IMG/VR virus record: IMGVR_UViG_3300026519_000056
Location: 1 to 26,679 of that record
Reading direction: 5' to 3' (one strand)
DNA length: 26,679 nt
DNA from: a virus
Shown: one piece after another, positions 1 through 26,679 of the stretch
How the letters are laid out: each line of letters begins with the position of its first letter
Numbering within the stretch: position 1 is the first letter of the stretch
The notes under the pieces: model-generated
Told to the model about the DNA's origin: nothing
Seen by the model: the letters and a program-made list of their open reading frames with translations, nothing else
The model's database searches: none
Program-made: the position numbers and the translations under genes

Positions 1-1682
1 GCAGTGAACCAGGCCAGGGCTGCCTCACGATGGTAGGCATTGTCCTCGACCCCGAGGTAGTCGATGAAAAAGGTCTCGACCCGCTCGATCCCATCCCATT
101 CCAGGCTCTCCAGCCGGTCGATCACCGGGTGGAAGGAATTGCACCTGGCCGCTGTCTCGACAGCCGCGGTAATGTCCAGCACGCTCGCATCCAGACCGTA
201 GCCGCCTTGTTCTTCCGGCGCGGCCAGGATCAGCTTGCGGTCGTATTCGTCGGCGTCCAGCCACTCGCGCCCGTTGAAGTGATCCTCGATCGGCACGCGC
301 GACAGGTCCAGCCCGGGGAAGTCCACCAGCTTTCGGGTGACGATCTTCCGGGTGAAGAGGTTGTAGGAGATGGTGCCCTTGAAGATCGGGTCGTGTTGGA
401 AAATCAGGTTGACGTTGTGGACGGTCTTGGCGACCGCTCCGGTCTCGGGGTGCACGACAAGGGCGGTGCGCCAGCTCTTCTTGCTCGGTTTATTCGAGTC
501 CCGAACAATCTCTCTAACTTCTCCCTCGCCCGGCTCGTCATCGTCGAACCGCCCGGCCGTGTTCTCGGTGTCGTCATCGAAACTGGCACGCCGCCCCTCC
601 AGCAGGGCCTCCTTGACCGCGGGATCACGGCCCGCGAACTCTACCATTGCCCGGTAGCTTGGCAGCTTGCCCGGCGAAGTGCCTTCGCGCACCGACTCGT
701 CGAGGTGGCCAAACTTGTGAATGCGCATCAGGTCCCAGGCGTTCGCTGCCCCCTCGATGGGGTCCGAACCATGGTGGGAATAAAGAAACAGCCCGTCATC
801 GTATGACACAGCCCCATTGGCGGCGGTGCCCGGGACATAGGTGTAGCGCGGATGGCCGTCTGTGCTGACACCGGACTCGTAAATGTCGGCAAGAAATTTG
901 GCGATCACCTCGTCCACTGTGTAGGTGCGGCACCATGCGCCGATGATCCCCGGTTTCTCGCGCGGGTCTTCCATCTTGCGGTTGGGGTCCGCTCCCCGGG
1001 CGGTCTTTTCGTCCGAGCGCATGGGCAGCTGGGTATGGTCGCGCCAGTCGCCCTCGAACGACTCAAGCATCGCGTCCACGTCCAGGATTTCGCCTTCGTT
1101 GCGTTCGCAGCGGTATTCCTGGTCGCGTGAACGCGACGGCATGTATGAGACTTGGGCGAAACGGTGCGAGACTACATCCACCGCGTCGATCGAGGCTTGC
1201 GGATCGGCGAACAGGCGCGCGGCCAAGATGCGGGTGAGCGCATTCGCCTCGTCATGGTCCACCGGTCGGGACAGAGGCATGTGGATGCGCCAGCGCGGAC
1301 TCTCCGGGCAATGCTTGCGGGTGGTGTGCCGCAGGAACTCATAGTCGCAGATCGGCGACAGACCCATCTCGATCTCGCCCACCTGGGCGGGCGTCACTGC
1401 GTCGAGATCGAAGGACAGTAGTGTGCGCTTGAGCATGTTCACCAAGCGACGCTTGCCGTCCTTGAAATGCGCCCCAACGATGAAGCCTGGAGCCGCCTTG
1501 CGGACGCCTTGTTCATCGACTGAAAGCTTGAGGTATTGGGCGAAGGTCAAACCCTCGTCCACCGACGGACGCTCGAATTTGCGGCAGAATTTTCGCCAGG
1601 TGATCGTGATGTTCTTGACCCGGCCGCGGTTTTCCTGCCCGGTCGAGATACGCAACTTGTGAAAATCGTTCTTGCCTGACAT
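1..1682 (-). CDS. AEP-type primase fused to VapE (virulence-associated E) helicase domain, C-terminus beyond window
   Basis: The minus-strand frame is open from ATG at 1682 to the window edge (560 codons, no stop), so the C-terminus is missing. Upstream, GGAGG about 5 bases before the ATG is a good ribosome binding site. An archaeo-eukaryotic primase-like N-terminus is visible: F-D-L-D with D92 and D94 (metal-binding motif I), a P-R-W-R segment at about 129-132, and Q177-V-S-Y-M-P182. A middle segment rich in Gly, Tyr and His (about 265-330) resembles the linker domain of phage primases. VapE-like sequence starts near residue 425, and W-D-G followed by E-R-V-E at about 535-545 is typical. The Walker A of the helicase should lie outside the window. 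Such proteins start or restart phage replication. It is transcribed away from the rest of the replication module, from the divergent gap at 2022-2171. Family assignment is by motif recognition. Confidence 0.85.
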   Translation of the reverse strand, partial: MSGKNDFHKLRISTGQENRGRVKNITITWRKFCRKFERPSVDEGLTFAQYLKLSVDEQGVRKAAPGFIVGAHFKDGKRRLVNMLKRTLLSFDLDAVTPAQVGEIEMGLSPICDYEFLRHTTRKHCPESPRWRIHMPLSRPVDHDEANALTRILAARLFADPQASIDAVDVVSHRFAQVSYMPSRSRDQEYRCERNEGEILDVDAMLESFEGDWRDHTQLPMRSDEKTARGADPNRKMEDPREKPGIIGAWCRTYTVDEVIAKFLADIYESGVSTDGHPRYTYVPGTAANGAVSYDDGLFLYSHHGSDPIEGAANAWDLMRIHKFGHLDESVREGTSPGKLPSYRAMVEFAGRDPAVKEALLEGRRASFDDDTENTAGRFDDDEPGEGEVREIVRDSNKPSKKSWRTALVVHPETGAVAKTVHNVNLIFQHDPIFKGTISYNLFTRKIVTRKLVDFPGLDLSRVPIEDHFNGREWLDADEYDRKLILAAPEEQGGYGLDASVLDITAAVETAARCNSFHPVIDRLESLEWDGIERVETFFIDYLGVEDNAYHREAALAWFT

Positions 1683-1715
1683 TCGCCCCTCCAGAATCAC
1701 GCCAGCCGAGCGCCG

Positions 1716-2021
1716 TCAGCAGGAGGCGGAGCCGTCGCTGTATTGCTTGAACTCGGGAAGCGCGAAGCGGATCAGGTTTTCCCAGTAGAGGGGCATCTCT
1801 GGGTGGCGGTCGTGCGAAAGCCGAAGGATTTCCAACGCCACACGAATCTTGAGTGAATCATGCCTGAGAGCCCGATAGACGGTTTCGTGGCTCAGGCCGA
1901 GGTCCTTGGCAAAGCCAGGCACGTCGAAGAACCCGCCAGGCGTTCGGTGATCCGGGAAGTATTCCATCAGCAGGTTGTAGAGGTCATTGTAGATGTGGAG
2001 CGGTTTTCCCTTGCCCGGCAT
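1716..2021 (-). CDS. small HTH-like protein, likely phage regulator
   Basis: A 101-residue protein with an ATG start. A central helix-turn-helix-like segment (about residues 37-60, G-F-A-K-D-L-G-L-S-H-E-T-V-Y-R-A-L) suggests DNA binding. The rest is short and rich in aromatic residues, and the protein ends in a cysteine. It lies 33 bp upstream of the primase-helicase gene on the same strand, so both are probably one transcript. It is the first gene right of the divergent control gap, where a Cro-like or replication-control role would fit; that role is inferred only from position. I do not recognise a named family. Confidence 0.7.
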   Translation of the reverse strand: MPGKGKPLHIYNDLYNLLMEYFPDHRTPGGFFDVPGFAKDLGLSHETVYRALRHDSLKIRVALEILRLSHDRHPEMPLYWENLIRFALPEFKQYSDGSASC

Positions 2022-2171
2022 GGCCTTACCCTTTCTGATGATTCTTTAGCTGATACGGCTATCATAATTACTTGTGTAGGGAAATATCACTTTTCAGTTG
2101 AAGCTACCATATATTGTGCGTTAGAAGGGCCGCATCGGAAGATTCGCCAAGACAAATGAGAGGAGCACCAC
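2022..2171. promoter_or_regulatory. divergent control region with two candidate promoters
   Basis: This AT-rich gap of 150 bp separates the minus-strand primase unit from the plus-strand early unit. On the minus strand, TATGAT (2061-2066) is a good -10 candidate. On the plus strand, TATATT (2110-2115) is a -10 candidate. The dyad at 2086-2102 lies where both -35 regions would fall, so one bound regulator could block both promoters. AGGAG lies just before the ATG at 2172. No transcript data are available; the promoters are judged by eye. Confidence 0.5.
2086..2102. promoter_or_regulatory. putative operator dyad O1 (ATCACT-N5-GTTGAA)
   Basis: Degenerate 17-bp dyad of the family TTCA[A/C]C-N5-G[T/G]TGA[A/T]. 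The 20 bases at 2083-2102 match the reverse complement of 15785-15804 at 19 of 20 positions, which ties two distant sites together. It lies between the two divergent -10 candidates. Confidence 0.55.
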
Positions 2172-2699
2172 ATGAGCCTGGAAGCTGCGATTGCGGAACT
2201 CACGGCCGCAGTCAGGGAAAACACCGAAGTTCACGCGAAGTTCGCAGAGATTGCCCGGACTGCATCGAAGTCGGCACAGCCCAAGAAAGCCGTCGATGAC
2301 GAAGCGTCTGAGGAGGCCAAGGCCGAGAAAAGCGAACCTCAGAAGAAGGCCGCATCGAAAAAGGCGGCTGCAAAAAAGAACGGAACCGCTCGGAAGCGGA
2401 AGCCGGTTGCGGTCAGGGGCGCGGTGGATGAGAGCGCAATTCGCCAGATTGCCCGGGCCTACCTCGACGGCGAAGACGAGGACGAACGCGAAGCGAAGAA
2501 GAAGAATGTGAGCGCGGCGTTCGAGCATCTCGGCGTGAAGAAGCTCAGCGACCTCGAAGACGACACCGAGCGGGCGAAACTGGCAGCCTATATCGCCCAT
2601 TGGGAGGCCGGGGCCAATCTCGGCTTCGACGCCATCGACGACCTCGTAGCCGAAGCTGCGGGGGACGATGACGAGGACATGGACGAAATGCTCGACTGA
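2172..2699 (+). CDS. early phage protein, Lys/Ala-rich middle with acidic C-terminal tail, function unknown
   Basis: A 175-residue protein with ATG and a good AGGAG site. It has a short N-terminal helix (1-35), then a histone H1-like Lys/Ala-rich stretch (about 38-78). A helical, Glu/Asp/Lys-rich domain follows (about 82-155), and the tail is strongly acidic and ends D-E-M-L-D. The split charge suggests nucleic acid contact in the middle and a protein-binding tail. The single-stranded DNA-binding protein at 4688-5278 ends in a similar acidic tail closing with L-L-D. It is the first gene of the plus-strand early unit. I do not recognise a family; a role in DNA organisation or replication is inference from composition and position. 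Confidence 0.75.
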   Translation: MSLEAAIAELTAAVRENTEVHAKFAEIARTASKSAQPKKAVDDEASEEAKAEKSEPQKKAASKKAAAKKNGTARKRKPVAVRGAVDESAIRQIARAYLDGEDEDEREAKKKNVSAAFEHLGVKKLSDLEDDTERAKLAAYIAHWEAGANLGFDAIDDLVAEAAGDDDEDMDEMLD

Positions 2700-2709
2700 C
2701 GAGCGCCTT

Positions 2710-2761
2710 GCGCGGGCACCCTACCCACACCTCTTCCTCCCTGAAACCGGGGTGCCCGCGC
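2710..2761 (+). other. 12-bp perfect inverted repeat with 28-nt pyrimidine-rich loop
   Basis: GCGCGGGCACCC (2710-2721) is the exact reverse complement of 2750-2761. It lies in the 83-bp gap between two early genes. No T-run follows, so it is not a canonical intrinsic terminator; an RNA processing, stability or attenuation element is possible. The hairpin at 5286-5323 is similar in placement, and its loop also contains a C-A-C-A-C/C-T-C-T stretch. Confidence 0.6.
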
Positions 2762-2782
2762 ACCAGCGCATCGAGACACAAG

Positions 2783-3478
2783 ATGAAACTCGTTGACACG
2801 AACCCGAAGACCCGTTTCGGAATGGCCAAGCCGGGCGTTGCAGACGTCCCGCCCGTAGCGCTGATCCATCTTGGACTTGCCATGCGTGACGGGGCGCAGA
2901 AATACGGCAGGGTCAACTACCGGGAGCATCCGGTGACGGCCTCCGTTTACTACGAAGCCGCTATGAGGCATCTGATGGCTTGGTGGGATGGCGAGGATAG
3001 CGCCGAGGATTCCGGCGTGCACCATCTCGGCCACGTCATGGCCTGCTGTGCCATTCTCCTAGACACCGAGGCGCAAGGGACCCTGAATGACGACCGCCCG
3101 AAACCGACCGGGCGCTTCGCCGAACTCATCGCGCAACTCACGGCCCCGATGAACGGGGCGGAAGGCGATCATTGGGCTTCCAGCATCGTCGATTCCCCTG
3201 CTGAGGCCTCGATGCTCGACCGAATTCTCGGCGGCTCTGAGGAACAGCGCGGCAACGAAGATGAGGACAAATGGGAAGAACCCGGCATTGATGAGTGTGT
3301 GAACGCGGTAAACCAGTGGCTCAACGATGCACAGAACCATGCTGAGGAAATCCGCCGGTCGAGCCTGCTGCATGACTGGCTGAACGAGAACGATGCGGCC
3401 TCGGTTTCCGACCTTGGAGAACCCTATCAGCGTGTGCTGTTCGCAAACTGGCTACGCCACCAAGGGGGGCGCATCTGA
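2783..3478 (+). CDS. dATP/dGTP pyrophosphohydrolase-like protein (DUF5664/MazG-related all-alpha fold)
   Basis: Start chosen at ATG 2783 because [13 protein letters not shown] opens the conserved domain. An in-frame TTG at 2708 would add 25 residues translated from the hairpin region, and this is unlikely. Residues 11-90 carry the family pattern: Gly-Ala-x-Lys-Tyr-Gly (37-42), E58, R62-H63, W67, G70-E71, E75-D76-S77-G78 and H80-H81, which are likely metal and substrate ligands. Relatives include phage MazZ, which hydrolyses purine dNTPs in Z-genome phages, but the family is much wider. The C-terminal half (about 100-231) is acidic, unrecognised and probably a separate domain. The protein probably adjusts nucleotide pools during replication. 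Its stop overlaps the next start (TGATG). No adenylosuccinate synthetase-like purZ is present in this window. Confidence 0.75.
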
Positions 3479-4632
3479 TGCCCTCGGCGCACGCCAGGCT
3501 TTCTCCTTCTGCCGCACACCGTTGGCTCCGCTGCCCGGGATCGGTGGGCTTGTGCGAAACACTCGGAGAGGACCGCAGCAGCGAGTTCGCCGCCGAGGGG
3601 ACAGTGGCCCATCATATCCGGGAATCCTGTCTGGCCTTCGGCTTCGAGCCAGAGGAATTTCTCGGCCAAACCATCAAGGCCGACGGGTTCGAGTTCGAAG
3701 TTACGGAAGAGATGGTCGAGGCGCTGCGCCCAGGGATCGAGTGGGTTCGTGAACGCCCCGGGCGCGTCGTGAACGAGATGCGCGTCTCATTCGACCGCTG
3801 GCTACCGGGGCAGTTCGGAACGCTGGACGTGGGGATCATCTCAGACGACCTCATCACCATTAACGACCTGAAATACGGCGCAGGCGTCCCCGTCTCGCCC
3901 GAGCACAACGAGCAGCTTATGACCTACGCGCTCGGGTTCTGGGATAATGTCGCCCGGTTCGAGACCGACGCGACCGAGTTCCTCCTTGTCATCGACCAAC
4001 CCCGGGCGCAGGGCGGCGGCGGGGAGTGGCAGGTATCGCTCGACGAGTTGCTGGAATTCGGCACAACCCTTGAGGCGGGATACGAGGCCGTTCACAGCGA
4101 CGATCCAGCCCTCAACGCCGGGGAAAAGCAGTGCCGCTTCTGCCCCGCGAAAGGCATCTGCCCGGAACTGGCCCGCTTCAATCTGGAACTCATGGGCTCC
4201 AAGTTCGACGATCTGGACGGTGACGAACTCCAGCTGAACGATGCCGACACCATGACCCCTGACAGGCTGGCGAAGGTTGTGCTGAACTCCGACATGATCC
4301 GTCGGTGGCTCGATTCCGTGCACGCCAAGGTGCTCGCCGACACCCTGTCAGGCAACCCGCCGCCAGGCATCAAGGCGGTCAGGGGCCGCAGGGGAGTCAA
4401 GAAATGGATCGACGAGAAGGCGGCAGAGGAATTCCTGTCGAAGTCCCTCGGCCCGTCAGAGATGTTCCACCCGAAGAAGCTTATCTCGCCCGCGCAGGCC
4501 GAGAAAAAACTACCCCCCGACAAATCCGAGCGCCTCGAACGCTTCTGGACGCAAGCGGAAGGAAAACCCGTCCTGGTTCCCGAGGACGACAAGCGCCCCG
4601 CAATCAGCCAGGCAGACAAGTTCGACGACTAG
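3478..4632 (+). CDS. DUF2800 protein, Cas4/RecB-like PD-(D/E)XK nuclease
   Basis: A 384-residue phage protein of the DUF2800 type. The N-terminus has the family start ([10 protein letters not shown], with C19 and C26). The nuclease core shows G-T-L-D117 and D130-L-K132, the D...DxK pattern of PD-(D/E)XK enzymes. A cysteine cluster C219-x2-C222-x5-C228 with an N-terminal Cys fits a Cas4-like Fe-S site. The C-terminal about 120 residues resemble the rest of the family, with no separate domain recognised. It probably processes DNA ends during phage recombination or replication. It is translationally coupled to the upstream gene and precedes the DUF2815 gene, its usual partner in phage replication cassettes. 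Confidence 0.85.
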
Positions 4633-4645
4633 CCATGCCCGGATA

Positions 4646-4662
4646 TTCACCAAAAACGTAAA
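4646..4662. promoter_or_regulatory. weak putative operator dyad O2 (TTCACC-N5-CGTAAA)
   Basis: The left half-site TTCACC is perfect, but the right half matches GGTGAA at only 4 of 6. It lies in the 55-bp leader of the ssDNA-binding protein gene, and a further half-site TCAAC is at 4666-4670. This is the weakest member of the dyad family and may be only a half-site. Confidence 0.3.
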
Positions 4663-4687
4663 CCGTCAACCGAAGAAAGGAAACGAC

Positions 4688-5278
4688 ATGGCAACCGAGA
4701 AAGACCCCCGCGAGGTTTACCTCAAGAACGTCCGGCTTTCTTACCCGCATCTGACCGAAAAGCAGAAGGCGACCGAGGACGCGACACCGAAGTATTCGGC
4801 GGCCTTCCTGATCGACCCCTCGACCAAGGTCGGAAGGCAGAACATCAAGCGCATCAAGGCGGCGATGGCGGCAGCCGAGGAACAGGCGTTCAAGAAGACC
4901 GGCCTGCGCTACAAGGATGACCGCATCTGCTTCAAGGACGGCAACGAGTGCTACAATCAGAACGGCGACGTGAAGGACGGCTACGAGGACATGATGGTCC
5001 TCCGGGCCTCCAACCCCAACCCGATCACCCTGCTGCACCGCAACAAGAAGACCGTCGATCCCGACAATTCGCCCTTCTACGGCGGCTGCTATGTCGAGGC
5101 CATTGTCCGGCTCTACGGCACCAAGAAGGGCGGCGCCCCCGGCCTGTTTGCGAGCCTGGAAGCCGTGCGTTTCTGGGAGGATGGCGAGCACTTCGGCAGC
5201 CCGCCCGTGGGTGCCGACGCTTTCGATGACGACGACGAGGAGGACGATTTCGACGAAGACGACGACCTCCTCGACTGA
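4688..5278 (+). CDS. DUF2815 family single-stranded DNA-binding protein (T7 gp2.5-like)
   Basis: A 196-residue protein with ATG and an AAGGAAA-type site just upstream. The N-terminal V-x-L-K-N-V-R-L-S-Y-P opening, the central Y-K-D segment and the G-G-C-Y-V-E-A-I-V-R-L-Y strand (about 135-146) are typical of DUF2815 proteins, which are OB-fold ssDNA-binding proteins related to T7 gp2.5. The last about 20 residues are almost all Asp/Glu and end in L-L-D, the expected C-terminal tail that contacts polymerase and helicase partners. It would coat single strands during replication and recombination. It is flanked by the DUF2800 nuclease and the methyltransferase/polymerase genes, with hairpins in the gaps. 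Confidence 0.88.
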   Translation: MATEKDPREVYLKNVRLSYPHLTEKQKATEDATPKYSAAFLIDPSTKVGRQNIKRIKAAMAAAEEQAFKKTGLRYKDDRICFKDGNECYNQNGDVKDGYEDMMVLRASNPNPITLLHRNKKTVDPDNSPFYGGCYVEAIVRLYGTKKGGAPGLFASLEAVRFWEDGEHFGSPPVGADAFDDDDEEDDFDEDDDLLD

Positions 5279-5285
5279 CCGGAAC

Positions 5286-5323
5286 GGGCGCGGTTTGCCA
5301 CCACTCACACTCTGACCGCGCCC
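5286..5323 (+). other. 9-bp perfect inverted repeat after the SSB gene
   Basis: GGGCGCGGT (5286-5294) pairs exactly with 5315-5323, with a 20-nt loop that is mostly C, A and T. It lies in the 74-bp gap before the methyltransferase gene. No T-run follows. It could modulate read-through or protect the abundant SSB message; compare the hairpin at 2710-2761. Confidence 0.55.
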
Positions 5324-5352
5324 ACTATCCCCCGCGAGGCGCCGGACGACCG

Positions 5353-6378
5353 ATGACGGCCTACTACAACGAGAATGATCCAGAGGCAGCAGCCGTCCTG
5401 CGGGAGTTGATCAAGGTCGGCCTCATCGCACAGGGCGAGGTCGATGACCGCAGCATTCGGGAGGTCGATCCGAGAGACCTCGCGGGGTTCACCCAATGTC
5501 ATTTCTTCGCGGGGATCGGCGTCTGGAGCTACGCCTTGCGTCTGGCAGACTGGCCGGACGACAGCCCTGCCTGGACCGGCTCATGCCCGTGCCAGCCTTT
5601 TTCATCCGCCGGAAAACGCAAGGGAACCGAAGATGACCGCCACCTTTGGCCCGTATGGTTCGACCTCATCCGAGAGTGCCAGCCTGTCGTCGTATTTGGC
5701 GAACAGGTTGCGTCGAAGGACGGCCTCGGTTGGCTCGACCTTGTATCGGCTGACCTGGAAGCAGCGGACTACGCCCTCGGGACGACCGATCTTTGCGCTG
5801 CGGGCGTCGGTGCACCGCATATCCGCCAGCGGCTCTTTTTCGGGGCCTACCATCGCCGATCTGCCCTGCCGGGGCTGGGCCACCACGACCGCGCGGGATG
5901 GCTCTCGCGGAACGCTGCCGCCCCGACCGACCGACGCGGGAGTTCCGCTGGATCAGATGGCCGCGCTGGCGGGCTGGGTCACGGCGTCGGCGCGGGACTG
6001 GAAGGACACGCCCGGCATGGCGACGGAGGCGGTGAACCCGGACGGATCGAAGCGAAAGCGAGTGGATCAGCTGCCCCGACAGGCGCTGCTGGCCCTGGGC
6101 ACCCCGGTCCGACGAACGGCTTCTGGAGAGATGCTGACTGGCTCCTCTGCCGGGATGGAAGGTGGCGCCCCGTTGAACCCGGAACATTCCCGCTGGCTAA
6201 TGGGTCTCCCGCCCGCGTGGGGCTTTTGCGCTGCTATGGCAATGCAATCGTTCCCGAGGTCGCAAAGGCGTTCATCTGTGATTTCCGGGACGCCTTCCAT
6301 GCGCTCAAGGACACCGACGCCTTCCTCGAAGGTTACGGTGAAAGAGCTTCTGAGCTAGAGGCCCGCGATGCCGATTGA
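5353..6378 (+). CDS. dcm: phage C5-cytosine DNA methyltransferase
   Basis: A 341-residue protein. Motif I is F52-A-G-I-G56, motif IV is P79-C80-Q-P-F-S84 with C80 the catalytic nucleophile, motif VIII is R158-Q-R160, and motif X is G296-N-A-I. The motif VI triplet is E117-Q118-V119 rather than the textbook E-N-V, a form I associate with phage members of the family. The target recognition region lies between motifs VIII and X (about 165-250) and in this frame is Gly/Arg/Ala-rich and poorly structured. Over 5860-6100 another frame has better third-position GC (see 5633-6358). The C-terminus, W-R-P-V-E-P-G-T-F-P-L-A and beyond, again looks authentic. It likely protects phage DNA from host restriction. 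No partner restriction enzyme is visible. The gene overlaps the polymerase start by 11 bp. Confidence 0.85.
   Translation: MTAYYNENDPEAAAVLRELIKVGLIAQGEVDDRSIREVDPRDLAGFTQCHFFAGIGVWSYALRLADWPDDSPAWTGSCPCQPFSSAGKRKGTEDDRHLWPVWFDLIRECQPVVVFGEQVASKDGLGWLDLVSADLEAADYALGTTDLCAAGVGAPHIRQRLFFGAYHRRSALPGLGHHDRAGWLSRNAAAPTDRRGSSAGSDGRAGGLGHGVGAGLEGHARHGDGGGEPGRIEAKASGSAAPTGAAGPGHPGPTNGFWRDADWLLCRDGRWRPVEPGTFPLANGSPARVGLLRCYGNAIVPEVAKAFICDFRDAFHALKDTDAFLEGYGERASELEARDAD
5633..6358 (+). CDS. putative overprinted ORF within dcm (+1 frame)
   Basis: A 241-codon frame lies wholly inside the methyltransferase gene. ATG 5633 is preceded at 7 bp by AAGGGA (5620-5625). The product contains L-T-W-K-Q-R-T-T-P-S-G-R, A-L-R-A-S, G-W-A-T-T-T-A-R-D, A-R-D-W-K-D-T-P-G-M, D-Q-L-P-R-Q-A and L-N-P-E-H-S-R-W-L-M-G, a pattern I recall from many phage proteins annotated as methyltransferase-related. 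Third codon positions are very GC-rich between about 5860 and 6100, more so than in the methyltransferase frame. Either both frames are translated, or the recognition domain was moved out of frame by two compensating shifts, or frame 2 is a shadow of conserved frame 1. Function unknown. Confidence 0.4.
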   Translation: MTATFGPYGSTSSESASLSSYLANRLRRRTASVGSTLYRLTWKQRTTPSGRPIFALRASVHRISASGSFSGPTIADLPCRGWATTTARDGSRGTLPPRPTDAGVPLDQMAALAGWVTASARDWKDTPGMATEAVNPDGSKRKRVDQLPRQALLALGTPVRRTASGEMLTGSSAGMEGGAPLNPEHSRWLMGLPPAWGFCAAMAMQSFPRSQRRSSVISGTPSMRSRTPTPSSKVTVKELLS

Positions 6379-8494
6379 CGCCTATCTCAGGAGCGTCGCG
6401 CTCGCCCATGCCCCGCCGCCAGGGCGGCCGATCTTCCATCTCGACTACGAGACCTTCTCGGAGATCGACCTCAAGAAGACCGGTGCTTCGGTCTATGCCC
6501 TGCATCCATCGACCGAGGTTCTCATGCTCGCCTACGGCTGGGGCGACGGCCCGGTCAGGCAGTGGGTTCCCGCTCTCGGCGAGGAAATGCCCCAGGAACT
6601 GGCCGAGGTTCTGCGCGACCCCACAGTTACTCTGGCGGCCTGGAACGCGCCGTTCGAAATGGCGATCACCCGGCACACGCTGGGGATTGCCGTTGCCCGG
6701 GAACGCTGGCTGGACGTGATGGCGCTCGCCTATTCTCTGTCGCTGCCGGGGAAGCTGTCGAAATGCGGAGAGGTCATCGGGCTGGCCGAAGACCAGAAGA
6801 AACTCCAGCGCGGCACGCTGCTGGTCAGGAAGTTCTGCAAGCCCCGAAAGCCGACGAAGAACAAGCCCTGGACCCGGAGCACCGCGGAAACCGATCCCGC
6901 GGACTGGCAGGAGTTTCTCGAATACAACCGCCAGGACGTGATTGCCGAACGCGCCATCTACCGGCGGCTCAGGAAATTCCAGATGCCGGACCACGAATGG
7001 CGGCTCTGGCACCTGGACCAGAAGATCAACGACGCGGGTATCCCCATCAACATGAACGCCGTGCGGGCGGCGGTGCGACTGACCGAAAGCACGATCCGCA
7101 AGGACCTGCGACGGATGGGTCAGCTGACCGGGTTGTCAAATCCCAACAGCACCCAGCAGCTCCTGCCATGGCTTCGGGCGAACGGCTACCCGTTCGAGGA
7201 CCTCAAGAAGGGCCATGTCGAGCGCGCGGCGAAGATGGTCGAGGAATGGGAACATGACGAAGACGCCGATCCCTTCGCTTACAGCCCGGAATACAAGGAG
7301 GTTCTCGACCTTCGGCTCCGCGTCTCGAAATCATCGGTGAAGAAGTTCCGCGCGCTTCTGGTCGCAACCGACGCCGACGGTAAACTCCGTGGATGCCACC
7401 AGTTCGCGGGCGCCGGGCGGACCTGGCGCTGGGCGGGGCGCCGGTTCCAGCCGCAGAACCTCTCCAAACCCGAGAAATATCTGGAGGATCGGGTCCCCGA
7501 GCTGGTGCATGACGTAGAGCACCTTTCCGAGGCCGAAATCCGGGCCAAATACGAGAACCCGATGGACGTTCTGGTCGCCTGCGTTCGGCCGATGGTGCAG
7601 GCACCGGAGGGTCATCTTCTGGTCGATGCCGACCTTTCCGCGATCGAGAACGTGGTGCTCGGGTGGCTGGCGCGTGACGACAAGATTCTGCGCGTGTTCC
7701 GCGAAGGGCTGGACCCTTACATCGACTTCGCCGTGGATATGTTCGGCAAGCCTTACGAGGAGATCGAGGCGGTCGTCAAATCCGGCGACAAGACCATGCG
7801 GACGACGGCAAAGCCCGGGGTGCTGGGCTGCGGCTACATGCTGGGGCCGGGCGAAGAGCGGGAAAACCCCCGCACCGGAGAAATCGAAGCCACCGGCCTT
7901 CTCGGCTACGCCTGGAACATGAAGGTCCCCTTCACCCGGGAGATGGCCGAACTGTCGGTCAGGACATTCCGGGGCAAGTTCGTCGATGTGGTCCAGTTCT
8001 GGTGGGATTTGGACCGGGCTGTGCGTCGGGTGCTACGGACCGGAAATCCCGAGAAGGTAGGCTATCTCAGGATCGACCTAAAGAAGCCGTTCATGCGGAT
8101 CAGGCTCCCCAGCGGGCGGTTTCTGCACTACCTCCGCCCGAAGATCATCAAGAAGCGAACGCCGTGGGGTGAACTGAAACCCCAGGTCTCCTACGAACAG
8201 ATGGACAACGGCCGCTGGCGCCGGGTCACTACGCATCCCGGGAAGCTGGCCGAAAACGTCACTCAGGCGGTGGCCCGGGACATTCTGGCAAACGGCATGA
8301 CGTTGGCCGACCGGGCGGGCATCGACATTCGTCTGCACGTCCATGACCAGATCGTGGCCGTTGCCCACGAGGACCGCGCCGAGGACGCGCTGCAAACGCT
8401 GATCCGCTGCATGACCACCCGCCCGGCATGGGCGGACGACAAGTTGCCGCTTAAAGCTGCCGGGCTTACCACCAAGGTTTTCATCAAGGACTGA
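6368..8494 (+). CDS. family A DNA polymerase with 3'-5' exonuclease domain
   Basis: A 708-residue replicative phage polymerase. The exonuclease has D26-Y-E28 (Exo I), N93-x2-F-E97 (Exo II, with Glu in place of the common Asp) and Y186-x3-D190 (Exo III). The polymerase domain has motif A around D422-L-S-A-I-E427, motif B R478-x3-K482 followed by G-C-G-Y490, and motif C H659-D660-Q661, where most PolA enzymes have H-D-E. D422 and D660 are the predicted catalytic metal ligands. There is no 5'-3' exonuclease domain, as is usual in phage enzymes. The ATG overlaps the end of dcm by 11 bp, with GAGG upstream. It acts with the DUF2815 SSB and the primase-helicase. Confidence 0.93.
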   Translation: MPIDAYLRSVALAHAPPPGRPIFHLDYETFSEIDLKKTGASVYALHPSTEVLMLAYGWGDGPVRQWVPALGEEMPQELAEVLRDPTVTLAAWNAPFEMAITRHTLGIAVARERWLDVMALAYSLSLPGKLSKCGEVIGLAEDQKKLQRGTLLVRKFCKPRKPTKNKPWTRSTAETDPADWQEFLEYNRQDVIAERAIYRRLRKFQMPDHEWRLWHLDQKINDAGIPINMNAVRAAVRLTESTIRKDLRRMGQLTGLSNPNSTQQLLPWLRANGYPFEDLKKGHVERAAKMVEEWEHDEDADPFAYSPEYKEVLDLRLRVSKSSVKKFRALLVATDADGKLRGCHQFAGAGRTWRWAGRRFQPQNLSKPEKYLEDRVPELVHDVEHLSEAEIRAKYENPMDVLVACVRPMVQAPEGHLLVDADLSAIENVVLGWLARDDKILRVFREGLDPYIDFAVDMFGKPYEEIEAVVKSGDKTMRTTAKPGVLGCGYMLGPGEERENPRTGEIEATGLLGYAWNMKVPFTREMAELSVRTFRGKFVDVVQFWWDLDRAVRRVLRTGNPEKVGYLRIDLKKPFMRIRLPSGRFLHYLRPKIIKKRTPWGELKPQVSYEQMDNGRWRRVTTHPGKLAENVTQAVARDILANGMTLADRAGIDIRLHVHDQIVAVAHEDRAEDALQTLIRCMTTRPAWADDKLPLKAAGLTTKVFIKD

Positions 8495-8497
8495 GGA

Positions 8498-8812
8498 ATG
8501 AAGTGTGGCATGGCGCGCCGCGAAGCCTTCATCGAGAACGAAGTTTGCAAGCACGCCCGCGCTTTGGGGTGGCGCGTGCGCAAGATGCAGTTCATCGGCC
8601 GACGCGGCTGCCCCGACCGCTGGTTTTTCGGCCCGGACGGACAGCTGGTTGTCATTGAGTTCAAGGACCCGAACGGCAAGCTCTCGGTCGCCCAGCGCCG
8701 GGAAATCAACTGGATGAAGGCCAATGGCTTCAATGTCCATGTTGTAAATGACGTCGAGACCGGGTGCGAGATTTTCGACACCCTGTCGGATGAGGGTCCC
8801 GCGGATGAGTGA
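8498..8812 (+). CDS. VRR-NUC domain nuclease
   Basis: A single-domain VRR-NUC protein of 104 residues from ATG 8498; an ATG at 8510 would give 100 residues and is equally compatible with the fold. The catalytic set is visible as G34-R-R-G-C-P-D40 and E54-F-K56, the PD-(D/E)XK signature, followed by K-L-S-V-A-Q. Stand-alone phage VRR-NUC proteins are thought to be structure-specific nucleases, for example for branched DNA; here the exact substrate is unknown. It sits 3 bp after the polymerase and overlaps the helicase start, a common phage order. Confidence 0.88.
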   Translation: MKCGMARREAFIENEVCKHARALGWRVRKMQFIGRRGCPDRWFFGPDGQLVVIEFKDPNGKLSVAQRREINWMKANGFNVHVVNDVETGCEIFDTLSDEGPADE

Positions 8813-10268
8813 ACCCAGCGCTCTCAGGTGCCCGGGCGATCTTCGCCCCTATCAGCGGGACCTCGCAATCCGGCTGCGCGATGACTTCGGGAAGAAGCCC
8901 GGCGCGTTGCTTGCGGTGCAAATGTCACTTGGCAAGACCGTGATGACGGCCACCGCGATGCGCTGGTTGCTGGACGAATTCATGGTGCGGCGCTGGCTCA
9001 TCATCGCCCCGCTTCGCGTGGCCCAAATGACCTGGCCGGACGAGTTCGGCGCCTGGAGCCACCTGCGCCCCCTGAAATGGGTCAGCCTTTGCGGCACCCG
9101 GATCGGACAATCCGTTTCACCTGCCAAGCGGACAGAACTGCTCCGGCAGTTTCTGGCGGACTCCTCTCAGGAAATCGCTATCATCAACCGCGAGAACGTG
9201 GTGTGGCTCTACCGCACCTTGCGCGAGATGGGCCATGAGTGGCCATTCGACGGGATCGTCTATGATGAATCCTCGCGCCTGAAAGAGGGGAGGAAACGAA
9301 CCGGCAGCAGACGTCTGTCGGAGTTCGGCGCCCTGGCCAAGGTCAGGAAGCACATCTCTTACGTCATCGAACTGACCGGAACCCCGACCCCCAACGGGCT
9401 GATCGACCTGTGGGGCCAGCTCTACCTGATCGACCAGGGGCGGCGGCTCGGCACCACCAAGACCGCGTTCCTTCGGCGCTGGTTCGACTCGGATTACATG
9501 GGCTGGACCCATACACCGAAACCGAATGCGGAGCGGGAAATCCTCGGCCGAATCAAGGACGTCACCGTGTCACTCAAGACCCGGGACGTGATCGCTCTCC
9601 CCGAAATCGTCACCTCGAACGTGTTTGTCGAACTGACCGAGAAGGAGATGCGCGACTACCGGCGTTTCGAGCGCGAACTGGCGCTGGAGGAGCACGACAT
9701 TGAAGCCGTCAACCGAGGCGTTCTGACTTTCAAGCTACTCCAATACGCCAACGGCTCGGTCTATCGGACCGACGAGGATAGCTTCCCGCCGAAACGAGAG
9801 GTCGTCCGCATCCATGACCACAAGCTGCACGCGATGGATTCCATTCTGGCGGAAACGGGGGGCGCGAACCTGTTGGTCGCCTATTCTTACAAGTTCGACC
9901 TGGACGCGCTGAAAAAACGCTACCGTTTCGCCCGTGTCGCCGAAGAGCCGGGCGCCCTGGACGACTGGAACGCGGGCAAGGTCAGGATGCTGCTCGCACA
10001 TCCCGCCTCGATAGGTCACGGCATGAATATCCAGTTCGGCGGCCACCACATCGTCTGGTTCGGGCTGAACCCGAGCCTTGAGCTGTATCAGCAGTTCAAC
10101 GCACGGCTCCCCCGCCCCGGACAGAAGGCGGACCGCGTGTTCATTCACCACATCCTCGCACGGGGCACTTTCGACGAAAAGCTGATACGGATTCTCGCGG
10201 ACAAAGACGCCACCCAAGAGCGGATCACCGACGCCGTGAAGTCTCACCTTCGGGTGATGGATACCTGA
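8805..10268 (+). CDS. SNF2-type (SF2) DNA helicase/translocase
   Basis: 487 residues from ATG 8805, which overlaps the stop of the nuclease gene; an upstream GTG at 8748 lies inside that gene and is unlikely. Motifs: Q17 in L-R-P-Y-Q, Walker A M40-S-L-G-K44-T45 (usual form M-G-L-G-K-T), motif II Y153-D-E-S156 in place of DEAH, motif III around L190-T-G-T-P, motif V G404-H-G-M-N408, and motif VI Q430-F-N-A-R434-L-P-R437-P-G-Q with the arginine fingers. These place it with phage SNF2/DEAD-like helicases that follow VRR-NUC genes. It may remodel replication or recombination intermediates. It is the last gene of the early unit. Confidence 0.9.
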   Translation: MSEPSALRCPGDLRPYQRDLAIRLRDDFGKKPGALLAVQMSLGKTVMTATAMRWLLDEFMVRRWLIIAPLRVAQMTWPDEFGAWSHLRPLKWVSLCGTRIGQSVSPAKRTELLRQFLADSSQEIAIINRENVVWLYRTLREMGHEWPFDGIVYDESSRLKEGRKRTGSRRLSEFGALAKVRKHISYVIELTGTPTPNGLIDLWGQLYLIDQGRRLGTTKTAFLRRWFDSDYMGWTHTPKPNAEREILGRIKDVTVSLKTRDVIALPEIVTSNVFVELTEKEMRDYRRFERELALEEHDIEAVNRGVLTFKLLQYANGSVYRTDEDSFPPKREVVRIHDHKLHAMDSILAETGGANLLVAYSYKFDLDALKKRYRFARVAEEPGALDDWNAGKVRMLLAHPASIGHGMNIQFGGHHIVWFGLNPSLELYQQFNARLPRPGQKADRVFIHHILARGTFDEKLIRILADKDATQERITDAVKSHLRVMDT

Positions 10269-10510
10269 CCAAAAAGACAGGTTGCCAACGGGAGACCTCC
10301 CATTCTGCGCTTTGGCGTGCGCAACCATAAACAGGCGTTTGGCCCATATTTTATTACGTTATTGCCAAGCGAATCACTCGACTATTATCATCCTTAACCT
10401 CTCGTCAACAGAAAAATCATTGACGGGGGCTGATAATTCAACTACCTGTTGAAAGGTGAAGGATTAAGTTTGCAGTTCCGCAATGATCTTAGGGCAGAAG
10501 TGAGGACGCC
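10269..10510. promoter_or_regulatory. 242-bp AT-rich control gap before the HTH regulator gene
   Basis: This non-coding gap after the helicase gene starts with nested inverted repeats: GGTTGC (10280-10285) with GCAACC (10321-10326), and inside them GGGAG-N2-CTCCC (10290-10301). They may form a terminator-like structure, though no T-run follows. The middle (10340-10400) is very AT-rich. TTGACG (10420-10425) is a -35 candidate; a -10 at 17-bp spacing would fall on the operator dyad at 10437-10453. GAGG precedes the GTG start. Confidence 0.5.
10437..10453. promoter_or_regulatory. putative operator dyad O3 (TTCAAC-N5-GTTGAA), perfect palindrome arms
   Basis: This site has perfect 6-bp arms around a 5-bp spacer, making it one of the two most symmetric members of the family. 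It overlaps the likely -10 position of the regulator promoter and lies 58 bp before the GTG of the regulator gene, as expected for autoregulation. Another TCAAC half-site and a TTGAC half-site occur just upstream (10400-10424). Confidence 0.6.
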
Positions 10511-11206
10511 GTGGCACAAGAAACGACCGCCGAATTCGGATACAGGCTGACCCAGGCCCTGGAGGGACACCCTCATGCGCCCCCAACCCCTTTCGGGCGA
10601 CTGACCTGGTTGAAGCGTGAGCTGGAGAAGGTCGCGGGCGTCAAGGTCAGCGTCAATACGGTGCATAAATGGGTCCACGGCACCAGCCGCCCACGAGAAG
10701 ATAATGTGCGGGCTCTGGCGAAGGTCCTGAAGGTTGATGAGGTCTGGCTGTCGATGGGCCGGAAGCCCGTCGAGACAGAAAATGCGCCGCCAGTTGCCGC
10801 GACGGCCCGAGGCCCCGCCCTTTTGGTGGCTGGCCTGATCGAGGTCTCGGGAGGACGAGTTACCTTTCCAGATGCCGGATCGGGGGAAACTCCCCACCTG
10901 TGGGCCAATATCGGCGACAAGCAATTCGGCATTATCGCCGTGACTCCCCAGAGCGACGACGGCGAGAAGGTTTCGTTCGTGATCCCCGAACCCATAGCTG
11001 AGCATCGGGTTCTCGGGGTGGTCCAGGCCGCAGCTTCTACGCCGGGTATCTGTGTATCCATTCTCGACTTGACCGGGGTCGAGCGCCAGTCATTCGGCGG
11101 GTTCTCGGTCGTTCAACTGGAGCGTCGCAAGGGCGGCCGCTACAAGGCACAGGGCCATAGGAAACTCCTTGAAACCCTCAGCCGGATAGAGGAAGTGACG
11201 CCCTGA
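10511..11206 (+). CDS. HTH-domain phage regulator, candidate repressor
   Basis: 231 residues from GTG 10511 with GAGG a few bases upstream. The N-terminal about 80 residues look like an XRE/CI-type DNA-binding domain, with a long first helix and then a recognition segment containing S-V-N-T-V-H-K-W-V-H-G-T-S-R-P and V-R-A-L-A-K-V-L-K-V. The C-terminal 140 residues are Val/Gly-rich and beta-like. They show no S24/LexA Ser-Lys protease pattern, so RecA-driven self-cleavage is not supported. It lies between early and integrase genes and directly downstream of the best operator dyad, which makes it the prime candidate to bind the dispersed dyads. That link is inference. Confidence 0.75.
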   Translation: MAQETTAEFGYRLTQALEGHPHAPPTPFGRLTWLKRELEKVAGVKVSVNTVHKWVHGTSRPREDNVRALAKVLKVDEVWLSMGRKPVETENAPPVAATARGPALLVAGLIEVSGGRVTFPDAGSGETPHLWANIGDKQFGIIAVTPQSDDGEKVSFVIPEPIAEHRVLGVVQAAASTPGICVSILDLTGVERQSFGGFSVVQLERRKGGRYKAQGHRKLLETLSRIEEVTP

Positions 11207-11210
11207 GAAA

Positions 11211-11228
11211 GTTGTAAATCTGTTGTAA
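11211..11228 (+). repeat. two direct GTTGTAA copies, 11 bp apart
   Basis: GTTGTAA at 11211-11217 and 11222-11228, one helical turn apart, right after the regulator stop codon. They belong with the cluster at 11416-11479. Confidence 0.6.
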
Positions 11229-11336
11229 GCCCCAAATTTGGCTTCTAAGCCTCTGTGAGAAAATAGAAAACGATCAAAGGGTCGCCCACCATGAATTCTT
11301 CCCCGAAAGCGAAAATACGCGAAAAACACGCCTGTT

Positions 11337-11353
11337 TTCAACGCCTTGTTGAC
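11337..11353. promoter_or_regulatory. putative operator dyad O4 (TTCAAC-N5-GTTGAC)
   Basis: Eleven of twelve arm positions match the perfect palindrome. It overlaps TTGACA (11349-11354), a consensus -35 hexamer on the plus strand that could serve the integrase gene, although no good -10 is obvious at 17 bp. Confidence 0.5.
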
Positions 11354-11415
11354 AGGCGGGAACCGAAGCGCATTGCACGGAACTGCCCGATTTACCCCTG
11401 AAATGAAGCGATTTT

Positions 11416-11479
11416 GTTGTAAAAATCGCCCTCTTACAACACCCGAGCAAAGCCGTTTACAACACTTGCCGCGTTGTAA
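11416..11479. repeat. four GTTGTAA/TTACAAC copies in alternating orientation
   Basis: GTTGTAA at 11416-11422, TTACAAC at 11434-11440 and 11457-11463, and GTTGTAA at 11473-11479. They form two inverted pairs with spacers of 11 and 9 bp and end 26 bp before the integrase ATG. Together with the pair at 11211-11228 they make six copies within 270 bp. Confidence 0.65.
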
Positions 11480-11505
11480 GGATTCGCACCGCCAAAGGTT
11501 TTCAA

Positions 11506-12711
11506 ATGCTGACAGACAAACAGATTCGATCCGCGAAACCCTCAGACCGCCTCTACCGCATGGCCGACGGCGGTGGCCTTTTCCTCGCCATCCACCCGAG
11601 CGGGCGCAAGACGTTTCAATTGATGTTCCGCGCCCAGGGGAAACAGACGACCCGAACCTTGGGGGAATACCCGGACCTGACGCTGGCCGATGCCCGCTTC
11701 GAAAGGGAGGCCATCAAGCGCCGGTTGCGGCGCGGAGAATGCCCGCCTGAGTTGGTTAAACGATCCCATACCTCGCCCGATCAGCCCGAGATCGTTCCCG
11801 AAAGGAGCTGGGCGCAGTGGATGCGTCGCTACCTGACGAAACGGCGGCGCGAAGGGGCGGCCCCCGCGACGATGAAAAAACTGGAGCTTCACGCAGAAAT
11901 CGCGGGAAAGGTGCTTGATGACATGGACCCCCGCGAAATCAAGGCAGGGCACATCATCGAAGCCTGTCGCCATTACGAAGAGAAGGGGATGCTGAATTCA
12001 GCCCATGCCGTGCGCGCCCTCTGTTCGCAGGTATTCCGTTTCTGCATCGCGCATGGGGCAGCGGATTTCGACCCGGCCGCTCCAGCGCGGGACGCAATCG
12101 CCCGCCCCCGCAACACGGGTTACGCAGGCGTGACGGACCCGAAACGGATCGGGGAACTCATGCTGGCAATCCAGCGCTACCAGGGCGATCCGGTGGTGCG
12201 GGTGGGCCTGCTGCTCTCGGCTTACCTGTTCCCACGCAACGGCGAAATCAGGCGCATGACCTGGGGTCAGATCGACTTTGACAAGGCGCTCTGGACTGTT
12301 CCCGCGGCCCAGATGAAGAAAAAGCGAGAGCATCTTGTCCCGCTCCCGAGACAGGCGCTCGACCAGCTGGCCTGGCTGCGTCAACTGACCGGACGGGAAG
12401 AACTCGTGCTCCACTCCCGAACCTCCAACAGCGGTATTCTTTCGGAGAACACCTTCAACCAGGCTCTGCGCAAGATCGGTTTCGGCCCGCAAGAGCATGT
12501 TCACCACGGGTTCAGGATCACCGCATCGACGATCCTCAACGAACAGGGTTGGAATTCCGACTGGATCGAACGGCAACTGGCCCATGTCGAGGAAAACAAG
12601 ATCAGGGGCGCCTACAACAAGGCTCTCTATCTGCGCGACCGGGCTCTGATGATGCAGGCCTACGCCGACTGGTTGGACGAACGGGCGGAAGAAGCGGAAA
12701 TTCGGGGGTAG
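11506..12711 (+). CDS. int: tyrosine recombinase / phage integrase (DUF4102 N-terminus)
   Basis: A 401-residue P4-like integrase with AAAGG before the ATG. The N-terminal about 80 residues are the DUF4102 arm-binding type (L-T-D-K-Q-I-R-S-A-K-P, L-F-L-A-I-H-P-S-G-R-K). A core-binding domain follows at about 100-190. Catalytic residues visible are R244 (in F-P-R-N-G-E-I-R), H334-x2-R337, H360 and the nucleophile Y370 (G-A-Y-N-K). It would integrate and, with a directionality factor, excise the phage. It is flanked by early and late modules instead of lying at one end, so in this sequence it is not beside a host junction. Its stop codon is inside a strong hairpin. Confidence 0.93.
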   Translation: MLTDKQIRSAKPSDRLYRMADGGGLFLAIHPSGRKTFQLMFRAQGKQTTRTLGEYPDLTLADARFEREAIKRRLRRGECPPELVKRSHTSPDQPEIVPERSWAQWMRRYLTKRRREGAAPATMKKLELHAEIAGKVLDDMDPREIKAGHIIEACRHYEEKGMLNSAHAVRALCSQVFRFCIAHGAADFDPAAPARDAIARPRNTGYAGVTDPKRIGELMLAIQRYQGDPVVRVGLLLSAYLFPRNGEIRRMTWGQIDFDKALWTVPAAQMKKKREHLVPLPRQALDQLAWLRQLTGREELVLHSRTSNSGILSENTFNQALRKIGFGPQEHVHHGFRITASTILNEQGWNSDWIERQLAHVEENKIRGAYNKALYLRDRALMMQAYADWLDERAEEAEIRG

Positions 12712-12764
12712 GCGAAGCCGGGGCTGGGGGTGGAGGAGCGATGACGAAGCCCCGGCTTCGCCTA
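12709..12764. terminator. 17-bp perfect inverted repeat overlapping the integrase stop codon
   Basis: The arm at 12709-12725 starts with the TAG stop and is the exact reverse complement of 12748-12764, with a 22-nt G-rich loop. It is GC-rich, symmetric and without a T-run, so it is more likely a bidirectional transcription barrier or DNA/RNA structure than a textbook intrinsic terminator. Confidence 0.55.
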
Positions 12765-12830
12765 TTGGCGGGCGACCCGCCGACGGCAAATTGGCATGAG
12801 CCAACGGCACAATCAACTTTCAACTTGTTT
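12765..12830. other. two further short hairpins and half-sites; candidate cos or control region
   Basis: GGCGGG/CCCGCC (12767-12772 with 12776-12781) and TTGGC/GCCAA (12791-12795 with 12800-12804) follow the big inverted repeat. Two direct TCAAC half-sites (12813-12817, 12820-12824) come next. In lambda-like phages the cos site lies just before the small terminase gene, so this structured gap is a reasonable place to look for it. No cohesive-end sequence can be proven here. Confidence 0.35.
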
Positions 12831-12847
12831 TTCACCTTTTGGGTGAT
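12831..12847. promoter_or_regulatory. putative operator dyad O5 (TTCACC-N5-GGTGAT) before the late unit
   Basis: It is almost symmetric. TTGTTT lies immediately upstream (12825-12830) and AATAAT (12850-12855) downstream, so the dyad would sit between candidate -35 and -10 elements of the packaging unit. The ATG of the AlpA-like gene follows 45 bp later. Confidence 0.5.
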
Positions 12848-12891
12848 TTAATAATCCCGAGGAAGCGATTCATCTCTGGGGTATCACAGGC

Positions 12892-13116
12892 ATGTCCAGA
12901 CAAGACCGCAAAAAGGGGGCCGCCGGGAACGATCCTGTCGTGTTTATTGGCGTTGGCGAAGTTGCGCGCAGGATCGGGCTGTCCAGCAGGACGATCTACA
13001 AATGGGCCGATTCGGGTCTGTTCCCGAAACCAGTCAAACTCTCCCCGACCCGAATCGCTTTCATCGAATCTGAAATCCAGGCGTGGCAGGAGGCCCGGAT
13101 CGCGGAGCGGGCATGA
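12892..13116 (+). CDS. AlpA-like small HTH protein
   Basis: A 74-residue protein. Residues 22-60 form the MerR-like winged HTH typical of the AlpA family (V-G-E-V-A-R-R-I-G-L-S-S-R-T-I-Y-K-W-A, then G-L-F-P-K-P-V-K-L). Its Lys/Arg-rich N-terminus may add DNA contact. Such proteins act as activators or excisionases in P4- and lambda-like elements. Its location between integrase and terminase, with its stop overlapping the terminase start (ATGA), fits either a directionality factor or a DNA-recognition helper for packaging. I cannot decide between them. Confidence 0.8.
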   Translation: MSRQDRKKGAAGNDPVVFIGVGEVARRIGLSSRTIYKWADSGLFPKPVKLSPTRIAFIESEIQAWQEARIAERA

Positions 13117-13766
13117 CCGACGTGGATGAATTCCTCGGCATCGAAACCGATGTGCCGACCGAAAAACGGGGGCAGAAGAAAAAGAACCGTGGCGGGGGCG
13201 GCACCCACCGGACCGCCTCGGACAGCACTGTCATCATGGCCCTGAACCGGCCGGTGTCGGTGACGTTCCTGATGCAGGTCTGGGGGATGGACCGCAAGAC
13301 CATCCTCAAGCGACTTTCCGAACTCCCCCCGGTCGGCCAGCACCGCGGGAATCAACCTCTTTACGACTTTCGGCAGGCCGCGCAATACCTCGTGACACCG
13401 CGCGTGAACGTCGCCCAGCATATCAGGAAGATGGGGGTCGAAGACCTGCCAAAGGCCCTCCAGAAAGACGTATGGGATGCCAAGCTCAAGGAACAGAAAT
13501 GGCGCCTCCAGGCGGGCGAGCTATGGCCGACCGAGGACGTGCTGGAGGTCCTCGGCGAAGCGTTCCATCGCCTCAAGACCACGACGCAGCTCTGGATTGA
13601 CCAGTTGAGCGAGGGCCACGCCCTTCCCGCCAAAGTCCGGGAAGAGCTGACGCGCATGGTGGACGCGCTGCAAGCCGACCTGCACCGGGCGCTCGTGGAA
13701 ATGCCGAAGGAACGCACCACGCCCAGCCAGATCGGCGAACTCGCGGGAACGGACCTTGATGGGTAG
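13113..13766 (+). CDS. small terminase subunit (DNA recognition)
   Basis: 217 residues from ATG 13113, which overlaps the preceding stop as ATGA; the longer frame from GTG 13083 is less likely. The N-terminus is Lys/Gly-rich and disordered. A winged-HTH follows at about 45-100 (V-S-V-T-F-L-M-Q-V-W-G-M-D-R-K-T-I-L-K-R-L, then a wing with P-L-Y-D-F-R-Q-A). The helical C-terminal part (about 120-205) would bind the large subunit. The layout matches Nu1/TerS-like phage proteins, and its position directly before the GpA-type large terminase supports this. It would bind the packaging start site. Confidence 0.82.
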   Translation: MTDVDEFLGIETDVPTEKRGQKKKNRGGGGTHRTASDSTVIMALNRPVSVTFLMQVWGMDRKTILKRLSELPPVGQHRGNQPLYDFRQAAQYLVTPRVNVAQHIRKMGVEDLPKALQKDVWDAKLKEQKWRLQAGELWPTEDVLEVLGEAFHRLKTTTQLWIDQLSEGHALPAKVREELTRMVDALQADLHRALVEMPKERTTPSQIGELAGTDLDG

Positions 13767-15837
13767 GTTTCAGACGCTGGAGGAGATGGTCCTGGCAACG
13801 GCGGAAGCCGTGCGCCCGCCCGAACGTCTGACCGTTGCCCAAGCGGCGGAAAAATACCGCTACATCAACAATCCTGGCTCCTATGTCGGCCCGTTCAGAA
13901 ACGACACGACCCCCTATCTGGTGCAGCCGATGGAGGTGCTGACCTCTGTCGATTTCACGGGGATGATCTTTGTCGGCCCAGCCCAGTGCGGCAAGAGCGA
14001 CATGAGCCTGAACTGGCTCACCTATTCGGCAGTTTGCGATCCGGCCGATTTCATGCACATCGACAAATCGCAATCCTCGGCGCGCGACTTCTACCAGCGG
14101 CGCGTCGAAAAACTGTTTCGGGACACCGCGGCAGTGCGCGAACGTCTCCTGCCGGGCAAGCACCACCAGTCCACCTATTCCACGAAATTTACCAGCGGGA
14201 TGCTCTACACCCTTTCCTGGCCGACCGTGAACGAGCTTTCGGGCAAGCCTGTCGGGCGGCTCTGGCTGGCGGACTATGACCGGATGGATCAGGACATTGG
14301 CGGTGAAGGCTCGCCTTACGACCTTGCGGTGCAGCGAATGAAGACCTTCGGCCGCTTCGGCATGTGCGCGGCGGAATCCTCGCCCTCCCGCCCGATCGAG
14401 AATTCCCGCTGGATGCCGCAGTCGCCGCATCAGGCACCACCGACCACCGGCATTCTGGCGCTCTACAATCGCGGCGACCGGCGACGGTGGTATTGGCCCT
14501 GTGTGGCTTGCGGCTCCCCGTTCGAGCCAGACTTCTCGCTTTTCGAGTGGCCCGACAGCGAGGACCCGCTGGAAGCAGCCGAGCAGGTTGTCATGCGCTG
14601 CCCGCATTGCTCGCACCCCTACCGGGACACGACGCACGACGACACCGGAACGCCGGGCAAACGCGCAATGAACAAGCGCGGCTTCTGGCTACGCGACGGT
14701 GAGCAGTTTGTCCCGGATACCGGTGAGATTGCAGGAACACCGGTTCGCTCCCGGATCGCCTCGTTCTGGCTGAAGGGTCCGGCAGCCGCGTTCGCCGACT
14801 GGACGGATATGACGCTGAAATACCTCAAGGCGGTCCAGGAATTCGAGGCAACAGGCTCTGAAGAGGCCCTCAAGACTACGGTGAACACCGATCAGGCCCT
14901 GCCCTACCTGCCCGCAGGAGTCGAGGCCGAACGGCTTCCCGAGGAATTGAAGGCCCGCGCTCGGGATTTCGGCGAGAAGGTGGTGCCGGAGGGCGTCCGA
15001 TTCCTGCTGGCCACGGTGGACGTGCAAAAGAGCCGGTTCGAGTGCCAGGTCCACGGGATTGGAGAACACGGCGATGTGTGGATCATCGACCGGTTCAAGA
15101 TCAGGAAATCGGCGAGACTTGACGAGGACGACGACCCGCTGCCCCTGAATCCAGGCGCCTATGTCGAAGACTGGCACCTGCTGACAGACCAGGTTTTGCT
15201 GCGCCAGTATGAGCTCGGCGATGGCTCGGGCCGCAAGATGCAGGTCCGCATGATGGCTGTGGACTCGGGCGGGCGCGAGGGCGTGACCGCGAATGCCTAC
15301 GAATACTGGCGCCAGTTGCGTAAGGATGGACAGAACCTGCACCGGCGGGTGCAGTTGCTCAAGGGTGAGCACCGGGCGTCGGCACCTCTTGTGCGAATCG
15401 ACTACCCGGATGCGGAACGCAAGGATCGCCGCGCGCAGGCCCGGGGCGAAGTGCCGGTCATGTTCATCAACTCGAACGCCGCCAAGGACATGGTGAACAA
15501 CATGCTCGCCCGCGCCGAACCGGGTGGCGGAATGGTGCATTTTCCAGACTGGCTGCCGGACTGGTGGTATGTCGAGCTGACCGCCGAGACCAAGACCGCA
15601 AAGGGCTGGGTAAACCCTGGCAAGGCGCGCAATGAAGCCTGGGATTTGCTGGTTTATTGCATGGCACTGGCTCATTCGAGCAAGGTCAGGCTCCCGCACA
15701 TCGACTGGGAGAATCCGCCAAGTTGGGCCGCTCCCTGGGACGAAAACGATTTGGTGTCGGAGGGAAATAACTTTCGGTTTGATTTTCAACCGAAAAGTGA
15801 TATTAGCTTGCGAAAACTGGCTGAAACCCTTGGCTAG
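13759..15837 (+). CDS. large terminase subunit, lambda GpA family
   Basis: 692 residues from ATG 13759, overlapping the small subunit by 8 bp. ATPase: Walker A G73-P-A-Q-C-G-K79-S80, and a likely Walker B region L-A-D172-Y-D174. Two Cys pairs, C248-x2-C251 and C281-x2-C284, form a predicted zinc site, as in many GpA relatives. The RNase H-like nuclease has acidic residues D421 (in A-T-V-D-V), D502 (A-V-D-S-G-G) and D629 (E-A-W-D). It cuts concatemeric DNA and drives it into the prohead through the portal. The last about 20 codons are unusually AT-rich and carry the dyad at 15785-15801. Confidence 0.93.
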   Translation: MGRFQTLEEMVLATAEAVRPPERLTVAQAAEKYRYINNPGSYVGPFRNDTTPYLVQPMEVLTSVDFTGMIFVGPAQCGKSDMSLNWLTYSAVCDPADFMHIDKSQSSARDFYQRRVEKLFRDTAAVRERLLPGKHHQSTYSTKFTSGMLYTLSWPTVNELSGKPVGRLWLADYDRMDQDIGGEGSPYDLAVQRMKTFGRFGMCAAESSPSRPIENSRWMPQSPHQAPPTTGILALYNRGDRRRWYWPCVACGSPFEPDFSLFEWPDSEDPLEAAEQVVMRCPHCSHPYRDTTHDDTGTPGKRAMNKRGFWLRDGEQFVPDTGEIAGTPVRSRIASFWLKGPAAAFADWTDMTLKYLKAVQEFEATGSEEALKTTVNTDQALPYLPAGVEAERLPEELKARARDFGEKVVPEGVRFLLATVDVQKSRFECQVHGIGEHGDVWIIDRFKIRKSARLDEDDDPLPLNPGAYVEDWHLLTDQVLLRQYELGDGSGRKMQVRMMAVDSGGREGVTANAYEYWRQLRKDGQNLHRRVQLLKGEHRASAPLVRIDYPDAERKDRRAQARGEVPVMFINSNAAKDMVNNMLARAEPGGGMVHFPDWLPDWWYVELTAETKTAKGWVNPGKARNEAWDLLVYCMALAHSSKVRLPHIDWENPPSWAAPWDENDLVSEGNNFRFDFQPKSDISLRKLAETLG
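15785..15801. promoter_or_regulatory. putative operator dyad O6 inside the 3' end of terL
   Basis: TTCAAC-CGAAA-AGTGAT. The surrounding 15767-15820 is conspicuously AT-rich for this gene, as if codon choice were bent to keep a DNA site. It shares 19 of 20 bases with 2083-2102 in reverse orientation. It lies about 50 bp before the gpW gene. Confidence 0.5.
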
Positions 15838-15849
15838 GGAGACACTCCC

Positions 15850-16056
15850 GTGACGCTCCAAGAGCAACTCGACGAAGCAAAGGCCCAATACCACCTGCTC
15901 GTGACCGGGCAGGCGGCACGGGTCTTCGTCGATCAGAACGGCGAGCGCATTGAATACGTTGCTGCGAATGCCGGACGACTTGCCGCCTATATCGACCGCC
16001 TTGGGCGCCAGGTTGCGGGGACCGTGAACAAGGGTCCAATGCGGGTCTGGATGTGA
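15850..16056 (+). CDS. gpW-like head-tail joining protein
   Basis: A 68-residue protein starting at GTG 15850. It shows the typical gpW pattern: an N-terminal helix (L-Q-E-Q-L-D-E-A-K-A-Q-Y-H), a short beta hairpin (R-V-F-V-D-Q-N-G-E-R-I-E-Y), then a second helix (A-Y-I-D-R-L-G-R-Q-V). It caps the DNA-filled head below the portal. Length and position between terL and portal match lambda W. The stop overlaps the portal start (TGATG). Confidence 0.88.
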   Translation: MTLQEQLDEAKAQYHLLVTGQAARVFVDQNGERIEYVAANAGRLAAYIDRLGRQVAGTVNKGPMRVWM

Positions 16057-17699
16057 TGACGCTGGATGCCGAAGCACGCGCACTTCTCGGGGAACCCGAC
16101 GTGACGGTATCCTCGGCCCCGCCCGAATCCGCCCTCGTCGGCGGCGCTCACGATGCTGCCCGGCGAAACGAGCGGATGCTGGCTCTGTGGAGTCCGCCGC
16201 TGCGCTCGGCCGACTTGGACCTGATCCCCGAAAAGGGAACGCTGGACGCCCGCACTCGCGACGTTTTGCGCAACGACGCCTATGTGCGGGGAGGCGCGGT
16301 AATCCATCAGGACAACATTGTCGGCTCGCTCTACGCGCTGAACGCCAAACCGGTTTCCCGCATTCTCGGCCCCGGTTTCGACGACACCTGGGAGGAGGAG
16401 TTTCAGGCAGAGGTCGAAGAACGCTTCACGTTGTGGGCGGAAAGCCCGGACAACTGGGTGGACGCCTCGCGCGTCAACACCTTCACCGAGATGGTCCGGC
16501 TTGCCGTCGGCGTCCATGTGGCCGCCGGGGAAGTCCTCGCCTCGGTCGAATGGCTGCGCGATGCCGGTCGCCCCTTCAACACGGCCATCCAGTTCATCGA
16601 TACCGACCGCCTGTCCACCCCGGCGACGGAGCCCGACAACCCCCGGATCGTCGGCGGGATCGAGAAAAATGCACGCGGGGCGCCCGTTGCCTATCACATC
16701 CGCGTAGCGCATCCTTCGGACTGGCGCGTGCCCGGGCGAAACATGAAGTGGAAGCGCGTCCCGGCCCGCAAACCCTGGGGGCGGCTCCAGATCATCCACA
16801 TTCTGGAACAGCACCGCCCCGACCAGACCCGCGGCGTGGCGGAAATGGTGGCGGCGCTCAAGGAAATCCGCATCACCAAGCAATTCCGGGACGTGGTGCT
16901 CCAGAATGCGGTGGTGAACGCGACCTACGCGGCCTCGATCGAAGCCGATCTGCCGAGCGCGGAAGTGTTTGCGGCGCTTGGCGGGGTGGACAACCCGGCC
17001 GAGGCGATGGGCCAATGGGCCGCCTCCTACCTGTCGCAGATTGCGGAGTATTCGGGTGGAGCCAGGAACCTTGCCCTCGACGGGGTGCGAATTCCGCATC
17101 TGTTCCCCGGCACCAAACTGCATCTGCACAAGCCGGGGGACGGCGGGCCGCTCGGCCAGGATTTCGAGCAGTCCCTGTTGCGCTACATCGCGGCTGCGCT
17201 GGGCATCAGCTACGAGCAGCTTTCGCGGGATTACACCAACACCAACTATTCGTCGGCCCGCGCGGCAATGGCCGAGACCTGGAAACGCATGGGCGCGCTC
17301 AAGCGAATGGTGGCGGACCGGTTCGCAACCACGATCTACCGGCTCTGGCTGGAAGAGGTCGTGAACAAGGGCATCCTTACATCTCTCCCCCGAGCGGCCC
17401 GCACCGAAGGTTGGCTCTACCAGGACCAGCGCCTTGATGCGCTCTCCCGTTGCGACTGGATCGGCGCCTCGCGGGGCCAGATCGACGAACTCAAGGAGAC
17501 CCAGGCTGCGGTGCTCCGCCTGAAATACAACCTCACGACCGAGGAAGACGAGATCGCCCGCATGGGGCGTGACTGGCGGGCGACCAAGCGCCAGCGCGCC
17601 CGGGAAAAGGCGATGGACCGGGAGCTGAGCCTTGAGACCCCGGACGACCCGAACATGGTCAACGCAATCAGCGGTGATCCCCGCCAGAAGGACGTGTGA
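16056..17699 (+). CDS. portal protein, lambda gpB family
   Basis: 547 residues from ATG 16056; a GTG one codon earlier overlaps the gpW stop. The sequence follows lambda-type portals: an N-terminal segment with R-N-D-A-Y-V-R-G-G-A-V-I-H-Q-D-N-I-V-G-S (about 72-91), a middle wing/stem region, and a late segment with L-G-I-S-Y-E-Q-L-S-R-D-Y-T-N-T-N-Y-S-S-A-R (about 383-403), the hallmark of the family. The dodecameric ring forms the DNA entry channel at one head vertex. Confidence 0.93.
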   Translation: MTLDAEARALLGEPDVTVSSAPPESALVGGAHDAARRNERMLALWSPPLRSADLDLIPEKGTLDARTRDVLRNDAYVRGGAVIHQDNIVGSLYALNAKPVSRILGPGFDDTWEEEFQAEVEERFTLWAESPDNWVDASRVNTFTEMVRLAVGVHVAAGEVLASVEWLRDAGRPFNTAIQFIDTDRLSTPATEPDNPRIVGGIEKNARGAPVAYHIRVAHPSDWRVPGRNMKWKRVPARKPWGRLQIIHILEQHRPDQTRGVAEMVAALKEIRITKQFRDVVLQNAVVNATYAASIEADLPSAEVFAALGGVDNPAEAMGQWAASYLSQIAEYSGGARNLALDGVRIPHLFPGTKLHLHKPGDGGPLGQDFEQSLLRYIAAALGISYEQLSRDYTNTNYSSARAAMAETWKRMGALKRMVADRFATTIYRLWLEEVVNKGILTSLPRAARTEGWLYQDQRLDALSRCDWIGASRGQIDELKETQAAVLRLKYNLTTEEDEIARMGRDWRATKRQRAREKAMDRELSLETPDDPNMVNAISGDPRQKDV

Positions 17700-17701
17700 A
17701 A

Positions 17702-18970
17702 ATGCCTGAAACGCAATGTGATATTCTGCTGGTGAACCCTGAACGGGTCGAACTCGTCGAAGCGGCGTTGCACCGGTTCAAGACGGGTATTTTCCCGAGT
17801 GAGCAAGCCTCGCTGCCGCCCGTATCAGCGGACCGAAATGATGGGTCCGACGATGGCTTCTGGGATGACCCGGAACTGGCCTGGGCACGTCCCTATACTG
17901 TGCGGTCCGGCAGTCTGGTCATCCCGGTCAGCGGCGTGTTGCTGAAAGACTTCCCCTACACGTTGAAGGGCATCGTCACCGGTTATGAATACATCGGGGC
18001 TGCGCTCTCGCGCGGCCTTGCCGACCCTGGTGTGGGCCGCATCGTGCTGGACATTGATTCCCCTGGGGGTCTTGTCGGCGGCCTTTTCGACCTTGCGGAC
18101 CGGGTTTACTACGCCAGGAGCGAAAAGCCCATTGTCGCGGTCGCAAACGAGCACGCCTATTCGGCGGCCTATGCAATCGCATCCGCTGCGAGCGAGATCA
18201 CCGTCGCGCGCACGGGTGGTGTCGGCTCCGTCGGCGTCGTCGTCACGCATGTGGACGTGAGCAAGGCGCTGGAAAGCGAAGGCGTGCGGATCACGTTCGT
18301 TCACGCGGGTAAGCGGAAGATGGACGGAAACCCCTACCAGGCCCTCTCGGAGCGCGCGCGAAACAGCATCCAGTCCCGAGTGAACGCCATCTATGACATT
18401 TTCGTCGCCACCGTGGCGCGGAACCGCGGCATGGGCGAGGAGGCTGTCCGCCAGACGGAAGCAGCCATCTTCCTGCCGCATGAAGCCATCGAGGTCGGTT
18501 TTGCCGACAGGATCGGCAGCCTCGATGAAACCCTGTCGGCCTTTGCCGAACCTGTCACCAGAAAAGGAGATGACACCATGTCCAAGGACAACTCGGCGGT
18601 CGAAGAAACCGCCCACGAGGAAGCCCTGGCCGCTGCTCGGGCCGAAGGCGTCGAAGCCGGTAAGGCGGCAGGCGCCGAAGCGGAGCGCGCCCGAATTGGC
18701 GCGATCCTCGACAGCGACGAGGCGAAATCGCGCCCCGCAGCGGCGCGTCAGGTCGCGCTGAGAACCGGCCTGTCGGTCGAGGACGCCAGGGCGTTTCTGA
18801 CCGGGCTGCCGGAGGAGAAGAGCGAGGAAAACCCCGGCTCCATGTTCGTCGCGTCGATGAACGGCGACGAGCACCCGAACCTCGGTGCCGGTGCCGACAA
18901 CCCGAGCACCGACGCCGAAGACCGCGTGACCCGCGCCTTCGCGGCCGTTGGCGTCCGCTACGAGCAGTAA
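17702..18970 (+). CDS. S49 family prohead protease with C-terminal scaffold region (lambda gpC-like)
   Basis: 422 residues from ATG 17702, with AAGGA upstream. The serine protease core includes the I-D-S-P-G-G oxyanion loop, catalytic S154 in H-A-Y-S-A-A-Y, and K206 in G-K-R-K-M-D-G-N-P-Y as the likely general base. After about residue 292 the protein becomes Ala/Glu-rich and helical, as in scaffold proteins. In lambda the 3' part of gene C is also expressed alone as Nu3; the same layout is present here (see 18578-18970). It acts inside the prohead and processes head proteins. Confidence 0.92.
   Translation: MPETQCDILLVNPERVELVEAALHRFKTGIFPSEQASLPPVSADRNDGSDDGFWDDPELAWARPYTVRSGSLVIPVSGVLLKDFPYTLKGIVTGYEYIGAALSRGLADPGVGRIVLDIDSPGGLVGGLFDLADRVYYARSEKPIVAVANEHAYSAAYAIASAASEITVARTGGVGSVGVVVTHVDVSKALESEGVRITFVHAGKRKMDGNPYQALSERARNSIQSRVNAIYDIFVATVARNRGMGEEAVRQTEAAIFLPHEAIEVGFADRIGSLDETLSAFAEPVTRKGDDTMSKDNSAVEETAHEEALAAARAEGVEAGKAAGAEAERARIGAILDSDEAKSRPAAARQVALRTGLSVEDARAFLTGLPEEKSEENPGSMFVASMNGDEHPNLGAGADNPSTDAEDRVTRAFAAVGVRYEQ
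18578..18970 (+). CDS. nested in-frame scaffolding protein (Nu3-like)
   Basis: An internal ATG at codon 293 of the protease gene is preceded by AAGGAG (18564-18569) at an 8-base spacing, the best ribosome binding site in this gene. The 130-residue product is acidic, Ala/Glu-rich and coiled-coil-like at its start, and ends with a helical segment (V-T-R-A-F-A-A-V-G-V-R-Y). This reproduces the lambda C/Nu3 overlap, in which free scaffold is made in excess of protease. No direct proof of initiation is available. Confidence 0.65.
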   Translation: MSKDNSAVEETAHEEALAAARAEGVEAGKAAGAEAERARIGAILDSDEAKSRPAAARQVALRTGLSVEDARAFLTGLPEEKSEENPGSMFVASMNGDEHPNLGAGADNPSTDAEDRVTRAFAAVGVRYEQ

Positions 18971-18994
18971 CGCAATCAGAACTGGAGAAACGAC

Positions 18995-19432
18995 ATGCCT
19001 ATCACTCCCCAGAACGGCGACCTGAACGCCGGTGTGGCCGCCCACAGCAGCGAGGTCATCAACCCGTCCCCCGATCCGCTCATCACCGGAGACGCTCCTG
19101 CGCTGTCGGCGACTGATGAGGTCGTGGCTACCGGTGTCGTCCTGCCCGCGCTGAGCGTGGTCGGCTTCGACGCCAATGGTGAGATCGTCGAGGCCCTGAT
19201 CGACACCGCCAACCCGGCCAACTCGATCCAGGCCATCGGGGTGCTCGTCTATGACGTGGACGCTTCGGGTGGCGCGGTCGGTGCTGCGGTTTACCGCCAG
19301 GGTGTCCTGAACCCCGACCGGCTGAACTGGCACGCCTCCTTCGCCACCGATGCGGATAAGCGCAAGGCCTTCGAAGGCGCGCCGTCGCCTACCTCGATCA
19401 TCCTGCGCAAGCCCGTGTGGAACTCGGTCTGA
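18995..19432 (+). CDS. head decoration protein, lambda gpD-like
   Basis: 145 residues with a GGAGAAA-type site before the ATG. It is beta-rich, with the C-terminal signature of gpD proteins: N-P-D-R-L-N-W, then T-D-A-D-K-R-K-A-F-E-G and a hydrophobic end. Trimers of such proteins clamp the expanded capsid at three-fold points. Its place between protease/scaffold and major capsid genes equals lambda D. Confidence 0.9.
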   Translation: MPITPQNGDLNAGVAAHSSEVINPSPDPLITGDAPALSATDEVVATGVVLPALSVVGFDANGEIVEALIDTANPANSIQAIGVLVYDVDASGGAVGAAVYRQGVLNPDRLNWHASFATDADKRKAFEGAPSPTSIILRKPVWNSV

Positions 19433-19470
19433 TCGCGGGACACTGAAACATAAGCACAAGGAAACAGGAA

Positions 19471-20559
19471 ATGCCTCTCGACATTTTCACGCCGCATGAA
19501 CTCTACAGGATCATGTTCGGCCCCAACCAGCAGGTTTCGACCTCCCGCTGGCGCACCATGTTCTTCCGGCCCGAAGCCTTCTATTCGGAGCAGGAAGAAA
19601 TCATGTTCGACAAGATCGACGCCTCGCGCCCCATCGCACCGTTCGTTCTGCCGAACGTCCCGGGCAAGCCGATCTTCCGCCGCGAGGGCGAGCGGATCGA
19701 GACCTTCAAGCCCGCCTACACCAAGGTCAAGGACGCGGTGAAGCCCGGCGAGGCGCTGTCCAAGCGCCCGGGTGAGCTGACGGGCCGTCTGCAACTGATG
19801 ACCCCGCAGCAGCGGTTCGATGCCGACGTGGTGAAGATCACGCGCTTCCATCGGGCTGCCATCGAGCGGCTGTGGGAGTATATGTCGGCCCGTGCCCTGA
19901 TCGACGGCCAGCTGACCATCAACTACCTGAACGACACCGGCCTGCCCACGAAATCCGTGACCATCGACTACGGTCGCGACCCCGGCCACACGGTCACGCT
20001 AGGCTCTGGTAGCCGGTGGGGCGACGCCGGGGTTGATCCGTTCAAGGACATTCAGTCCTGGATCGACACGGTGGCCATGGCTGAATTCGGCGGCAACGTG
20101 TCTGATGTGATCATGGGCGCCCAGGCGGCCTCGGTGTTCATGGAGGCCCCGGGCGTAACCAAGAAGCTCGACACCAACGTGCGCGGCACCGAAGCCGTCC
20201 GGCTGGAACAGGGGATCATCCGGCAGGACCCGATGGACCCGTTCACCCTGCTGGGCACGCTGGGCAGCGGGGTGCGCGTCTGGCGCGTCGCCGGTCGCGG
20301 CAACACGTTCCAGAACAACGACGGCACCTTCACCGACATTCTCGGTCAGAAACAGGTTCTGCTGGTCTCTCCGAGCGTCGAGGGCGTCCAGTGCTTCGGG
20401 GCGATCCAGGACGTGGCCTATGAGCTGCAAGCGACGGACATTTTCACCAAGATGTTCGACCAGGAGGACCCGAGCGCCCGCTTCATCCTCTCGCAGTCTG
20501 CTCCGCTGCCGGTGATTGTGAACCCGAACGCGACGTTCCTCGCCAACGTGCTGGCGTAA
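19471..20559 (+). CDS. major capsid protein, lambda gpE family
   Basis: A 362-residue HK97-fold major capsid protein of the gpE group, close to the lambda length of 341. Family features include the opening D-I-F-T-P-H-E-L, a basic/aromatic segment around F-F-R-P-E-A-F-Y, the central E-R-L-W-E-Y-M-S-A-R-A-L, and P-L-P-V-I-V-N-P-N-A near the end. AAACAGGAA precedes the ATG. It is followed by a strong hairpin (20569-20590), consistent with very high expression of this message. Confidence 0.94.
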   Translation: MPLDIFTPHELYRIMFGPNQQVSTSRWRTMFFRPEAFYSEQEEIMFDKIDASRPIAPFVLPNVPGKPIFRREGERIETFKPAYTKVKDAVKPGEALSKRPGELTGRLQLMTPQQRFDADVVKITRFHRAAIERLWEYMSARALIDGQLTINYLNDTGLPTKSVTIDYGRDPGHTVTLGSGSRWGDAGVDPFKDIQSWIDTVAMAEFGGNVSDVIMGAQAASVFMEAPGVTKKLDTNVRGTEAVRLEQGIIRQDPMDPFTLLGTLGSGVRVWRVAGRGNTFQNNDGTFTDILGQKQVLLVSPSVEGVQCFGAIQDVAYELQATDIFTKMFDQEDPSARFILSQSAPLPVIVNPNATFLANVLA

Positions 20560-20568
20560 GCACCATCC

Positions 20569-20590
20569 GCCCGGGCATTCGCGCCCGGGC
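20569..20590 (+). terminator. hairpin after the major capsid gene
   Basis: GCCCGGGC (20569-20576), a 6-nt loop, then GCCCGGGC (20583-20590) followed by TATTTC. It has an 8-bp GC stem but only a weak T-tract, so partial termination or mRNA 3'-end protection is likely. Tail genes continue downstream. Confidence 0.6.
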
Positions 20591-20623
20591 TATTTCACCT
20601 GAAACAGGAAAGAGGAGCCTATA

Positions 20624-20866
20624 ATGAAACTCAAGGCCGTTCACCGCATCATCCGCAAGAAGGGTATTATCGAGCCGAACGAGGAGTTCGACTGCTCGAC
20701 GGACGAAGCCAACGACTACCTCGCGCTTGGCGCCGCGGTCGAGGTCGCTTCGGCGAAGCCCGCCCGTAAGACCAAGGCCCGGAAAGCCGCCGGGAAAGAG
20801 CCGGAAGTCGTCGCCACCGATGGTGCGGATACGACGTCTGGCAACCAGGACGAACTTCTCGGCTGA
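20624..20866 (+). CDS. small FI-position head protein, unknown function
   Basis: An 80-residue protein with AGAGGAG before the ATG. The N-terminal half is a small beta-like domain (V-H-R-I-I-R-K-K-G-I-I-E-P-N-E-E-F), resembling short phage proteins that follow capsid genes. The C-terminal half is Lys/Ala- and then Asp/Glu-rich and disordered. It is in the lambda FI position but is shorter and not clearly homologous. Its stop is 2 bp before the next start. Confidence 0.75.
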   Translation: MKLKAVHRIIRKKGIIEPNEEFDCSTDEANDYLALGAAVEVASAKPARKTKARKAAGKEPEVVATDGADTTSGNQDELLG

Positions 20867-20868
20867 AC

Positions 20869-21246
20869 ATGGCTATCCGGGACCTCAGAAACCGGGCACG
20901 GGCGGACCTGCACAGGGCAATGTCGATCCCCGCGATCTACGTCGCCCCGGACGGGACCGCCCAGACCCCCTGCACGATCCGAGTCCATGCCCGGACCAAG
21001 GCGTTCGGCGACATGACCGGATTCGACTACGCCCCGGCCGAGCGCATCGAGATCGTCCCGGAAATTATCACTCTCGCCGACGAAGTGACCCCTTCTCGCG
21101 GCGGCATGTTTTCGGTGGCAACGGATGAAGCCTACACGGTCGAAGTCGTCATGCCCCGCGACGGGATCACCGTGACCTCGCAGGTCACGCGCATGAGTGC
21201 GTCAGAGGTTTCTGCGGCCGGGCTACCCGTCCCGGCGGTGGTGTAG
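20869..21246 (+). CDS. FII-like head-tail connector protein
   Basis: A 125-residue beta-rich protein. The order after the capsid gene and the size (lambda FII is 117 residues) support a head-tail attachment role. The opening L-R-N-R-A-R-A-D-L-H-R-A-M-S-I-P-A-I-Y and the strands I-E-I-V-P-E-I-I-T and Y-T-V-E-V-V-M-P-R-D-G fit this class, but I rely mostly on position. It would bind the gpW end of the head and the tail terminator. Confidence 0.65.
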   Translation: MAIRDLRNRARADLHRAMSIPAIYVAPDGTAQTPCTIRVHARTKAFGDMTGFDYAPAERIEIVPEIITLADEVTPSRGGMFSVATDEAYTVEVVMPRDGITVTSQVTRMSASEVSAAGLPVPAVV

Positions 21247-21249
21247 ATC

Positions 21250-21858
21250 ATGGTATCGGCAACCATATCCCCGGATGGTCTGGCTTATGTGGTCGCGGTC
21301 GAGGGCCTTGATGCTATCGACCTTGACACGGTTCCGGCAAAGATCAGGCAATTCGCCGTGCGCTCGATCAACACCACGGCGCGTAGGTTTCGAACCGAAT
21401 CGAGCCGCCGCATCCGTCAGCAAGTTGCCTTCCCGGCGCGGTATCTGGACTCCCGCACAGACGGCAATCTTCGCATCACCCGCAACGCTACGGCCGATGC
21501 CATGCAAGCCGTCATTCAGGGCCGCTTTCGACCCACCAGCCTTGCCCGTTTCGTCAAGGGGCCGCGCACGGGTGGGCGACGCGCGCCCACGGTCGAAGTT
21601 GCTCCCGGCAACCGGCAGAAGATGAACCGCGCCTTCCTGATGAACCTGCGGTCGGGGAATGTCGGCCTCGCAGTCCGGCTTCGCCCGGGCGAGCGGATCG
21701 AGAACAAACGCAAGATGGTCCAGATCGACAGCGGCCTTTACCTGCTTTACGGCCCGAGTGTCGATCAGGTTTTTCGGAAAGTCTCGGAGGAGGTTTCAGG
21801 CGAAGCCGCCGCCTTCCTCGAAAAGGAATTCCTCAGAATGACGGAGGCACTTCTGTGA
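21250..21858 (+). CDS. minor tail protein Z-like
   Basis: A 202-residue, Arg-rich protein in the lambda Z position. The N-terminal R-S-I-N-T-T-A-R-R-F-R-T-E-S-S-R-R-I-R-Q-Q-V and the R-Y-L-D-S-R element are typical of gpZ family proteins, as is the C-terminal V-D-Q-V-F-R-K-V. It would help finish the head-proximal tail end. The start is 3 bp after the preceding stop, and the stop overlaps the next start. Confidence 0.82.
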   Translation: MVSATISPDGLAYVVAVEGLDAIDLDTVPAKIRQFAVRSINTTARRFRTESSRRIRQQVAFPARYLDSRTDGNLRITRNATADAMQAVIQGRFRPTSLARFVKGPRTGGRRAPTVEVAPGNRQKMNRAFLMNLRSGNVGLAVRLRPGERIENKRKMVQIDSGLYLLYGPSVDQVFRKVSEEVSGEAAAFLEKEFLRMTEALL

Positions 21859-22349
21859 TCGACTCGTTCAAGCTCAAGGTGCTGAAAGCCCTGACCTCGG
21901 CGCTGGAAGAGATCACTGTCGCCAACGGCTATCAGCACGATCTCGCTGGTCGCGTGCACCGCGGCAGGCTCTTGTTCACGCAGGAGGACGGCCTCCCGCA
22001 TCTTGCCATCAACGAACCTCCGCAGATGCCGGACGGTATCGTTGCACCGGACGGCTCGCCGTCGCACTTTACCAAGCACCCCCTGCTCATTCAGGGTTTC
22101 GTCGAAGATGACCGGCAAAACCCGACAGACCCTGCCTATCTGCTGCTCGCAGACGTTCAAAAACGCCTCGCCATCGAAAGAACCCGAGGCAGAGGATACG
22201 ACATTCTGGGTTTCGGAGATCGCATTCATGCACTCCGCATCGGCCAGGCTGTCGTTCGCCCGCCGGATGCCGTTGTCTCGGACAACAGTTTCTTCTGGCT
22301 TCCCGTAACCCTGGAATACGCAGAGGAGCTGCAAAATCCCTTTGCGTGA
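21855..22349 (+). CDS. tail terminator-position protein (gpU-like)
   Basis: 164 residues starting at GTG 21855, which overlaps the gpZ stop (GTGA). It has an N-terminal helix (F-K-L-K-V-L-K-A-L-T-S-A-L-E-E-I) followed by beta strands, including L-L-I-Q-G-F-V-E-D and F-F-W-L-P-V-T-L-E-Y. This alpha/beta layout and its position before the tail tube gene match phage tail terminators. Sequence identity to lambda U is not evident, so the call is mainly positional. Confidence 0.65.
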   Translation: MIDSFKLKVLKALTSALEEITVANGYQHDLAGRVHRGRLLFTQEDGLPHLAINEPPQMPDGIVAPDGSPSHFTKHPLLIQGFVEDDRQNPTDPAYLLLADVQKRLAIERTRGRGYDILGFGDRIHALRIGQAVVRPPDAVVSDNSFFWLPVTLEYAEELQNPFA

Positions 22350-22356
22350 TCCGATA

Positions 22357-22373
22357 TTCACCTATAAGGTGAT
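22357..22373. promoter_or_regulatory. putative operator dyad O7 (TTCACC-N5-GGTGAT) before the tail tube gene
   Basis: This near-perfect dyad lies in a 52-bp gap. Its spacer contains TATAA, giving TATAAG (22363-22368) as a -10 candidate, with TTTGCG (22341-22346) as a weak -35. A bound protein would cover this promoter. The flanks also repeat GATATT on both sides. Confidence 0.55.
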
Positions 22374-22401
22374 ATTCAATCTTTAGAGTGGAGAAATCGT
22401 C

Positions 22402-23145
22402 ATGGACAACATCGTTCTGGGCCGCGGAGAGCTGTTCTTCGACCCCTTCGTCCCGGGGACGGAAAATCTCACCGGGGAGCGGCCGCTTGGCAATACCCCC
22501 GCGTTCAGCCTGTCCGTCGAAACGCAGACGCTGGACCATTTCAACTCGGATCGTGGCCTGCGAGTGAAAGACCTTTCGGTCACGCTGGAGACCAACTATT
22601 CGGCCAACTTCACGACCGACAACATCAACGCGGACAACGTGGCGATGTTCTTCTTCGGCACGGCCGCCACGCTGTCCCAGGCCGCCGAAGTCGGCAACAG
22701 CGACACCCTGACGGTCAAACAGGGCCGTTACTACCAGCTTGGCCAGTCGCCCGCCCTGATTTCGGGCAAACGTAATGTGGCCAATGTGGCGATCACGGGC
22801 TCGGTCGAAGGGACGGATTTCACCGTCGATGCCACTCTGGGCCGCCTCTACATCGTGCCCGGCGGGAATATCGCGGACGACAGCACGATCACCGTCACCT
22901 ACGACGTGAACGCACATTCCCGTTCCCAGGTTCTGTCCGGCTCCGATCAGGTCTATGGCGCGCTGCGCTTCATCGCCCACAACGGCGTCGGCGAGGACAA
23001 GGATTTCTACATGCCCAAGGTCTCGCTCAGCCCGAATGGGGAATACGCACTCAAGGGCGACGACTGGCAGCAGATTTCCTTCAACGTGGAAATCCTGCGG
23101 CTCGGCACCAACCCGAACATTCTTGTGGACGGGCGCCCCTACTAG
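22402..23145 (+). CDS. major tail tube protein
   Basis: A 247-residue, beta-rich protein with GGAG before the ATG. The opening V-L-G-R-G-E-L-F-F-D-P-F and the segment L-R-V-K-D-L-S-V-T-L-E-T-N-Y belong to a siphophage tube family. G-D-D-W-Q-Q-I-S-F-N-V-E-I-L near the end is also typical. Hexamers stack to form the tail tube. It has its own upstream dyad and possible promoter, suiting a highly expressed protein. A lambda V-like Ig domain at the C-terminus is not seen. Confidence 0.85.
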   Translation: MDNIVLGRGELFFDPFVPGTENLTGERPLGNTPAFSLSVETQTLDHFNSDRGLRVKDLSVTLETNYSANFTTDNINADNVAMFFFGTAATLSQAAEVGNSDTLTVKQGRYYQLGQSPALISGKRNVANVAITGSVEGTDFTVDATLGRLYIVPGGNIADDSTITVTYDVNAHSRSQVLSGSDQVYGALRFIAHNGVGEDKDFYMPKVSLSPNGEYALKGDDWQQISFNVEILRLGTNPNILVDGRPY

Positions 23146-23170
23146 GGCGTGAAGGCAGGAGGAGCGCTCG

Positions 23171-23632
23171 ATGAGCCTGACGGCCTTTGAACCGAAGACG
23201 GAGATCGTGGAACTCCCGGGCGGCGGCTCCTTCGCCGTCCGGGGCCTTTCGCTGGAGGACTTCACGGTCCTCCTGCGCGCCCATTACGAGCCGATCTCCA
23301 CCCTGTTCGACCGCTATGTCGCTGAAAGCGCGGCCGAGGCGGTCGATCAGAAGGAGACCGGTGGTGTGATGGGGCTGGGAGATGTTCGCGGAGTCGTTCT
23401 GGAAGCCCTTGAGCACGCGCCGGGTCTTATCGGCGACGTGATTGCCCGAGCCGCGGGGGAAACCGAGAACCCGCATCGTGCCAGGCTGCTGCCGATGGGT
23501 GTTCAGATCGACGCAATCGAGAAGGTCATCCGCCTGACGCTGGAAGCCGAAGGTGGGCTGGAAAAGCTGGTCGAGACGGTTTCGAGACTGGCGGGCAGCC
23601 TGACCGAACTGACCGCAAACCGCTCTCGGTAG
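23171..23632 (+). CDS. tail assembly chaperone G-like
   Basis: 153 residues, AGGAGG-type site, directly after the tail tube gene. It is helical in the middle and matches the position and size of lambda gpG (140 residues). The sequence L-P-G-G-G-S-F-A-V-R-G-L-S-L-E-D-F-T-V-L-L-R is typical of alphaproteobacterial phage chaperones. It probably coats the tape measure during tail assembly. A GT-type extension in the -1 frame follows (23620-23868). Confidence 0.8.
   Translation: MSLTAFEPKTEIVELPGGGSFAVRGLSLEDFTVLLRAHYEPISTLFDRYVAESAAEAVDQKETGGVMGLGDVRGVVLEALEHAPGLIGDVIARAAGETENPHRARLLPMGVQIDAIEKVIRLTLEAEGGLEKLVETVSRLAGSLTELTANRSR
23560..23566 (+). other. candidate -1 slippery heptamer (G GAA AAG)
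   Basis: In the G-frame this is Glu-Lys. It resembles the lambda G/T slip site (G GGA AAG), but the P-site pairing would need a G-U contact. A -1 slip here enters the open frame that ends at 23868. It is the best heptamer I could find in the overlap, not a proven site. Confidence 0.3.
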
Positions 23633-23868
23633 ATGAATGGGTCGCTGGCCTGCGCGAGATGGCAAGCCTTCTCCAGGCCAACGGCCACCCGGAGGCTCGG
23701 CACTATCCGGTGCCGGATTTGTGGCGGGAGACGCAGATAGTGAGACGGAGGCTGAACCGGGAGTTTGTGACCAACGCGGTGCTGACGCAGTTGGCCGTTG
23801 CGTCGATTCTCTCCCAGAAGGCCGCAAAGACGTTCGAGAAGCGACTCCGTGATCTGACGGAGGCCTGA
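23620..23868 (+). CDS. T-like extension of the tail assembly chaperone (-1 frame, probably made as G-T fusion)
   Basis: The -1 frame relative to G is open across the G stop codon and encodes P-L-S-V-D-E-W-V-A-G-L-R-E-M-A, then a compact domain ending A-K-T-F-E-K-R-L-R-D-L-T. The only ATG in this frame (23659) has no ribosome binding site, and conserved-looking sequence begins before it. Expression as a frameshift fusion is therefore the likely route, as in lambda gpGT. The stop is 1 bp before the tape measure ATG. Confidence 0.7.
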   Translation, partial: PLSVDEWVAGLREMASLLQANGHPEARHYPVPDLWRETQIVRRRLNREFVTNAVLTQLAVASILSQKAAKTFEKRLRDLTEA

Positions 23869-23869
23869 C

Positions 23870-26679
23870 ATGGCATCGCGCAACGTCGAACTCATCATCC
23901 GCGCCAAGGATGACGCGACAAAGGCCTTCCGGTCGGTCAATGCAGCGCTGGAGGAGCTGGCCGCAATCCAGAAGCAGGTCGCGGCCGGTTCCACCGACAT
24001 GGCGGACGCCCTTGCCAAGGGGGAAACGAGCGCCGGAGGAATGGCCGACGCTCTTTCGAAGGAAACGGGGGCGGCCGCGACCAAAGCGAAGGCTGCCTAC
24101 GAGCGGGTCACTGCCGCCGTTGACAAGGCCCGCGCCCGCTTCAAGGCCCAGAAGGCCGAACTGGCGGAAAGCGAGGCGGCCTTTCGCGCCTTAAAGGCTC
24201 AGACGGCAGCAGCAGCCGAAGCTATCGAGCGGATGCGTGCCAAGATCGGCCCGTTCAATGACGGCTTCAACGAGCGTCTCAAGGCCGCGGAGCGGCAGTA
24301 TGGGGTGCTGACCCGGCAGGTGAGGAAACTGGCACCTGCCATCGCGCGCCAGCAGCAGGAGCTGGAGGCGGCGGCGGAAAACCTGTCCCGGATCGAAAAC
24401 GCCGCCGGTGCCGCCGCCATTGCCATGCGGCAATTCGAGGCCGATCAGCGCCGCATCGCGCTGGGCGACAGCGTTTCAGCCCAGGAAAACCTCGCCCGCG
24501 CCCTGCGCGAGGTCGAGAGTCGCGGCCGCATAACGGCCGCGGACCAGCGTCGTCTTGCCAAGGCTTTCCGCGAAACCGCTGCTCAGGCAGAGCGCCTGCG
24601 GCCCTCCTTGCGGAACGTCCTGCGCGAAATGGCCCGCCTTGGCCCCGAGGCTGACAGGACCGCGCGGGGGATGATCCGGGGCGCCCAAGGGGCGACCAAC
24701 ATGCGGATTGCCCTGCGGGCCTTCTATGGCGATTCCCGGCGCGCGCTGTCGCTCATGCAGCGCATCCGGGGCGAGGTTCTGTCTCTCACTGCGTCCTTCG
24801 TAGGCTTCTACGGCGTGTTCCGCACCGGGTCGTCATTTCTCGAAGCCTTCCAGGAACTCCAGGCGGCCGAGAACCGTTTTGGCGCAGCCTTTCAGCAGAA
24901 TGCGCAGCAGGTCAGCGGCGAACTGGCACTGATCCGAAGCGAAGCGGAGCGGCTGGGCTTTTCCTTCGGCGTGCTGGCCGACAACTACTCGAAGTTCCTG
25001 ATTTCGGCACAGGCCGCCGGGCTTGAGACGGCCAAGACGCGGAAAATCTTCATCCAGGTGAGCGAGGCGGCTCGCGTTCTGAAACTGTCGAACGAACAGG
25101 TTTCGGGCGTGTTGACAGCCATGAGCCAGATCGCGGGCAAAGGCACGCTCCAGATGGAAGAGCTGCGTCAGCAGATCGGTGACAGGATTCCCGGCGCGGT
25201 CGGCATCATGGCCAAGGCGCTGGGCTATGGCGAGGACCGACTGGGTGAGTTCTACAAGGCGGTGCAACAGGGCCAGATCGGCGCCGAAGAGGCTCTCGTG
25301 GCGCTCGGTCAAGGGCTGGAGGAAACCTATGGGGGCCAGCTGGATTCCGCCCTGGAATCTGTGACGGCGCGGATCGGCCAGTTCCAGAACCTCCTGTTCA
25401 GCCGCCAGCTGACCGCAGCCAATTCGGGTTTCATCCAGGGGCTTGAGACGGCCCTGGAAGCCCTGAACAAGTTTCTGGCCAGCGAACAGGGCATCCGCTT
25501 TTTCGAGGCGCTCGGGGCGGCCTTCGGCAAGCTGTTCGAGCTTCTGCCGGGTGTTCTGGAGCATTTCAACAAGCTGATCTTCGCGGTGAAGGTGTTCGCC
25601 GCCATCAAGATCGCTCAGGTCGTCTCTGGCCTTGTCGGCACCTTCGGCAATGTCACGCGCGCAAGTTTCGGCGCACGCCGTGCGATGGTGCAGATGAACC
25701 GCGTGCTGCTCGCCGCTTCGCCCGCCTTCGCCCGGGCGGTGGTGTCGGCCACGCGCTACGGTGCGGCACTGCGCGGTCTGCGGCAGGTGCTGTTCTCGGT
25801 CATCGCCGCGGGCCGGGCGCTGATCCTCTCGGTCGGTGGCCCGATTGGCGCGGTCGTGACGGCGCTTTCGTTCTTCGCGCTCGATTCCATCGGCAGTGTC
25901 GATGAAAACGTCTCGGCCCTGAACAAGACGCTCTCGCGCCACCGCGAGATCGTTCAAGCTCTGCAAGGTGCCTACCTGGCGGCCGGTGAAGGCGCGCAGT
26001 CGTGGAAGGAAAAGCTCCAGGACCTGACCGAAATCGAAGTGGCCGCCAACCTTGAGCGGTTGCGCAAGCAGCTTTACGAATTCCGGTCCGACTGGAAGAA
26101 TACTCTGAACACCATACGGGGCAGTGCACCCGAAACCCGCGCCCTGCTTTACGACCGCGCCCGAAACGACCGCGAGCGTCAGCTGGTAAAGGACCTATTG
26201 GCCGCAGACGCGGCGTTCAACCGGGGTGAAATCAGCGCGAAGAAGTTCCTGGAGGCCATCGAACGGGTCCGCGAGGCGGCGCCCGACATGCTCCCGGTCG
26301 GCGTTCTCGAATCCTTCGTCAAGATCGCCAAGCAAGGGCTTGAACTGGAAAACAGCATCGCGGAAGCAGAAGCCGTCCTCCGCCTGATGAACGGCACGGC
26401 GACCGAAGCCGACAAGGTGCTGCTGGGCCTAGCCGAGGCCACCGAAGAGGTCGCGCAGAAGGGCGTTTCGGTCACGAAAGCCTATGAAGGCTTCGAGGCG
26501 GCGCTGCGTGAGCTGGCCCGGAATATTCCGAGCCTCAAGGCGGAACTCGACCGCTTCGATTCCATCGCGAAGATCGAACAGCAGTTCCAGGCGGCGCTCA
26601 AGGCAGCACGGGCCTTGCCTGACGAGATCATGCGGGTTGCCGCCGCCCAGGAGGCATTGGCGCGCAGGCAGGTAGCGCT
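23870..26679 (+). CDS. tail tape measure protein, C-terminus beyond window
   Basis: Open from ATG 23870 to the right edge: 936 codons with no stop. The N-terminal about 300 residues are a long Ala/Glu/Arg-rich coiled coil. A tape-measure domain spans about 320-440, including F-Q-E-L-Q-A-A-E-N-R-F-G, A-A-G-L-E-T-A and L-Q-M-E-E-L-R-Q-Q-I-G-D-R-I-P-G-A. Hydrophobic stretches lie near 305-318, 567-590 and 645-685. More coiled coil follows to the edge. It sets tail length, so a protein of more than 936 residues implies a long tail. It follows the chaperone genes as lambda H does. Confidence 0.92.
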   Translation, partial: MASRNVELIIRAKDDATKAFRSVNAALEELAAIQKQVAAGSTDMADALAKGETSAGGMADALSKETGAAATKAKAAYERVTAAVDKARARFKAQKAELAESEAAFRALKAQTAAAAEAIERMRAKIGPFNDGFNERLKAAERQYGVLTRQVRKLAPAIARQQQELEAAAENLSRIENAAGAAAIAMRQFEADQRRIALGDSVSAQENLARALREVESRGRITAADQRRLAKAFRETAAQAERLRPSLRNVLREMARLGPEADRTARGMIRGAQGATNMRIALRAFYGDSRRALSLMQRIRGEVLSLTASFVGFYGVFRTGSSFLEAFQELQAAENRFGAAFQQNAQQVSGELALIRSEAERLGFSFGVLADNYSKFLISAQAAGLETAKTRKIFIQVSEAARVLKLSNEQVSGVLTAMSQIAGKGTLQMEELRQQIGDRIPGAVGIMAKALGYGEDRLGEFYKAVQQGQIGAEEALVALGQGLEETYGGQLDSALESVTARIGQFQNLLFSRQLTAANSGFIQGLETALEALNKFLASEQGIRFFEALGAAFGKLFELLPGVLEHFNKLIFAVKVFAAIKIAQVVSGLVGTFGNVTRASFGARRAMVQMNRVLLAASPAFARAVVSATRYGAALRGLRQVLFSVIAAGRALILSVGGPIGAVVTALSFFALDSIGSVDENVSALNKTLSRHREIVQALQGAYLAAGEGAQSWKEKLQDLTEIEVAANLERLRKQLYEFRSDWKNTLNTIRGSAPETRALLYDRARNDRERQLVKDLLAADAAFNRGEISAKKFLEAIERVREAAPDMLPVGVLESFVKIAKQGLELENSIAEAEAVLRLMNGTATEADKVLLGLAEATEEVAQKGVSVTKAYEGFEAALRELARNIPSLKAELDRFDSIAKIEQQFQAALKAARALPDEIMRVAAAQEALARRQVA

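Follow-up and report, generated by a model that had tools for sequence, protein, structure and literature searches.

Dispersed 17-bp dyads as putative operators of a CI-like regulator in temperate Casjensviridae phages

Why would a phage carry one short inverted repeat in gap after gap across its genome? The window, by which we mean the whole stretch of DNA analysed, is a partial phage of 26.7 kb, and the remainder of its host MAG comprises ~2.62 Mb. The window comes from a temperate Casjensviridae phage and encodes a tyrosine integrase (Table 1). We propose, with a probability of about 0.78, that a CI-like repressor encoded by the phage itself uses the dyads as operators and may thereby silence the whole prophage.

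Dyad sites in the window

A sequence-only reading had described seven dyads with a constant 5-bp spacer, and we recovered all seven where it placed them. Six were said to be noncoding; these fall in 6 of the 13 gaps that measure 17 bp or more, and the seventh (15785) falls in the 3' end of terL. The claim that two distant copies share 19 of 20 bases is exact (2083-2102 versus the inverted 15785-15804). The observation is borne out. A scoring matrix trained solely on phages of other hosts, then run over the window, placed its top six positions at 2086, 10437, 11337, 12831, 15785 and 22357. The site at 4646 is degenerate, although good sites occupy the corresponding place in the relatives DSS3-P1, G398 and G399; 19 bp further on (4665) there is another half-site, GTCAAC. 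The seventh-ranked position is a coding site at 17951 that was missing from the earlier list. The dyad at 2086 shares bases with the -35 element of a promoter-like match running leftward (2090-2061), and a weak dyad at 12819 overlaps that at 12831. Because the peptide encoded at 15785 is itself partly conserved, conservation of that dyad is confounded, and we set conservation at the terL end aside.

Table 1. Dyads and genes of interest in the window, with matrix ranks from phages of other hosts.
Feature	Position	Strand	Location	Remark
Dyad ATCACTTTTCAGTTGAA	2086..2102		divergent early gap	matrix rank 3
Weak dyad TTCACCAAAAACGTAAA	4646..4662		before SSB gene	two mismatches; outside matrix top 14
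Perfect dyad TTCAACTACCTGTTGAA	10437..10453		upstream of regulator gene	matrix rank 1
Dyad TTCAACGCCTTGTTGAC	11337..11353		gap between regulator and integrase	matrix rank 5
Dyad TTCACCTTTTGGGTGAT	12831..12847		upstream of AlpA-like gene and packaging operon	matrix rank 4
Dyad TTCAACCGAAAAGTGAT	15785..15801		within terL 3' end, ~65 nt ahead of gpW	matrix rank 6
Dyad TTCACCTATAAGGTGAT	22357..22373		52-bp gap ahead of tail-tube gene	matrix rank 2
Small primase-adjacent gene	1716..2021	-		disfavoured as binder of whole network
XRE/CI-type regulator, 231 aa	10511..11206	+		proposed binder and repressor (Pfam HTH_3, PHROG 2967, models, fold search, co-occurrence)
Tyrosine integrase	11506..12711	+		marker of temperate phage
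AlpA-like excisionase/regulator	12892..13116	+		disfavoured as binder

Allowing up to one mismatch, the pattern matches 13 times when both strands are counted, at 8 distinct places, versus 0.58 expected, and none of 100 shuffles reached this count. The noncoding gaps hold 6 sites versus 0.15 in shuffles, with 0 of 500 shuffles reaching 6. The count over the whole record at the 5-bp spacer is 10. The host MAG beyond the phage shows no enrichment of the pattern, with 12 distinct exact places in ~2.62 Mb versus 3 in the 26.7-kb phage. A short motif is expected to give some coding matches. Nevertheless, the chance that the dyads are an accident or a compositional artefact of the window is negligible, as this explanation is already refuted by the shuffles, by the matrix ranks and by de novo recovery of the dyad in five independent genomes.

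The dyads in related phages and the regulator they follow

Relatives of the window phage infect Achromobacter, Klebsiella, Sinorhizobium, Pseudomonas and Marinobacter. In a de novo search of the noncoding gaps of five relatives, the same 17-bp dyad was the strongest inverted repeat (top dyad CAAC-N5-GTTG/TCAA-N7-TTGA). We found 9 copies in AchV4, 12 in KPN N133, 9 in RHph_X2_30, 7 in SS2019XI and 6 in PS6; shuffle maxima were 3-5. When whole records were scanned at the 5-bp spacer, 12 regulator-bearing phage records gave 10-33 dyads each, several-fold above their average for other spacers; 11 genomes without the regulator gave 1-8. The PS6 dyads are significant in noncoding DNA only, not across its whole record. 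Noncoding sites are ~13-26 times denser than coding ones in six regulator-bearing genomes and 5 times denser in a seventh, and shuffled sequence does not match the site counts.

Site positions are also shared between the window and its relatives. The outcomes named beforehand as refuting the idea (equal density in coding sequence or in shuffles, or no conservation among relatives) were not seen. The dyad in the tail-tube gap is present in the window, DSS3-P1, V16, G398, G399, L022-L024, L027, AchV4 and KPN, and further in RHph, SS2019XI, G406, G409 and G410. Nearly every regulator gene has a site upstream. By contrast, no noncoding matches were found in pCB2051-A, Nazgul, Chi or S-ESS1, annotated relatives that lack the regulator. 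AchV4 and KPN cluster with pCB2051-A on a TerL tree, as AH2 and SS2019XI do with Nazgul. Four changes of regulator presence are needed on this tree, at least three of them forced, and the sites follow the regulator. Note that regulator and integrase genes co-occur across phages, so co-occurrence alone cannot set the regulator apart from a second protein of the lysogeny module.

AH2, whose regulator has a different recognition helix, carries sites of the form ACAAC-N5-GTTGT (8 noncoding, 1 coding). Position 2 of the half-site is A in 11 of 12 AH2 arms, and T in 56 of 60 arms of AchV4, KPN and RHph. As read from the sequences, the letters of the sites shift along with the recognition helix. RcPescado, with a diverged regulator, has just a handful of possible TTCAC-N7-GTGAA sites.

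Three proteins had been put forward as candidate binders. Co-occurrence and co-divergence together single out the regulator as the probable one, and the case for the other two is weakened. Several small DNA-binding genes do lie near sites, and the regulator is accompanied by integrase and excisionase genes, as would be expected if the dyads were instead bound by another protein (AlpA/excisionase-like, primase-adjacent HTH or ParB-like) or by a host regulator. We nevertheless consider such a binder improbable. Chi and S-ESS1 lack the network yet have small HTH regulators annotated next to the primase, and the window's own primase-adjacent gene has no match in Pfam, PHROG or NCBIfam. No AlpA was found by tblastn in network-bearing KPN, SS2019XI, AH2, PS6, G406 or G410. 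ParB centromere sites were rejected, as Nazgul has a ParB-like gene yet no noncoding sites. We likewise rejected a host factor, since one motif is shared by phages whose hosts span alpha-, beta- and gammaproteobacteria and the host MAG is not enriched.

The favoured binder, the regulator, is of XRE/CI type. It matches Pfam HTH_3 (29.6 bits versus a cut-off of 23), eight of nine homologues also give a match, and it matches the PHROG 2967 transcriptional regulator. The modelled N-terminal domain resembles the DNA-binding domains of TP901-1 CI and P22 c2, and the C-terminal model gives weak matches to nuclease folds. Neither an S24/LexA C-terminal domain nor a mycobacteriophage repressor was among the fold matches listed, and the window protein had no Pfam match beyond HTH families. 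An IMG/VR search with the window regulator returned no match. The regulator is gp65 in DSS3-P1, gp78 in AchV4 and gp70 in AH2; AH2 gp70 was likened to 186 CI by the AH2 authors (PMC3483164). RcD-cluster phages such as RcPescado encode a regulator homologue; their plaques are cloudy and their lysogens resist superinfection (PMC8601537). AchV4 forms clear plaques in its laboratory host, where stable lysogens were not obtained (PMC7996906). We found no report of the dyad sites in the literature; the publications on AchV4 and AH2 cover the regulator genes but mention no operators.

Site placement and how silencing may work

Most noncoding sites (118 of 147) lie in codirectional gaps, with 26 in divergent and 3 in convergent gaps. 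Roughly one-third of those in codirectional gaps reach to within 20 nt of a start codon or overlap it. Sites are often paired: a 19-bp spacing occurs 51 times, versus a mean of 5.8 per spacing. Sites within genes exceed the ~1 expected in AchV4 (8), KPN (4) and RHph (5), with little excess elsewhere; because these excesses are modest or small, we left coding sites uncounted, 15785 excepted.

This placement could suit a timing activator, with the regulator or a partner acting from dyads upstream of middle or late promoters, as do P2 Ogr and Mu C. Sites do come ahead of functional units, and the late region shows few sigma70-like promoters, as activated promoters would. However, sites so near a start codon leave no space for a downstream promoter, and sites recur within operons and in divergent early gaps. 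Furthermore, regulator-less phages keep the same gene order and have no sites. We sought a fixed -35 or -10 position relative to the sites, including the downstream -10 signal that activation would call for, and found none. Overlap with sigma70-like promoters showed no excess (21 of 96 sites versus 16.8 expected), a result that carries little weight because the consensus may miss alphaproteobacterial and phage promoters. Overall, we regard activation as unlikely.

The palindromes near start codons could also fold as short RNA hairpins and serve as terminators or ribosome-binding-site switches. Half-sites vary independently, however (AAC with GGTGA, CAC with GTTGA), so that in many sites the two halves would be unable to pair in RNA. 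It is letters rather than pairing that are conserved across phages, and divergent gaps have sites too. We therefore reject the hairpin reading, whose probability is very small.

Under the operator reading, the regulator probably binds as a dimer, with one HTH to each half-site TTCA[A/C]C, and adjacent dimers probably cooperate at operators 19 bp apart. From sites in the divergent early region and beside its own gene, the regulator would control early transcription as well as its own abundance. Sites in short gaps within the replication, packaging and tail operons may block elongating RNA polymerase or local initiation. The outcome would be a silent prophage and superinfecting relatives held down. 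We infer binding, dimerisation, cooperativity, repression and roadblocking alike from sequence patterns. A fuller account, which we offer only tentatively, is that temperate Casjensviridae typically silence the whole genome with a CI-like repressor that has a catalytically dead PD-(D/E)XK nuclease fold as its dimerisation domain. This repressor would bind 15-30 symmetric operators, cooperating through the 19-bp pairs, and would act mainly by roadblocking elongation within operons; co-evolution of operator letters and recognition helix would have given rise to varied immunity types among phages of proteobacterial hosts.

Comparison with known systems and significance

The likeness to mycobacteriophage L5 stoperators drawn earlier holds for the dispersal of the sites and fails for membership of the same family. 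Cluster A mycobacteriophages (L5 Gp71, TipsytheTRex repressor) have ~20-30 repressor sites genome-wide, placed, like the dyads, in early promoters and short intergenic spaces; their motif letters also co-diverge with the repressor, and one site lies by the repressor gene (PMC9283540, PMC6550527). Casjensviridae dyads are stoperator-like in number, with 10-33 copies in most regulator-bearing genomes, and in their density, which in seven genomes is 5 to 26 times higher in noncoding than in coding DNA. L5 sites, in contrast, are 13 bp, asymmetric and direction-bound, whereas the dyads are symmetric, 17 bp long and often paired at 19 bp. The L5 repressor is a monomer with an HTH and a Stoperator domain; the Casjensviridae regulator is of XRE/CI type, with a C-terminal domain that appears unrelated in the models. 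'Stoperator' would thus be a label by analogy here, as the protein differs.

Other systems share single features. The P1 C1 immunity repressor also acts through many 17-bp operators (22 sites) across its genome, but these are asymmetric (ATTGCTCTAATAAATTT) and unlike the dyads in sequence (PMC8546580). In SPbeta, the master repressor MrpR (YopR) silences a large prophage via a repeated intergenic element, SPBRE; MrpR folds like a tyrosine recombinase and its motif is 15 bp long, whereas the Casjensviridae regulator is an XRE HTH protein (PMC10516654). T1, Stevie and TLS carry ~16-21 intergenic repeats that have been likened to stoperators, but these are asymmetric, 21-22 bp long, and found in lytic phages with no known binder (PMC4319613, PMC11447400). 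The CI proteins of lambda, P22, 186 and TP901-1 share the XRE HTH, 17-bp dyad operators and close operator pairs. As in those systems, dyads lie by the regulator's own gene, upstream of nearly all regulators, and in the early region (2086). Lambda-type operators are confined to one or a few control regions, unlike the 10-33 dispersed copies here, and self-cleaving CI proteins (lambda, 434) have an S24/LexA-type C-terminal domain, none of which was detected in the Casjensviridae regulator.

Casjensviridae are a widespread family, usually described as lytic. To our knowledge, only a few phage groups (L5-like, P1, SPbeta) have had dispersed repressor sites characterised. The network points to a little-noticed silencing of a whole viral genome at many points, and a symmetric-operator version appears in temperate Casjensviridae whose hosts range from Rhodobacteraceae to Klebsiella and Pseudomonas. 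The dyads would offer a sequence test for Casjensviridae that have an immunity system, which may be useful in choosing therapy phages. They would also provide natural pairs with shifted specificity for the study of repressor/operator co-evolution, and would allow simple reporter tests of the stoperator idea in Gram-negative bacteria.

Distribution of the dyads in the window

The window is the entire contig C94 (26,679 b) from a Rhodobacteraceae-type MAG and has the gene content of a temperate Casjensviridae phage. Its terminase has a 97% relative in 'Rhodobacteraceae bacterium isolate S139_41' and is 81% identical to that of Ruegeria phage DSS3-P1, with which it shares gene order. A tyrosine integrase, a 231-aa XRE regulator, and an AlpA-like gene lie between the replication and packaging modules. 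The contig is cut at both ends, at a VapE-like primase on the left and at a large open frame past the pre-tape-measure gene on the right.

The sequence-only reading had placed seven related 17-bp dyads, TTCA[A/C]C-N5-G[T/G]TGA[A/T], along this stretch, and all seven are present. The pattern greatly exceeds chance, with 13 strand matches against 0.58 in dinucleotide shuffles, and 6 noncoding sites against 0.15. Using a matrix trained on Achromobacter, Klebsiella, and Sinorhizobium phages only, with the window data left out, we found that six of the dyads are the top-scoring of all window positions. The seventh, at 4646, is degenerate; the same position carries good sites in DSS3-P1 and the relatives G398 and G399, and a second half-site lies 19 bp beyond it. 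Another contig of the same MAG, C31 (6310 b), also holds a good dyad; it encodes a protein homologous to a DSS3-P1 tail protein and possibly derives from the same phage.

Dyads and candidate binding proteins in the window and on contig C31
Feature	Position	Matrix rank	Remark
Dyad	2086-2102	3	Overlaps −35 of a leftward early promoter-like match
Dyad	4646-4662		Degenerate
Dyad	10437-10453	1	
Dyad	11337-11353	5	
Dyad	12831-12847	4	
Dyad	15785-15801	6	
Dyad	22357-22373	2	
Further candidate site	17951-17967	7	TTCCCCTACACGTTGAA; within S49 protease gene
Dyad on C31 (L170, G000:C31)	5443-5459		TTCACCTAAAAGATGAT; in gap between two open frames, overlapping a possible ATG start
Primase-adjacent gene	1716-2021		
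231-aa XRE regulator	10511-11206		C-terminal domain, 10784-11206
AlpA-like gene	12892-13116		

Conservation of the dyads and the protein proposed to read them

The same dyad emerges from other phages. When the gaps of each relative were searched de novo for inverted repeats of any sequence, the top repeat was CAAC-N5-GTTG (or TCAA-N7-TTGA, the same dyad) in AchV4, KPN N133, RHph_X2_30, SS2019XI, and PS6, with 6 to 12 copies per genome against shuffle maxima of 3 to 5. The density of the window-derived dyad in noncoding DNA is 5 to 26 times that in coding DNA in seven regulator-bearing genomes, and DSS3-P1 carries its dyads (DTCAMC-N5-GKTGAY) at syntenic places. Whole-record counts by spacer peak at exactly 5 bp, with 10 to 33 copies, in 12 records (the window, DSS3-P1, V16, AchV4, KPN, RHph, SS2019XI, G398, G399, G406, G409, and G410). 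This peak is absent from eleven regulator-less genomes, which have 1 to 8 copies; all eight in Nazgul are in coding DNA. In a genome of the same family, a locus on the chromosome (L104/L105; G331:C1, ~284374) has a 55%-identical regulator and five dyads in 40 kb and is probably an integrated relative.

Three window proteins had been proposed as the binder, and it is the 231-aa regulator that the network follows. Seven near-full-length IMG genomes, together with pCB2051-A, Nazgul, Chi, and S-ESS1, have neither regulator nor network, and the terminase tree indicates at least 3 to 4 gains or losses of the regulator, with the dyads following it. Because network and regulator co-occur, we infer that this protein reads the dyads, and their co-divergence lends further support. 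Phages with the recognition helix S-H/P-E-A-V-R-K-W use TTCAAC, and Burkholderia phage AH2, with S-Q-E-G-V-R-K-W, has ACAAC. Half-site position 2 is mixed in SS2019XI and PS6 (T/S-Q-E-A-V-R). In the clade of the window, DSS3-P1, G398, and G399 (N-T/A-V/M-H/S-K-W), C is about as frequent as A at position 5, or more so. The AH2 network (L100/L101), ACAAC-N5-GTTGT, has eight noncoding sites and one coding site beside the regulator with the altered helix. RcPescado (S-E-T-V-R-K-W-N) is a weak case, in which the motif seems to be TTCAC-N7-GTGAA, present at a few positions that include the region upstream of the regulator. The other two candidates are disfavored: primase-adjacent regulators are annotated in network-less phages too (Chi gp3 and S-ESS1 gp03), and AlpA was undetected in several phages carrying the network.

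Structure of the regulator

The N-terminal domain of the regulator is an XRE HTH (Pfam HTH_3, above cut-off) whose fold matches the DNA-binding domains of TP901-1 CI and P22 c2. Its C-terminal domain has no Pfam matches other than to HTH families. Modeled separately with AlphaFold (pTM 0.80), this domain consistently resembles PD-(D/E)XK nuclease folds (Hjc, SPARDA nuclease, EcoRV, and I-Ssp6803I), although these matches are weak (TM 0.4 to 0.5, E 5e-3 or higher), and the expected catalytic residues are apparently missing from the regulator alignment, as judged by eye. Since the PD-(D/E)XK-type fold dimerizes in Hjc, a reasonable guess, held with low confidence, is that the domain is a dead nuclease used for dimerization in a phage repressor. 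No self-cleaving S24 domain was detected in the regulator, so there is no indication that induction proceeds by RecA-driven cleavage.

Site placement and the proposed repression

Eight genomes contribute 147 noncoding sites, of which 118 are in codirectional gaps, 26 in divergent gaps, and just 3 in convergent gaps. About one-third of the codirectional sites stop no more than 20 nt short of the following start codon or, in some cases, overlap it, and the 47-bp gap that precedes the tail tube in KPN is filled by two sites. Overlap with sigma70-like promoters shows no excess over chance, and the late region of the window has two sites and zero promoter-like matches. The dyads could instead be activator sites, a reading that we disfavor because sites that abut or overlap start codons, or fill the KPN gap, leave no space for a downstream promoter. 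Nor do RNA hairpins account well for them: the two half-sites vary independently of one another, a pattern consistent with DNA binding by a protein dimer. A separation of 19 bp between sites is seen 51 times against a mean of 5.8 per spacing, a ninefold excess that is expected if dimers bind side by side. The exact 19-bp center-to-center preference occurs in DSS3-P1, AchV4, KPN, RHph, SS2019XI, PS6, and AH2; the RHph relative G409 prefers 20 bp and G406 prefers 12, and pairing geometry may thus differ by clade.

The nearest functional model is the stoperators of L5. However, a monomer contacts those sites, which are asymmetric and direction-bound (PMC9283540, PMC6550527), whereas the dyads are symmetric, and the network therefore does not belong to the stoperator family. 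P1 C1 (PMC8546580) and SPbeta MrpR (PMC10516654) are other dispersed systems, but their sites and proteins differ from the dyads and the XRE regulator. CI-like genes were recognized in AchV4 (PMC7996906) and AH2 (PMC3483164), with operators unreported. Lysogens of RcD phages, which have a homologous regulator, resist superinfection (PMC8601537), supporting a repressor role for this regulator family.

The proposal of a dispersed operator network is well supported by conservation and co-divergence at the sequence level, which point to a conserved, co-evolving set of operators for a CI-type repressor. The simplest account is probably that such a repressor would shut off early promoters and also block transcription at many internal points of the genome, with predicted dimers binding neighboring dyads side by side; repression, cooperativity, and roadblocking are the predicted features of such a system.

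Follow-up and report, generated by a model that had tools for sequence, protein, structure and literature searches.

A prophage cytosine methyltransferase gene with a second conserved protein in its +1 frame, probably a specificity subunit built from swappable cassettes

The window, the whole 26,679-nucleotide stretch of DNA that was analyzed, is a prophage in which integrase, terminase, portal, and capsid genes are present. Its replication module houses, flanked by a single-stranded DNA-binding protein and a family A DNA polymerase, a gene (positions 5353 to 6378, plus strand) that is almost certainly dual coding, a conclusion held as firmly as sequence comparison permits. The frame 1 product, designated alpha (5353 to 6378; 341 amino acids), was identified as the catalytic polypeptide of a cytosine-5 (m5C) DNA methyltransferase from matches to PF00145 and PHROG_363 and from profile alignment. 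The +1-frame product, designated beta (5444 to 6358, plus strand; 304 amino acids), was identified from matches to PHROG_31772, PHROG_1008, and the A1 profile and from a depletion of stop codons. The small open reading frame (ORF) lies entirely inside the large one and is thus truly nested. The same genome has a second, distantly related methyltransferase gene (G000:C457, locus L194) with a beta ORF in its +1 frame; these ORFs (2899-1442 and 2667-1429, minus strand) overlap in the same relative frame as those of the window gene.

Alpha has the AdoMet and catalytic motifs that define a C-5 cytosine methyltransferase, including PCQ and motif VIII. The Pfam match (PF00145; E value, 3.7e-13) was limited to residues 74 to 169, and the profile alignment with canonical methyltransferases (E value, 4.8e-18) covered residues 3 to 170 and ended at residue 170; the E value for PHROG_363 was 5.1e-80. 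All of motifs I to VIII and motif X are in alpha, and they are invariant or nearly so across 83 homologues. On the plus strand, these include motif I (QCHFFAGIG; 5494 to 5520), which is conserved in A2; motif IV (PCQPFS; 5587 to 5604), with the catalytic Cys and with P79, C80, and Q81 invariant in A2; a motif VI-like segment (FGEQV; 5695 to 5709), with G116, E117, and Q118 invariant; motif VIII (GAPHIRQRL; 5809 to 5835), with R158 and R160 invariant; and motif X (RVGLLRCYGNAIVPEVA; 6214 to 6264), with G296 and N297 invariant. In m5C methyltransferases, a target-recognition domain and motif IX sit between motif VIII and motif X. Alpha does not form this full canonical chain, as neither was found in its frame. 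The place of the target-recognition domain is taken by a Gly/Ala/Arg-rich low-complexity linker of 92 amino acids (5836 to 6111, plus strand), which stays open as a reading frame, is not conserved in amino acid sequence, and faces the cassettes of beta.

The +1 frame is open from position 5411 to a TAG at 6356 to 6358, with ATG codons at 5444 (304 amino acids) and 5633 (241 amino acids). Beta matched PHROG_31772 (E value, 2.5e-20) and PHROG_1008 (E value, 2.3e-18). Both families are labelled "DNA methyltransferase," yet they match +1-frame proteins, in which Pfam detects no methyltransferase domain. There is no Pfam or NCBIfam model for the beta family, and the isolated matches of +1-frame proteins to Pfam and NCBIfam were set aside as noise. 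The conserved parts of the family are a helix plus a beta-hairpin, a C-terminal LNPxxxxWLMGxPxxW segment, and, between them, one to five W-x-T-P cassettes of ∼37 amino acids. In the window, these are represented on the plus strand by a helix and hairpin core containing GSTLYRLTWKQRTTPSGRPIFALRAS (5672 to 5812); cassette 1 (WATTTARDGSRG...AALAG; 5876 to 5974), which splitting into cassettes placed in a singleton family; cassette 2 (WVTASARDWKDTPGM...LPRQALLALGTP; 5975 to 6106), a member of cassette family 0; and a motif IX-like segment (LNPEHSRWLMGLPPAW; 6173 to 6220) that is near-invariant in A1 and A4.

AlphaFold models were of low confidence both for the window beta (pLDDT, 62) and for a compact member of the family (pLDDT, 66), and only the helix and hairpin were confident in either. 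This core was the sole long confident part of the window model (pLDDT, about 80 to 92), and it recurs in the family model. No usable match was found when the models were compared with the PDB by Foldseek and VIA-align, which does not exclude a shared fold, and PDB sequence searches with A1 and A4 returned nothing relevant. The single match of A4 to canonical methyltransferases placed LNPxxxxWLMGxPxxW on LTPREAARLQGFP and was weak (E value, 0.042; probability, 1.2%). This direct profile match is no more than suggestive of canonical motif IX. Near the N terminus of beta, a QLxLF or QLTLF-type motif was present in 12 of 23 low-GC homologues, compared to 0.13 expected, and at 39 of the 160 loci fetched with the beta profile (these homologues and loci lie within L241 to L310 and L311 to L470). 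The motif resembles the beta-clamp binding pentapeptide and might hold the enzyme at replication forks.

Viral loci were gathered separately with frame 1 alone as the query (L082 to L160) and with the +1 frame as the query (L002 to L081), and the null expectation was obtained by shuffling synonymous frame 1 codons gene by gene, which keeps the frame 1 protein and its codon usage. The open +1 run of the window was 315 codons long, compared to 174 expected (P about 0.01 or less). Open +1 runs exceeded the shuffle expectation in nearly every homologue; −1 runs did not. Across window codons 45 to 284, no +1 stop codon was found in 39 dereplicated homologues picked by frame 1 alone, compared to about 120 expected (summed over bins), and the −1 frame had no comparable loss of stops in the same 39 homologues. 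A hidden Markov model from one half of the loci scored held-out +1 translations at 287 to 379 bits, versus means of 109 to 141 bits for shuffled sequences. Given the +1 protein, frame 1 was also without stops through the cassettes (0 versus 207 and 0 versus 32 expected). Only genes reaching motif X were taken for this count; frame 1 was short at one locus only (L064). No long +1 ORF signal and no beta profile score were detected in 29 canonical full-length PF00145 enzymes of restriction-modification systems.

Substitution rates were calculated by frame 1 codon position (1/2/3) from 37 independent close pairs. The rates were 0.067/0.053/0.252 in codons 1 to 30, outside the overlap; 0.069/0.043/0.160 from codon 30 to motif VIII, with motifs I to VIII under ordinary frame 1 constraint; 0.196/0.127/0.122 in the middle; 0.074/0.032/0.070 in the C-terminal overlap; and 0.118/0.100/0.210 in the tail past the overlap. 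Fisher P values for the main contrasts ranged from 2e-9 to 4e-41. Because position 1 of frame 1 is the wobble position of the +1 frame, the middle is ruled by the +1 frame, the C terminus by both frames, and the nonoverlapping ends by frame 1. Frame 1 third positions evolved 3.6-fold more slowly in the C-terminal overlap than outside the overlap. The +1 stop depletion, the substitution rates, and the avoidance of stops in frame 1 thus indicate that both frames are maintained.

The initial annotation had raised dual coding as one explanation for a second plausible gene within the methyltransferase, to be refuted by homologues with +1 stops, an intact frame 1, and normal synonymous variation in the overlap. 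The stop counts and the slowed third positions are the opposite of that pattern, and dual coding is now very strongly supported. Three +1 motifs that it quoted are present and recur in homologues. It also described a higher third-position GC content in the +1 frame than in frame 1 from about 5860 to 6100; this excess does exist, but over a narrower range, mainly 5923 to 6036 (0.89 versus 0.61), with slight differences at 5809 to 5922 and 6037 to 6150.

Translation of beta is inferred. Constraint on the +1 frame begins near codon 30 to 45, which makes 5444, or its equivalents in other genes, the probable point of translation start. The probable main start in the window consists of AGGGCGAGG and the ATG at 5444 (5432 to 5446, plus strand), and at codons 24 to 42 a Shine-Dalgarno (SD) sequence combined with a start codon was found in 43 of 83 homologues, compared to 19 expected. 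A second possible internal start, AAGGGA with the ATG at 5633 (5620 to 5635, plus strand), would yield 241 amino acids, and SD and start combinations at codons 88 to 96 were found in 37 of the 83 homologues (13.1 expected). In the low-GC group, 16 of 23 homologues had the combination at the expected beta starts (5.2 expected); control positions were not enriched. The earlier proposal that the nested gene starts at 5633 was accurate in its particulars (AAGGGA at 5620 to 5625, 7-nucleotide spacing, and 241 sense codons to the TAG) and is consistent with the enrichment at this site, but 5444 is the likely start, instead of or alongside 5633. It is possible that beta yields two products, one per start.

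The same two-in-one arrangement recurs across hundreds of phage and bacterial genomes. A search of bacterial genomes with the +1 profile recovered distant methyltransferases with the overlap in the same relative frame, and a group of 26 dereplicated enzymes related to one from a Lacticaseibacillus phage (GC content, 39 to 60%) had the same pattern, apart from a few of the most divergent members. A search of viral contigs with the Papez enzyme returned a near-identical copy only. The association of beta with alpha is strict: a profile of beta alone (A3) fetched 160 loci from IMG/VR and GTDB genomes, a methyltransferase ORF overlapped by >150 bp in the same relative frame at all 160, and no standalone beta was found among them. 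According to record titles, the genome loci from this search span Bacillota, Bacteroidota, Acidobacteriota, Coriobacteriia, and Pseudomonadota.

Annotation generally reports just one of the two frames, and sometimes the one retained is the +1 frame. The GenBank records of R6L, phiKX1, and LPPA33 annotate the +1 frame and have no coding sequence in the catalytic frame (L164, 1882-2265; L205, 2312-2920; L207, 1781-2383). R6L names the +1 frame a cytosine-specific methyltransferase, and both R6L and phiKX1 carry a minus-strand ORF annotated over the gene. In K1ind2 (as "Mte8-like"), PhiXhv-28, and Paenibacillus phage Bloom, both overlapping ORFs are annotated without comment (L163, 1583-2380; L165, 1303-2208; L201, 1751-2455).

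The middle of beta is a modular string of cassettes that are shuffled among phages and lie where a target-recognition domain is expected, but in the +1 frame. Among 222 cassettes from 87 proteins of the window's group, 34 cassette families were common to at least two proteins; 27 of these occurred in at least two neighbor contexts and 23 at at least two positions. Family 0, to which cassette 2 of the window belongs, was the commonest (21 proteins, 16 neighbor contexts, and ordinal positions 0 to 2). Between cassettes of the same length, identity was higher in the +1 frame (mean, 77%) than in frame 1 (42%) in 105 of 105 pairs. Entire cassettes have been gained, lost, or exchanged between close phage relatives. 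At L267 and L276, part of the motif IX-like segment and cassettes lies in the other frame, which looks like the swap of frames that an indel would produce.

Cassettes in frame with the catalytic motifs were found only in some actinophages and not in the window. In gp67 of Shauna1, cassettes and a WMMGxPxGW domain are in frame between motif VIII and motif X (E value, 1.7e-9), so that the segment homologous to LNPxxxxWLMGxPxxW comes before motif X on the same chain. Fancypants likewise has cassettes and a WMMGWP segment in frame with the catalytic domain (E value, 2.9e-8). In Rebeuca (gp80/gp79), Miramae, Peaches, and Catdawg, a separate beta gene directly follows alpha and overlaps it by 23 to 209 nucleotides in the +1 frame, and in PhluffyCoco the two are separate genes 43 nucleotides apart. 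An actinophage beta-like gene adjoining alpha carries a DNA methylase annotation. Arthrobacter phage 1191A (L477, 940-2055) is mixed, with a WMMGL segment and motif X in the catalytic frame and cassettes in the +1 frame. The in-frame actinophage enzymes show that the suggestion of a displaced recognition domain in the initial annotation was close, in the evolutionary sense that the same cassette domain can be found in frame with the catalytic domain.

The cassettes occupy the place of the target-recognition domain, and in actinophages their counterparts are encoded in frame or in an adjacent gene. The best reading of beta is therefore as the specificity subunit of a heterodimeric m5C methyltransferase with an M.EcoHK31I-like architecture (probability, about 0.78), although homology to M.EcoHK31I was not compared. 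A single prophage gene would yield two polypeptides through internal initiation. Alpha would supply the AdoMet and catalytic motifs I to VIII and motif X, with the linker replacing the target-recognition domain, and beta would supply the helix and hairpin core, the swappable W-x-T-P cassettes, and the motif IX-like segment. It is inferred that the two join as a single cytosine-5 methyltransferase whose activity needs beta and in which the cassettes of beta, by inference from their position, would pick the target sites. Methylation may then shield phage DNA from host restriction, an inferred role in which a cassette swap would change the protected sites.

High-GC DNA often has long shifted ORFs, as the null mean of 174 codons illustrates here, but the idea that the +1 ORF merely results from a GC-rich composition combined with conserved frame 1 residues can be dismissed with near certainty. 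It is contradicted already by the conserved stop-free +1 frame; nulls that keep the frame 1 protein and codon usage were exceeded, including in homologues of 39 to 60% GC; and the pattern is absent from the 29 canonical restriction-modification methyltransferases. There is equally little room for the converse, that frame 1 has decayed and beta alone is functional. The lack of amino acid conservation in the cassette region would fit such decay, but motifs I to VIII and X have been kept in the 83 homologues, frame 1 stops are avoided, and motifs I to VIII remain under ordinary frame 1 constraint.

It also seems quite improbable that programmed frameshifting, another proposal of the initial annotation, fuses frame 1 to the +1 frame and back into one chimeric methyltransferase. 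A path from frame 1 to +1 to frame 1 would restore the canonical motif order, which is an inference only, but the freedom of frame 1 from stops through the cassettes would be needless if ribosomes left that frame there. Furthermore, +1 constraint reaches well upstream of motif VIII, some actinophages have two separate ORFs, and the +1 frame has its own SD and start enrichment, so that independent internal initiation is preferred to frameshifting. The rival that retains the most weight, while still unlikely, is that beta is a genuine overprinted protein that acts on its own, for instance as a clamp-binding or anti-restriction factor, and is no methyltransferase subunit. The clamp-like QLxLF motif and the absence of a fold match to methyltransferase domains would be consistent with a separate job. 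However, beta was never found away from a methyltransferase among the 160 loci, and in actinophages its cassette part is either fused between motifs VIII and X or adjoins alpha as an annotated DNA methylase.

In prokaryotes, long dual-coding regions on a single strand are considered rare. The overlap described here is conserved in phages and prophages of Pseudomonadota, Bacillota, Bacteroidota, Actinomycetes, and others, and the evidence leans toward a large and ancient class of phage cytosine methyltransferases that keeps swappable target-recognition cassettes in an overprinted frame, with exchanged cassettes staying open in both frames. If so, few dual-coding gene families in prokaryotes and phages would be larger, and phages would have a route to multispecific anti-restriction methylation that has not been described before. 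Should beta be the specificity subunit, many phage methyltransferases that have been annotated or assayed as single genes represent only half of an enzyme, cassette content may reveal their specificities, and the cassettes form a natural library on how phages track host restriction systems. The series of fused, adjacent, overlapping, and nested forms makes the origin of an overprinted gene directly studiable.

With M.AquI and M.EcoHK31I as two-polypeptide precedents, an enzyme of this kind is already known, and the small ORF of M.EcoHK31I is reportedly nested in the large ORF in another frame. Both are m5C methyltransferases, and M.EcoHK31I, which recognizes YGGCCR (Lee, Kam and Shaw 1995, cited in PMC3404938), resembles the window gene in having a large polypeptide with motifs I to VIII and X and a separate small polypeptide, which contains motif IX (PMC3404938). 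It differs in being a single restriction-modification system, whereas the genes of the window class belong to phages and carry shuffled cassettes in variable strings. Its target-recognition domain was predicted to be in the large subunit (PMC3404938), contrary to the role proposed here for beta. M.AquI also has its catalytic part and its C-terminal variable part on two polypeptides (PMC3404938), but motifs IX and X are both in the small one, as in mycobacteriophage Rebeuca gp80/gp79, whereas motif X of the window gene is in alpha. The multispecific methyltransferases of Bacillus phages SPR, phi3T, and H2, with tandem target-recognition modules (PMC8936443), are a functional analogue, but their modules are in frame on one polypeptide rather than in the +1 frame. 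Like beta, the ShiLan element is a hidden ORF in another frame of a phage methylase gene, but it is a mobile insertion that occurs sporadically in mycobacteriophage methylases and encodes an HNH endonuclease (PMC11855218). Beta was considered as an out-of-frame HNH element of this type and rejected; it has no Pfam HNH match, and almost no relative lacks it. No description of the overlap was found in the literature searched, in which "Mte8-like" occurs once, unexplained. As far as that search extends, what is new is the near-universal occurrence of the arrangement in a large phage class, the shuffling of overprinted cassettes, and the series from fused through adjacent to nested genes.

Follow-up and report, generated by a model that had tools for sequence, protein, structure and literature searches.

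The window, a stretch of 26,679 nucleotides from a virus (IMG/VR record IMGVR_UViG_3300026519_000056), carries six exact copies of the heptamer GTTGTAA within 11211-11479, between the gene of a helix-turn-helix regulator and that of a tyrosine integrase (Table 1). The gene order across 6368-15837 is polymerase A, VRR-NUC, SNF2 helicase, regulator, int, AlpA-like, small terminase and large terminase, and resembles that of Ruegeria phage V16 (Casjensviridae). The regulator is 45% identical to the regulator preceding int in Ruegeria phages, and the integrase contains the Pfam domains Arm-DNA-bind_3 (PF13356, 1.1e-19), Phage_int_M and Phage_integrase. The first-pass annotation had described two direct copies 11 bp apart after the regulator gene, and these are found at 11211 and 11222, both on the plus strand and 11 bp apart from start to start, the first beginning 5 bases past the regulator stop codon. 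It had placed the other four in alternating orientation close to int; their presence was borne out, as was the distance of 26 bases between the last copy (11473-11479) and the int ATG at 11506, whereas strict alternation was not, the orientations being + - - +.

Table 1. Features of the attachment region and its neighbouring genes in the window
Feature	Position	Strand	Evidence
HTH regulator (repressor-like), just upstream of attP	10511..11206	+	Pfam HTH_3, E=7.1e-7
Predicted P-arm site 1, GTTGTAA	11211..11217	+	Exact match; kept at far prophage end in integrated relative
Predicted P-arm site 2, GTTGTAA	11222..11228	+	Exact match; kept at far prophage end in integrated relative
attP core, AGGGTCGCCCACCA plus shared T	11278..11292	+	Overlap of two blastn pieces against integrated relative; alignment
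Predicted P'-arm site 1, GTTGTAA	11416..11422	+	Exact match; kept in L036
Predicted P'-arm site 2, GTTGTAA	11434..11440	-	Exact match; kept in L036
Predicted P'-arm site 3, GTTGTAA	11457..11463	-	Exact match; kept in L036
Predicted P'-arm site 4, GTTGTAA	11473..11479	+	Exact match; kept in L036
Tyrosine integrase, 401 aa, DUF4102 (Arm-DNA-bind_3) type	11506..12711	+	Pfam domains; arm-domain structure matches
AlpA-like protein, candidate directionality factor	12892..13116	+	Pfam Phage_AlpA, 3.9e-11

That six copies in 270 bp are far from random, as had been claimed, is upheld by 3,000 dinucleotide shuffles of 11211-11479, none of which gave any heptamer six times (maximum five, seen once). Across the window GTTGTAA occurs seven times against 0.61 expected, a count reached in 0 of 100 shuffles, and when the real window was scanned in steps of 20, at least five copies of one heptamer were found only in segments over 11211-11479. 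A chance origin of the cluster is ruled out by these shuffle counts. The seventh copy (8741-8747) is a stray directly ahead of the helicase gene and probably does reflect chance.

A scan of one genome per species (84,980 species) for relatives of the integrase returned seven loci, and a tRNA adjoins int in all seven. The nearest, L036 (WFTU01000319.1, a Rhodobacteraceae MAG), encodes an integrase 93% identical to that of the window and begins with a complete tRNA-Tyr(gta) gene (L036:7-90), the final 14 bases of which, AGGGTCGCCCACCA, are window 11278-11291. Past the tRNA end the alignment tracks the window with all four right-hand repeats retained, and the opposite end of the contig holds the regulator gene, the pair GTTGTAATTCTGTTGTAA, a second core copy and then other DNA. 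In blastn against the reversed contig, window 1-11292 matches 20318-31613 and window 11278-16240 matches 77-5037, each at 89% identity, with a single break and an overlap between the two pieces of exactly 15 bases, 11278-11292. Because the pieces overlap exactly there, the core is placed at 11278-11292, between the repeat groups; it is the 3' end of tRNA-Tyr, CCA included. An attachment core elsewhere is ruled out by the same overlap. The idea that the core might lie between the two groups has thus been confirmed at the attL and attR of the integrated relative, where each junction keeps one group; these are junctions of a relative 89% identical in DNA rather than of a lysogen of the window phage itself. 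The one-break permutation relative to this contig indicates that the window is the unintegrated, circularly permuted form, so that it contains an intact attP with two sites on the P arm and four on the P' arm.

No further core copy was found in the MAG to which the window contig belongs (84% complete), and since this MAG lacks attB or a second core copy the host of the window phage is not confirmed. The contig was binned in a bacterial MAG without the tRNA-Tyr end yet spans an intact attP, and may represent free phage, an excised form or mis-binning. The integrated relative in turn has no match to window 16241-26679 and its portal gene is cut short. In place of this segment, between the same att sites, are about 15 kb of defence-like cargo with DndD/PbeC-like, DndE/HerA-like, DpdB/DndB-like and MT-A70 methylase genes (L050:6713-11999, L051:350-3057), for which an assembly error is possible.

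The same architecture recurs in relatives that carry other heptamers. Ruegeria phages DSS3-P1 and V16 (Casjensviridae; V16 as L002/L005) share with the window the succession of regulator, P pair 11 bp apart, tRNA-end core, P' sites, int, small regulator and terminase, but differ from it in an integrase of 40% identity, in the heptamer GTTGCGC and in another tRNA-end core, CCGCCCCCGGGCACCA. The stretch of V16 examined carries no att annotation. IMG/VR contigs L003/L004 have a direct GTTGGAT pair, the core CCGCCCCCGGGCACCA and more copies before int, again all between regulator and int. Pairs at the far end of integrated elements (GTTGTAC in G196 and G198, GTTGGAC in G199, where the pair is on a separate contig) adjoin a copy of a tRNA-Gly end; the far P pair of G197 was not found. 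In the window, its integrated relative, V16, L003/L004, G196, G198 and G199 the two copies of the P pair start 11 bp apart, and the end of the pair precedes the core by 44-50 bases. In L079, L080, L081 and L083, phages with no core identified, the copies start 12 bp apart. Other Casjensviridae with int near a regulator gene are RcRios, RHph_X2_30 and AchV4 (L081, L082 and L080), and repeat scans gave no clear arm repeat in RHph_X2_30.

The integrase has the features of the IntSXT / P4-cluster subgroup, whose definition includes an N-terminal DUF4102 domain (PMC8138268). The DUF4102 domain and the catalytic residues are present, and insertion at a tRNA 3' end is seen among its relatives. R244, K271, H334, R337, H360 and Y370, invariant in an eight-row alignment, are presumably the tyrosine-recombinase catalytic residues. 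An AlphaFold2 model of the arm domain alone (mean pLDDT 88) joins strands 35-43 and 46-55 as a hairpin, and from the strand pairing residues 40, 42, 47 and 49 should face one side. The model matches the solved arm-binding domains 3jtz, 3ju0 and 3rmp with Z of 13-14 over 75-83 residues, and the HPI and HAI7 domains among these have the same fold. At the two hairpin positions considered below HPI has K40/E47 and HAI7 S40/Q47, compared with M40/Q47 in the window; because of its K40/E47 pair, HPI is predicted to read a site other than that of the window.

Related integrases sort into differing site classes, and an invariant TGTTG across all relatives is rejected. In a scan of 392 integrase columns for those separating TGTTG from TGGGG rows, the column of window Q47 ranked first and that of M40 second, the next best making 3 errors. 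Position 47 is Q in 18/18 TGTTG rows and E in 25/25 TGGGG rows (43 of 43 clear rows); position 40 is A, Q, S or M in the former and K in the latter. An earlier version of the scan used 36 rows. L089, L098, L102, L111 and L036 were dropped as duplicates or near-duplicates from the column scans and from the 118-row survey below, as were short or frame-broken rows (below 370 aa in the 392-column scan, below 110 aa in the 36-row scan and the survey). A close set of tRNA-Leu loci, which also varies at other arm-domain residues, divides in the same way: L116, L117 and L128 (Q40, Q47) carry TGTTGGTA, L119 and L132 (R40, E47) carry TG(C/T)GGGTA, and L121 (R40, Q47) carries TGTGAGTA. L096, L017, L088 and L108 encode K40/E47 integrases with no repeated TGGGG before int, and are exceptions or have mis-set regions.

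A four-class rule (TGTTG, TGGGG, ATGGT, TGACG) was fixed before two hold-out searches, the first leaving out L118 and L140 as unreadable and the second nine loci already seen. Pooled, and with rows that are not fully independent (L116, L117, L128 and L129 are close relatives), the rule was right in 24 of 35, named the wrong motif in two (L125, L163) and had no single motif to score in nine (L133, L134, L135, L138, L144, L149, L150, L155, L169). Permutation of the labels (20,000 runs) gave a mean of 9.65 right and a maximum of 18. In the full survey of 118 rows, 77 have one clear motif, in six classes, and the residue pair at 40/47 fits 76 of these 77; the remaining 41 have no single motif of at least three copies, and the YGG, TGA and ACG class patterns were set after part of the data had been seen. 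Column 49 ranks third in this survey. Site class changes at least six times on a tree from which the arm domain was left out, but no more than three independent pairs fall on well-supported branches; all three agree with the code (p=0.25), which gives it little phylogeny-aware support. Determination of the site by the target tRNA was rejected: TGGGGG-type sites occur with Thr, Phe, Leu, Ser, Arg, Gly, Ala and Asn tRNAs, and one tRNA also pairs with different site classes.

The survey suggests that residues 40 and 47 set which arm-site sequence an integrase reads, and we consider it probable that a simple code of two residues, at these positions, governs arm-site reading by DUF4102-type integrases in general. 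With residues numbered as window M40 and Q47 and sites framed as TG-nnn-GTA, the pair at 40 and 47 corresponds to bases 3-5 as follows: K,E with GGG; R,E with YGG; R with A or Q with TGA; A, S, M or Q with Q with TTG; N,Q with ATG; and D or E with R with ACG. Textbook residue-base contacts pair E with C, Q with A and R with G. Apart from R40 rows that have A or Q, residue 47 agrees with these pairings for the complement of base 4. No arm-site code for integrases was found in searches of the open-access literature. The title of 3rmp refers to the structural basis for recognition of attP by P4-like integrases, so attP recognition by one such integrase has already been solved and the code may be partly anticipated by that work.

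Our data support a model in which the region serves as the intact attP of a temperate, Casjensviridae-like Rhodobacteraceae phage that inserts at tRNA-Tyr, with the heptamers as predicted integrase arm-type sites, a reading to which we assign a probability of about 0.93. Two elements of a POP'-type attP are present, namely a junction-mapped core common to the phage and the tRNA-Tyr end in its integrated relative, and arm repeats in a 2 + 4 arrangement. The proposal of the first-pass annotation that the repeats are arm-type sites flanking attP gains support from the core position in the relative and from the family-wide tracking of the heptamer with two arm-domain residues, and binding by integrase is the most likely role of GTTGTAA. 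That annotation also offered the AlpA-like protein, as a directionality factor, as the binder in place of integrase. Its gene lies directly downstream of int, likewise in AchV4 and phiAH14b, but the heptamers occupy both arms in an arm-type pattern and their class follows two integrase residues throughout the family, the close set included, which makes this assignment very improbable. Less credible still are operators of the regulator, be it at 11211/11222 only or at all six heptamers: the P pair begins just past the regulator stop and the protein has an HTH_3 domain, yet copies flank the att core in several lineages, integrated elements carry the P pair at the prophage end opposite the P' group, and the sole further copy in the window is the stray at 8741. 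As operators of the regulator alone the heptamers are ruled out by the permutation in the integrated relative.

A different balance of functions, compatible with the attP assignment, would make the P' group chiefly an operator for int autorepression, with arm binding secondary. Int may repress itself because the four P' sites end 26 bp ahead of its gene, and in KplE1 attL is overlapped by the intS promoter, which IntS represses (PMC2951348). Against this, int would have no need of an operator at the position of the P pair, about 290 bp upstream on the far side of the core, and a search of the plus strand near the P' sites for sigma-70 promoters gave no match; we regard autorepression as the chief function of the group as unlikely. 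For an attP, the integrase N-terminal arm-binding domain would bind the (T)GTTGTAA sites and the catalytic part the core, with site bases 3-5 (TTG in TGTTGTAA) read by residues 40 and 47 from the same face of the beta hairpin, as the family survey suggests. The 11-bp spacing would set both sites of the P pair on one helix face. Integration at tRNA-Tyr would restore the tRNA end, the P' group staying beside int and the P pair passing to the other junction, and int may be repressed by bound integrase, as intS is by IntS in KplE1.

In phage lambda attP has a POP' layout, and the N-terminus of the integrase binds arm sites on either side of the core, as proposed for the window. The lambda site sequence and arm domain are unrelated to those of the window; between core and arms of the window attP there is also no exact match to the IHF consensus WATCAANNNNTTR. 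KplE1 (CPS-53) of E. coli K-12 is closer, with a DUF4102-type integrase, a core at a tRNA 3' end and several arm-type sites between core and int, near the int start. It differs in its tRNA (argW) and in its YGGGTAAA sites, which are repeated between argW and intS and go with R40/E47 in the intS product, as against TGTTGTAA with M40/Q47 in the window, and its sites have been studied experimentally while those of the window are deduced from sequence. All IntS P' arm sites have TAAA in common, and IntS represses intS, with the same predicted for many tRNA-linked integrases (PMC2951348). TAAA fits the K-12 repeats directly and YGG fits the code, and the reported repression suggests that the window P' sites may repress int too.

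The attP described here is an ordinary one of a known kind, and the proposed recognition code, testable and not described in the open-access literature searched, is the novel part. With attP mapped to the base and a target gene named, lysogeny of the window phage becomes testable. If the code is confirmed, protein sequence could suffice to call arm sites, and hence the limits of attP, in many genomic islands and prophages, and cross-reacting integrases would be predictable. Our results suggest that two residues of a single hairpin determine arm-site specificity in a very large class of integrases.
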